Assembly: GCA_963555705.1 (NCBI GenBank)
Contig: OY743172.1
Location: 23,435,446-23,499,445, forward strand
DNA from: Ligustrum vulgare
Lineage: Eukaryota; Streptophyta; Magnoliopsida; Lamiales; Oleaceae
Direction: 5' to 3'
Length of the DNA stretch: 64,000 bases
A program made the position numbers and the translations under genes. Under the pieces are notes generated by a model. That model did not search any database. It saw only the letters and a list, made by a program, of their open reading frames with translations, and was not told the DNA's origin. Position 1 is the first letter of the stretch. Each line of letters opens with the position of its first letter. Shown one piece after another: positions 1 through 64,000 of this stretch.

Positions 1-531
1 TACTTATAATCTCAACATCTCATCATAACTTCATAAAACTGGCTTGCTATTTCTCGTTTAGTCTAAACGATAGATATTCCGAAAATATTGTCTAATCTTT
101 TCTGTTGACTTCTCGTAAATGGTGTAATGTCTAAAATCAATTATGTAAAGTCCAGTTAGGGTTCATCGTTTCTAAATTCGAGGACAAAAATTATTATAAA
201 ATCATTCTTAAATCATATTATTCCCATTATGCTCAACACTCGTTCTCTTTCTTTTCTTTCTTTCTGAAAAATTTCTCGTTATGCTCCAAAACTCATTTCT
301 TTCTTTCTTATTCGGATACAATCTCTTTCTATTTCTCTTCATTCTTTCTCATAAATCAGTAAAATAAGTATCCGAAATACTGAAATAACGTTAAACATCA
401 TAAACTTCTTTACCTCAGAGTTGGTGAAACGAATGATGGCAGTGGCAATCTTCATCAATAATAATTTAATAGTGTAAAATGTTTCTTGAAATTTCTTTTT
501 GAAAATTTTCCAGTCTACAGAAACGCAGACT
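1..531 (-). mobile_element. Probable internal leader of an LTR retrotransposon, cut by the hAT insertion
   Basis: This stretch continues, across the hAT insertion, from the primer-binding site at 4316-4328. The 8-bp target duplication at 524-531 joins directly to 4316 when the hAT is removed. It should therefore be the untranslated leader of the minus-strand retrotransposon whose 5' LTR is 4332-6072. I see no gag reading frame. It is AT-rich with runs of TTTCTTTC. The assignment rests on position only, and the rest of the element lies outside the window. Confidence 0.4.
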
Positions 532-543
532 TAGAGTTGGCAA
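532..543 (+). repeat. hAT left terminal inverted repeat
   Basis: TAGAGTTGGCAA, the exact reverse complement of 4296-4307. It follows the 8-bp duplication CGCAGACT at 524-531. Confidence 0.95.
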
Positions 544-704
544 ACGGGCCGAGCCGCTCGTCGGCTCGGCTCGCGAAAACACGAGCCGAGGGCGGCTCGG
601 CTCGTCAAAAAACGGGCTCGTGGACGAGCCAATCAGTCCAGTTGAACCACGAGCCGAGCCAAGCTCGGCTCGTGGTTCAACGAGTAGCTCGCCGGCTCGT
701 GTAT
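544..704. repeat. hAT left subterminal repeat cluster
   Basis: A GC-rich cluster of the hexamer GGCTCG and its complement CGAGCC in both orientations, unlike the AT-rich surroundings. Subterminal repeats of this kind are the usual binding sites of hAT transposases, read through the BED zinc finger. That they serve so here is inferred from position. Confidence 0.75.
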
Positions 705-1328
705 AAAAAAAAAAAAAAATCGTGTTTTTTACCGTTCAAAATTTAAAAAAAAAAAAAAACAATACAATACAATATTAATATATAATATATTACAATTACA
801 CACAAAAAAAAAAAAAAAAAAAATTAAAATTTTTTGTGACCGTTGCGTGACCAGCAACGGTCACTTTTTAAAATGTGACCAATTTTGGTCACATTTTAAA
901 AAGTGACCGTTTGTGACCAGCAAGCAACGGTCACTTTAATTTTTTTTATTATTTTTTTTTTCTTCCTACATTTTTTTCTATAAATACTACACTTATTTCA
1001 AATTTTTTCTACAATTCTATTACACTACATCTACATCTACTACAATTCTCAAATTTAATTCTTATTCTACATTACAAATCTTCAAGTCTACTACACACTC
1101 TCTAGTCTCTTCTCTTCTTGTACTCTACCAACATTTTTATTCTATTTTCTACAATTATAATTTCTACATTACAAATATACCACAAGTTTGATATTTCAAT
1201 TTAAGATTCTTTGATTCTCTTAGTTATAATATATTTCATATTTCAGTTTCAATTTATCATTACATCTCTCAATTACACGTATTCTATTTTATATTTCAAT
1301 TTTTTCACACCACATCACATACAAAAAA

Positions 1329-3578
1329 ATGGATCCCAGCAACCGAAGATTTATTAATGAATTGTTCGATGGTCCACCTGGATTTGGGGGGCATCATGAT
1401 GATTCAACACCACAATCTCACGTTCATTTCGACGATCAATTTGCCGGTCTCAACGACTTACCAATTCCCGAAAACATTGAAGAAGATCCATTAAATCAGC
1501 GAATAGATTTAGACGATATTGAAGAAGATGCGGATGTTCAAATCTTACAAGATGATCCCGATATTCTCGACACAAGAGGAAAAAGAAAAGTCAGAAAAGG
1601 TAAGAAGCCAACTGCAAAGTGTTGGGATCACTTTAAATTAGTCAAAACGGGGAAAATAATTGAAGGAGAAGCTGAATTCAAAGCTGTGTGCAAATATTGT
1701 GCACAACAATTAGCCTGGTCAAAGGGAATTTGTACTACACACCTGAACCGTCACTATCGCAAGTGTCAGCCCAAACACGGCTTCGTTGAATCGAATCAAA
1801 GTCAACTACAATTTGGTTCATCGTCCGCTAGTGCTTCTGGAGTGGGATCTACAACACTTTCAAATTGGATGTATTCCGAAGCAGAGAATCGAACTGGGTT
1901 GGTTCAATTCGTTGCGGGGGCGGAGTTGCCACTAAGCATAGTGGACAATGAACACTTTGTTACATACATCAAACGTTATCTTCAACCCAAGTACCAAGGT
2001 ATTACTCGAAACACTCTACGTTCTGATACAATACAATATTATCTTAAAACTAAGAAACAATTAATAGTCGATTTAAATAACTACGGTGGTGTTATTTCTT
2101 TTACTTCTGATCTTTGGGAAGGAATTAACAAAAAAGGTTATATTGCTGCAACTGCACACTACATTGATCCACTTTGGGTTATGCATAAAAAAATTATTGC
2201 TTTTAAAATTCTAGAATTTCCTCATAACGCAACCAACATATTTAATGCTATACTTGAAATTGTTAGAGAATATGGCTTTGAAAATAAAATTCGATCATTT
2301 ACTTTCGATAATGCTAGTGTAAATAAACCTGTAGTAGATAAATTATGTAGAATTCTTAATCCGGATTTTGGTGATTTCTTATTCCATGTTAGATGTGTAT
2401 GTCATATTTTAAATTTAATTATTCAAGATGGTTTGAAACATATTAAAGATGAAATGGATAAAATTCGAGATGCTATAGTATACATAACTATTTCACCGAG
2501 TAGAAAACAATATTTTGAAACAATGTGTTCACAATACAATTTAGATTCTAAAAAATTTATCACCGACGTAGACCATAGGTGGAACTCCACATACTTGTTA
2601 CTTAAATCATGCGAAGGTTATGAACACATAATAATGGAATATTATAACAGTAGAACACTTAAAAAAGACGATGATCCTCTATTAATAGAATCGGATTGGG
2701 AAGCTGCTTTTAAAGTGAAAAAGTTTTTAACAAGTTTTTATGATTCAACCAATATATTATCCGGGGTATATTACCCAACTAGTTCAAGAGTTCTTGAACG
2801 TCTTTATATTATTGCAAGAACTTTTTATAGATATAGATACGAGTCATTTTTTACTGAAATGATAATTGCTATGGAAATAAAATTTAGAAAATATTGGGAA
2901 GATTTACCTATGTTATTTCCCTTAGCATGCATAATGGACCCACGTTTTAATTTAAAGGGTACGAAAATTCTTGTTTCAAAAATCAATAGCTCATTGATTT
3001 TGGATAAACCTATTACTTATAATAATTTAGAGAGCACGTTAATAAACATGTATACTGTATATGCTGCACGATTAGGAACTACTATTAATCATACTCAATC
3101 TGCACCATCACATGACACTACACTTGGAGATGATGAAGTTGAATTATACAATTTAATGGAAGAAATGACTCAAGCACAAGGAACTTCTTCTTACAGTATG
3201 TCTTCTAGTTCTAGTATCAACGAATCAGGTTCACTTCAAATACCTGAAGAATTGAAAATTTATTTTGGACAAGAACTACTTAGAAATGTGGAGTCTACTA
3301 ATTCTTTAGAATTTGATTTACTTCATTATTGGCGAACAAACGAACGAAAATATCCGATTGTTTCCGCCATTGCAAAAGATCTACTAACACCTCCGGTTAG
3401 CACGGTAGCTTCGGAGTCCGCTTTTAGTGCAGGTAAAAGGGTTTTATCAGAAGTCAGGAGCCGACTCAAAGAAGATATTTTGGAAGCGTTGATGTGTGTT
3501 AAAGATTGGCAAGACGGTGATTTACGCGTACAACATAAGTATGCCGAAATTGCATGCAATCAGGTAAATGATATTTAA
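1329..3578 (+). CDS. hAT-family transposase (BED zinc finger, RNase H-like core, hATC dimerization domain)
   Basis: Single-exon ORF of 749 aa that would cut and paste the surrounding element. An acidic N-terminus (about 1-80) leads to a basic nuclear-localization-like stretch (RGKRKVRKGKK, 83-93). A BED zinc finger follows at about 97-146, with likely zinc ligands C121, C124, H138 and H142. The central part matches plant RICESLEEPER/DAYSLEEPER-type transposases, including TSDLWEG and the run CHILNLIIQDGL. The C-terminal hATC dimerization region (about 672-745) has the typical YPIVSAIAKDLL and ASESAFSAGKRVL motifs. The start lies just after an A-rich leader and the length is normal for the family. 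There is no stop or frameshift. Domesticated SLEEPER genes look similar, but the intact inverted repeats and target duplication mark this one as a real transposon. Confidence 0.95.
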   Translation: MDPSNRRFINELFDGPPGFGGHHDDSTPQSHVHFDDQFAGLNDLPIPENIEEDPLNQRIDLDDIEEDADVQILQDDPDILDTRGKRKVRKGKKPTAKCWDHFKLVKTGKIIEGEAEFKAVCKYCAQQLAWSKGICTTHLNRHYRKCQPKHGFVESNQSQLQFGSSSASASGVGSTTLSNWMYSEAENRTGLVQFVAGAELPLSIVDNEHFVTYIKRYLQPKYQGITRNTLRSDTIQYYLKTKKQLIVDLNNYGGVISFTSDLWEGINKKGYIAATAHYIDPLWVMHKKIIAFKILEFPHNATNIFNAILEIVREYGFENKIRSFTFDNASVNKPVVDKLCRILNPDFGDFLFHVRCVCHILNLIIQDGLKHIKDEMDKIRDAIVYITISPSRKQYFETMCSQYNLDSKKFITDVDHRWNSTYLLLKSCEGYEHIIMEYYNSRTLKKDDDPLLIESDWEAAFKVKKFLTSFYDSTNILSGVYYPTSSRVLERLYIIARTFYRYRYESFFTEMIIAMEIKFRKYWEDLPMLFPLACIMDPRFNLKGTKILVSKINSSLILDKPITYNNLESTLINMYTVYAARLGTTINHTQSAPSHDTTLGDDEVELYNLMEEMTQAQGTSSYSMSSSSSINESGSLQIPEELKIYFGQELLRNVESTNSLEFDLLHYWRTNERKYPIVSAIAKDLLTPPVSTVASESAFSAGKRVLSEVRSRLKEDILEALMCVKDWQDGDLRVQHKYAEIACNQVNDI

Positions 3579-4149
3579 CTTTACATTTTCAATTTCTTTA
3601 TTATACATATAAAATATAATATAATTTTGATTTCAAAATAAAAATTGTACACGTAACAAATTATTCGTGTACAATTTTAACTCCGCCTACTAGAATACTG
3701 AATATTCAATTATTCAAATAAGACTATTTAGTAGCCGGTCCCAAGCCCGGAAAAAAGGAGGAGGGTTTAATTTTATTTTTTAACCTTTTAAATTTTAATT
3801 TATTTCGACTTTCAATTTAATTCTCTAATAATATTAATAACTAACAAACATTGTTTTTTTTAACTTATGAAGTTATTAATAATTTATTTAATACATAACT
3901 TATTAGTTATTAATATTATACTTATAACTTATAAGTTATAACTATTTAAGAATTTTTATCAATAATATTAAATATATTAATATTTAAGATTTCAAATATT
4001 TTAGATATCGATTAGATTGTCGACTAAGTGTCTAAGTCTAAATAAATCAATATAAGATCATAAGACGGTAAGACAAGATTCACAAGTCACAAGAGGGATT
4101 TTTTAAAATGATAAGACCTTTAATATAAAAAAAAAAAAAAAAAAAAAAA

Positions 4150-4295
4150 CGAGCTAAACGAGCCGAGCTCGCGGCTCGCAGCTCGTGGGCCAAGCCGAAC
4201 TCGGCCAGGTCAAACGAGCCGAGCCTAAGCTCGGCTCGTTTGACCCGAGCTCGTTGCTCGGCTCGTCCGTTTGACGAGCCGAGCTTTGCGAGCCA
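4150..4295. repeat. hAT right subterminal repeat cluster
   Basis: Mirror counterpart of the left cluster: many CGAGCC/GGCTCG words just inside the right inverted repeat, next to a poly-A tract at about 4127-4149. Confidence 0.75.
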
Positions 4296-4307
4296 TTGCC
4301 AACTCTA
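4296..4307 (-). repeat. hAT right terminal inverted repeat
   Basis: TTGCCAACTCTA, the exact reverse complement of 532-543. It is followed by the second copy of the target duplication, CGCAGACT at 4308-4315. Confidence 0.95.
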
Positions 4308-4315
4308 CGCAGACT

Positions 4316-4328
4316 GGCTCTGATACCA
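4316..4328 (-). promoter_or_regulatory. Primer-binding site (initiator tRNA-Met) of the LTR retrotransposon
   Basis: On the minus strand this reads TGGTATCAGAGCC, the standard plant primer-binding site complementary to the 3' end of initiator tRNA-Met. It lies three bases inside the LTR end at 4332 and fixes the element's orientation as minus. Confidence 0.85.
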
Positions 4329-5091
4329 AACTGTAACGCCCCGAGTTCCGTGAAACCCGAAACGCTACTTCGTCTCTCTTTAAAATATATATTTAACAAA
4401 TATTGCGGAAATAAATGAATTTTAAGAAAATCCAAACATCACATTCATTTGAAAAATTTCAACGGAACTCACATTTAAATAAATGCACTTGAGAAACATT
4501 CCATAAAATTCCAAAACTCAGATAAATAAACAAGTTCCAAAAATCTCAACTTTCAAAATAATTTAAAAATAACTGTTTGCCATCATTGCCCATCATTCGT
4601 CACCACTTCTGATCTCTGCAAATGTTGTTAAAAACGAAGTGAGCATTTCAAAAGAAATACTCAGCAGACTCATCGTCAATAATTAATTTACAAGATAATT
4701 GAACACGTAATCATGCAAATAATACAATGACATTCTCTTCTTAATCATAGGCATCACATAGTGAATGCAAATGAACATACTCTTCTCTTATGCGCTAACG
4801 TATATAAGTTATGACATGCATAACAAAATTTCTCTTTATCTCATAAGAGATCCTCTTGTCTTATCTCATATGAGATATTCTTATCTTATGCAATTAAGCA
4901 TATAATCACGTAAATCCATATAACACATACAATTATAATATTAATAAATTAGTGGGGGCGAGTTTACCTTAAACTTAACGAGTGTGGTTGAGCGGGAATG
5001 ACTTCAATCTTTCAAATCTCCTTACGCCTCGTCTAACCCATAAGTTACATTAGTCTTTTGAAATTTATAGTTTAAAAATGATAATTTACAA

Positions 5092-5355
5092 TTTGGGGAC
5101 TGAAATTGATGATTTGAAAGTCGAGGGACTAAAATGAATATTTTTGAAAGGTGAGGGACTAAAATGAATATTTTGAAAGTTGAGGGACTAAATGAATATT
5201 TTGAAAGTTGATGGACTAAAATGAAAACTTTTGAAAGTCGAGGGACTAAATGAATATTTTGAAAGTTGAGGGACCAAAATGTATACTTTGAAAGTTGAGG
5301 GACTAAAATGTATACTTTTGAAAGTTGAGGGCCTAAAATGTAAATTTTCAAATGT
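5092..5355. repeat. Minisatellite inside the LTR, about 9 units of about 28-31 bp
   Basis: Degenerate tandem copies of GAAAGTTGAGGGACTAAAAT followed by a short AT spacer. Related units occur in the LTR at 58980-59230 and in the TRIM element at 36770-37030. Confidence 0.85.
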
Positions 5356-5516
5356 TGAATTGAAACTCAAAACGAATATTAAAATATAGGGCTGAAATAA
5401 TAGATTTTAAAAATACTCACAAGAAAAAATATTTCTCTCTATTTTTCTCTCTACTATTTTTCTCTCTCTATATTTTTCTCTCTTGTATTGATGAATTTTC
5501 CTCTCCAAGTCATGCT

Positions 5517-5526
5517 CTATTTATAG
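5517..5526 (-). promoter_or_regulatory. TATA box of the LTR promoter
   Basis: The minus strand reads CTATAAATAG within the LTR, oriented toward the element's interior. Assigned by motif and position only. Confidence 0.5.
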
Positions 5527-6072
5527 TAAGAATTGGGGGGACAATTTGGAGTGAAAAGAATTTAAAAATGATAAATTGATGGGAAAAGAAAAAGAAAAGA
5601 AATGGATTAGTGAAGAAATTAGGTTGGAATGGAGTGGAAAGTGGTGTAAAGTATTAGTTGGAGATACTTTGTGATTTGATAAAGAAGAAGAAAGAAGGAG
5701 CTAACATGGGGAGAATAATTTGGTAGAATTAGTTAGGTAGGATTAGTTTAGGATAATTAACTAAAAATTCGATTAAATTTAATTAGGAAATGTATTAAAA
5801 ACGGATATATTTTGGATTGAAAATAAATTTGAGAATAAATAAATTTTGAGATAAAATTGAATTTCGTATTTGGACTTAAAATAATTTAATAAGGAAAATT
5901 GAGATATTTCTAATAAATTTGGAATTGGACTCGAATTTAGAATAAATTTAATTTCACTTGTAAATGGCTAGACGAGTGCGATTGTTCTTAAATAATGATC
6001 TTTAAAATTTGGAGAGTTGTAACGATAATTTTTTTTTTTTTTTTTAAAACTTGAAATTTCTTGATCGCTACA

Positions 6073-8250
6073 CATATGAACTACTTATTGTTTAATGTAG
6101 ATATATATTAGGTAAAATGTAAGCAAATTTATAGTTCTAACATATAATAATTATATTTTCTTAATTCGTGTAAAAATATAAATGAGTATATTTTTATGGA
6201 ACAGAGAGAGTATCAAATAAGAAATCATTATTCGAAATTTCTCTAATAAGAAAATACTGACAATATGCGTGCACGTACCAAAACTAGTGAAACTTAAAAA
6301 GAGAAATGAAGGAGTGGAAACACAAATCCCCACATCTCTGGATGAAGAGTGAAGACTTAACGACACTGTATTTGTGCTGTTTGGTGTCACACTTTTCAGC
6401 TAGTGGGGAGACTAATTGCAACTCTACATTGGAGTTAAAACTTTTTTTTTTTCAAAAAAATAAAAATAAAAAAGGCAAAGAATCCGAACCGCCAAACACG
6501 GGAAAACTAGTATCGGGTCGATGGGTCGGTTCAAAATCAGCCGGGTCGTCAACGTTTCGTCCGAGTTTCTTAAACCAAATTTTTTACATTTTATGACCCA
6601 ATTTTTCAATCGGGTCACGAGTTTGCCAGTCTGGTCTGGAACAACATTAGCCCCCACATCCTCAATGTTTGCAATCCCTTCAATTTTTGAAATGCTCATG
6701 AAAGTGCATATAGAGCTAGGGAATCTGTCACCCACGCCTGTTACTTCATTAACATTAATAGGCATAAAAAATGAACGGTGAATATATGAGTGATTGTACG
6801 ATATTTGTCATTATTGTCTTTCACTGTAAAATTAGTTGGATTTGATCGTTCAACTTTCCATCAAACTTTCAAATTTAAGGAGGCATTATTGTTACTTGAT
6901 TCTATCCCCCCTAAATAGAAAACATCAAAACACGTGGTCGATACAGTTTATTTGATTTTTACACAAACAATAATTTTTTATCTCCTTGTCCACGACCACG
7001 AGCACAAGCTCCATGCTGTGTGCTAGTTTGTTCGTTTTTTGTCTAGGTTTTTTTAACAAAGATGCCTACATTTTGTGAGAGGAAGACAATGTGAATTTAA
7101 TGTGCAATATGTATGCGGGCGTAGGCAAAAATGTGAAAATGTGTTCATGAAGTTGTAGAATTTAAGTAAGTTACAACATGAATGATAGTCTTGGGTATTG
7201 CACGGTGAGGAAAAAAAACTGCAAACTAGAAAAATAAATTATGCACATAATGAGTTGGTAAAAAATAATAAATTTTTTCGAAATGGCAATACTTGTTACC
7301 AAAACTGCCAACTGGTAATCTGATCTTATGTTAGTGGGTGGTTACATAAAAATGGAGAATTATATTTATATTTAGGGGGGGGGGGGGGGGGGGGGGGGGG
7401 AGGAACTCAATTCCGGAACCACTAGGTAATTGGTAATTGCAAAAAAATTATGTCAATTGAAATTTTTGAAGGGAAAAAGATTTCAAAATCTCAGATTTTT
7501 TTTTTTATTAATAATATAAATATAGATTTTATTCGTCTTTCATCGTTATAGTGAAAAACTATCGACCTTAGCTTGTTGACTATACCCAAGGCAAGTCTAT
7601 CATAATAATACTATGAAATATTAGATACTTCTTAATGATAAATTCGACTTAAACTAAAGTTTATCTTTTGTTGAGTATACTCAAGGAGAAAAGTTTTAGG
7701 GGCAAATTAAGTAAACACGTAAGATGTGTGAAAATAAATAGTTGTCGGCTTAATGATCTAAGATTTGTATGGAGATACAATCGATAAGAGTATCTATCCA
7801 AACGTTTTATCAAGGCTTGTCGAGAAGCCTCAAGATCTTGATATAATAAATAATATCCTAGCCTGCTAAGAATCCAGTATGAATTTCATTAATATATGTA
7901 AGAGGGTCATAAATTTATTTTAAAATAGTTGGAGCATAATTAATTTAATTCAAATACATGTTAAAATTAATTGATATATCTTTATCTTTATTAATTATTT
8001 ATTTCTCGACATTCATCATTTTGAATCTCGAGTAACCATATAATTTTTAGAGGCACACTGAAAGTCAATTATCTGACTAGATCAAATTTCTCGAATAACA
8101 CTATAATCTGAAAATTGTTCTCAAGCATGAAAAATTAGATGCTTCATTGAATAGCCCTTTCCAGAAGTTCCCATTGAGGACTCAATTGTGGATGTGACTG
8201 CTTAACACATTGATAACAATAATAGTGCAACATATGTGATACTTGCGACT
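6073..8250. other. AT-rich intergenic region with no recognizable gene
   Basis: Short overlapping ORFs at 6306-6781 on both strands have no recognizable domain and look like chance frames. A pure G run lies at 7375-7400. I see no coding or structural RNA feature. Confidence 0.6.
7375..7400 (+). repeat. Poly-G homopolymer of 26 G
   Basis: Twenty-six consecutive G in an AT-rich setting, capable of forming a G-quadruplex. Runs like this are also typical places for sequencing or assembly length errors. Confidence 0.9.
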
Positions 8251-8630
8251 ATGTCACCTAAGTTACAAAAGTAGTATAAGAGTATGAATGCTAATATTGT
8301 GATTATTCACCTCAAAGAGTTGTACGATAAACAATCACATGTTAAAATATATGAGATTTTCAAGCTATTATACTACTCAAAATCACAGAAGAATTTTCAA
8401 TCAGTGTCATGTACTGAATATGATTGGTTACATTGAGAAGTTGTCTCAATTGGATTCAGTAGTGAGTCGTGAACAAAGTGTTGACTTATTTCTGTAATCT
8501 CTGCCAAAGAGCTATTCAAAGTTCATGAAGAATTTTAACATGAATGAATTCAAGCGCACACTCCTTAAGTTATTGAATATGCTTAAAATCGTTGAGTCTA
8601 ATGTCAAGTTTGATACTAGTGCAGGTCTTG
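8251..8630 (+). pseudogene. Decayed Copia gag fragment (UBN2-type)
   Basis: Read in pieces on the plus strand it gives typical Copia gag segments: MSPKLQK, then HLKELYDKQS, then (after a frame change near 8420) IGYIEKLSQLDS, VDLFL-stop-SLPKSYSKF and MKNFNMNEFKRTL. There are several in-frame stops (for example after MSPKLQK and after VDLFL) and at least one frameshift. It is a fragment without recognizable pol or LTRs, so an old relic. Confidence 0.75.
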
Positions 8631-10327
8631 ACCATTGATTAGGACATATATTAATAAAAAAATTCCTCCATCATTTTTTACATTTTTTAAAAAAATTGAT
8701 TAATAAAATGTTGCCATGTTCCCATTTATAAACAATATTTATAAACAACCATTTATAAACAATTTACCAATCAGAAGTGTGTTTGATTACTTACATTTTT
8801 CATGAAAAATGTCAAATTAGTATTTTTCTTGATTTGTGTTTGATTCAAACATTTTTCATGAAAAATATTTTCCATGTACAAGTTCTTAAAGCATATTTTA
8901 ACCAATTTTTCACCAAATATTTTCCTTTTCATTGTTTCAAATGGAAAGAATTTCCATGTAATTTTCTCTCGAGTGAGAAAACATTTGGATGAATATTGGC
9001 CTAAACAATGCATTAACTATTTGTACTCAGAAAATATTTGTTATTCTTTTCGTCCCTTAAAGATAGGTCTGTTTTTATTTTCATATAGATTAAGAAAACA
9101 TAATTAATATATGTTGGAACTATAAATTTACTGAGAACATCCACATTGAATGTGTTAAAATATTTTTTAGTTGAAGATGTTAACTAATAGTCAATTTTAT
9201 GTCTACATTTAATATATTAACTTCAATTTTATTTCTACACATTATGGTCTTGCATGAATAAACACAAGCATTTTGAAAAATTCCCTGGATCCGTTGGATA
9301 GTGCAAATCTTTGCAAGCTTATGTATGTGGTCTTGCTTTTATTAATATTTTAAAGGTTAGTTCCTCTGATTTTTGGACAACGTTCGGATGTTAAGTGGAG
9401 CGATATAAAGATCCGTAATTTTGAATTTTATCAGCTAGCTTACTTGGATTTTCTATCTATAATTTTAAGAATTCGATTGGTTTTATAGTGTAGAATGTAT
9501 TACTGTTAAAATGTGTTACTCAAACTTAACAAAAAATATGACAGCACTGTGATTTGAGTTTTGCAGATTTTATTTTGAGAATAGGTGATAGACAAGAACA
9601 CACTATAAACGGAGATCTCATTTCACTTCCTAAATAAATGCTCATTGAAGAGGTAAATGACTATTCATCAGAAATGATGTTAATTCATGACACCTTTACA
9701 GAGTTGAGATAATTTTTCAAAAAGATAACACACACACACACAAAGATTATTGTTTACAATGAGCTATTACTACGACAAGTGTACAATATTATGTAATCAA
9801 CCGATACGTTCTCCCAATAAAATTAGTAATTATTAATTTTACTGTTAGTAAATGCAGCCCTAAAGATCTCTATGAATATTTCGCCAAACTCATAAGATAT
9901 CATATCACAGTTAATCAATCATCAAAAGTCAATTGCCAAAAGGTATATGCCAAGTTCAAGTTACTATTCGTATTGTCATATCCAAACCCTTATCTAATTG
10001 CATCTATATTTCTATGCATTTAATAAATTATCAATATTCTTCATTATAACATCTAACAAAATGATCTATCATTTTATTTTATCTTTATTACAATTCCTAC
10101 TTTAATTACGTGACTATTAACAACTAATAATCACAAATTTTGAAAATGTTAAAAAACTATAATATTATTTCAAGATCACGTGCACAGTATGTGTATATCA
10201 CCAGTTGCAGCAAATGTCCTCAACATTTGTTGAAGGTTGCACCTATGTCCCCAAACATTTTATTATACTTCTATTACAAATATTCCATTTATTAAACCGT
10301 ACCAAAGTCGTTTAGAAGGAACATTGA
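8631..10327. other. AT-rich intergenic region with fold-back fragments, no gene
   Basis: Around 8775-8870 the word CATTTTTCATGAAAAATG and relatives recur beside GTGTTTGATT words. These resemble the ends of the Harbinger-type elements at 19899 and near 32700. Otherwise I see no supported gene. Confidence 0.5.
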
Positions 10328-10513
10328 GCCCCTGTTTGAGACCCAATATTTCAAATAATGTAGTTTGTAATAATAAATTTTTTAAGAATATATGATTGAA
10401 AAATACAAAATTTTTTGGGTTTATGGACAGATTATTTTATCGATAGAATGTAACTGAAAATATTTTAAAAAAAAAAAAAATTAAAGTTTAAATAATGAGT
10501 ACCAAATCGAGGA
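10328..10513. mobile_element. MITE, copy A (CCCCTGTTTGAGACCC family)
   Basis: About 185 bp with partly matching inverted ends (GCCCCTGTTTGAGACCC at the left; GAGTACCAAATCGAGGAT at the right) and a central poly-A. A clear sister copy lies at 43881-44073 in an intron of the RhoGAP gene, which is what shows this is a dispersed repeat. No TTA/TAA duplication is obvious. Confidence 0.6.
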
Positions 10514-11282
10514 TGATTAACTCCCAATTGAATTGAAGAGCTCCAAGGGCTTCCCCATTTTTTTTTTATCACATCTCATTCCGCAAAAAGATACAATTAT
10601 CAACTAAGAAAGTTACAGAACTTAAAACATCAGGTCAATATTTTAATATTTTTTAGTGATGAGATCCTAATGCTGAATTTATTAACAAAAGAATCATATC
10701 CAACTACAATATTATCACTCTTAAGGCCACTCATTTTCTCATTCTTCCCGGCAAACACTAAAATAAAGCAACAAAAAGGGATTCAGGAATTCAATCCTTC
10801 GACAACAAAACCTGAGCTCCCAATGGATTTGGATAAATCTGAAGCTGATGACAAACGTGTTCTCATTATAATGAGTATGAGAGAAGAAAAACCAAGGAGA
10901 AGAAGAAAAAGGATCAATTTAATGATGTTATAGGGTAGCCTTGCCCTTTTCTAGCACATATTTTCTTTAAGAAGCTTTACGGAGAGGAAGGACTCCATAT
11001 GTAGAAACAAATATTAGACATAGAACATTATTTTTCGTTAGGAATTTGTTTGCATCTGCCACGCAAGATATAGAATAGAACTACATATGAAGAAACAAAA
11101 TTTTCAAAGACTACTATTTAAATAAATAGTATTTCTTAGACAGAGATTCACTTGCATATTTTCATTTGTCAACTAGGTGTTTGTGCCGACCGGTTAAAAA
11201 TACAACTGCAGCTTCTGTATTAGATAGCAACAGCAGCCAGAAATACATGACAGCTATAAAATACTATGATGTACTCTTCGTC
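10514..11282. other. Intergenic region with no supported gene
   Basis: An 87-codon frame at 10670-10933 ends in a basic Arg/Lys tail but shows no domain or family resemblance and is not called. The part nearest 11282 is probably 3' UTR of the phospholipase-like gene. Confidence 0.4.
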
Positions 11283-12140
11283 TTATGTTTTGTACAAGTT
11301 CCAAACTTTCCATTTCATATCCGCCAGCCATCCAAATTGGAAAAGTAACTTCGTTGATTGCAACTTCACAAGGTGTTGTCGGTAAGGTATCAATATATTC
11401 CTAAGACCTACATTTTGGAATATAAAAAATTGACACCACAAAGTTATGTTGAATGCAGAATTACTGCAGCAGGGATGACTTAAGAAACTGAAGGGGAGGG
11501 GGGAAGCCGTTCAATTAAATGAAGAAAAGATGTTTATATTACCTGAAGTGCACATCGTCTTATAAAGATGAGCAATACTAGGATCTCCTTTCGTATTCAT
11601 ATGTGGCCTCTCCAAGCACTCCAAGAACGAAATGTCTGCCTTGAGAAGCTCGGCCTGATCATGAGTGTCATAACCCATATCGTGGCAATAGCAGCAAAAG
11701 TCCAACCAATCCATTGGTCGTTTGTCCCATATAAGAGACCCTTTATCTTTGCCACTCGACCAATTGGGTCCACAGTAATGACCATATCGAGGAAACAACT
11801 GAGACAGGAAAGCTCTCGGACCTTTATGCCATGGAACTTTGGAAACATAAGGTCTGAAGCGTATTGTTGAGTACTGCGCACTAGAGTCGCCACGATCGCG
11901 AGGTTGCATATGCCTTTTCAGCTCTTTGTTGACAGTTTTTGGAATTTGAATTTTATCTCTGTGGCTGATAGCCCAGGGTATTAATGAAAAAAGGGACCAT
12001 CTCCAGAAGCTGTTCTCAAAAGAAGCCTCGTGTTTTGGTGCTTCCATAAGGGCACCAGTCGATATGACAACCGATGTATCCTTGTTTGGATGGGCTCCAA
12101 ACCATGGAACATGCCTCGGAAATTCAAAGTTCATATGCAT
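11283..12140 (-). CDS. Phospholipase A2-like protein, two coding exons
   Basis: Exon 1 is 12140-11543 and exon 2 is 11407-11283. The 135-bp intron has GT-AG ends and joins in phase, giving about 240 aa. Residues 119-131 (YGHYCGPNWSSGK) match the calcium-binding loop of secretory-type PLA2. Residues 149-154 (CCYCHD) carry the catalytic His-Asp pair, and the following helix (QAELLKADISF) also fits. These residues predict hydrolysis of the sn-2 ester of phospholipids. There is no clear signal peptide. A hydrophobic segment at about 46-58 could be a membrane contact. It resembles the plant 'phospholipase A2 family protein' group rather than the short secreted plant PLA2s. The ATG at 12134 is an alternative start. 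A 5' UTR exon probably ends near 12962 (AG then GTATGC). The gene has no element inserted in its coding exons. Confidence 0.85.
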
Positions 12141-13395
12141 ACCTCAGTCACCTATTAATTAATAATTTAATAACATATAGTTGTATTAGATGAATCAGAA
12201 TCACATGGTTAAACAACTCCCTAGTCATACGGAAGACACTAGCACATTTTCGTTAACATTGCAAGTGGCTATTTCGTAAAAGTTATGATTTGAGCAATTT
12301 ACTGATTGAACAACAGAAGGCAAAAAGAAGGAAACTGAACTATTTATTTCTATAATTAAGTAGAGCTGTTCTTAATCAACTTGACAATATATATTATTAT
12401 ATGTATAAATTGTATAGAGATAATTCAGAATTTCTACATATAGAGCGACAGAGAAAGAAAGCAAATGCCATGGAACCCTTGCACAAACATAGTCCTAAAA
12501 TTGGATAATTAATATCGCTAATCCTTAGATTAAAACGCTCAGAAATTATGAAAGTAGACAAACTTACCAAAATAGGAGCAACAAATAAAAACCCAAAATA
12601 AATGTTGTCCCTGTTTCACTAAATCGGAATTTGTATCGCACACACATCATATCATCTCTGTATTTAATTGAAGGAATTTACAAATTTAACAATAAAAAGG
12701 GTTTTTGATCCTAGAAAAGCGAAGGCACAATCAACCCAGCAGGCAACACGCCGGAAAGTTTTTTTTTTTTTTCCCCACACGTTTTTCATTTAAAATTAGT
12801 AGGTTCCTGTATTCAACTGATTCTTCCGCATCTTGTTGGAGAGGGAATAAAAAAAAATAAAAATAAAGTAAAATCCCCAGAACATGAAGCAAAACATAAA
12901 GAAATATCATAAACAATTTCAAAAAATAGTACCTAGCTAAATTACTGCAATCTGCATACCTTTTCATATCTTCGCAGCTCAGGAACACTTCGTTAACGAT
13001 GTGTGTCTCCGTGTGAGAGAGAATTATCTGGAAATTCAAGAGATTGGCTTTATTTTGGGCGGTGGAATTGGATTGGTTAAGCTGACGTGTGATATTGAAA
13101 ATTTTGTTTATAAAGAGCCATTTGATTCCGAAAAGTTTTTGATTTTTACGATTTTTTTGTATTTTTGTATGGATGTGTGATTTAGATTGATTTGAAAAGT
13201 AAAAAATTGTGATCTTGATTAAAGATAAATAGTTAAGATTGATTTTAAAAATTTTGGTAAAAATTCTTAATAGACCAAACCGGCTCAAATCAAGAGTGAG
13301 ATTTTTATGTACTTTTAAAAAAAATGTATGTCACTAAAAATGTAATTTAAAGAAATTCTTTATAAAGGAAATCGAAATTCCTAAAATGTTGTTTT
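12141..13395 (-). other. Probable 5' UTR, leader intron and promoter of the phospholipase A2-like gene
   Basis: A splice acceptor (AATTAATAG) sits just upstream of the start codon on the minus strand, and a donor-like AAAAG/GTATGC lies near 12962. This suggests an intron in the leader. A 185-codon frame across 12731-13288 has no domain and runs through the proposed exon-intron edge, so I do not call it. Confidence 0.4.
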
Positions 13396-13603
13396 TGTTA
13401 TAAAATCATCGAAATCATAAGAACAACATAGAGAGAGAAATGGAGAGAGTTTAGAGGAGAGAATTTCTCTTCAAGAATTGGTGTAATAAATTGGTAAGTA
13501 TAGGCTCCTATTTATAGGAGTGGACAATGGCACAATCGTAATATTGTAAAGTTTACAGGGATATAATGGTAATGTCATTCACATATATACATTATTTATA
13601 ACA
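13396..13603 (-). repeat. Element 1 LTR (left copy, 3' LTR)
   Basis: 208 bp, identical to 19517-19724. It includes the palindromic TATA region CTCCTATTTATAGGAG (13504-13519), which on the minus strand reads CTATAAATAG. Confidence 0.93.
13504..13519 (-). promoter_or_regulatory. Palindromic TATA box in the element 1 LTR
   Basis: CTCCTATTTATAGGAG is a perfect inverted repeat around TTTA. The minus strand has TATAAATA. Its symmetry could allow initiation on both strands, which would help express the antisense cargo; that is inference. Confidence 0.5.
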
Positions 13604-13613
13604 CTCCCCCTTG
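13604..13613 (-). promoter_or_regulatory. Polypurine tract of element 1
   Basis: The minus strand reads CAAGGGGGAG directly against the LTR, the usual position for plus-strand priming in reverse transcription. Confidence 0.8.
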
Positions 13614-13633
13614 AATGACATATTACGCAATTG

Positions 13634-14333
13634 TCTGCCTCGTTAAAACCTTGCTAAGAAAACCCAATGGGATAAAACTTGAGCGAAGGAAAAAGAGTAC
13701 AGTTGCTCCCCCTGATATTGGCCATCGTCAATCGTTGAGTCTTAATGTTCAAGTAGAACAAATCATGTATTGAATCTTTGAAGTTCTTCAGTGCTTCAGT
13801 GCTGCCTCGTTAAAACCTTGTCAGTAAAACCCAATGGGACAAAATCTGAACGAAGGAAAAAGAGTACAGCCGCTGCCTCGTTAAAACCTTGTCAGGAAAA
13901 CCCTGTGGGACAAAACCTGGACGAAGGAAAAAGAGTACAGCATGACAGCATGATTCTCCCCCTGAAGTGTGCAATCAAGTATTCATGAACCTTTTGAATA
14001 ATGATATCATCTTTCTTCTGGAATATATATGAAAATCTTCTTGTGTGTAGTCGATATCATAACATTCTTCATAAGATGTGTATGATTTTCTTCATTTGTT
14101 GATATCATTCCAGTATAACAATGTGTTGCTGAATTATAGCTTGTTGATAGCTATGATGATGCCTCAAAAACCTTGCTAGGAAAACCCTGTGGGACAAAAC
14201 CTCAGCGAAGGGAAAAAGAGTGCATTATTCTCATTAATTTTCATCAATACGCCTCAACTGTTGCCTCATTAAAAAACTTGCTATGAAAACCCTGTGGGAC
14301 AAAACCTCAGCTAAGGGAAAAAGAGTGCAACGC
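13634..14333 (+). repeat. Five copies of an about 65-bp unit (GCCTCGTTAAAACCTTG...AAGAGTACAG)
   Basis: Copies at about 13634-13702, 13800-13868, 13869-13939, 14158-14224 and 14261-14333. Each has three short inverted repeats: CCT-TGTC-AGG, CCC-NNN-GGG and one closing on AAGG. A-rich spacers separate them and the unit ends in GGAAAAAGAGTRCA. Element 2 has the same five copies. The unit is familiar from Copia-type elements of other plants. Confidence 0.85.
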
Positions 14334-14399
14334 GTATTTATTCCTTTCATGGAATATTACATGTATATTGGTGCAATCACGAATCTTTTCATTGTATTT

Positions 14400-14591
14400 T
14401 TCACTTCTGGTGAATAATCAAATTTAGAATTCACTTCTGGTGAATAATCAAATCTATAATTCACTTTCATAGATTGCATCTTTCACTTCTAGTGAATAAT
14501 TAAATATTCATTTTCAAATTCACTTCTAGTGAATAATCAATTTCAAATTCACTTCTGGTGAATATTCATTTTCGTATTCACTTCTAGTGAA
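14400..14591 (+). repeat. Array of six TTCAC-loop-GTGAA hairpins
   Basis: TTCACTTCTGGTGAA, or the same with TTCTA as the loop, occurs at 14400, 14430, 14482, 14519, 14548 and 14577. Copies are separated by ATAATCAAAT-like spacers of 14-37 bp. The five-base stem is perfect in every copy. Confidence 0.9.
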
Positions 14592-15077
14592 TAATCAATT
14601 TCCCAGATGTCATAAATAGTACACTCCAATTTCACTTTCAACATATTATATCATGGAGTCATTTGTATCATTCTATATTGATACTAATCTGGGCATATTG
14701 AATCTTTCAATGATTTATACATGTATGTTCTTGCACTTTATAAACTGCAATTTCTAATTTTGCAGGAGCATAATCAATCATTGAAATAGATATCAATTTC
14801 GACATATAATCTACAATCATTTTACTTGAAATCCCAACGTACCGCGATCAACTGGTACATCAAAGAATACTCCCAAAGTACCGAGATGAGAATCATACAT
14901 TTTGATCTCACTCATTGGTATATCAAGGAGCTCAAGCTAGTGATTTAGACTATAGTCTATCCACCATATGTCATGCCAGTTCTATGAAAAATTTCGCGCG
15001 CAACTAGTCGTCTTTTACGACTGTGAAATATTTTTCATTTGTACATATAATTACTGGCTTTACACATTTAAGCATTT

Positions 15078-15090
15078 GGACTTCAGGTCC
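15078..15090 (+). repeat. Mini-hairpin GGAC-TTCAG-GTCC
   Basis: Perfect 4-bp stem with the common loop. In element 2 the same site (27933-27945) has the loop TTCTG and an unchanged stem. Confidence 0.8.
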
Positions 15091-15353
15091 TTGAACAATA
15101 ATCCCTACATTAGGGTTTCATACTTGGCCAAAGAATTATGATTTCATCAATCTTATTTCATAAGAGGGTATGCAGTCGACTTATTTATCGATTCCATCTC
15201 AATATAACGTGGAGAGATCTCTTTATATGTTCTATCATCAGGTACCTGAATATCTCATCATTTGACTATGTCCCTTTTACTTACTTTGAGTATTTAGCCT
15301 CAAAGGAATCATTTCAATCATTCAAGAGATATTTATTTTTGGAATCGATAGTC

Positions 15354-15386
15354 ATTATGCTTCAGGCATAATTACGCTTCAGGCGT
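15354..15386 (+). repeat. Paired mini-hairpins ATTATGC-TTCAG-GCATAAT and ACGC-TTCAG-GCGT
   Basis: Two adjacent hairpins with stems of 7 and 4 bp. In element 2 (28212-28244) the second has the loop TTTAA but keeps its stem. Confidence 0.85.
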
Positions 15387-15643
15387 GTTTTCACCATAAT
15401 GTTCTCAAATATTATCAATCGGCTAAAATGCCATAACACATGTCATTCTTTTAGGGATGTAATTTCAATCATATATCTCAGTGCGCTTTGGTGGAGTGTA
15501 TGCATATCGCACTTTTACAAATAATAAAGCTTCTTGAGCTATTCCCTGTTTGACATAGAATATTGTTGTATGATAAACAATTTCTGAATAAGTTATTCTC
15601 ATAGAAAATAATTTGGAACTTTTGATAATCTAACCGTTTATTA

Positions 15644-15847
15644 TAGAACTTCTGGTTCTATACGGTTTTATTTCATTTCTATGTATGAATATTTGATTCA
15701 ATACAATATCGCTAAACTTCTGGTTCAATACAATGTATATTTCATTTATGAGCTTCTGGTTCATACTATATGCATATTTCACTTGTACGTATGAACTTCT
15801 GGTTCAATAAGATATTTCACTTGTACATATGTATGAACTTCTGGTTC
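15644..15847 (+). repeat. Cluster of GAAC-TTCTG-GTTC hairpins
   Basis: TAGAACTTCTGGTTCTA at 15644-15660, TGAGCTTCTGGTTCA near 15750 (a G-T wobble keeps pairing), and TGAACTTCTGGTTCA near 15792 and 15833. A copy near 15715 is weaker. They sit among ATTTCACTTGTACATATG-like spacers. Confidence 0.85.
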
Positions 15848-16144
15848 AATACAACATTTATTTCATCAGTATTCTATATAGTTCAAATCAGTATACCTTT
15901 ATTACTTTTAGTATACCGAAAAATCAGGTACAATATCCAAGGAAATATCTCATAATCTCAATCTTGTCGCCAAATCTTCCCTTATATCGAAAAAGGTAAT
16001 GGCATATTATCTCACCTTTTCAATAATTTATTCCATTATTTCTTGATGGAATCCATATCACTGACACGCGGAGCCGCCGCTCTTTTACGCGTTGAATAAT
16101 GCATTTAAATAGATGATTTGGGAAGAAGGCTAGATCCATCAAAA

Positions 16145-16690
16145 ATGGATATCATACTTTCAAATATTCGCAAATATTATTCCAATCTTCCAGTAAATGA
16201 TTTGAGAAAAATTTATCGAATTAGGCTCGAAAGATTGAGGTTGCTGATGGATCATGGCATGTCAGAAGATGTTCGCTGGTTGATCGAAGCAAAAGTTCGA
16301 TTAGCTGGTGAATTACCAGATTCATTTTCTAAGCACAAGCCTGGCTTAGGTAAGAGTACTTTTGCAAAGAAGCGAAGAGCAAAAAGATTAAATAGTTGCT
16401 ACAAATGTGCTCGATGGACATGTGATACCCGTTGTAAATCAATAGGATATTCATCCATAAATCGAGATGATAAGATAGACTTCATTAAGGGTGGACTGAG
16501 TAAGGAGTCATTGGATGATATCCGATTGACTCTTGAGACGCACCCTAGTGGATATGTGCAGCGTGAGCTACTATCTTTATGGGCTAAATTCATCAGCGAT
16601 AAAGAGAGATATAGTCTCAAAAATATAATAGCAAAAGATCCTGTTTGCCATGCTGTTATAAACAATGATGCTTTGGCTATGCAGCATTAA
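16145..16690 (+). CDS. Element-borne ORF: basic Cys-cluster protein, possibly a captured nucleic-acid-binding protein
   Basis: 181 aa, antisense to the element. I chose the ATG at 16145 because it is the start shared with the second copy (29111); an upstream ATG at 16118 is not in frame there. The N-terminal half (about 1-60) is helical and basic. Then comes a G-K-S-x-F-A-KKRRA basic patch directly followed by a four-cysteine cluster, C-x2-C-x4-C-x3-C (CYKCARWTCDTRC), and a run ending DFIKGGLSKESLDD. This order (Ser/Arg-rich patch, 'RRA', Cys cluster, acidic-hydrophobic tail) recalls the small nucleic-acid-binding proteins of flexiviruses (carlavirus/vitivirus type), but the cysteine spacing differs and the match is from memory of the pattern only. 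A captured host gene is equally possible. Against the broken second copy I count 12 silent changes and 7 amino-acid changes plus one nonsense change, suggesting past purifying selection. Confidence 0.7.
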   Translation: MDIILSNIRKYYSNLPVNDLRKIYRIRLERLRLLMDHGMSEDVRWLIEAKVRLAGELPDSFSKHKPGLGKSTFAKKRRAKRLNSCYKCARWTCDTRCKSIGYSSINRDDKIDFIKGGLSKESLDDIRLTLETHPSGYVQRELLSLWAKFISDKERYSLKNIIAKDPVCHAVINNDALAMQH

Positions 16691-16939
16691 TACAAGGTAA
16701 ATCATTTGATATATATGCACATATAAAATATTTTTTTCTGTTTCCTTTCACGAGTTTTGATAAAGGCTGGTTAAAAATATTAAATCGCCGAAAGGTGAGT
16801 AGGATGATTTTGTCAAAAGTAAATCTTCACTTTTTCGAAAAACGACCAGTAAATAGTGAAGTTTTTCGGTTTTAAATAGCCAAACATTTTTCATAGTTCA
16901 TGCATCCCAAAATAACATTTTCCTTCTTTACTTTCAAAA

Positions 16940-17593
16940 ATGGAAGGACCAAAATTTCGACAGATCAAAACTATCTGTGTATTTTGTGGATCAAAAGTGG
17001 GAAAAGGTTTTGGGTATCTAGAAGCAGCCGTGGATTTAGGAAAGAAATTGGGAGAGAAAGGTATCACTCTCGTGTATGGAGGAGGTAGCAGTGGATTGAT
17101 GGGTTGTGTTTCACAATCCGCTCTAGTAGAGAAAGCAAGAGTGATAGGTGTTATACCTACTCCTTTAGCTGATATTGCAGGCAAAACACGAGGGCATGAA
17201 GTACAAACCTTATCTATCCATGAACGCATAACTTGCATGTTATATGGTTCTGATGCCTTCATAGCCCTGCCTGGAGGTTTTGGTACTTTAGAAGAAATCT
17301 TTAATATTACTTCATGGGCTCAACTAGATCTCCATACTAAGCCTATAGGGCTTTTAAATGTAAACAATTTCTTTGATGGTTTGCTAACATTTCTTGATTA
17401 TGCTGTGGAACAGGGATTCATATCTCCATTTTCTAGGAGAATCCTTATTTCTGCTCCTACTATCGAGGAACTGCTGGATAAGTTGCAATCATATATTCCA
17501 ATACAAGATCCAGCAGGAGTAAAGATAGATTGGTCGCAAGGAAGGGGAATCAAGCGAAAATGGAGTCCGGTTAATGTAAATTTATCTTTGTGA
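16940..17593 (+). CDS. LOG: LOG-type cytokinin riboside 5'-monophosphate phosphoribohydrolase, intronless copy inside an LTR element
   Basis: 217 aa, full length for the family (about 215). LOG enzymes release active cytokinin bases from their ribotides in the cytosol. The ICVFCGS strand and the nucleotide-binding GGGSSGLMG (usually GGGSIGLMG) are present. The hallmark LPGGFGTLEE has its catalytic Glu, and the conserved Arg is in HER (usually followed by K; here HERI). SWAQLDLHTKPIGLLNV and the GFISP segment also fit. The C-terminal tail (KRKWSPVNVNLSL) is unusual. Plant LOG genes have several introns; this copy has none, so it came through an RNA intermediate. It lies 249 bp after the Cys-cluster ORF, on the strand opposite to element transcription. 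Its sequence is clearly diverged from typical LOG1-LOG8, so an old capture is likely. Whether it is expressed is unknown. Confidence 0.9.
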   Translation: MEGPKFRQIKTICVFCGSKVGKGFGYLEAAVDLGKKLGEKGITLVYGGGSSGLMGCVSQSALVEKARVIGVIPTPLADIAGKTRGHEVQTLSIHERITCMLYGSDAFIALPGGFGTLEEIFNITSWAQLDLHTKPIGLLNVNNFFDGLLTFLDYAVEQGFISPFSRRILISAPTIEELLDKLQSYIPIQDPAGVKIDWSQGRGIKRKWSPVNVNLSL

Positions 17594-17815
17594 ACTCTAG
17601 AATAGGTGGTGGTAGAGTACGGAGTATTCTCACTCTTGAGACACACCATAAATTTCTAGGATTTTATCAATGTATTAATCTTGTGTACCTCAAAGATTTA
17701 AAGTGGTAGAGTATGGAGTATTTCTTACTCTTGAAACACACTTTTTTCTTTATTTCCTCAAAAGGTCAGAGGTGGTAGGATACGGCTACTCCCGAAACAC
17801 ATCTCTAATTTTGAG
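17594..17815 (+). repeat. Three degenerate copies of a GTGGTAGAGTA...ACTCTTGARACACA unit downstream of LOG
   Basis: Copies begin near 17605, 17702 and 17772. Each reads GGTGGTAG(A/G)(G/A)TA(C/T)GG...ACTC..GAAACAC. The second contains a GAGTA-TTTCT-TACTC stem. Element 2 has the same three after its LOG copy. Confidence 0.65.
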
Positions 17816-17863
17816 GATCATAAATGTTTTCCCCTTTTGCATTTTGCATGTATGTCTCGTTTA

Positions 17864-17935
17864 TGCTTCTTCAGGAGCAATAATAATATCATTTCAGTAT
17901 GTTTAGATGATAATTTTTACTTCTTCTGGAGTAAA
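17864..17935 (+). repeat. Bulged mini-hairpins TGCT(T)C-TTCAG-GAGCA and TTTACT(T)C-TTCTG-GAGTAAA
   Basis: Both have the same architecture as the other CTTCNGG hairpins, with one extra T on the 5' arm next to the loop-closing C. A weaker third copy begins at 17940. Confidence 0.75.
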
Positions 17936-18130
17936 TATGTACTTCTTCTGGAATATATAAGTGCTCGTGCAAGAACTTTTCCAGGCACTTATCATCTAAC
18001 ATTCATCTCATAATACTGATGAGATTATTTTCACATTAGCTATATCCGTGCTATCATGTGATATTATCTTATCATACATCAACATTCTCTTGTTGAATAA
18101 TTTTCATCCACCCATTCAAATTCAGATATT

Positions 18131-18254
18131 GGTAACTTCTGGTACCATTGGATAAAACATTTTATTAATATTTATCAACCTTTTGGTAATGATAACTTCT
18201 GGTATCATTTGATAAAATATTTTCTAACTTTAGTATTGATAACTTCTGGTATCA
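18131..18254 (+). repeat. Bulged mini-hairpins GGTA(A)C-TTCTG-GTACC and GATA(A)C-TTCTG-GTATC
   Basis: GGTAACTTCTGGTACC at 18131-18146. ATGATAACTTCTGGTATCAT at 18189-18208. TGATAACTTCTGGTATCA at 18237-18254. All carry a single unpaired A at the same position of the 5' arm. Confidence 0.8.
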
Positions 18255-18406
18255 TTTAATGAAGTATCAAATAACAATAATATTGTATATATATATTAAC
18301 AATAACGATACTGGGGTTATACCACCAAGTATATATGTTGACAACAACCCTCTAATATGTTAGAATTAACCAACAACTGAGGTGTTTATATGTATTCAAT
18401 TGATAT

Positions 18407-18574
18407 ACCGACCATATAGGCGGTGTCAACGTGATGAAATAATTAAACCAGCCATATAGACGGTATCAACGAGATGAAACAATTAAACCGGCCATATAGG
18501 CGGAATCGACATAATGAAATAATTAAACCGGGTAAAGCCAACCATGTAGGTGGTAAAACCAACCATGTAGGTGG
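18407..18574 (+). repeat. Second hairpin family, CCN(x)CC-ATRTA-GGN'GG
   Basis: CCGACC-ATATA-GGCGG at 18408, CCGGCC-ATATA-GGCGG at 18488, and CCAACC-ATGTA-GGTGG at 18538 and 18559. A degenerate copy lies near 18448. The third stem pair switches between G:C and A:T while one base before the inner CC stays unpaired. Confidence 0.8.
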
Positions 18575-18779
18575 CAGCATAATATAATTCAATTGATCAC
18601 ATATTAATCGTTAATTTACGATTATTATACTTGTATGTATTATTAAGGGCAAAATCGTCCATATTTTAATATATTGCTCATATGAATAAATTGAAACCGT
18701 CAATAGGTTTAAAATTTAATTTAGAACAAACTTACTTTTGGTCCGAAGTTCAAAATCTCGTCAGGATTGCTCCAAAAAC

Positions 18780-19400
18780 AGTTTTTAAGAAAACCGCCAT
18801 GTTCGACCGCCGGAATATTTTAAAAACTGCACAAAACAGAAAAATAAGATCATAGAAAAATCCAATTCATCAAAACGGACAAACTGCCTTTCGTCATCGC
18901 CGGATCCGCCACGCGCCGCCGCCGCCGGCCGCCAAGCGCCGGTGATCGGAAAAATTAACCCATCACCATAATATGTGCCTCGGCGTCCTGAACATGCCGG
19001 TGGTCTCCGATTTTCCAAAAGATCAACCGTTTGGCCGGAATCATCATTTTTCAGTCCGCCAGCATCTTCTTCTCCGGACAATAACTTCCGTTTTAACCGT
19101 TGGATTTGCGTCAAATTTCAGTCGAGTCTTCTCCTAGAAAAACCCGTTGATATGCCGCTGGCCGATCGTCGATCGGAGTTCAGAATCGTCGGGAATAAGC
19201 ATTTCAATTTTCGGTCAGATATCTGTTTTTGCACAGTTTTTCAGATTTTCTTCTTCGGTCAATATCTTTTGTTTCAGCCGTTGGTTCTGCGCCAAATTTT
19301 AGGCGAGTCTTCTCCTTGACAAGCCCGTTCTGATGGCGGTGGCCGATCGTCGATCGGATATCTGGATCGGCCAGAATCATTCTTTTTCAGTTTGAGAGAA
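18780..19400 (-). other. GC-rich CGCCGG block in the leader of element 1
   Basis: A GC-rich island around 18890-19000 (CGCCGCCGCCGGCCGCC and similar), followed by two related stretches around 19100-19180 and 19270-19370 that both end in GGCCGATCGTCGATCGGA. No protein domain is recognizable. Element 2 and the TRIM have comparable blocks. Confidence 0.6.
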
Positions 19401-19497
19401 AAGGAAACATTGGTTAGTAATAATCAGGTTTCTGATACAGAGGCTCATCATTTAGATGCAACTGTAGAGCATACTCCCGTTATTACTCAATTGGTTA

Positions 19498-19516
19498 GAG
19501 ACTCGTGCTGATAACG
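19498..19516 (-). promoter_or_regulatory. Primer-binding site region of element 1 (non-canonical)
   Basis: The minus strand reads CGTTATCAGCACGAGTCTC directly after the LTR. It is identical next to the element 2 LTR (32252-32270) but does not match the 3' end of initiator tRNA-Met. The priming tRNA is not identified. Confidence 0.55.
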
Positions 19517-19724
19517 TGTTATAAAATCATCGAAATCATAAGAACAACATAGAGAGAGAAATGGAGAGAGTTTAGAGGAGAGAATTTCTCTTCAAGAATT
19601 GGTGTAATAAATTGGTAAGTATAGGCTCCTATTTATAGGAGTGGACAATGGCACAATCGTAATATTGTAAAGTTTACAGGGATATAATGGTAATGTCATT
19701 CACATATATACATTATTTATAACA
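19517..19724 (-). repeat. Element 1 LTR (right copy, 5' LTR)
   Basis: 208 bp, identical to 13396-13603. Followed by the target duplication GTTTT at 19725-19729. Confidence 0.93.
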
Positions 19725-19799
19725 GTTTTGACTGTTTTCAGTTAACCAAAGCATTTTTTTTCTTAAAAAAGCATAAAACACCTACTTTACAAAAACAAT

Positions 19800-19889
19800 G
19801 GGGCTAGCTTAAGTGATTGGTGCATCACTAACACGCAAGGTCACGAGTTCGATCTGCTACGCTACAATGGCAGTTGAATTTTTTTTTTC
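19800..19889 (+). mobile_element. Short tRNA-derived SINE-like sequence
   Basis: An A-box-like TAGCTTAAGTGATTGG and a B-box-like GGTCACGAGTTCGATCT are spaced as in plant Au-type SINEs, and a T run ends the unit. It sits between element 1 and the Harbinger transposon. It is short, and no target duplication was established. Confidence 0.45.
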
Positions 19890-21944
19890 ATACATTTAGG
19901 ATCTGTTTGATATCCACTATTTTTCATAGAAAATGAAAAATTTTAACACATTTTCTAGCTTTTGTTCTGTTTGAAAGGAAAAAATTTTGTCCGAAATTTT
20001 TTCCTTCTTTTGAGCACGTGATCCTTTTTTCCTTCATAGGCTGGAAACCGTATTCTTTCCGTTCAGTAGATAAAATATTTTCCACCGAAAACATCTTTTC
20101 TCCCCCATTTACTCACGCCATGCCCTAGCTCCATCCATTTCCTCCTACTCTTCGCCGACCACCGGGAACTTCAACTCAACGGCTGGAATCTGGATTTATA
20201 TAGGTAATCTGTCCACTTCATTTCTCTAGTTCATCACGTTCTATTGAAGTAGCGAATCGACCAGTTTCGAGGGTGTAGTGGAAGGTATCGATTCCTAATT
20301 TTTTTGTCATTTTGCAAACCGAATGCCTGAAAATTCATCTCATAGTTGAAGACTTTTTCTTTTGGTTCAGTAATCTTGCCAAACAACCAAAGAAGTTTCG
20401 GATCTTGCTCCATATCTTTTCAATTCCGACCACTAACAGGTAATTCCATGACTATTTTTTGTGAAGGAATTTGAATCTCGTGTGTTTGTAATCAATCAGT
20501 AGGTTAGAATTTGTGAAGTTTTTTTTTTTTTTATTTGTTTGTATTGTTGAGGAAATATTTTTTCAGTCTCAAAAATTTGAGTTAGGGTCTGTTAAATTCT
20601 CTTGCAGCAATGTTGATTTATTTTCTCTTTTTCCTTTTCACTTTCTTTTTCTATACTAGCTGAATTGCAATTTGGAACAAATATTGCAGCACAGATTTGC
20701 CATTTTACTTTTCTCACATTTAATATGTAAATGCTCAAACTTGGTTAGTGTAGACTTTGATGGACATAAAATGGGAACTGAAACTGAAAATGGTGTAGAC
20801 TTTGATGGACATAAATTTGGAATCCTTCTAGTTTAGGATTTGAATTCCTTATTCATAATTTTTTATTTAGTAGGCACCTGTTTCAGTTCGGTATATAATT
20901 TACTATCAGTGATATGATTATTGAGTTTTTAAAGCTTTTTTGACCCCCTGTGATGCTATCACGATTCAACGTGTGATGCCTTTGGATCCTAGGGGCATTT
21001 TCAGTCCTGCATTTCTTCTCTACTTTCTCGTGTGATCAATCTTCTGAACTTCACCTTTATTTTCACGATAGCTTCTTTCTTGTCTCAACAAGGTTGTCCT
21101 ACGAAACTAGTTCCCGAATATGGCATTTAAGGACAACCATGATAAAAACAAATTCAAAACATAAAACATTGTCATTTGTTTAAAGAATGCAAGCATTTTT
21201 CTTCTCCATCCTGATAAGGCTCCTCAAATTCCTTCAAACATCTCATCAAATAATATTCCAATTGTTCTGATACATTCTCAAATAGAAACCATGTAGACTC
21301 TCAGACCTCTCTCTATCACAATCAAACAGTCCATGTTAATTTCTAGTATCTCAAAAGCCCTTTCCAACTATTTCTTTTAATCTCTGTAATGGAATACCAC
21401 TCTAATCTATCGATTGCCCATATAGCTTACCAACCTATGACTATGAAAATATCTTGTACTTGTCTCCCCTCTTTAACTTGTTTAGATTTTATTCTCTTCC
21501 TTCAAGCAATTATTTCTTTCAAACCCAAATCTCGGCAAACTCTTCTCTCAATTATCATCCTTCTCTTCTAGATTCATCCTTCATATTTCTTTCTTAATCT
21601 CTTTGATTCTTGGTGACTTATCAAAATGCTTCTATAGTGTCATATATCATTACTAGTCTATTAGTGGGAATATTATGTATTCATTATTAGTACTAATCTT
21701 GTTTGTAACTTGAAAGTTTTTTGTAATACATGTTAGTGATGAACATAGCTCCAAGATTTTTGAGTTTGTATTAAAAGTTTAGGCTTGACCATGATAGGTG
21801 TTAATTTTTTGTTATTCTTCACAATTTACATCATACCAACACTATTTTAGATGTGGTATAAGTGCAATGGATACCATAACGAACCTACGTCGTCGCCAAC
21901 GACAACAATTGGGTATTTTTTGGATGATGGTAATGTAAGCAGTA

Positions 21945-23053
21945 GTGATATATAATACCATCAAACATTGTAATCGACGACTCCCTAAAGCCCCACGTCG
22001 AAATTGGGATTCTGAAAGAGAAATGACACTAACTAGGATGTTTGATACGAATGATAGAATCTGTCATGATCTACTGAGGATGAATATAGCTACTTTTCAA
22101 AGATTATGTGCTACTTTACGAACATATGACTTGGTTGACAGTAGATCTGTAAAAGTGGATGAACAAGTGGCTATATTCCTCAACACCGTTGGGCATGATC
22201 ACCGTAATCGAATAGGAAGTTTTACCTTCTTTAGATCTGGTCAAACCGTGAGTTATTACTTCCATAGAGTGTTACAGTCTTGTCTTGGACTATATAGAGA
22301 TGTTGTCAAGAATGCCACTATTCATAACTCGCCATATGAGAAGGATAATGTGAAGCATTGGTTCCAATATTTTCAGGTTAGATATTAAAATTTATGTTTG
22401 TTTGTTTTTTTCTTCACTGTGAATATTCCTTTTGTAACCAAGCATTTTTCGTTTTACTATTAGGACGCGGTGGGGGCAATTGATGGTACTCATATTCCTG
22501 CGTTTGTTCTCGTTGAGGAACAAACGAAGTATCGTAATAGAAAGCAAATGATAACTCAAAATGTTTTGGTAGCTTGCACATTTGATATGAAGTTCACTTA
22601 TGTGCTAGCCGGTTGGGAGGTATCTGCTCACGATGGTCGGTTGTTAAGGAGTGCAACTTCCCGACAAGGTCATAAACTAACAATTCCTATAGGTAAGACG
22701 CACTTATTGTTCAATAACTTATCTTTGACATTTTCCCCAATGAAGAACGTAAAATTAATTACCATTTTTTAATAGGTAAATATTATCTTGCCGATGTTGG
22801 ATTTCCATTGGTTCCAGGATTTCTATCACCTTACCGTCGATCTCGGTACCATCGTAGAGACATTGAGGGTCAGTGGCCTCAAAAAACGAAAGAGTTGTTC
22901 AATTTCCGACATTCATCTCTACGAAATGTTGTAGAGAGGATTATTGGTCTGCTTAAAAATCGATTCGCATATTTACGACATCAACCATACCACGACATTG
23001 AGACACAAGCAACGATTGTCCTTGCATGTTGTACTAATAGCTTTATATTATAA
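21945..23053 (+). CDS. PIF/Harbinger transposase (DDE_Tnp_4 / HARBI1-ALP1 type), three exons
   Basis: Exons 21945-22376, 22464-22692 and 22776-23053 have GT-AG introns of 87 and 83 bp and join in frame to about 312 aa. The N-terminal part (MTLTRMFDTNDRICHDLLRM, then TFQRLCATL) is the usual helical region of plant PIF transposases. The DDE triad is visible: Asp in GAIDGTH, Asp in YYLADVGFP and Glu in SSLRNVVERIIG. It would cut the element's ends as a nuclease. Family members are usually 380-430 aa, so the first exon may lie upstream; a short frame from 21869 (MDTITNLRRRQRQQ) stops before joining. No stop interrupts the three exons. Confidence 0.88.
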
Positions 23054-24401
23054 TCTTTGATATTTTGTTAGGCATTTGGTACGTTGATGATATAAATGTT
23101 CAACCCAAGTCACATCGTTTGTCCCAACGAGTTATTTAGCTACTCATACTAAAATCTAAAACAATAAAACGCAAAATAGAAAGTTAAACGTGCTAATCAA
23201 CATTGAAAAGAGAGTTTAGAATTTGGCACCAAGAAAATCAATACAAACGTTAAATCTATATTCTTCCTTTTGCCTCTATTCTCTTGATTCCCCTCCCCCC
23301 CCCCCCAAAATAATGATTTTTCTTGGTCTTTATATAGTGTAAACTAGGTTTTTACGATTTCTCCAAGTTGGGCTCAAAAAAATAGGAAAGAATTCAGAAA
23401 ATTAGGCAAAAATCGAGAATTTCCCCATATTTCAGCCGGACCGCGGCATACAAGGTTAAAGTGGAACCGCGGTTAGCTTTTTTAAAATATTTGTGACTCA
23501 GTCCTTCTGTAATTGCATGTCTGGTCCTCCAAGTATCTGACTTCTGCAATTCAGTCCACATACTTTGAGTTTTATTTGAATTTAGTCCTCCCAGAATTGC
23601 AACTCAAGTCCTCCATCTTTTTGCCATTTACAAATTGGTCCTCATACTTCATATTTTGTGCTCTTTTATTTCCTTTTCCCTCATTTTTGTGCCCAAGTGC
23701 ATTTCAATCCGCATTATCCCTGAAACAATTAAAATAAACATGCCACTTAGCAATATCATATTCTAAAATACTCACATTAGTGCAAATTTTAGGCATGAAA
23801 TTAAGTGCAAACTCGCACTTATCAGTATCCACATGATTCATGAGTTATGTATCTAGCTTCCAAAAGTGGTGCTCAAGTGGGTCACAATTGAAATATAAAA
23901 CATGTCTTTTAGGAATTGATAGTGGGTCATTAGTTTGCTGTTTTATGAAAGTTGTAGAAAGTAACGATTATTTTATGGATATTTGACAAAAAAAAATTGA
24001 AAATATGTTGATTTGTGGATAAATATTTATGGACTACAATAAAGAATATGTCGGATAAATATTTTTGAAATATATGGTTGAAAAGTTGTGACACATATGG
24101 ATGAAACAAATACATGATTTTGATCTATAATTTTCCCAATAAATTTTACATGGAAAAATCAGAAATTCCATAGAAAATAATAACTATCAAACACCAATAA
24201 CTAGAAAAAAGTACAATTTTCATGGAAAAAAAGCCAGTCAAACACAAAAAGTTAGAAAATCTCAACATTTTCTAGGTGGAAAATTTTACCAATCAAACAC
24301 ATTTAAATTTCAATTCCCAGGAAAACAAATTGCTAGAAACTCAATTCCCTAGAACTCGTTTTCTTTCCACCTAAATTCCACATTCGCTATCAAACGGACC
24401 C
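23054..24401. other. 3' part of the Harbinger element without ORF
   Basis: No Myb-like ORF is visible. Inverted copies of TTTTCTAGG/AATTTTCC-like words near 24180-24390 mirror 19915-20110 and are probably subterminal repeats. A run of 12 C lies at about 23294-23305. Confidence 0.5.
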
Positions 24402-24453
24402 TTATAGTTTACTAAGCATACGGTCAAAACAATTTTACTCACTTCTCTAAGTG

Positions 24454-25201
24454 TAGGAGTCGGCACATTTTCCCGAAATCTGTGAAATCGGACCGAGATC
24501 GATTAGAACCGATCGGTCCAGATCTGGTTCTACCAAGAAATATTTTTGATTTGGTACTTGTATTTAGAACCGAACGGGAATCGGTCCGATTCCAGATTCT
24601 TATTAATTGGAACTAACGATACTTCGGTTCCCTTGTATGTTAAATTTTTTTTTTTTTTTTTTTTATTATAAATCGTGAAGCGGTGAAATCGTTTTGGCAA
24701 GTTCTCATTTGACTAAAATTTCTTCCGATTCCCAACTTCCCACATAAATAGTATCCTCCTCCAATTACATCCAATCTCTTTGATTCTTCACTTTATATAA
24801 TCATTAATCAATTTAACTCTTAATTTAAGTTTTAACTCACAATTTCCAACCCCAAATCTAAATCTTTCGGCATTACCTAAATCATAAATAATTTTACAAA
24901 CAAAACTCTAAAAGCTGTTGATATGAAATTTCGATTTTCGAAGGTAAATTTGAGCAAACGGTAGAGTTGAAATAATTTTTTTTAAAAGTAGCGTTGAAAT
25001 AAATTTTTAATTTTTATTAAGAAATATTTTATTTTAACATTTTCTAATGTAAAGGATCGAATCGGTCCTGGTTCGGTTCCGATTCGGTTCCTAGCCAAAT
25101 ATGGAACCAATGGTTCCATTACTTAGAGTCTCATTGGTAATCAGTTCGATTCAGTTCGATTTCTTTCGAAATCGGACCAAATTGGACCGCGCTCACTCCC
25201 A
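24454..25201. mobile_element. Non-autonomous hAT element (748 bp)
   Basis: The ends TAGGAGTCGGCAC and, reversed, TGGGAGTGAGCGC match at 9 of 13 positions. The 8-bp target duplication TCTAAGTG is perfect (24446-24453 and 25202-25209). Subterminal words of the GGTTC/CGGACC type cluster near both ends. There is no transposase ORF. Confidence 0.8.
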
Positions 25202-25209
25202 TCTAAGTG

Positions 25210-25985
25210 GGAAGATTTGAACCCAGGTGCAAGCTAAAATGTCAAATTCTTATCGATATGGCAACCGCTTATTTGTGTCACCAAATTAAGCAGAATGTAT
25301 AAGACTTACTCTGGTTTTGACTTTGTGACATTGATTTTCTATTATCTTTCTTAAATGAAAAAAAAAAAGAAAGTAATTTGATTATGGCTTCTTCCTGATT
25401 ATGTTAGTCTTTACAATTAAGCAATGTTTGATTTGTTAAGAAAAAATAAAAGTTAATTGGAAAGTGTGATTAAAAAGTTATAAAAATGATCGATTTAAAG
25501 TGGTATATGAATGACAATGTTCTAAAAAAATCTTCTAAGTGTCGTCTAAGTACAATGCTCTAACGTAGTACCTAATCTCAGTTAATACATGCATAGATGA
25601 ACTTTATTAATTTTTTATTTTTTGTATTTTAAAAGCTCTTTAGTTGACTATAATTTTAAGTTTTAAAATGATTTTACATATAAAAGTAAAAAATAAAATA
25701 TACGTTTGAAAATCCCAAATATATATATACATACATACATATATATATATTATTCTGATTAAACAAATCAATCAATTTTTTAGATACAAAATATATAAAA
25801 AAATAATAATGATTCTTGAAATTTTAAAGTAAACTCAATTTTATATATTGAAAAACAGTTCCAAAATTACAAAAAGAACATATTTTCAGCAATCTCAAAA
25901 CAAATACCGAAAACAGAAAACTCAAAACACAATCAAAAACTCAAAACTGATACCTCAAACACAAAGAGAAGAGAACGGAAGTCTC
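25210..25985. other. AT-rich intergenic region with no recognizable feature
   Basis: Includes TA dinucleotide runs near 25718-25750. I see no gene. Confidence 0.5.
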
Positions 25986-26226
25986 TGAGCATTTTCCACT
26001 TTGGACATGTTTGATGACAATTTTTTTCCTAGGAAAACATTTTCCTTGACATGGCACGTGATCCCATTTCTACCTTTTTGTGGAAAATATTTTCTTATCA
26101 TTATGATGTCTTTCCGTTTCCCAGCTTGTGGAAACCTGCTTTGGACTTTTTGCCCAGTACAAATGCTCTTTGGCGCTGTCTGATTGACCATCAATTTTCA
26201 AGGAAAATGAAATAAAAAATCATTTT
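25986..26226. mobile_element. Left part of a Harbinger-like MITE split by element 2
   Basis: CATTTTCCACTTTGGACATGTTTGATG and the TTTTCCTAGGAAAACATTTTCC words resemble the ends of the Harbinger element at 19899. The right part continues at 32487-32772 beyond LTR element 2. Outer boundaries are approximate. Confidence 0.5.
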
Positions 26227-26437
26227 TGTTGTAAAACAATAGATAATATAGAGAGAATCAGAGAGAATTTCTTATTCTTCATATTTCATAATGAATATAG
26301 GCCCCTATTTATAGGAGGGGACAATGACATAATCGTAATATTGTACAATGGCATAATCGTAATATATAAATTTTACAGGGGCATAAGAGTAATTTTCTTT
26401 CACTACTTTTGCCTAACTTACCTAATTATTCCTAACA
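26227..26437 (-). repeat. Element 2 LTR (left copy, 3' LTR)
   Basis: 211 bp, 5 mismatches to 32271-32481. It contains a CCTATTTATAGG palindrome as in element 1 and is followed by the purine tract (CTCCCCCTTGAATG on the plus strand). Confidence 0.92.
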
Positions 26438-26469
26438 CTCCCCCTTGAATGAAATATTACTTGCTTGCT

Positions 26470-27122
26470 CAATGGTCTGCCTCGTTAAAACCTTGTTAAG
26501 AAAACCCAGTGGGATAAAACTTGAGCGAAGGAAAAAGAGTACAGAAGCTCCCCCTGATGTTGGCCATGGTAAATCATTGATTCTTCTGAAGTGCTGCCTC
26601 ATTAAAACCTTGTCAGTAAAACCCAGTGGGACAAAATCTGAACCAAGGAAAAAGAGTACAGCCGCTGCCTCATTAAAACCTTGTCAGGAAAACCTAGTAG
26701 GACAAAACCTGGACGAAGGAAAAAGAGTACAGCATGATTCTCCCCCTGAAGTGTGCAATTAAGGATTCATGAACTTCTCGAACATTGATATCATCTTTCT
26801 TTTGAAATACGTATATATGAAAATCTTCTTGTGTGTAGCCGATATCATAACATTCTTCATAAGATGTATATGATTTTCTTTATTTGTTGATATCAATCCA
26901 GTATAACAATGTGTTGTTAATTATAGCTTGTTGATAGCTATGATGATGCCTCAAAAACCTTTGCTAGGAAAACCCTGTGGGACAAAACCTCAGCGAAGGG
27001 AAAAAGAGTACATTATTCTCATTAATTCTTATCAATACGCCTCAACTGTTGCCTCATTAAAAACCTTGCAAGGAAAACCCTGTGGGAAAAACCTCAGCTA
27101 AGGGAAAAAGAGTGCAACGCGT
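26470..27122 (+). repeat. Five copies of the about 65-bp unit in element 2
   Basis: Copies begin near 26476, 26595, 26665, 26946 and 27050, matching the five copies of element 1 in order and spacing. Confidence 0.85.
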
Positions 27123-27383
27123 ATTTATTCTTTTTCATAGAATATCACAAGTATATTGATGCAATCTCATATCTTTTCATCAAAACATATCATTCATGAT
27201 GAGCTTTATATAAATCATTCATAGCTCATTTATGATGTCATAGTTTATTTATGATGTACTGAACATGCTATACCAAGCAATGTTTATTTAGTTGACTGAT
27301 TACATTTCTCAAATCTAGAATTGATTCACTTCTATCAAAATCTAGAATTCACATCTGATGAATAATTAAATATTCATTTTCAT

Positions 27384-28244
27384 ATTCACTTCTGGTGAAT
27401 AATCAATTTCCGGTGGATAATATAATTTTGCATATTTAAAATCAATTGCATGCCCAAATATTCAAATATAATAATAGTACACTCCAATTTCAATTTCAAC
27501 ATATTATATTATGGGGTCATTTGTATCATCCTATAGTGATACTAATCTTGGCATATTGAATCTTTCAATGATTTATACATGTATGTTCTTGCACTTTATA
27601 AACTGCAATTTCTAATTTGCAGGAGCATAATCAATCATTGAAATAGATATCAATTTCGACATATAATCTACAATCATTTTACTTGAAATCCCAACGTACC
27701 TCGATCAACTGGTACATCAAAGAATACCCTCAAAATACCGAGATGAGAATCACACTTTTTGATCTCACTCATTGGTATATCAAAGAGCTCAAGCTAGTGA
27801 TTTAGATTATAGTCACATCCACCATATGTCATGCCAGTTCAATGAAAAATCTTGCGCGCAACGAGTCGTCATCTACGACTGTGATATATTTTCATTTGTA
27901 CATATAATTACTGGCTTTACATTTAAGCATTTGGACTTCTGGTCCTTGAATAATAATCCATACATTGGGGTTATATACTTGGCCAAAGTATTATAATTTC
28001 ATCAACCTCATTTTCATAAGAGGGTTGTATGTAGTCGACTTATTTATCGATTCCATTTCAACTTAATATAAAATAGAGAGATCTCTGTATATGTTCTATC
28101 ATCAGGTACCTGAATATCTCATCATTATGTCCCTTTTACTCACCATGAGTATTTAGCCTCAAAGGGATCATTTCAATCATTCAAGAGATATTTATTTTGG
28201 AATCGATAGTCATTATGCTTCAGGCATAATTACGCTTTAAGCGT
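27384..28244 (+). repeat. CTTCNGG mini-hairpins of element 2
   Basis: TTCACTTCTGGTGAA near 27385, GGACTTCTGGTCC at 27933-27945, ATTATGCTTCAGGCATAAT at 28212-28230 and ACGCTTTAAGCGT at 28232-28244. Fewer TTCAC copies remain than in element 1. More copies of other stems lie near 28748 and 28788 (GAAC stem) and at 30788-31142. Confidence 0.8.
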
Positions 28245-29110
28245 GTTTTCCCCATAATATTCACAAATCTTATATTATATCAATCGGCTAAAATGCCGCA
28301 ACACATGTCATACAATCATATATCAAGTGCGTATTGTTGGAGTGTATATAGATATCGCACTTCTTAGAAATCATAAAGTTTCACAAGCAAATCATTATTT
28401 CATCGTATTGACATGTTTATATGTAGAATATTGCTGCATAATCAAATTGTTCTCATAGCAAATAACTTGAGGCTTTTAATCTGCTAAACCATTAGCAATA
28501 TAATATTCTATTATCTCAACTAATTCGTAAAATCATTAATGACTTTAAGATATATTCATGCTAGCATTTATCACTTTGCTCGTAATATCATTACTTGAGC
28601 AAAAAATCAGTCATTCATTTAGTGAGATAATTAATTTTCTTTTGAGAACAAGCAGCAATGATAACAATCTTCTGGTTCTTTAATGAATGCCATTATTCAT
28701 TCTCAATAAATCTCATTATTGAATTGGAATCTAACCAATCATTATAGAACTTCTGGTTCAACAAGATATTTCACTTGTACATATGTATGAACTTCTGGTT
28801 CAATACAATATTTATTTCATCAGTACGTATTTCTGTACAGTTCAAATCAGCATACCTTTATTACTTTTATACCGGAAAAATCAGGTACAATATCCAAGGA
28901 AATATCTCATGATCTCAATCTTGTCGCCAAATCTTCCCTTATATCGAAAAAAGGTAATGACGCATTATCTCATTGTTCTCACCTTTTCAATAATTTATTC
29001 CATTATCTCTTAATGAAATCGATATCACTGACACGCGGAGCCATCGCTCTTTCACGCGTTGAATAATGTATTTAAATAGATGATTTGGGAAGAGGCTAGA
29101 TCTATCAAAA

Positions 29111-29656
29111 ATGGATATTATACTTTCAAATATTCGCAAATATTATTCCAATCTTCTAGTAAATGATTTGAGAAAAATTTATCGAATTAGGCTCGAAAGA
29201 TTGAGGTTGCTGATGGATCATGGCATCCCAGAAGATGTTCGCTGGTTGATCGAAGCGAAAGTTCGATTAGCTGGTGAATTACCAGATTCATTTCCTAAGC
29301 ACAAGCCTGGCTTAGGTAAGAGTACTTTTGCAAAGAAGCGAAGAGCAAAAAGATTAAATAGTTGCTACAAATGTGCTCGATGGACATGTGATACCCGTTG
29401 TAAGTCAATAGGGTATTCATCTATAAATCGAGATGATAAGATAGATTTTATTAAGGGTGGGCTGAGTAAGGAGTCATTGGATGATATCTGATTGACTCTT
29501 GAGACACACCCTAGTGGGTATGTGCAGCGTGAGCTACTATCTTTATGGGCTAAATTCATCAGCGATAAAGAGCGTTATAGTCTCAAAAATATAATAGCAA
29601 AAGATCCTGTTTGCCAGGCTGTTATAAACAATGATGTTTTGGCTATACAGCATTAA
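29111..29656 (+). pseudogene. Broken copy of the Cys-cluster ORF
   Basis: Collinear with 16145-16690, without indels in the coding part. An Arg codon has become TGA at 29489-29491, cutting the product to 126 aa after the Cys cluster. The downstream frame is still open to the original stop. The upstream ATG of element 1 is out of frame here. Confidence 0.85.
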
Positions 29657-29917
29657 TACAAGGTAAATCATTTGATATATATGCACATATAAAATATTTT
29701 TCTGTTTTCTTTCACGAGTTTTTATAAAGGCTGGTTAAATATATTAAATCACCGAAAGGTGAGTCGGGTGATTTTGTAAAAAGTAAATCTCTACTTTTTC
29801 GAAATACGAGTAGTAAATAGTGAATTTTTTTCAAGTTTAAAAGCCAATGATTTTCACAGTTTATGCATCCCAAAATATCATTTTCTTGTAAGTTTTTCCT
29901 TCTTTATTCTTTCAAAG

Positions 29918-30518
29918 ATGGAAGGACCAAAACTTCGACAGATCAAAACTATCTGTGGATCTTGGAAAGAAATTGGGAGAGAAAGGTATCACTCTCGTGT
30001 ATGGAGGAGGTAGCAGTGGATTGATGGGTTGTGTTTCACAATCCACTCTAGCAGAGAAAGTAAGAGTGATAGGTGTTATACCTACTCCTTTAGCTGATAT
30101 CGCAGGCAAAACACGAGGACATGAAGTACAAACCTTATCTATCCATGAACGCATAACTTGCATGCTATATGGTTCTGATGCCTTCATAGCTCTGCCTGGA
30201 GGTTTTGGTACTTTAGAAGAAATATTTAATATTACTTCATGGGCTCAACTAGATCTCCATACTAAGCCTATTGGGCTTTTAAATGTAAACAATTTCTTTG
30301 ATGGTTTACTAACATTTCTTGATTATGCTGTGGAATAGGGATTCATCTCTCCATTTTCTAGGAGAATCCTTATTTCTGCTCCTACTATCGAGGAACTGCT
30401 GGATAAGTTGCAATCATATATTCCAATAAAAGATCCAGCAGGAGTTAAGATAGATTGGTCGCAAGGAAGGGGAATCAAGCGAAAATGGAGTCCGGTTAAT
30501 GTAAATCTATTTTTGTGA
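29918..30518 (+). pseudogene. LOG: Broken copy of the element-borne LOG gene
   Basis: Two lesions relative to 16940-17593. A 53-bp deletion just after the ICVFCGS-encoding region begins shifts the frame; its ends lie at short CTGTG/CCGTG repeats. A Gln codon has become TAG at 30336-30338, before the GFISP segment. The LPGGFGTLEE motif is still encoded. In the shared part I count 12 silent and 5 amino-acid changes plus the nonsense change. Confidence 0.9.
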
Positions 30519-31305
30519 ACCCTAGAATAGGTGGTGGTAGAGTACGGAGTATTCTCACTCTTGAGACACACCATAAATTTCTAGGATTTTGTTAATGTTT
30601 AATCTTGTGTACCTCAAAGATTTAAGGTGGTAGAGTATGGAGTATTTCTTACTCTTGAAACACACCTTTTTCTTTATTTCCTCAAAAGGTCAGAGGTGGT
30701 AGGATACGGCTACTCCCGAAACACATCTCTCATTTTGAGGATCATAAATGTTTCCCCCTTTTACGTTTTGCATGTATGACTAGTTTATGCTTCTTCAGGA
30801 GCAATAATAATAATATCATTTCAGTATGTTTAGATGATAATTTTTACTTCTTCTGGAGTAAATATACACTTCTTCTGGAATACATAAGTGCTCGTGCAAG
30901 AACATTTCCAGACACTTTATCATCTAATATTCATCTCATAATACTGATGAGATTATTTTCACATTAGCCATATCCGAGCTATCATGTGATATTATCTTAT
31001 CATATATTAACATTCTCTTGTTGAATAATTTTCATCCACCCATTCAAATACAGATATTGGTAACTTCTGGTACCATTGGATGAAATATTTTTATCAACAT
31101 TTACCAACTTTTTGGTAATGATAACTTCTGGTATCATTTGATGAAATATCAAATAACAATAATATCACCATGTATATAATAATATCACCACGTATATATG
31201 TTGACAACATCCTCTAATATGTTAGAATTAACCAACAACTGAGGTGTTTCTGAAATAATATAAAATATGAATATATGTAAAGTATTCTATATATTCAATT
31301 GCTAA

Positions 31306-31395
31306 ACCGACCATATAGGCGGAATCGACATAATGAAATACTTAAACTGATAAAGCCAACCATTTAGGTGGTAGAACCAACCATGTAGGTGGCAA
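31306..31395 (+). repeat. Second hairpin family in element 2
   Basis: CCGACC-ATATA-GGCGG, CCAACC-ATTTA-GGTGG and CCAACC-ATGTA-GGTGG, in the same position relative to LOG as in element 1. Confidence 0.75.
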
Positions 31396-31829
31396 CAACA
31401 TAATGAAATAATTACCTTTCATGAGTGAGCGAGTCGTATCTTCAAATCCAGTCAAGGTATTCATAATAGTCCAATCCGTTACGATAATGAGTCATCTCCA
31501 GTTAAGGTATAAATCCAGTTCATAAAACTCAATCCATCACGGTATGACAACTATTATGTTACTTTTAAATATTTTAATTTATCGTATTGATTACATGTTA
31601 AATAATTTAGAATATATATTTTATTAACACTTATCATCATATCATTAATAATGATTAATCAATTTCGTTAAATCACGATTAATATATTTTATCGTATCAT
31701 TAAGGGCAAAATCGTCCATATTTTAATATATTGATCATATGGATAAATCGAAACCGTCAATAGGTTTGAAATTTAATTTAGAACAAACTTACTTTTGGTC
31801 CGAAGTTCAAAATCTCGCCGGAATTGCTT

Positions 31830-32110
31830 TAAAAATAGTTTTTACGACGCCGCCACGTTCGACCGCCGGTGTCGGAGCCGTCGACACGCGTCGGTGCCGG
31901 AGGATCGTCGCCGTCGCCGTCGTCATGGATCTGTTGTCCGATCGTTATTTGGATTTATGGTTTGGCGTGAATTTGCTTTGAAAGTTTCGATTTTTTCAAC
32001 TTTTCTTCTCCGGTCGATATCTTCTGTTTCAGCCGTCGGATTATCTCCAAATTTCGGGCGAGGCTTCTCCTTGAAAAATTCGTTCTGATGGCGGTGGCTG
32101 ATCGTCGATC
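31830..32110 (-). other. GC-rich CGCCGG block in the leader of element 2
   Basis: GC-rich island (31848-31925, many CGCCGTCGCCG words) placed as in element 1, followed by GGCTGATCGTCGATCGGAT. Only this tail aligns clearly with element 1; the island itself differs in sequence. Confidence 0.55.
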
Positions 32111-32270
32111 GGATATCTGGATTGACCGGAATCATTCTTTTCAGTTTGAGAGAAAATGAAACATTGATTAGTAATAATCAGGTTTCTGATACAGAGGTTC
32201 ATCATTTAGATGCAACTGTAGAGCATACTCCCGTTATTACTCAATTGGCTAGAGACTCGTGCTGATAACG

Positions 32271-32481
32271 TGTTGTAAAACAATAGATAATATTGAGAGA
32301 ATCAGAGAGAATTTCTTATTCTTCATATTTCATAATGAATATAGGCCCCTATTTATAGGAGGGGACAATGGCATAATCGTAATATTGGACAATGACATAA
32401 TCGTAATATATAAATTTTACAGGGACATAAGAGTAATTTTCTTTCACTACTTTTGCCTAACTTACCTAATTATTCCTAACA
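32271..32481 (-). repeat. Element 2 LTR (right copy, 5' LTR)
   Basis: 211 bp. Preceded by the same primer-site sequence as in element 1 and followed by the target duplication ATTTT at 32482-32486. Confidence 0.92.
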
Positions 32482-32486
32482 ATTTT

Positions 32487-32772
32487 CATCCCATCAATTT
32501 TGTTACCATTAATTAACTTATTTGTGTTCCAAAAAATAACATTATCACTATCAAGTAAAAAAGTAAAAAGAAAAAATTAAAAAAAATTAAAATATCTAAA
32601 ATAATTTACTTTATTAATGTCAATTAAACAACGAAATTTGAAAAAATTTCAACTTTTTGCACCTAAAAAATTAAACAAATCAAACACTCTCAATTAAATT
32701 TTCAGGAAAATAATTTCCTTAGAAAATATTTTCTTTCCACCCATTTTCCACTCTCGTAATCAAACACACCCT
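32487..32772. mobile_element. Right part of the Harbinger-like MITE split by element 2
   Basis: The stretch AAATATTTTCTTTCCACCCATTTTCCA through GTAATCAAACACACCC closely parallels the right end of the Harbinger element (about 24355-24401). This supports a derived MITE of the same family, into which element 2 inserted. Confidence 0.55.
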
Positions 32773-33506
32773 TTCAGATTAAGCCTCTATTTAGCAACTT
32801 ATTTTTGTTTATAAACAAGTAATTTGAAATTTTTGAAGTAAAATATATAGTTGAATAGTGATTTCAAATAATGTGCATGCTTAAAAAATTGTTTGGAAAA
32901 ATGTGAGGAAAAAACTTGTTTATAAACAAGTTATTCCAACACTTGCTAAGTATCTATAGATAAAAATGATATTTCATTAAATTATTAAGTTTCATCATAT
33001 ACGGACCAAAGTCTACGCAACTATGAATTCCACGACTTATAAATAAATAAGGAATTATTTACAAGAATTTTCATCTTTTAGTTTTATAATAATATATAAT
33101 TATAAGCCATGGAACTCATAAGTAGATATTCGGTCCAAATTTTTTGAAAAACTCCCTACTCTAAATAAAATAAAATAAACTATCAATAACCAAATATAAA
33201 TATTACTAATATAATTTACTTGTGTATTTAAATCACCCTCATGGCATCTTTAGTATATCCCTCTACATGAAAGACTCGTCAACAATGCTAAGTTCCCAGC
33301 AGTACAAGCCATCTATGAAGAGTCGAGTGAAATTGCAATACTCTATGCAGAAGACTCATACCTAAGAGATGAGGAAACTCAGGCTTTGGAGAAAATCCCT
33401 GTGAAAAAGATCGCATACCCGAACCTTCTCTCCCACTCCATCCCAAAAAGAGAAGTAAAATTTCTTGCAGGTCCAACTCCTCTTGACACTTGAGTAGAAC
33501 CTACTG
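32773..33506 (-). other. 3' flank and probable 3' UTR of the RhoGAP gene, with a fold-back element
   Basis: At 32782-32955 the inner word CTTGTTTATAAACAAG occurs near both ends of a possible 170-bp fold-back element. The part from about 33240 to 33506 is less AT-rich and is probably 3' UTR. No poly-A signal was assigned. Confidence 0.4.
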
Positions 33507-36500
33507 TCAATTCCATGCAGGAGATGATGATTTATAATCGAAATCTTGTGACATTGTCCCATATTTTAAGTCCAGATCGTTAAGTTGTTCCATCAACCGA
33601 GACCTTCTCTCCTTGAAAAAATCTAGACGCGTTGTCAATTCTACCAAAGTCGAGGATGCTGTTGAGGGATGATCGGGATAATCCAACACCTGCAGACATT
33701 GTAGCTTCTTAAGAGTTCAAAAACAACTCTACCACAGTTGCAATATGTCAGTAACTCGAGGCCATCAAATGCATTAGACCATTATGGAACTGCAAAGGAA
33801 AGACGTTAAGAGCAAATTTGGTTGTGCTTAAGAGAAATTTCTTCAAAAGCTCTGAGACTTGCTTCCTAGAAAAGTAAGTTTTTTTTGTCTGAAAATAAAG
33901 TAGCTTTAAAAATCATGTTTGACACAATAAGTAACTTAATAGTAAGTTCGATTTATATTTGATCCAGCCAATTATGCACCAATGTCGTTAAATTATCTAA
34001 TCCGAGCAAAATAGACGGAATATATATTATGGACTCTTTTCAACCAGGAAAATGCAAGCTAAAATCATCCACGAGGAATAATTAGCCAGCAAAAGGAACA
34101 ACACTCAATGCTATGCTTGTAGATCACCAATAAAGTCCCCGATGATAATGTAGGAAGTAGGAACCGCATATAAAACAAAATACTCAACTGAACACACACA
34201 CACACACACCCAGAATAAAAGATGGCATACTCAGGGACTCGATTGGCTAATCAATGTCAGACGATAAAAATAAATTACTATGAATAAACCCGTGTTTGGC
34301 TCATATTTATAAAACACTCAAGCCACCTTTAATCTACATATTTCGTGGAATATACAAGTACTACACACTAATCCACCACCCATCTCTATTTATTTATAAT
34401 TTAAATCGTTTATAAACACTTTCCAAACAAGTACTAAGTCAAGATCAGCAGCAGGTATATGTATGAGAGAAGATATTAGAATAAGTGAGACGTGATTTCA
34501 AAATACACTTGACATTTCAAATAATGATGGACTTAAAATAAACAAATCAAAGATAGGAAAGTCACCTCAGTCGTTGGTTTTCTGTCATGATTACTGGAAG
34601 ATAGCATAGTGTCAAAATCTTGCTGGAAATATTTCCTAAGCGAGATAGAGTATCAGTAAACTATGTGCAGTAGCTAACAAACAGTCGTTAACTGATGCTT
34701 TGCATGATGTTAGTTCAATATCTAAAGATCTTCTATGTTGATCACTCTCATTTCAATTAAATAAATAGAAAAAAACAAAAAAGCTAAAGGATTAACTCAA
34801 AAGCTTGCACAGATGTGAGTTTGATTACTTAGAGCATTGCCGAATATCACATAGCTCCTAGTTAGTGAAGCAGATTAGTCGAATAAGTTATCGCCACTCT
34901 TCTATGACCTCTTGAATTTCAAAGCCTAGATTTGACCTCATTGCTTAACTAGGACAAGATGAAAGCATGTGCAATGTGTATAGTTTTTTCTTTTGGTCCG
35001 TAGACATTTGACACAAGCTAAATGTGGTGCCATGTGTCCCAGTTTCGAATATGTAGAAAGCATAAAATGTAATGATTTCATAAAGATTGTTCGAAGAATA
35101 AACAAACAAATGAACTTATTTTGGCCACATGGAATTAGACTGTATATACAGAAAAGGAAATAATGAAGACGAAGTTCAGTTGAGGTTGGATGGAGTAATT
35201 ACTTCTACTCCCTTTTGATGATAATTTATGTACTGATTCTTGATGAACCTTTGGTTCATAATGAATCATATTGTGATAAGAATAGAAATCTTTTTATGGA
35301 TAGTGTTGCATGACAATAAGGAAATATTGGTGGAAATGCTACAAAAGTTTCCCAAACAAGCAGATCATCTTTTACTATGCACTGTGCCTTGATAAACTGG
35401 TAAATTAAGTTAAGATGTCTCAATCTGCAGCATATTTCTCATATTTTCTCTCGTATAGGCAGGATAAGATATCATTAAATGTCAAAAGGGAAAATATTGA
35501 GCCCACGAGATATTTTCATCCACCAGAAAACAGCATGCAGCCACGTAATTTTTGAAAACAGAAAGCGTGTTAAGATGATAAATCGTATTTCTGACTAACT
35601 CTTGTAAACTGTGATCTGCAGCATGTGGATAACGATTATGTATGTCAGTGAGAGATCCATAATGAAGAAGACGTTGCCGATTTAGCTGATGGTGAAGTTC
35701 AGCAACTTTCTGCTTCAATCTTGTTACATCTGCCTCAGCAAGAGCTATTTCCTCAAGCTCGGTCCTTGTCTTCTAAGTAAAATAAATATATCAGAAGTTC
35801 TTCAAAATTGTTGGAGAACTGAAGCATTTATATTGATACAAACCTTGGAACCCATTCCATGAAACCCAGAAAACTGTCCAGTAGACATGCTCAGGCCAAT
35901 TTCCAGTGCTGCCCGCAAATCTCTCTCAGCTTGCAACTGTTCTTGTAGTCTTGCAACCTATTAGAGAAGTAACATTAGTCATCATGGACATAATAGACTA
36001 ACATCACAGGAATGAGGAGAAACACAAGACCATAAGGACGTTTATAACGCCGCAAAAATGTTTTTCAACGACAAGTATCAAATGAGCTTAAAACAGATAC
36101 TCGTTTACTTTTAATTAAAATAATTGCTTTCCCCAAGATATGCAATAAAATAGAACATAAACCAAAATCATAACTCTAATTATAATATCAATGTATGTCT
36201 CAAATTAAAGGCAAATTGAGAAAATAGGGGAAGGTGGAAACGAGTGTGAATAGTACAAAGTCATAATTGTCTTTTGACACACTGTGTAGAAATATGATGA
36301 TGAAATATTCTTGTATTACTTGATAATGAAAGTGTTACAAAGCAAGGTATAAATAGAAAACCTAAAACACATAATTGCCTACTAGTCCCTACACTATTCT
36401 AAACAACAATCTTGGTCCTTACAATATTAATACAACATTTCAACACTCCCCCTCAAGTTGATGCATAGATAAACATCAACTTGAAAATAATGTAAACAAC

Positions 36501-39500
36501 AAACTTGAACAACAACTTCAAGTAAATAACAAAGTGCTCCCCCTTCTTCCAATTTCAATAGTCTTCTTGGACGATGCCATAACGAAGGATCAACTTGGAT
36601 ACATTAAAATCCACAACCCGTAAACAACGGAAAATCCTTACTCCGGACACAAAGGAAAGCCAACATAAAGAGACGTAAACCAGTCAAGAGGCGATCACCA
36701 GGTCGACCTAATAAAGGAACTGATTTTACGAATAAAAGACTAACAAAAAGACACCAAGAAAGATAGTGAAATTGAAAAGTTAGGGGCTGAATTGCACAAA
36801 ATGAAAGATCAGGGACTGAAATGCAAATTCTGAAAAATCAAGGACCAAAATGAAAATATTGAAAGTTCAGGACTGAAAATGAACTTCCAGAAAGTAGAGG
36901 AACTAAAACTGATAAAATAAAAAGATAATGGGCTGAATTGTGAATTTTGGAAGTTGAAGGGCTAAAATGTAATATTTGAAAAGTTGAAGGACCAATTTGC
37001 ACTTTTGAGAAGATTGAGGAGCTGGATAAAACTATTGGAAAATATAAGATTAAGATGTAAAAATAACTTGAAAACTATCATGTGATAGCCCAATAATGGT
37101 CCAAACCAAGACCAATAAATAACCCAATCTTTCCAATCCATAAAGGTCCATATGCAAGGCTCAAACCAAATAATCTAAGCCCATCTCCAATATAAATAAA
37201 GGGCCCAGATCTCCAAATACCAGCCCAATCTCAAATCTTAAAGCCCCAAATTCTCTTCAAATCATAACCAGCAAATAAGGCCCACATGCAAGGCCCAATC
37301 AACAAATAAAACCAAATAACCTCATTTATCTCCAAACCCTAACCCTAAATATTTCAGCCAGCCGCCATCGCCGGAGGTCCGGCGCCGCAATCGCCGGAGG
37401 TCGCAGCCATTGCCGGCGACCACCGCTGCCGCCGCCGGATTGCCGGAAATTTTTTTTTTTTTTTTTTTTTTTTTTCTTCCTCTCAACAAAAATACACCGC
37501 AGCCAGCTGCCGTCTTTCCTCCTGGCAACAGGCTGCTTATCTCTGCCCTCAGCTTCGAACCAGCAGCCTCGTCCAGCAGTAGAAACTCTCCTCCAGCTGA
37601 AGCCTCTGTTGTTCAGTTGCATCACCAGTAGCAATCCAGCTGTTGCACCAGCAGTCGTCTTAGGCAGCATCAAAATTAGTTCCACCAGCTTCAATTCATT
37701 CCTCAGCAGCACCAGACTCTGTTAACCAGCAACTTCAGTGAATAGGCTGCTGTCACAAGCCTTGCACCAGCACTTCCAACAGCATTGTTTCAGGCAGTAA
37801 ACCAACAATGGCAATAACAGAAATCAGTCTCTAAGCAAGCAGGTATTAGCAGGCAGCAGTGTCAACCGGTGATGTAAACCACCAGCTCCGGTAGTAGGCA
37901 GCCTGTCACCCTGCCTTGCCTTCCGGCTGTTTGGTTTTCTCTCCTATCTTTCTATCCCCTAGCAGTAAGAACTTGGCTGCTGTCACCAGCCTTCCGTCCC
38001 TAAGGTCCTCCCTGGATATCTCTCTTTTCTCTTTTCTGCTTCTCTTCTTCCTCGGCAACAGGGAAGAACAGTATACCGCTAGCAGAGAGCATTAAGTCCC
38101 GGATTAACAGACATTATAAAAGAGATTGGAGAAGAAGGAAGAAGAATATAACCAGTGAGGAATGAGGATTGACAAAAAATATAATAAAATAAAAAATAAC
38201 TTGGCCGGACGAGCGGCGGCGGCCACTCGCCGGAGAACGGAATTTCACCGGAAACCTAGGCCAAGATCGATACTCGCTTTGATACCATGTAGAAATATGA
38301 AGATGAAATATTCTTGTATTACTTGATAATGAAAGTGTTACAAAGCAAGGTATAAATAGAAAACCTAAAACACATAATTGCCTACTAGTCCCTACACTAT
38401 TCTAAACAACAATCTTGGTCCTTACAATATTAATACAACATTTCAACACACTGCATGCTCAAAAATAAATAAATAAATAATTAATTAATTAAAAAAAAAA
38501 AATTTAATATTTAAGGTTGTGACAGGTTATTCTTATTTCCTTAACTGTAGGAAAGGTCCGTACATTTAGGTCAAACCTCAAAACAGATAATTGTAATTGC
38601 TCGAGATTACAAATAGAAAAGGCCCACAAGCATGGAAATGTGGGTTATTCTTACATGCTAATTCACTCGAAAGGAAAAGAGAAACAAGACGTTGCCCCTT
38701 CATGCTCTGAACTATAGTCAATTCAATTTAATTTACCATCATTTTATTACGTCGTCTCATTATTGATCTTAACTGTCTATATAACTATCCTTCTTTCTCC
38801 TTATTTGCCTTTTCACCTTCACTTATTTGTTCTGTTTTCACTGGTAGAGAAAGAGATAAGTACGATAGAACTGGACCAACTAAAAAAAATTCAGTAACTC
38901 TATCACAGAAGAATATAGTAATGAGCTGGAGGCCCCTAGTGACCCGCCAAAGTATGCTCACAAAAGGATCAAACGAGAAGCAGACCTTGTTGTATTGCAA
39001 GAAGTGATTTACTTCACTGCCACGTGCTCCACTTTTACCAAAATACTACTTTTGTGGGTGAGTTGAATATAAAGTACATATTAATGAATCGAGGGTTGCA
39101 CCCAAGCCACCCATTGTATAGTTTCATTTATCAAAGATATATGGAACAATTTATAGCACTTCTGATCCCGCTAAATACAATTAAGACTGAACTTTCACTC
39201 CCAGTGGATACTGAGACTTCCTCCCCTCTCAACTGAAGTTGAAGGAATTTTGTAAATTATAACCAAATCCCAAGTTTTACCTTCATTTGAGAATCAAGGA
39301 CATTAATCTCCTATTCATCACTTATATTACCATTAAGAGTGATGGGTAAATGGTAGGGTGAAAATTACAAGATTGTCTATCCAAATGTGAGAGTATTCAC
39401 TTGTATAGGCAATGTCAGTGGTAGTCATGTTATCACTGATTGTTTTCGAGTTGGCACGGGTGCACATTTATTATCAGAACATGCAACCAGCAATTTAAGA

Positions 39501-42500
39501 AAGCACCTTTCTGGGAGAGTTCAGAGAAATCTGATAGGCCCCCAATCCAAAAGACTTATCACAGGCACAAGAAAGTAACGAGGGCAGGAGCGGAATTAAC
39601 GGAAGAAGAATAATTCTGTTAGGAGCAGTCCGTTGAAGAGCGCATGGGGAGGAAACAGCTATAAAAGGAAGGAAGCAGCACACATGAGGCGGGAAAGTTT
39701 TGGGGACTCAGTGAGGAGAGACAGGCCTCTCGAAAGCCAGCTTATCTGTTATTTCATTTCCATTTTTCTTGTAGTTCCATTTCTGAATTCTGTTTGTCTA
39801 TCACGTTCATTTCGATCCTAGTAATATAAATCAGTTCTCTATTATTGGTTTCTAATTCTGGGAGTATTGATATAGAATCTTCATTAACAAGTTGACAGGA
39901 GTTAGAATCTAACAAAATCTTATGATGTACTGATCAAGACCCAAAATCAAATCTTCACTATTTAGCAAAATCTAAAGCGTCATTGGGCAGAACTAGCAGC
40001 TACCCAGCATTAGAATACTCAATCATGTTAGGAGAAATAAAGCAGGTACAAATAAATGAATGAACACGTACATCTTGTTCAAGTGCCAATCGGAGCTCAT
40101 GCAAAGCTTGCCTCCTCCTCTCCAAGCTAGCTTGCAAAATTGCATTTCCTCTTTCCTAATATAGAACGAAAGCCAAATCCTATCAGCATAAAGAACTTCG
40201 GTCGTGGAGCCAGCAAAAAAACTTGCTGAAAATCATATATTACCTCTTTGGCAACTCTTTGACACAAGTCATCTTTTGCAACCTCTAATCTTTGAATAGA
40301 AAGCCTATTAAAAAAATAATAAATTAATAAATGCATTTTTAAGAATGAATACTGAAAGAAACAACCAAATAAGGCAACAGCCAATAGACAATAGTAGTTC
40401 TTGAACAGAGTTTTGTCAAAGGCCTGCTCTAAAAAGGGTAGGAAAGAAGTGGCCTGAAGACTAGTAGTAAGTAGTAAGCAGACACAAAAACATTTTGGTT
40501 GAAGTTAAAATTAAGCATGAGGATCTTCCAAGACAATTGCAGAAGTAGGTATTTATGCAATAATTCTTGAACTGAGTGATCCAAGACTACCAGCAGTAGA
40601 TTAAACTTTTTATGTCCAATAATCACAGAAACAAATGTCTTTATTTTTTTCTTTTAGCTAGCTGATATTCATCCATGAACAACATTTGTGAGTCTTCTAC
40701 ACGACCATGGAGTAATCTGACCTTCCACTTTCCCATTATAACAGCATGCATGCAAAGAGATTGCACATGGAAAAGTTCCATTACTAAAGACTTTACAACA
40801 TGAGTATAGAATAGACTAAATAATAAATAGTATACTACCAAAAATATATCAAGCTATTACACAGGTAAATACTGCTTTACCATCAAAAACAATCTCAAAC
40901 AGTGGTAAATCTTTGTGCATTCACAAATATCACTTATTACATATAGACAAATATCACTTATTACATATAGACTGTCTCAACTAAAGATTAAGTGAAATGG
41001 AAAAAGGCCAACAGGCAACAACAAACTTTCTTCTCGCAAAGAAAGTTAGTTCTGAAAGAGAAATGAGAAATATTCTCATGTAAACTAGATCTCCGTTTTA
41101 CTCCGGCAAAATGTGTAAGATATAAAATTGAAATGATTTTAATAGAGCAAGCACGTAGAAACACACCCACGTGCAAGTGTATGTAAGGAAAGCTTACTCT
41201 TCCTCTCCAGAAGAATCGACTGATTCCACTGATGGTGTTTTCCTGGCCTGGAGAAAGAAAACAATCAGTGTGTCAGATTCCAAACATACAAACTTAAGAA
41301 ACACACAAATCTTTGCAAATTAGAGAAATTTGTAAATTGGTTACTCGATGATTGTTTAAAGTCTTATTACTCAGTTCTCAAACAGACACGCCTGAAACAG
41401 AAATTTAAAAAATTAAGAAGGAAAGACTGGAGTTTCACCAGCGAACATTGTTATTTTCATGTAAAATCAGTTTTATATTCAATATCCCAGTCACCTGATC
41501 TCTTATTTCTGAAACCTATTACAATAGCTCGCAGACAAATTAATAGCATGATTAAAGTCAGTTGAACCACCTCTTCTAAAACCTTAAGTTGTTAGAGAAG
41601 GGTATTATTAAATTGTGTAACGGGCCTCCTTGCATGAAGATTGGGTTTACTTTTTGTTGAAGGCTTGACACATGCACATTTTTTTTATAAATGGGTGATG
41701 GCAAGATCCGGATGTAGGTAGGACTTTGCCAGCTCATATATAATGTTGAATCAACATATCTAAAATTTGTTAGTGAGGGTATATATTTCTTTTTTAAGAT
41801 TAAGTCTTCAACAAAGCCAAGATCATTAAAGTAGTGCAATCACCACTATCATTTGGCTCATCTAAGACACCGAAACACATTTAAAAGCATTTCACATTGT
41901 CAAAACTCAATAAACTCATATTAATCCTGTGGCTTAAGAATCCAACATATGGATTTTTGTATACGAAAACAAATGACCTTTCAAGGTCTGCCACAAAATG
42001 AAACAGGAATGCAAACCTCTCATAGAGATTGCTGGAATTTAAAGAAGTCATGCAGGGAGCCAAAGCGTGAACTGTGAACATGAAGAAGAATGCACTGAAC
42101 ACATCTTTGGCCATAAAGGGAACATGGTTCAAATGTATAGCAGATCGTAAAAGCTAATAACCACTTCACCTCTTATCTGGATTCACGCTCAGTTAATCCA
42201 AAACCAGAACAAGCAAAGATTGAATGATATTAATAGGATGTTACAGCTATGGGGTTTATTTGTTTCCTCATACTGTAGGTATCATTTGCTGCATGATTTG
42301 CAACAGTTTTAGTGGGATTAATGTGGTTATACTTATCCCTTGATGGTTAGAGGATTAATTTCCTGCTCTTTTTGATCGAATAATTCCCTCATGCCAATGA
42401 ATAAATTATTTGAAGATTAGGAAGAGGGGAGGCCTCACATATTTGCTTCCCCAGAAGGTTGATCTCTTGATATTGAGATTCGAATTTGTATGTTTGACCG

Positions 42501-45500
42501 TTGACTTCTTATCCAAAAATTCAGGCCTAGGAACAGAATGATGTAGCTCCTGATCCGCCATTGACGTAATTTCTTCCACACATTGCCAAGACTCATTATC
42601 ACGTACACCAGCAGAAGTTTCCATCAGGTTTTCATACGCCTTCTTCTGTTGGTCTAGTTGTTCGCTAACTGAAGCATTAGCATCTCCAAGAAATTTAGGA
42701 GTACAATTATCCCTAATAGATCCAATATCGGAATCGTAATTTCCATTTTCCTGTATTAAAAACCAAGCGCAACAGAACCTTGGTAAATAATAATTCTTAA
42801 AAGAATGTTTGAATCAGAGGGGTAACAGAAAATATCAGTAAATGAAAACTCTACATAACGTTTAGACATTATGGTTAGAGCATAGAAGCATTTATTTGCA
42901 ATTGTTATCCATGAGGAAGTTCATAAAATCGATTATGTTTAATATCTATGTCAAAATAGGAAGATATTGACTGGTGCCAATTTGGTCCAAAAATAAGGTC
43001 TTCGTCTGGCAAAATTGAGCTGATTTAAGGAAAAATATATATATTTATGATTACTCAACCATGTCCGTTTGTACTTAAGATCTAAATGTACCCAATAAAT
43101 CATTCTAAGTTCCACATATAACTACATCTTGCAGGCAAGAAGGCAGGAAAATATTATTAAAGATGTGAAACAAGGTCACCACACTGTCTTACAGGGACAA
43201 AATTAAGGACTATCAGCAGAACAGATTTGAATAAATGTAACCTTGGAAAGAAAATGTATAAATCATTCGTTAAGAGACAGAGAAATAAATCCTCTAAGGT
43301 TTGTGTTATATTGCCTGGTGCAGATTGGGTAAAAAGGTTTTTAAAATTCTGACAAAATATCTATATGCATTCACAAAGGACATAGAGAGGAGGAAAGAGG
43401 AGACAGAGCACAGGAGGAATTGAGGGAGGGAACCTTATGGTCATAAAGGTAACTGGCTGCAGAGCCACTACTCTCACTTAACTTCGCGCTGAGTATACGA
43501 TCATGGTCATCATGAACTTCAAGGTCAATTTCATGTTCAGCATCTGGATCACCATTGTCTTTCATATTATCATTATTTTCATTATCAGATGTATCTTCAG
43601 TCATGGTGTTGTCAATTTGAGAATCCACGGATATAGAGCATCTATACAGACTATCATCCTGAAATTTCAAGAAAATTTGTGAAGCAGTGCAACAGTAAAA
43701 CTAGTATGTCATAGACCTGCAAGTTTAAACCAATAGATGAGTAAAAACATGCAAAAAGGGCAACAAAGAACCATGTGCAAAACCACGACATCTTTCTCTT
43801 GGTATTTCATTTCTTTATAAGTAAAATTTGTTGTTGAGCAAAATTTAATAAGATAGAATTATCCACAATTGCATACATAACCCCTGTTTGAGACCCATTA
43901 TTTAAAACAATGTGTTAATAGTAAATTTTTGGAGAATGTGTAGTTAAAAAGTAGGGAATCTTTTGGAGATTATGTGTAGATTATTTTATTGGTAGAATGT
44001 GTGGTTGAAAATGAATTTTTGAAAAAAAAAAAAAAAATTTGAGGTTTTGAATAATGGGTATCAAAAACATGGGCTATATTGCAAGTAAAATTTAAAGATG
44101 GCATACAAAAAAATCTTACTACTAAAGGCAAAAAAAAAAAAAAAACACTGAGGTGCAAAATGGAAGGATTAAATACATGTTACTTGTCTCAGTGTTATAA
44201 TATTTTGCAAGAGGCTTTATTGGCGATTAAATACATGTTACTTGTCTCGGTGGTAAAATATTTTGCAAGACACTTCATTTGGCTTACTACACATAGATGT
44301 GCACTTCCCAAAAAGAAGCTTCTGAGTTGCCTTCATCTTTCAACTTTCATTTGAGCTATAAGTTGTGAGGCAATTATAAATGCAGAAGTTACATAAGTAT
44401 ATACAGTATACACACTGCCACTGAAAGGAGAGTAGGGCGGTTGGAGAATAAACCTTTAGCTAACATGATTAACAAAAACATAAGGAAAACCAAAACCAAA
44501 ACCAAAAAAAGTTTAACTTACACTAAAAATATTCTCATACTCTTCCAGCAGTGTTGTAATAATTGCTTGGGCATTATTAGCAGCAATGGCAGCAGCAATA
44601 AGCTGAGCAGAATTATCACCATTGATATCTTCTAATTCACATTCACCAGCTACAAGAGGGCGCAACAGCAATGGTGCCATACAAGCAGCAACAGCTGATG
44701 GAGTCATCCGATTCTTAGAAGCGTGTGATGAAATTGTATACATCATTTTGAGAACCCTAAAAATGATAACCAGAAAAAAAATAAGGTGGAAAATTAAAAA
44801 AAAAAATACCAATGCTTATGTAAATAGAGTCTTGAAGTATTGCAAAAGAAATTATTCAGTGTTCCTGCAAGATTATGGAGTAAACACCGATGCACAACAC
44901 ACATATAACAACTAATGTTAACAGTGGATTGATGTCACTTTCCAGCGATTATGGTCAAGTTATTTCTATTGTGCATAAACATATAAAGAATTCATAAATG
45001 ATACTGACAAAGCAGAAGCAAGAAAGACTCGTTCATTTGGCAGTAATGATTTGAGAGAATATAACGTCAACAAAAATTCTAATTCTGTAAGGTCAGATAA
45101 TCTCAAGAAAACCCCAAAACCTAAATCACAACATTAACTGTGACATTTTGATCCAGCCAATTCTACTGATGCTGTTTATACTTTAGAATTCTCTTTCTTT
45201 TGCTATCATGTCTAGTAAGCCCACATATTACTATTATTTATTTCGATGAAAGGAAAGTGCACATCTTGACAAGAGATTTAATCATCAAATAGACCATTTC
45301 TTGCACAATACTATTTAAGTGACAGGAACCTAATTCTAAATACATGGTGGCATCTGAACTAGAGAGGATTAAAGGGTTGAGATTTTAGGGTTTCTCAGTG
45401 TACATGTACTAAGCAACAAGGGAGATTTTCTCGAAGGCATCGCTCATCAAATACTATAATTGTTCTTTCCATTCTCCTTTTATTCTTTGATCCCTATTGA

Positions 45501-48500
45501 ATTTAGTCCACTAAAACCAAAAGCCAACTGGGAAAAACGTACATCTGATTTTGCAAAATGATGATCTTCTGATTCCTGTAGCATTAAAAATTGTTTCACT
45601 TCCTTATGGATATTGAAACTATACTAAATGATATTACTCATTTTGGGAGTATATTAACAGAATGGCATAATATTTGTAGGTATTTGGTCAAAAGTTTTCA
45701 TCCAGTTGTTGAAGTTATAAATATATGTAGATATTTGATCAAAAATGTTATTGCAAATTTGTGGAAGTTATTCTATGTCATTGCGATGGGGAGAGGATTA
45801 CATAAAGAGACCTAATTATTATTGGGTTTAAAACAGTAAACTAGGCCTTCCTAATGTTTAGGCGGCATGAGATTTTACTCCTAATTATGATTTAGAAGTT
45901 CTTCTTCCATCGCAGACACTTAAGTGACCCGAAAAATTATCATGGAGTGAGAAAAGAGTTTAATAAAGCTAATGTTGTAAAAAGAGACAGCAATTCGTGT
46001 TCAGAGGCATGAGGAGACACTCAGAAGAGTTAGGTGATGCAGCAGGGAGTACCTCTGCAAAAGGCTTCTATTTGGTTCAGGAAATGTCTCTTGTATTGTA
46101 GAACTCATTGCCTTGACCCGAGCATCCTTCTGGTCAATTTCTTATCAAGATGGCGGCAAAGACACAAATTTTAAGCTGATTTTTTACAAGAAAAGTGGGC
46201 AGACTATATTCAAAGATGGTTCACAAACATAGGTCAACAAAGTAACAGGAACTTACTGTAGGCTTCCAATAAAGCACTGCAACAGGATGCAGGAACAGGA
46301 GATGAAGGCAGCTCTCGCAGAACGTACTGCAGGAGAGGTAGCTTTACTGAAATATAAAATAAAAATCCAAAATAGGACTACTGAGTATGACCAATCCAAA
46401 CCTTGACACAGTCGCCTATAACATGAGCATCCTCATCTGGGCCAAATTCAATCTTGCCTACAAAGAAGCAGACCTCATATTATTTAGAATGTCATTTGAA
46501 ATATTATATGCATAAAATGGACAGAAACAAACTATAAATCACATATTTTTCTTCTAACTTTAGCAATATGTAAATTCATGCTTTGGAGAGACCCCTAATT
46601 CAGTGTAAGGGATATGCCATAATCCTCTGAAAACTGAATGTTCCGGGTGGACCTAGTTCAGTTATTTAGTTTGGGTTAGCATGTCTCTTTTATATAGATT
46701 TTCAGTTCTATCCCTCGATATGTGAAATAAAACGATGCTGCCTCATAAACAAGCATGCAATAACTCAATGTTCGGATTATATAGAAAGCTAGTGTAGGTA
46801 AGATAAGAATAAATGCAAAAGAGCTTATTTTAATAGTGGACATTCGCTTTCATTTGGATGAATGAGGAGGAATTTATATCTTCAACATATGCCAAATTTA
46901 GAAAAGCTATACTCCTCTACCTTATAAGTATTTTATTGAATGGGGTCCTTTGCTAATAAAAATCAATCTCCCTCTCCACCAAGTGATACAAATTTCTCTG
47001 AATCAATTTTTGAAGAAATTTAGAAGACATGATCCAATTTCCTAACTAATATCACATCTGGCACTTCATCAAGATGAGTTCATTATTCTCCCTATCATTC
47101 TCATTTTGTGGAAAATCCTGAATCTAAAGGGAAAACTGAACTGCGCCATAACCATTACTGACCAGAAACTGAAGATCTATCAATCATGTAAACATGAAAG
47201 AATGAACATTTTAGAGGATGTAGCTCAACAAGTGGAATCAATATTTTAATTTAAAATAAGTTGATACCCTGTTCATACTCTTGAATTCTCCAATCAACTT
47301 CTTCAACATCAGCAGACTGCCGAAGAATTCCTTCTACTTTAAATCCTGCAAAAGAAGTATCTCACAATTAAATTATTATTTAAACTGAAGAGCCTTATGT
47401 AGAACATGAAATGGAGGGAGTGACTGAAAAATGAAAATACACTCAGAAATAAAGCTTGAAAAAAATTACAGAAACCAATTTCCTTTCTTCGTTTTCTGGG
47501 AAGATAACTAGCAAGACGTGTAATGCGACTCTCATTAACAACTTTTGGCAATAATGTTAAACTGCAATGCTCATAAACAGACTAATAACTAGGCACCTGA
47601 TGAGCAGTTGGAGCAACTGACGACAAAAGAAACTAACCCAGTTGGACATTACAATAGCTTCAAGCCTCATGAGAAACAAAGTCAACTTGATGCTCCAGAC
47701 AGGAATACATGTACATGTTCTAGTATAAAAATTACCATGCTTCTCAAGAAACTGAAGCGCTTTTTCTAGAAAGGACGGGCCTCCATCTATATCTTCGAGA
47801 GCAAGAAAAATTGGGCATCCAACAACCAAAGACTTAACTGAGCAGTTATCCTTCCCTGTGTCAAAAGAAACTGCTTGAAAAGAAAAATTATGAAAATATG
47901 CCATAGGAAGCCGAACCAAAAATAAAATAAAAAAATAAGGAAGGATAATAAACATTTACGAACATTGGTAAGACCCCTTAACAGTATCACCAGTGTCACT
48001 CGGTAATATTCCATCGTTCCCCATCACAAGAGCAGCATTTGGAGCTTGTGCAAGAGCATGTTCAAGGGCTGTCTTCCACTCATGCAGGTCCTCTGATGTC
48101 TCTGCCTAAATTTTAAAATTCAGAAACAGATAAGAGAGAGCTGCTAATTCCGTATAAAATAAATACATGAACTATTGTGATGTCACAAAGAGAGACAGAA
48201 AGAGAAGGATGTGCGTGCACTTGAGAGAGAGAGAGAGAACATCCAGCCTTTTGACCACCTTAAGTGTAAACGCCCGTACTTCTCGTCCATCAGGAAACAA
48301 TACGGTTAACAGCTTCTTATCTTCTCTAACAACAACGCTGCATACAAGAGGATATTAGGATATGTCAGGAGAGTTGCAAACATACAGCATAGACAAACAT
48401 ACCAAGAGAGATTACTTCCCAGTAATCATACCTTCCTGAGTTATTTATATCAATACCCCCCAAAGTCAAATTTACTTCACTGGCTCGTTGAGGAATTGCA

Positions 48501-51500
48501 TTCTACCAAAAAAAAAAAAAAAAAAAAAAAAAAGTTTTCAGTTTTATATAAATATCAAAATGGAAGTATATGCAATGAAATTGGCATTAGACTGCCCCCA
48601 CAAATGTCACATTGCATAACAACGTGACATGAGAAGTTAACGTGTCAACTTTTTAGTACAATGTATCAGTGAATGACAAACTAAGACTGGAGCTGACACT
48701 AACAGGATCGTTCTTGAAGAAAACCAAAGAAGTGCGTGTAAGGATAAACCAGCGCTTCTTCCAAGACTTCCACCGTAACCCTGCAAGAAATTTAATTAAT
48801 ATATAGTCAATAAACATGTGGTGAACCAATTAGAGAAATAATAAGAGTGGATCTTTCATTCTTCTATGTAAAAATGACACTGGGAGAAGATTTTCCATCA
48901 TTTTGAATCTATGGTAACCCATTTAAAATGACAATTCGTAACTTCTATTAGCTTTACATCATTTTGCAAATTGACCTGACATCCTAACTACAGCTTATTC
49001 TATTAAAATAGGCTTTATGAGTCTTATGTATCTAGTGTGGGTTATACGACAAGATGCTCTCTGGATCTCAAGAATGAGGTAAGGATGTTAATAAATAGTT
49101 AAATACCGTAAAAGGGTGGGGGTTTTGGTTAAGTGTTTACTGCTCCTGTGCACTTATCTATCTCAACTCCGTCCCCTCAATCCCTTGATGACATATAACC
49201 AACTCAAATTTCTACAGATTAAAATAATGTTAACCCTTCACAAGCTCCAGTTTAAGAATGTCAGGTGAAAAAGTTGTAAATATGAATTTGGTGATCATAT
49301 TGTTCCTGAGGTTCTCAAATTTAGAGAATGTGAATTTAAATCTTTGACCCATGCTCTGCTTACATATTTGATTCTGGATATAAAATCATCCTCTTATCAT
49401 GATAAGGGTACATATAACGGCACAAAAAAAGTGCAGCTCTGAATTTTGAATCTGTTAAAATCAACCCAAACTTCAATGGAATCTTATCCACTTCTGATTT
49501 TGGGACCTTCAGTAGCCTCATACATCACATATATGATGTACTTATTTCAGCCAAAAGACAAAGTACTCTGCTTACATATGATTCTGATTTTGGGACCTTG
49601 AGAAGCCTCATACATCACATATATGATGTACTTATTTCAGCCAAAAGCCAAAGTGCGATTGTAATTAGCTATTAGCTCTCATACACTGTCAGTGTAAAAG
49701 AAGAATTAGACAACCGCACTTATGGTGATGCCACGTTTACAAAATCTAACCTAACTTGAGACTTAATTATCAGGGGCTCATTAACCAAATATGGCAGAGT
49801 GCTAGCTTAAATTGAAAAATGTTCCTAGATTTATGATCAATGTACTAAAAATGATGCGAGCATGTTAACTGGCAGACCATGTGAACTAAATTTGAATCAG
49901 GCCCTAGAATTAGTCATCAAGCTAATGTACCACACCTGCATACACTTAGAGCATCTCCAATGATGGTGTACAATAGAGTTATTTTGTGATTTGCATCATC
50001 AATGCCGAAATCGTCTCCAACGGGACATTTCCGACAAAAATATAAAAAAAAAAATTGTGAATTTATATCTTCCTGTGGAACTAATTCCCTCCAAAAATAG
50101 CTATCAATTCATAAAATCTTGATGTGAAACATACAATTTAAATCTATTATAATAATTTACATTACAATTTGAATTTTTTATATGAATTTGCACATTTCTT
50201 ATATTGTTATATTTTTTTGGTTTTATCAAACAAAATTTGAATTTTTTGGATCGATCTGTTCATAATATTTATATATAAACACAAATAAAAATAGATTAAC
50301 ATAAAAAATCTAAGAGCTAAATATTATAATTTGCATCTATCCATTGGAGCAAAATTTTGATTTAGATCCACCAGATGTAAATGGGGATACAAAATTGATT
50401 TGAGAGGTGCTAATTTACGCTTAGCCTTTGTTCTTTAATGCTATCATTACAATTTATAAATCAATTTACAAATACTCCAATTTCTCAAACCACTTTTTAA
50501 CGACATATTTTCACGAGTGTGAATTTGTTCACCCTCACAAAAGAATGTTATGATGTCCCTTTTTTGTTAATTATTAAACAAATTTTGAATTTTTTGGATC
50601 GATTTGTTCATAATATTTATATATAAACACAAATAAAAATAGATTAACATAAAAAATCTAAGAGCTAAATATTATAATTTGCATCTACCCATTGGAGCAA
50701 AATTTTGAATTAGATCCACCAGATGTAAATGGGGATACAAAATTGATTTGAGAGGTGCTAATTTACGCTTAGCCTTTGTTCTTTAATGCTATCATTACAA
50801 TTTATAAATCAATTTACAAATACTACAATTTCTCAAACCACTTTTTAAGGACATATTTTCCCGAGTGTGAATTTGTTCACCCTCACAAAAGAATGTTATG
50901 ATGACCATTTTTTGTTAAGGTAAAATATATGTGCATAAAATTTATAAATGTGAAATCTTTTGTTCATATTGTTCTATTCATACAGAGTTTTGATATGAGT
51001 ATAATCTTAATATATAATTTTTGTTATTTTAAAAGTTACTTATTTTACACATAATTACGCAGTTTATCACTAAAAATAAGTTATTTTTAAAATAGCAAAA
51101 GTTATATATCAATACTATATTCATATCAGAGCTCTCGATGTATAGTATAACATAGAATAATTTTTTTTTAATTTTTACAAATTTTAAGAGCTTGTTTGGT
51201 ATTGTGAAAATTTTCACCTCAACTTTTCAAAATCAATTTCAACCTTCCAGTTTTTGTCAAGTCCACGATTTTTGACTTTTCAAATATTTTTAAACCACTC
51301 ATTCATCAAGAAGTCCAAAAAAACCACAAAAACTTCTAAATAACATATTACCAAACAGGCTCTAATATATGCATTTCACACTCACAAAAAGATGGTCACC
51401 ATAACCATCTTTTGTAAGGGTAAACAAATTCACACTCTATTTCCTCTATCCAATTTTTAACCACATATTGTACCTCAAAAACATAAATAAACCAATTTAT

Positions 51501-51966
51501 AATTGCTTTAGTGTAACCGAAAAGAGCCTATTTTTGCACCACCATTGTAGATGCTCTTAACATTTTCTTACAAGTAAACGTTTTAAGCTTAGCGAGCAAG
51601 CTCCAAATTCAAAAGTATTATATTATATCTGTAATCCCAAAAAAGCACCTACCCTTGGAAGATACACGAAGATGCCCGCTCTTGAAAATCTGCAAATTTT
51701 CACGAGTTCAAATCATCAAGAACCATAACAAACCAGAAATATGAACAAAGAAAACTAAGCTTTCATTAGGTACTTCAAATCCCAAAGATTTGACTAAATT
51801 TGAAGCGATAAGGACCCAACATTTTTTCATATTTTCTTTCTTCAATTCCCACGTAACCGAAATGATAAAAAATTCCCACTTAAACTGCTGTAACATTTCA
51901 TCCTGTAGTTACCGTATTTGAATTTCCAATCGGAGGGCATTCGAGTGCGGCGAGAGAAGCAGACAT
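33507..51966 (-). CDS. REN1: PH-RhoGAP-coiled-coil protein of the REN1/PHGAP family (ROP GTPase-activating), 21 exons
   Basis: Exons (minus strand): 51966-51913, 51689-51653, 48780-48704, 48502-48432, 48337-48259, 48105-47964, 47855-47736, 47345-47268, 46457-46402, 46326-46257, 46140-46053, 44756-44522, 43658-43434, 42750-42439, 41247-41198, 40304-40244, 40155-40072, 35957-35844, 35772-35600, 34635-34566, 33689-33507. All have GT-AG edges and join in phase to 792 aa. PH domain about 20-125 (WKSWKKRWFILTRTSLVFF). RhoGAP about 158-369, with the arginine finger R202 in GILRQS. Acidic linker, then coiled coil about 565-710 (LQASLERRRQALHELRLALEQ), ending in PSTASSTLVELTTRLDFFKERR. Family members inactivate ROP GTPases at the plasma membrane in tip-growing and pavement cells. 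REN1 versus PHGAP1/2 cannot be separated by eye. Relatives are about 870 aa: a segment expected between exons 20 and 21 was not found. Introns carry several transposable elements; no coding exon is broken. Confidence 0.9.
36285..36445 (-). repeat. TRIM LTR (left copy, 3' LTR)
   Basis: 161 bp. Differs from 38288-38448 only near base 13 (ATGATGATG versus ATGAAGATG). Confidence 0.93.
36770..37035. repeat. Minisatellite in the TRIM, about 9 degenerate units
   Basis: Repeats of the GAAAGTT-(G/C)AGGGACTGAAATG type, about 28-31 bp each, the same motif as at 5092-5355 and 58980-59230. Confidence 0.8.
37350..37480. other. GC-rich block with poly-T in the TRIM interior
   Basis: CGCCGGAGGTC repeats at 37370-37445 are followed by an about 26-base T run. 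Reading frames here give low-complexity Gly/Arg products and are not genes. A second CGGCGGC patch lies at 38212-38235, close to the primer site. Confidence 0.6.
38288..38448 (-). repeat. TRIM LTR (right copy, 5' LTR)
   Basis: 161 bp, followed by the target duplication CACTG at 38449-38453. The primer-binding site is immediately inside. Confidence 0.93.
39560..39895 (+). mobile_element. Possible LTR fragment in intron 17 of the RhoGAP gene
   Basis: A GC-richer stretch than its surroundings with a good TATA-like CTATAAAAGG (39659-39668), followed by leader-like sequence. It looks like the promoter end of a retrotransposon LTR in plus orientation. I could not define ends or a target duplication. 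Confidence 0.3.
43881..44073. mobile_element. MITE, copy B, in intron 12 of the RhoGAP gene
   Basis: The ends CCCCTGTTTGAGACCCATTATT and, reversed, CCCATGTTTTTGATACCCATTATT are clearly similar, and a poly-A run lies inside. Sister of the copy at 10328-10513. Confidence 0.7.
48508..48533 (+). repeat. Poly-A tract in intron 3 of the RhoGAP gene
   Basis: About 25 A just upstream of exon 4. On the gene's strand it is a long T run forming the polypyrimidine tract before the acceptor at 48503. Confidence 0.8.
49492..49670. repeat. Tandem duplication, period 90 bp, in intron 2 of the RhoGAP gene
   Basis: TTCTGATTTTGGGACCTT through TTTCAGCCAAAAG occurs twice in tandem with only a few differences. 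Each copy contains the palindrome-like ACATCACATATATGATGTAC. Confidence 0.85.
50229..50924. repeat. Tandem duplication, period about 348 bp, inside the intron 2 element
   Basis: Two near-identical copies (about 50229-50576 and 50577-50924) share TTTTTTGGATCGAT, the TAAGAGCTAAATATTATAATTTG block and GAGTGTGAATTTGTTCACCC. They differ at only a few positions, so the duplication is fairly recent. Confidence 0.85.
51188..51362. mobile_element. Nested MITE (GAGCYTGTTTGGTA ends), copy A
   Basis: 175 bp. The left end GAGCTTGTTTGGTA and the right end, reversed, GAGCCTGTTTGGTA differ at one base. TAA duplications lie at 51185-51187 and 51363-51365. It sits within the larger element at 49949-51556. Confidence 0.8.
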
Positions 51967-52320
51967 TTTGCTTTTGCTGATCAGTTAACATCTCAGCAGG
52001 GACTCGATCGACAGGGAAGCACGACCATCATCACCAATCAGCAACAAACCAGAGCAGCTCTTTTCACACACGCTCTCATTGTGTTTGTATTTATGCGAGT
52101 AGGTGAAGTGGGTGTGGGGATTCGATGGAGAAAAGAAATACTGTAACGGAGGTTTAGGAGAGTAAAGATTATTAATTTCCATTAGTTTTTCTGTTGCTTT
52201 TCACCTACTTTTGAGCGTGACTGACTCACCAAATTGATTGCTGAGATTACTGCCATAATTGTGTGCGTCAAGAATCCAAAACTCAACTGGTGGGCAGTGG
52301 GACTGAATGTTTTGGCTCAA
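51967..52320 (-). promoter_or_regulatory. 5' UTR and promoter region of the RhoGAP gene
   Basis: Upstream of the start codon at 51966. It contains TC-rich stretches and no element insertion. No TATA box was assigned with confidence. Confidence 0.4.
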
Positions 52321-52360
52321 ATTTATTATTTATAACATTCAATTGTATATATACGTTATA

Positions 52361-52555
52361 TTACCACTTAAAAATATCTTCCTATAAAATTATTAATATA
52401 CTATATGCAGTATATGCACTTTGTCCAGTTTGATGAAACTTAAAATTTATATTGTTACAATGTCACTTAAAAATATATTCCTATATAATTATTGATATAC
52501 TATATACAGTATATGCACTTTGTCTGATTTGATGAAACTTAAAATCTATGTTTTA
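52361..52555. repeat. Tandem duplication, period about 99 bp
   Basis: CACTTAAAAATAT through TGATGAAACTTAAAAT is repeated (starting 52365 and 52464). Both copies contain TATACTATAT(G/A)CAGTATATGC. Confidence 0.8.
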
Positions 52556-53607
52556 AGGGTGTTCTCAGTACGAAATTTAGTGAATTTTTTTAGATTTATG
52601 AATTTTAATAGAATTTTATAAAATCTCTCAAATTTTAATGAAATTCCATTCTACGAATTTTAGTAGATTTCAATAGATTTTAGTAGAATTTGTTGAACCT
52701 GTCATCAATATAAAATTTAATGAATTTTAGAATTTCATCAACTTTTACCTCTTATATATAAGGTAATTTCTTTCTTTATTTATTATTTTTAAGTTGTTGT
52801 GCAAGCTGAACGTGAATGGAGACAGAAGTAAGTAAGTAAAAAAAATTAACATAATTTCTTACTTGATCATCAAAAAATAAAAAAAGAAGCAAGAATATTT
52901 GAACCGTTAAAAAATAGAATATATAACATTGTCTAGTTTTAATTAAAACAAAAGATTCAAACCTTTCATTTAAAACATGAAGTATTTTCTTATACAAATA
53001 ATCAATTAAAATAATTAATTGCTTTTAAATAATTAAACTCAAATTTTCAATTATATAAGAACGTTTATAGATTATCACAAACAAATTGGCAAAATTTTAT
53101 TAATCAAAGTGGATGAATAAGGTATTATTTTTTCCTTCGATACATACAATTGTCACATTCCAGAGTTGTAAGGATTATGATTGTTAAATTAATAAGGATT
53201 GCAAACCCAACACCTTCTTTGTAAAAAAATTTGAAAAAATAGTAAGGATCGTGTGGGGTTTCATATTCTTTTTTATTATTCTTTTCTATTTTTATTAGGA
53301 AAAAATGGAGGAATTTGAAATTCGAGGGGTCGTGGAATTGAAAATCTGAGAGGTTATGGTTGGATTTGTTGGGTAATTTTACCTTCATATTTATTATTTA
53401 AAATTCATCAAAATACTAACAATTCATTTCATATTAGAAATTCACTTAAATTCATAGATTTTTGAGGACATCGAAATCTTGTGGAATTAATAGAATTTCA
53501 TATCGAGGACCTTGAATTTTGACAGATTCTATAAAATTCCAAATTGAAAATATGTGGAATGTTATGAAATTATAAAATCCTTCAAATTCCATGTTGGGGA
53601 CACCCTT
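52555..53607. mobile_element. Probable non-autonomous TIR element of about 1.05 kb
   Basis: The left end AAGGGTGTTCTCAGTACGAAATTT and, reversed, the right end AAGGGTGTCCCCAACATGGAATTT are similar. Many AAATTTTAGTGAATTT-like words lie inside both ends. I could not confirm a target duplication. No ORF. Confidence 0.5.
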
Positions 53608-54416
53608 CTTAGTCTCCCATTGGTAACACTATAACAGTTTATAAATTAGTTTATTTAAAATATGTGGTTAAAATTGGAGAAAGATAATATGTGTGGTTAA
53701 AAGTTGATTTGAAAAATTACGTAATTTATAAATCGATTTACCAAACGCATGCTTAATTTAAATTAAAGTTTAACAATTAATTTTAATCATACGTTTTATG
53801 AGAATCGCTACTTTTCGATCATATATTTTTATCATTTTCTATTAAAATCTACTAAACATTTAAGACGAATTGAATGTCATAGGACTCGTTACAATTCTTA
53901 GCAATGTTTAGAAAATTTGGAACCGATCGAAAAATCGGTCTAGTCCGCCCAAAAAATTAATTGGCCTAAAAACACTATTTTTTACCGGTTCAATCAGGAA
54001 AATCAGGAACTAATAAGTTTTTAAACCTGATTTTTCTATTTTTTTCTGGTTATTTTAAGCCACTTTTGTGTAAAACTAGTTTTATAAACATGTTTTGCAC
54101 GTTAATTGTCCACATAAAGTAATTTTTAAAAATTATGTCTAGCAAAAATTTCAAGTTTTTTTCAAGAGAAATTAGTCAAACATGCAAGACAAATAGAACT
54201 AAGAAAATTTAATATATTTAAAATATTATAAAAAGAATAAAATAATTGTCAATTAAGATTTAATTCCAAGTATTTTTCCTTCGTAACAAAGTTTGAGACT
54301 TGTGAGAATTCATTAATGCATAAATTTGATAGATATCTTCATTCTTTTCAATATTGTTGTTTGTCATCAAGTTGAGTTCAATATCATCGTGCACATTTGA
54401 TAATGTTTGATTACTA

Positions 54417-54581
54417 AAGCCCGTTTATTAATGGGAAAAATTTCACCTCAATTTTTCAAACTCAATCTCAACTATCCATTCTTAGTCTCAAAGTTTTTGA
54501 CTTTTCAACCTTTTTAAACCACACATCCACAAAAAAAAAAAAAAAACACACACACACACAGAGAGATTACCAAATAGGCTC
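54417..54581. mobile_element. MITE, copy B of the GAGCYTGTTTGGTA family
   Basis: The interior (AATTTCACCTCAATTTTTCAAACTCAATCTCAAC and the TTTTGACTTTTCAA block) matches the nested MITE at 51188-51362. The right end ATTACCAAATAGGCTC agrees. The left end is diverged, and a poly-A/(CA)n tract expands the right half. Confidence 0.65.
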
Positions 54582-54599
54582 CTATTAGTCTAATTTTTA

Positions 54600-57500
54600 T
54601 GATAAAGTTAATATATTTTTCCTTTCTGTAGCGTGTGAATAAAATTTTCAATTGTGGCTCAAAATAGTATAACAAGAATAAGAATCTAGTACCTTGCAAG
54701 TATTAAAAAAGATAACATATTTGTTTAATATCGAAAGGTTATTAAAATAAAGTTAGGCAAATATAAAGGGAAATATCATATCATCATTAATCAATAATTT
54801 AAAGTAAATTTTCAAATTTTAAAGTTTGAGAATAAATAATTGTATCAATATAATTGTAACTTTTTTCACTATTTCGTTTATGATATTATATTAATATAAT
54901 TGTATTTGTGTTTAGTGAGAATAAATAATAATTTGAAATAAATAATGAAAAATAAAAATGAGAATTGAAAGATTTTTACTTTATTTTAAAGACTTTTAGT
55001 GAGATATATCTTACATATTTTCATTGTTGTCCTTCTTCTATGAAAAAAAAAAATATTTTTAATTTTAAAAAAAGTTGTGTAGTCAAAAAGTAATTTGAAA
55101 AATTATGTTGATTATAATTTTGGTTATAACATAGTTACCTAATACAGGCCAAGTTACCAAACAAAGGTTTAAGTTGCACTAAATTACGCAAAAAATTATT
55201 TCATATATTTATATTTAAAAGTTTCATGTATAAACACTTTTTAAGCCAAAGACGACTTGACTTACACCTCAACCGTAACAACTCAAAACTAAATCACTTA
55301 AAATAACCAAAAATCAGTGTTTAGAAAATCGAAAATCGGTTCAAATCAAAACAGACAAAGGTTCAAGGGTCAAAAGATCTGATTGGGTCAAACCGATTTC
55401 AAGTAAAATATATAATAAAAAAAAATTTATTCAAAAAATCACAAAATTTTCTAAAAAATAAATTATTTTACAAATAAACTAATATTTATTCATTTAGAAA
55501 TAAAATTTATACTTTTAACAGACATTTCACTTAAAAATATATATAAAAACATGTTTTAAAAATAAAAAAAATAAAAAAATTAACAAACAGAGTTACAGAG
55601 GCTAATATGTCATATGGTCCAATTGAACATCAACCACCCTAGACCAATAGTCTACATAGATACAATAACCAACTTAAAATCATACATGTCGATGCTAAGT
55701 GCGATACTAATTGATGTCAATTTGTACGTCGTGCATAACATTATTGTGTTCTCATAAAGTAATAGGTGTAAAAACTACCTAAATTTTGGGTTAAGATCAT
55801 ATATTCAACTTAATATAGAACCATAACTCTTTTTATTGTGTGAGATTTTTTAATGTAAACATGATAAGTTTATTGCGTAACGTCCAAAACAACGTCTAAT
55901 AGAAAACACTGCACTTAATCATGATAAGTAGGAAATTTACCTTCTTTTTTTAAGATTACTAGTTTTTAAACGTGCGTTGCAAGAATTATCAATTAGTGTA
56001 AGTTTGGATAGTGTTTTTGTTCATAGTAATGCGAAGTATAGTTCCCATTGAGTGCCCCCATTGAAAAAATAAATAATATGCAAATCGGCGTGTAGGACTG
56101 TAGTTTTATCTATTTGCAAGAGCGGAATTGAAAAATAAAACAATGCCCTTTTAGTATAGATATATTAATAGCAACTCAACAACACCATAATAAGTACAAA
56201 AATAGCAACCAAGTTGAAGCCTGATTACATTTGCTTCTGGAACATCCACTTCCGAAACGAAAACGAAATACCTAAAAAACACAACAATAAATAACCAGTG
56301 ACCCTGCTAGAAGCCATGTTGAGCAATCACAAAATACCACTTCTCAAATAACTAGATTGGTGAAACATTCTAAATGCCATATCGATGTTCAAGGGTTCAA
56401 TGTTTACCATAAAAATCGGCTTATGAAGGTTAGTTTTCTCATCCCTGCAAATTTATTAAAATTACCATACATCACTCCAAATGTGATGATATGTGCCCAA
56501 TAGCATGTACAGTGAACAAGTTAAAAAAAAAAAAAAAAACTGATAATTGCCTCGTAATGTCAGCAAAAGCCAAGGATAGAAACATTATGACATCAACCTA
56601 TCATTGCATATGAGCGAATCAACTTATGGGTCTATGAATTGGAAAACTGCAAATGCTCAACTCAGACAATGAATAATTTGGAAAAAGAATGAAAAATTTC
56701 ATGTAATTACCTGACTTAAAGGAGATTAATGCAGAGCAAGGACTGCAGTGACATACTATTTGACCCCACGACATCGTTTTCACCACACAGGAAAAAGCCT
56801 TCCTCGAGCAGTTATTGTTACAAAAAATGTTAAGAGTAGCGTAACCCGGTGACATTTCTTCCACTCTTAAGAAACTTTCTTGCAATAGAAATTGAAATTG
56901 AAATACCGAAAGAAGAAAGAATATAAGAGAAATAACTTGAGAGCAAATACCAATTTCCCTTGATACACCAAAGAGAACAGTGTAGTATCTGTAAAAAAAA
57001 ATGATAACAAAATATTTCGTATCTTCGTATTATAATAATCGAGAGAGAGAGAGAGAGAGAGAGCTCTAAAAAAGAGGATGGGATTTATACCTTGCTTCAG
57101 TAAATGCACAATGGTTGAGCAATACTCCACATTAGGTATCTACATTAGGCCAAGGTTTTTAACCTACAAAGACAGGCCCAGGAACAATGCTTCATTAGGT
57201 GAAGGTTTGAAAATGGAATCTTCAGATCATTGACCAATGATATAAATACTTTAGCAATGAGCTCGTGTGAAATTAGAAGTAACAGCAAGCTCAAATGCAA
57301 TATTTGAAGGTGGCGTACAAAGTATATGCAAAATCAAGCACTGTGGGATGATTTCATTAACAGAATGCTTAATTTTTGTTTAAAGAGTGCTACAAATATA
57401 AAATCATCATCGATATTCACTTAAAATATTTATAATCATAGTAAAGGCTTAAACTATTCTCCATAGAATTCCTTAAACTGCAAGAGGGATAAATGGTAAG

Positions 57501-58086
57501 TCTAGACATCAATCGATCCAAATTCCATATTTGAGATTATTTAATCTCATATTCCTCTTTTATCCTTTTGAACGCGTATAATTAAACAATTCAATCAGAA
57601 ATTACAGCAGATACAAATTTCTGAAGATATAACAGCTAATTGTAACACATCAATATTTACCTTGCTAAGTTGTAATGGTATTGGAAGCACTACTTCAAAT
57701 AGATTTGAAACCTACCTGCACACATATTCAATCAAGAGAGGAAATTTTGACACCTAATAATCAACATGGTGCAATATAAAGATACAATAACAATACAATA
57801 TCAATGTTCAAGTTCTAACCATTTTGAATAACGGATCATCGGGAAAGTGCTTCAGTGCAAATACTCTCTGGCACGTTTACCTCTAGATAACGATTGATTG
57901 GAACTGTATGAGTTCAACTAATAATACAAAACAAAATGCAAGAAGTGCCTGTTTTGGGAGGAAGAGGGAAATAAGCTTTTTTCCATTCTTTAAACGTCAA
58001 ATTCAGTGTTGTTTTTAATCTGAAGCAGCTAATTTGCATTAATTCTTTTATATAGGAAACTTGGGAAATATTATGTTGATAATTGT
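54600..58086. other. AT-rich intergenic region with no supported gene
   Basis: Short minus-strand frames at 56619-57130 have no domain and overlap a (GA)n run. At about 55966-55985 the TTTTTAAACGTGCGTTGCAA word resembles MITE ends of other plants, but no partner was found. Confidence 0.5.
57041..57064. repeat. (GA)n microsatellite
   Basis: About 12 GA units. Confidence 0.9.
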
Positions 58087-59895
58087 TGTAGCGCCCCGAG
58101 TTCTAAATACCCAGTTCACCACGTCATCGTCTGGTCTAACATTTAAAATTATATTTTAGCGGAAGAAATAGCTTAATTTTTTTTTTAGCAACATTAAATA
58201 AACTGTAATTGTCGATAAAATTTGAAAACATTTATGAAATAATTCAAAAATAATAAATCAAACCATTAATATTACAAAACATTTGACAATGTCATAAATT
58301 CTAAAATAATTGAAAATCTCAAAAATATCCAACGTTTGGAAATACGGATCATCAAAATAAGATTTTCAATTATTTAATAACTATTACTACAATCGTCCAT
58401 CACTTGCCACCATCTCCGAAATCTGCAAATATTGTTAAAATAGAAATGAGCATTTCATAGAAATACTCAGTAGACTCATCGTCAATTAATTAATCTACAG
58501 TATAATTGAACACATAAACGTAGACTCTTTAGAAATCATATGGTGTGGATAACATCTTCTTGTGCATTAAAGCACATGGCTTCTCTTTGAAAAATCATAG
58601 GCTCTTTAAAATCATCGAGTGTGGGTAGTCTCGTCTTGTGCACTTAGGGCACATAAGTTATGAATAATATTATCATTTATCTTGCAAGATATTATCTTCT
58701 TTCTCATGCATAAAAGCATATAAGTTATGACAAACATAACAACATAAATATTTTCAAAGAAATATATTCTCGTCTCATTTCATGAAAATAAATTTCACAT
58801 AAGTCACATAACACACACATTCACATGCAATCATAATTTAAATCAATTAATAGGGGCGAATCTACCTTAAACTTAACGAGTGCAAAATCGAGCGGGAAAT
58901 GATTTCGATCTTCTAAACCTCAGCACGCCTTGTCTAGCCAAAAAGAAAAATAAGTTAAATTAGTCTTTTGAAATTTATAGTTTAAAAATGATAAATTAAA
59001 ATTTTAGGGACTGAAATTGCTGTTTTGAAAGTTGGGAGACTAAAATAAATACTTTTAAACTTGGGGACTAAAATTGAACTTTTTTGAAAATTTCAGGACT
59101 CGAATAAAACGCTATTAAAATATTCAGGCTGAAATAACAGATTTTTAAATTAAAGAATAGAGTTTTAAAATATTTGAACTCATGGGCCGAAATGAAACAT
59201 TTGGAACATTGGGGACTAAAGTGCAATTTTCAAAAATCAAAATATTTAAACAACCCAACACTCTCTCTCTGGTCTGAAACGCAGAGGAGAGGAAAGGAGG
59301 TGCGACTGCACCTCGCAAGTCCGGTCCCCAGCCGGCGACGTGCCGGCGAAAAGCCACCGCAGAGTGGCGGCGAACGGAGGGCCAAGAAGGGGTTCAGATT
59401 TGTGGGATTTTGGTGCGAGATTGGGTGCGAAAACTTAGGCAAATCGAGGCTTGGAGCTGAGTTTTCCGGCGAAGAACCGGCGGTTGAGGTAGGTAATGGA
59501 TTTATTTCTTGATCTTCTTGGATTTTAGTTTGATTTTGGAAATAGGTAGTGGGCGTGCGGTCGAGGTGGTGATGATGATGGTTTGGAGGTGAGTTGGAGG
59601 TGGCGGTGGTGGGCTACGATAGGGCAGTGGAGGTGATGGCTTGACCGGTGTTGTGCAGTAGGCGGTCGAGGTGATGATGCATTGATACGGTGGAATTGGT
59701 GTGGGGTTTTGGTGGTTGGTTCGGTTGTGTATTGTGGTTGTGTAGTGGTGGCGCACGGTGGGGGTGATGGTGGTTGTTGATGCATTGTGGTTCGGTGAAG
59801 GTAGTGAACGGTTACAGTGATGCTAATGTGATGGTGTTTTGAGGTTGGTTTGTGGCAGCATGTGTGTGTTGTTTTGGTGCTTGAAGTTAAGGTGT
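58087..59895 (-). mobile_element. LTR related to the one at 4332-6072 (solo or truncated), with GC-rich part
   Basis: It begins TGTAGCGCCCCGAGTTC, the same end as the LTR at 4332. Blocks at 58424-58520, 58850-58990 and the GGGACT minisatellite (58990-59230) are collinear with it. No primer-site sequence lies beside the left end, which fits a solo LTR or a 3' LTR. Beyond 59250 comes a GC-rich CGGCGAA block, then a GGTGG-rich low-complexity stretch (59540-59890) up to the Copia LTR at 59896. The true right end is not resolved. Confidence 0.6.
59540..59890 (+). repeat. GGTGG/GTGGTG-rich low-complexity region
   Basis: Imperfect GGTGGTG words throughout. The opposite strand gives Pro/Thr/His-rich reading frames that are artefacts of composition. 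Confidence 0.6.
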
Positions 59896-60070
59896 GTTGA
59901 CAAGATTTTGACCGAATGAATTTCATTGATGAATTACTTGCATAATATATAGATTACAATGAGCCCTAAATATGGTAAATACAATTAGATTAACCTAAGT
60001 ATGGTAAATACAAATATATACATAATTATGGTAAATAATCAAACCATAATCTCCGTCGATCTCATTGACA
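59896..60070 (-). repeat. 3' LTR of the decayed Copia
   Basis: 175 bp with TGTTGACA...TTGACA ends on the plus strand; the minus-strand purine tract follows at 60071-60080. The partner LTR is not in the window. Confidence 0.75.
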
Positions 60071-63000
60071 TCCCCCCTCAAATTGATGCTGGACGATCAA
60101 AGAGCATCAATTTGCTGACAAGAAACTGATGTCGTTGTCGAGTCATTGCCTTGGTAAACACATCAGCGATCTGAACATCAGTAGTGATATGCAGAAGAGT
60201 TATAATTTGACCATCATAAGCCTCACGTATGGAGTGACAATCAACTTCAATGTGTTTAGTGCTCTCATGGAACACAGGATTTGCAGCAATTTGAATGATA
60301 CTAGTGTTGTCAGCATGAAGTGGAGTAGGCTCACACTGAGGACAACTAAGCTCAGCTAGAAGACCTCGAAGCCAAACAATCTCAGAGCAGGCGGAAGACA
60401 TAGCGCGATACTCAAATTCAGTGGAAGATTTAGAGACACGATCCTGCTTCTTACTTCGCCAAGAAATTAACGCACTCCCAAGAAACATACACCAACCCGT
60501 AATCGAACGACGAGTATCAGCACATCCGGCCCAATCTGCATCACTATAACCTACCAGTTGAAGAGAAGAGTTGGCAGGAAAAAAAGGTCCCCTATCAAGC
60601 GTCCCCAACAAATATCGAATAATGCGACGAACCGCGGCCAAATGAAGGTGCCGTGGAGCGTGCATAGATTGACAAACTTGTTGTACGGAAAAAGAAATAT
60701 CAGGGCGTGTAATAGTGAGATAATTCAAACTACCTACTAATTGGCGGTATAGAGAGGGATCAGGAAGAAGATCACCCCTCCTCCTTTCGATACTTCACAT
60801 TCACCTCCATGGGGGTATCAACTAGGCGACCATCCTGAAGTCCAGCCAAATTAATCAACTCCTCCATATACTTATGCTGATGCAGGTAAGTCCCTGTTGG
60901 ACTTGGAAGCACCTCAAGACCTAAGAAGTACTGTAAGGGACCCAAATCCTTCATATGGAAGGATTCCTTCAGTCGATCTTGAAGTTGAGATATCAATTCG
61001 GAGTCAGTCCCAGTAATAACAATGTCATCCAAATAGACCAGAAGAAGTACAGTACCTGCCTTTGTGTTAGAGATAAAAAGAGACGAATCATACTGGCTCT
61101 GTGTAAATGAGAATCGCAGAAGAGTGGAGCGAAACTTGTCAAACCAAGCACGGGGAGCCTACTTCAAACCATAAAACGACCGCTTTAGCTTACACACATT
61201 AGAGGATGGCAAAGAAAAGAGGCTCAGGGGAGGAGTCATATAAATTTCTTCCTTAAGGTCACCATGTAAGAAAGCATTTTTTACATCCATTTGCTGCAAG
61301 GACCATCTCTTGGAGCCAGCTATAGCAAGAACAGTTCGAACTGTTGTCATTTTGGCAACAGGAGCAAAAGTCTCCTCATAATCCACACCATATTCTTGAC
61401 AATTACCAAGAGCTACCAATCGAGCTTTATAGGGATCTAGCGATCCATCAGAGTGAAACTTAACAGAATATACCCATTTACATCCAATAGGTTTGACGGA
61501 AGAAAGGCAAGAAACAATATCCCATGTGTGATTTTCTTGAAGGGCTTGAATTTCCTCTTGCATAGCTTTCTCCCAACATGGTTGGGTAACTGCCTGAGAA
61601 AAAGAAGTAGGAACTGTGATATGAGATAAATTTGTAGAGAATCCACACCAATTTGGAGGACGAGTAATGCGTGTGGATCTCCTAAGATCGGTAGAGCGAG
61701 GAACAGGATCAGGGTCGGGAAGGGGCGGTGGAGTTTAATGTCTTCGTCTTTGATATACCACACGTGCTCTAAAACGTTCAATAGATAGAGAATCATCCTC
61801 AAAGTTAACAAGTGGGGCCAAATCAGGAGATGTTAAACGTGCTGCTGGAAGTAATACTGATTCTCAAAGAAAACCACATTCCGAGATATACGAAAGCGAT
61901 TAGCAACACCATCATAACAAATAAAGCCCTTTTGGGGAATATTATAACCCATGAAGGCACATCGTACGGATTGAGCAGCAAGCTTATGACCTTCATGAGA
62001 AGGTAAATGGACAAAGCAAACACATCCAAAAGTATGCAACATGTCATATCCAGGATGTATACCATGCAAGCGAAAATGAGGCGACTCAAACTCCAAATGC
62101 TAATTAGGAAGTCGATTAATCAGGTGTACAGCTGTAGAGAGAGCTTCGATCCAAAATCTAGGTGGAACCGAAGATTCCAAAAGCAAAGCTCGAACAACGT
62201 CTAACAAGTGGCGATTCTTTCTTTCGACTACCACATTCTGCTGAGGAGTATATGGACAGGATCGTTGTGAGAGAATGCCCTTATGTTGCAAGAAGGTTTG
62301 ACAATTATGAGACATATATTCTCCACCATTGTCAGACCTCAAAATCTGAATACTGGAAGAGAACCGTGTCTCAATGTAAGCTACAAAAGTCTTAAGGGTG
62401 GTGCTGATCTCAATTTTAGAGCGGAGAAAATATATCCAAGTATAACGACTGAAATCATCAATAAATGTTATGAAATACTTATAACGAGCATGGGACGTGA
62501 TGGGTGCCATGCCCCAAACATCACTATGGATGATCTGAAAACATTTATCAGCACGACTTCCATAAGCGGGAAATGGAAGAGTCTTGCTTTTCCCAAGTTT
62601 ACAAGCAACACAATCAAACAACAAATTTGATAACTGAGATTGATCTTTATTACCCAATAAACCACATTTAAACAAATAAGATAAAATTAAAGTATTTGGA
62701 TGCCCTAATCTTTTATGCCAAATTTCATGTTTATGTCCAACACTAAAACAAGCCAAAGATATAGCAGTAGGAATAGTAAATTGAAATGGAAATAATCTTC
62801 CGACTTTAAGCCCCTTCACGATCACCTTCCCCGATCCCTGATCCTACACAAAACAACCATCACGAGAGAAACAGACATCACAGTTATTATCAACTAATTG
62901 ACCAACTGAAATCAAGTTTGTAGATAAGCCTGGAGATACAAAAACATTCTGAAATGAAGACCCAATGTCGCCAATAGCAGTAATTGGAAGGGTACTGCCA

Positions 63001-63640
63001 TTAGCAATCTGAATGTGTTGTGTGCCAGTATAGCTACGCACGTTGTGCAAAGAGTCAGAACTACCTGTCATGTGATTCAATGCCCCTGAATCGACAAGCC
63101 AGGGAGAAGAAATAGATTGACCCTTACCTTGTAAGCCTAATGCAGAGAAGGTGGAGACAATCATTTGCTGAACCATTTATGGGGTAAGAATCGGTTGAGA
63201 CAATCATTTGCCTGAGCTTTACGATTTTGAGGTCGTGTGGGACACTCCTTGATGATATGTCCTGGTTACTTGCAGTAAGTACAAACCTTTTGAGGACAAT
63301 GGCGAGCAATATGACCATACTCTTTACAACAGAAGCATTGGAGTTTACCCTTCCCTCGTCCTTGTGCAACATATGCAACGGTCATTACATTAGATGAGGA
63401 TATATCACCTCCTATGGTATCTTGAGTAGCCAACCGTTGTTCTTCACGCAAAAGTTCACCCAAACACATATCCAAAGAAGGAACTGGATCGCGATTCAAT
63501 AAACCCGCTCGAGCAACTTCAAATTCAGATCGTAACTTCATAAGAAATTGATCTCGCTTACTAACTTCTTGAACTTCTTGTAGTGCCGATAATACCGTCG
63601 CAGGGACTTTGCAGGTTTGGTTTACAAGAGATACCACTGC
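59896..63640 (-). mobile_element. Decayed Copia retrotransposon, 3' LTR and most of gag-pol
   Basis: On the minus strand, in order: gag C-terminus with zinc knuckle CFCCKEYGHIARHC (about 63330), protease DSGALNHMTG, integrase (HKRLGHPN, CVAC, RSDNGGEY), reverse transcriptase (YLDDIVITG near 61030) and RNase H (YSDADWAGC...STKHIEVDCH). The purine tract GAGGGGGGA abuts a 175-bp LTR (59896-60070, TGTCAA...TTGACA). Stops after CTYCK, GCFV, RLPN and FYGLK, and a frame change near 60775, show it is inactive. The gag N-terminus and 5' LTR are missing; a rearrangement junction lies near 63.60-63.65 kb. Confidence 0.9.
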
Positions 63641-64000
63641 CCATCTTGCAGGGTTTTCACATGCAGACTGGGCTGGGAATGTGGATGATCAAAAGAGTAC
63701 ATCTGGAGGATGTTTCTACATTGGGAACAATTTGGTGGCATGGCTAAGTAGAAAACAGAATTCAGTATCACTTTCCACAGCCGAAGCTGAGTATATAGCA
63801 GCTGGCAGTTGCTGTACACAACTCCTTTGGATGAAACAAATGTTGGAGGACTATGGAATATCTACAGAACAAGCCACTGTGTATTGTGACAACACCAGTG
63901 CTATCAATATCTCAAAGAATCCAGTCCAGCACTCCAGAACAAAACATATTGACATCAGATACCACTTCATCAGAGAATTGGTGGAACAAAAGATTATCAA
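63603..64000 (+). mobile_element. 3' part of a second Copia pol (RNase H), plus strand, runs off the window
   Basis: An open frame reads HADWAGNVDDQKSTSGGC, LSTAEAEYIAAGSCCTQL, YCDNTSAINISKNP and HSRTKHIDIRYHF, the RNase H end of a different Copia lineage from the one on the minus strand. It has no stop up to the window end. Its upstream part is missing at the junction with the minus-strand element. Confidence 0.9.

What the first reader, a model, noticed from the sequence alone, without database searches (positions are those of the whole stretch)
13396..32481. Two non-autonomous LTR elements carry an antisense two-gene cargo: LOG plus a Cys-cluster protein
Seen: both elements have LTRs, target duplications, a purine tract and a primer region but no gag-pol. 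Both have the same two ORFs in the same order and spacing, on the strand opposite to element transcription. The LOG copy has no introns although plant LOG genes do. Established: some plant LTR elements carry extra ORFs, sense or antisense, and a few carry host gene pieces (for example maize Bs1). Inference: a mobile, multicopy source of a hormone-activating enzyme could shift cytokinin levels wherever it is expressed.
Basis: partly seen in the sequence, partly recalled or inferred. Interest (0 to 1): 0.9.

Follow-up and report, generated by a model that had tools for sequence, protein, structure and literature searches.

The report
Retroelements carrying viral-type protein plus LOG
Two plant jumping elements carry, on the strand opposite to their own transcript, a gene related to a plant-virus silencing suppressor and a changed version of a cytokinin-activating enzyme gene, and relatives of both genes occur in other flowering plants.

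Summary
Two LTR elements (13396-19724, 26227-32481) have LTRs, 5-bp target duplications, PPT and PBS, no detectable gag-pol, and two antisense ORFs; in copy 2 both ORFs are broken. LOG in plant LTR elements is already in print, so that part is not new.

(2) It has 355 database relatives, among them Orobanche, Populus and Acer; one (L001) lies in sense just downstream of a Ty3/gypsy integrase. (3) The LOG falls in a clade apart from ordinary plant LOGs: both catalytic residues are kept, but two base-pocket residues, invariant in 120 host LOGs, are replaced in 114 and 115 of 120 relatives. (4) 95 of 120 relatives end in LxLxL, usually after a basic stretch, an EAR-like signature found in 0 of 120 host LOGs; the window copy has a weaker form. 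(5) Both ORFs show purifying selection. (6) The window elements hold repeated hairpins with a constant loop.

I read the pair as an old accessory module acting on nucleic acid and transcription in the nucleus, rather than a plain cytokinin source. Expression and biochemistry were not testable.

The parts
13396..13603 (-). Element 1, 3' LTR (element sense is minus)
   Evidence: 208/208 identical to 19517-19724, TSD GTTTT on the outside
13604..13613 (-). Element 1, purine tract next to the 3' LTR
   Evidence: minus strand reads AAGGGGGAG then TGTTATAAA
16145..16690 (+). NABP-like ORF, 181 aa (open from TTG 16118), antisense to the element
   Evidence: Viral_NABP E 3.6e-8 and Carla_C4 E 1.3e-4; 355 relatives
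16940..17593 (+). LOG-like ORF, 217 aa, antisense to the element
   Evidence: Lysine_decarbox E 7.4e-34; tree; pocket; tail
14404..15850 (+). Hairpin repeats, plain class, upstream of the ORFs
   Evidence: core CTTC[TA][GA]G with paired flanks
17869..18260 (+). Hairpin repeats, class with one bulged base, downstream of the ORFs
19500..19516 (-). Element 1, primer-binding region
   Evidence: minus strand reads CGTTATCAGCACGAGTC after the 5' LTR; the matching tRNA was not determined
19517..19724 (-). Element 1, 5' LTR
26227..26437 (-). Element 2, 3' LTR
   Evidence: 206/211 identical to 32271-32481, TSD ATTTT
29111..29656 (+). Element 2, NABP-like ORF, broken by an in-frame stop
29919..30519 (+). 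Element 2, LOG-like ORF, broken by a 53-bp gap and an in-frame stop
32271..32481 (-). Element 2, 5' LTR

Best explanation
The two ORFs are an old accessory gene pair of plant LTR retroelements. Gene 1 is a nucleic-acid-binding protein of the flexivirus cysteine-rich/silencing-suppressor family. Gene 2 is an ancient, diverged LOG that keeps the nucleotide-hydrolase catalytic pair but has a changed base pocket and, in most relatives, a basic plus LxLxL tail. SHOWN at sequence level: family identities, antisense placement, clade structure, purifying selection, changed pocket, tail conserved in the family, and a related NABP in sense behind a gypsy integrase. INFERRED: the pair is transcribed from its own plus-strand promoter inside the element; the proteins act in the nucleus; NABP binds element nucleic acid or counters RNA silencing; the LOG recruits or titrates TOPLESS-type corepressors and/or hydrolyses a nucleotide other than the usual cytokinin precursors; the net effect is to ease expression of the element and of the element that supplies gag-pol in trans.
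For: Viral_NABP and Carla_C4 matches; the first 35 rows of the viral fold search are 31 named flexivirus proteins and 4 unnamed (all E above 0.01); 355 relatives; pN/pS 0.22 for each ORF between the copies and dN/dS 0.35 for NABP against L001; LOG clade 100/99; pocket change; LxLxL tail 95 of 120 against 0 of 120; NABP in sense behind an integrase; three Orobanche gene models joining NABP and LOG in the same order; PVH CRP suppresses local silencing (PMC3689765 passages).
Against: No expression, localisation or biochemical test. The NABP model is weak (pLDDT 69.7, pTM 0.35), no fold match is below E 0.001, and PDB by sequence gave only chance matches. The zinc-finger spacing differs from the carlavirus one. 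The window LOG ends VNVNLSL, not strict LxLxL. The off-frame control for LOG reached 0.39, so its selection signal rests on few changes. L001 has no LOG in its 3.3 kb. Most of the 120 LOG relatives are called retroelement LOGs only by clade.
Confidence: 0.45

Rival explanations
1. One reading: the element LOG is a working cytokinin-activating enzyme, and the element raises active cytokinin in cells where it is expressed, which favours division and its own spread.
For: Catalytic Arg kept in 114 and Glu in 118 of 120 listed relatives and both in the window copy; purifying selection; AtLOG3 is the best solved relative, E 1.6e-59.
Against: Lys100 and Glu125 of the adenine/prenyl pocket are replaced in 114 and 115 of 120 (roles from PMC4979012 passages); LxLxL tail absent from host LOGs.
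Confidence: 0.2
2. The antisense transcript itself matters: it pairs with the element RNA and regulates copy number by small RNAs, and the ORFs are secondary.
For: Proposed for antisense ORFs in the review PMC7264820 (parts 1-2 of 3 read); antisense placement here.
Against: Purifying selection on both reading frames; NABP is in sense in L001.
Confidence: 0.12
3. Passive cargo: host or viral sequences caught by chance, without use to the element.
For: Element 2 has lost both ORFs yet kept its structure.
Against: Relatives of both genes in several plant orders; purifying selection.
Confidence: 0.08
4. The pair is a host gene pair (a domesticated retroelement product) that the elements happen to carry.
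For: Database annotations name some relatives as LOGL10 genes of Populus and Diospyros.
Against: LTRs and target duplications around both copies; 36 of the 120 listed LOG clusters come from one genome, Reevesia pubescens, on many chromosomes.
Confidence: 0.05

Closest known systems
YgdH/LOG domain in plant LTR retrotransposons (Steinbauerova et al. 2011, seen only as cited; Alvarado-Marchena et al. 2022, PMC9289625, section 12 read)
   Same: LOG-family domain inside LTR elements of Citrus and Populus; reported there among gypsy-type consensuses that contain reverse transcriptase.
   Different: No partner gene, orientation, pocket or tail is described in the section read; the window elements lack gag-pol and carry the LOG antisense with a NABP.
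Flexivirus cysteine-rich / nucleic-acid-binding proteins (PF05515 Viral_NABP, PF01623 Carla_C4)
   Same: Profile match above the curated cut-off, basic stretch followed by a Cys4 motif.
   Different: Carried by plant LTR elements; Cys spacing X2-X4-X3, against X2-X9-X4 in Potato virus H (PMC3689765 passages).
Antisense extra ORFs of plant LTR elements (Grande, RIRE2, Retand, PvRetro13; review PMC7264820, parts 1-2 of 3 read)
   Same: ORFs opposite to element transcription, conserved across copies.
   Different: [quoted passage not shown] here pol is absent and both ORFs have named families.
AlkB-type m6A demethylase gene in Phalaenopsis gypsy elements (PMC9289625, abstract and section 12 read)
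   Same: A retroelement with an added gene acting on nucleic acid.
   Different: Single gene, 25-kb gypsy-type elements, found only in Phalaenopsis in that screen.
Plant LOG enzymes (AtLOG3, 2A33; AtLOG8, 1YDH)
   Same: Core fold family, PGGxGTxxE motif, catalytic Arg and Glu.
   Different: Lys100 and Glu125 replaced, C-terminal basic plus LxLxL-type tail added.

Membership tests
Non-autonomous LTR retrotransposon | Two LTRs starting TG and ending CA with target-site duplication | tested here: met
   both elements, 5-bp TSDs
Non-autonomous LTR retrotransposon | PBS and PPT next to the LTRs | tested here: met
   the tRNA was not identified
Non-autonomous LTR retrotransposon | No gag-pol | tested here: met
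   plus frames of element 2 not scanned
Non-autonomous LTR retrotransposon | Moves with gag-pol of a partner element | not testable with these tools
   The genome search did not complete; no partner similar to the elements elsewhere in the window
Flexivirus NABP (PF05515) | Profile score above the curated cut-off | tested here: met
   34.1 against 23 bits; 8 of 10 relatives pass
Flexivirus NABP (PF05515) | Basic motif and zinc-finger-like Cys motif with carlaviral spacing | tested here: inconclusive
   KKRRAKR and CX2CX4CX3C (101 of 120 listed); PVH has CX2CX9CX4C
Flexivirus NABP (PF05515) | Encoded at the 3' end of a flexivirus RNA genome | tested here: not met
   lies in an LTR element or behind a gypsy integrase
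Flexivirus NABP (PF05515) | Silencing suppression or nucleic-acid binding | not testable with these tools
   needs bench work
LOG cytokinin-activating enzyme | PGGxGTxxE motif, catalytic Arg99 and Glu122 | tested here: met
   window copy has all; 114 and 118 of 120 relatives for the two catalytic residues
LOG cytokinin-activating enzyme | Adenine/prenyl pocket residues Lys100 and Glu125 | tested here: not met
   Ile and Asn in the window; kept in 6 and 5 of 120 relatives, 120 of 120 in host list
LOG cytokinin-activating enzyme | Releases cytokinin base from the ribotide | not testable with these tools
   needs enzyme assay
EAR-motif protein | LxLxL motif (definition recalled; TOPLESS recruitment from PMC6916588 passages) | tested here: inconclusive
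   strict in 95 of 120 relatives, 0 of 120 hosts; window copy VNVNLSL, relaxed only
Antisense extra ORF class of plant LTR elements | Antisense ORF between pol and 3' LTR | tested here: inconclusive
   antisense yes, but no pol is present

The most novel reading that the evidence does not exclude
Plant retroelements have kept, since about the asterid-rosid split, a two-gene nuclear effector module: a flexivirus-type nucleic-acid-binding silencing suppressor and a LOG turned into a substrate-shifted protein that contacts the TOPLESS corepressor. The module moves between unrelated element lineages (NABP in sense behind a gypsy integrase, the pair antisense in elements without gag-pol) and counters host silencing in trans.
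Probability: 0.27. Interest if true: 0.9.

Novelty: new variant of a known kind. Interest (0 to 1): 0.72.

Why it matters
Antisense genes in plant LTR elements are known, but their origin and role are open; the 2020 review PMC7264820 says none has clear similarity to known proteins or viruses. Here both antisense genes have named families, and one is a viral silencing-suppressor family. That makes a direct test possible of whether some plant retroelements blunt host silencing with a protein of viral type, and it links RNA viruses and retroelements by a shared gene. It also warns that proteins named LOGL10 in Populus trichocarpa and Diospyros lotus (P0179, P0237, P0125) fall in the same LOG clade as the window copy and should not be taken as ordinary cytokinin genes without test.

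Tried and rejected
Relatives in viral contigs: NABP sequence, NABP alignment, LOG and a DNA pattern of the 71-bp repeat gave no relative. Rfam at the gathering threshold: no match in 13300-32600. PDB by sequence for NABP: chance-level matches only. The first NABP model (24 rows) was too weak, pLDDT 57.7, and was repeated with 105 rows.

Contig-length fingerprint for linkage of NABP and LOG: of 8 coincidences (shifted mean 2.9, maximum 7) I dropped the four short ones (873, 905, 1006, 1018 bp), because such contigs are too short for both genes. Four above 1.5 kb remain (shifted mean 0.43, maximum 3). This is indirect evidence.

Considered and dropped: hidden pol in element 1 (only NABP, LOG and two weak hits below their cut-offs, LysX_preATP_grasp E 0.089 and TyeA E 0.007); an autonomous partner in the window (element 1 has no blastn match outside the two elements at E 1e-5); the hairpins as binding sites that go with NABP everywhere (L001 has no such core on plus).

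Folding of three hairpin stretches as RNA: z on plus -5.7, -2.6 and -0.7, on minus -3.9, -1.5 and -0.6, so the third stretch is not more stable than shuffles.
Full report
ANATOMY. Both elements are as described. Element 1 (13396-19724) has 208-bp LTRs identical at 208 of 208 positions and TSD GTTTT. Element 2 (26227-32481) has LTRs identical at 206 of 211 positions and TSD ATTTT. In both, the minus strand carries CGTTATCAGCACGAGTC after the 5' LTR and AAGGGGGAG before the 3' LTR; the LTR of element 1 has TATAAATAG on minus. The element transcript is therefore minus and the ORFs on plus are antisense. No gag or pol domain reached E 0.1 in the three minus frames of either element or the three plus frames of element 1. 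LTRs of the two elements differ strongly (118 of 173 aligned positions identical, 73 gapped columns). The interior varies: 300-base windows range from 63% to 97% identity, highest (95-97%) over the two ORFs and the stretch after LOG.

THE CYS-CLUSTER PROTEIN. ORF 1 matches Pfam Viral_NABP (E 3.6e-8, 34.1 bits, cut-off 23) and Carla_C4 (E 1.3e-4, 22.3 bits, cut-off 20.9). Of 10 relatives scanned, 8 pass the Viral_NABP cut-off (P0043 only just, 23.1) and 9 the Carla_C4 cut-off. An AlphaFold model from 105 sequences is of middling quality (pLDDT 69.7, pTM 0.35). Against BFVD it gives 44 matches with E up to 10, none at or below 0.001, the best 0.016. The first 35 rows are 31 named proteins of flexiviruses (family placement recalled) and 4 unnamed; many are called RNA silencing suppressor or nucleic acid binding protein. 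TM-scores are low (0.14-0.34 by query length over all rows), so sequence similarity carries part of this. The family has KKRRAKR-type residues before CX2CX4CX3C (the strict pattern in 101 of 120 listed). [quoted passage not shown] Direction of transfer between virus and retroelement is not settled here.

DISTRIBUTION. 355 proteins match ORF 1 at E up to 0.01; the best 120 are listed. Named sources in that list are Orobanche, Populus, Xanthoceras, Rhamnella and Acer. In a quick tree of 33 chosen rows the window copy groups with P0001, P0003 and Orobanche, and the named rosid rows lie across a 97% branch (unrooted), which fits old descent within eudicots but does not exclude horizontal transfer. 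Three Orobanche gene models join NABP to a LOG piece in the same order (P0023, P0025, P0031). Four contig lengths above 1.5 kb recur in both hit lists (55 and 28 lengths; shifted mean 0.43, maximum 3).

A SENSE RELATIVE BEHIND A GYPSY INTEGRASE. The scan of prokaryote genomes returned one locus, L001, 3,330 bases, filed under a Nomurabacteria MAG; it reads like misbinned plant DNA (inference). An ORF with integrase zinc-binding and core domains (Athila-like by recall) is followed in sense by an intact NABP ORF (1787-2347) and then a purine-rich run resembling a PPT. No LOG is found in the 3.3 kb and no hairpin core of the window type on plus. NABP is thus an accessory gene of at least two kinds of element, in opposite orientations.

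THE LOG. In a tree of 62 rows, 33 rows including the window form one group (100/99). Four Xanthoceras rows (P0122, P0123, P0197, P0222) join next (together 96/90); the 22 host LOGs and AtLOG8 lie apart (100/99) (rows chosen by hand from the two lists of 120; the program warns of long branches joining between host and outgroup rows). Only the window copy here, and the Orobanche and contig-length cases, tie a LOG to an element or to NABP; the rest are called retroelement LOGs by clade. In the 120 listed relatives the catalytic Arg is kept in 114 and Glu in 118; Lys100 in 6 and Glu125 in 5; Ser19, which binds phosphate, in 53, and His97 in 67. In the 120 listed host LOGs all of these are invariant. 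That host list was drawn with AtLOG3 as query and is narrow, but AtLOG8, YvdD and PA4923 also have both Lys and Glu (alignments). PMC4979012 places Lys100 in the adenine and prenyl sites and Glu125 in the prenyl site, across the dimer (passages). P0167 keeps both residues and shares its contig length with a NABP hit (P0094), so the pocket change is not universal. In 95 of 120 the last 16 residues hold LxLxL, and 99 of 120 have a basic stretch before it; host LOGs have 0 of 120 for both, and shuffled tails average 4.5, maximum 13. The window tail KRKWSPVNVNLSL matches only the relaxed form. EAR proteins recruit TOPLESS (PMC6916588 passages); that LxLxL is an EAR form is recalled.

SELECTION. 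Between the two copies pN/pS is 0.22 for NABP (11 synonymous, 9 non-synonymous changes) and 0.22 for LOG (11 and 8). Off-frame controls gave 1.47 and 2.24 (NABP) and 0.39 and 1.31 (LOG), so the LOG figure is less secure. NABP of element 1 against L001: dS 0.86, dN 0.30, ratio 0.35.

HAIRPINS. The core CTTC[TA][GA]G occurs 46 times on plus in the window, 35 of them in the elements; its complement 20 times, 4 in the elements. In the elements 22 of 35 have four Watson-Crick pairs outside the closing pair, in a plain or a one-base-bulged register, against 0 of 11 elsewhere; sliding the partner gives 2 at most. There are 4 distinct stems in each class. An independent count of TTCT[AG] loops with stems of four or more gave 13 of 61 in the elements, 0 of 130 elsewhere, 0.39 expected. 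Many repeats are tandem copies of one another, so the counts are not independent events. The constant loop on one strand suggests a single-strand role; partner and strand are unknown.

PRIOR ART. YgdH (LOG) in plant LTR elements is reported (PMC9289625, section 12), citing Steinbauerova 2011, which is not held. PMC7264820 (parts 1-2 of 3) says antisense ORFs show no clear similarity to known proteins or viruses. PMC11593424, on LOG evolution, does not contain 'retrotransposon' or 'transposable'. Searches on LOG and LTR terms, carlavirus and retrotransposon terms, Pfam names of NABP, endogenous flexivirus terms and EAR, LOG and LTR terms listed no paper that, by title and start of abstract, describes this pair; PMC3136472 reports a flexivirus replicase-like sequence in cucumber, not a NABP (passages). 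The library holds open-licence papers only.

VERDICT. It is a new variant of a known kind (LTR element with extra ORFs), with a viral-type partner gene, a changed LOG pocket and an EAR-like tail that I did not find in print in those searches. The mechanism is inferred, not shown.

Noticed in passing
window 14404-18260 and 27389-31140: Families of short hairpins with the constant core CTTC[TA][GA]G, several different stems, plain upstream of the ORFs and with a bulged base downstream; function unknown.
   Followed up: partly
window 13635-14330 and 26477-27134: Repeats of about 71 bases (CCTTG..AGGAAAACCC..TGGGACAAAACCT..) next to the 3' LTR side of both elements.
   Followed up: partly
window 18407-18574: Tandem repeats of 40 and 21 bases (CCATATAGGCGGTATC..., CCAACCATGTAGGTGG) in element 1.
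   Followed up: no
L001 1-3330: A contig filed under a Nomurabacteria MAG carries a gypsy integrase ORF and a NABP ORF of plant type; probably misbinned plant DNA.
   Followed up: yes
window 1329-3578 (+): Open 749-aa ORF that reads like a hAT transposase (recalled, no family search made).
   Followed up: no
window 22470-22772 (+): ORF with a DDE_Tnp_4 match (E 3.4e-6) between the two elements, as of a PIF/Harbinger element.
   Followed up: no
window 60078-60728 and 62100-62825 (-): ORFs that read like copia pol pieces (recalled); no blastn similarity to the two elements.
   Followed up: no
database proteins P0125, P0179, P0237: Proteins annotated as LOGL10 in Diospyros lotus and Populus trichocarpa fall in the same clade as the window LOG.
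   Followed up: partly
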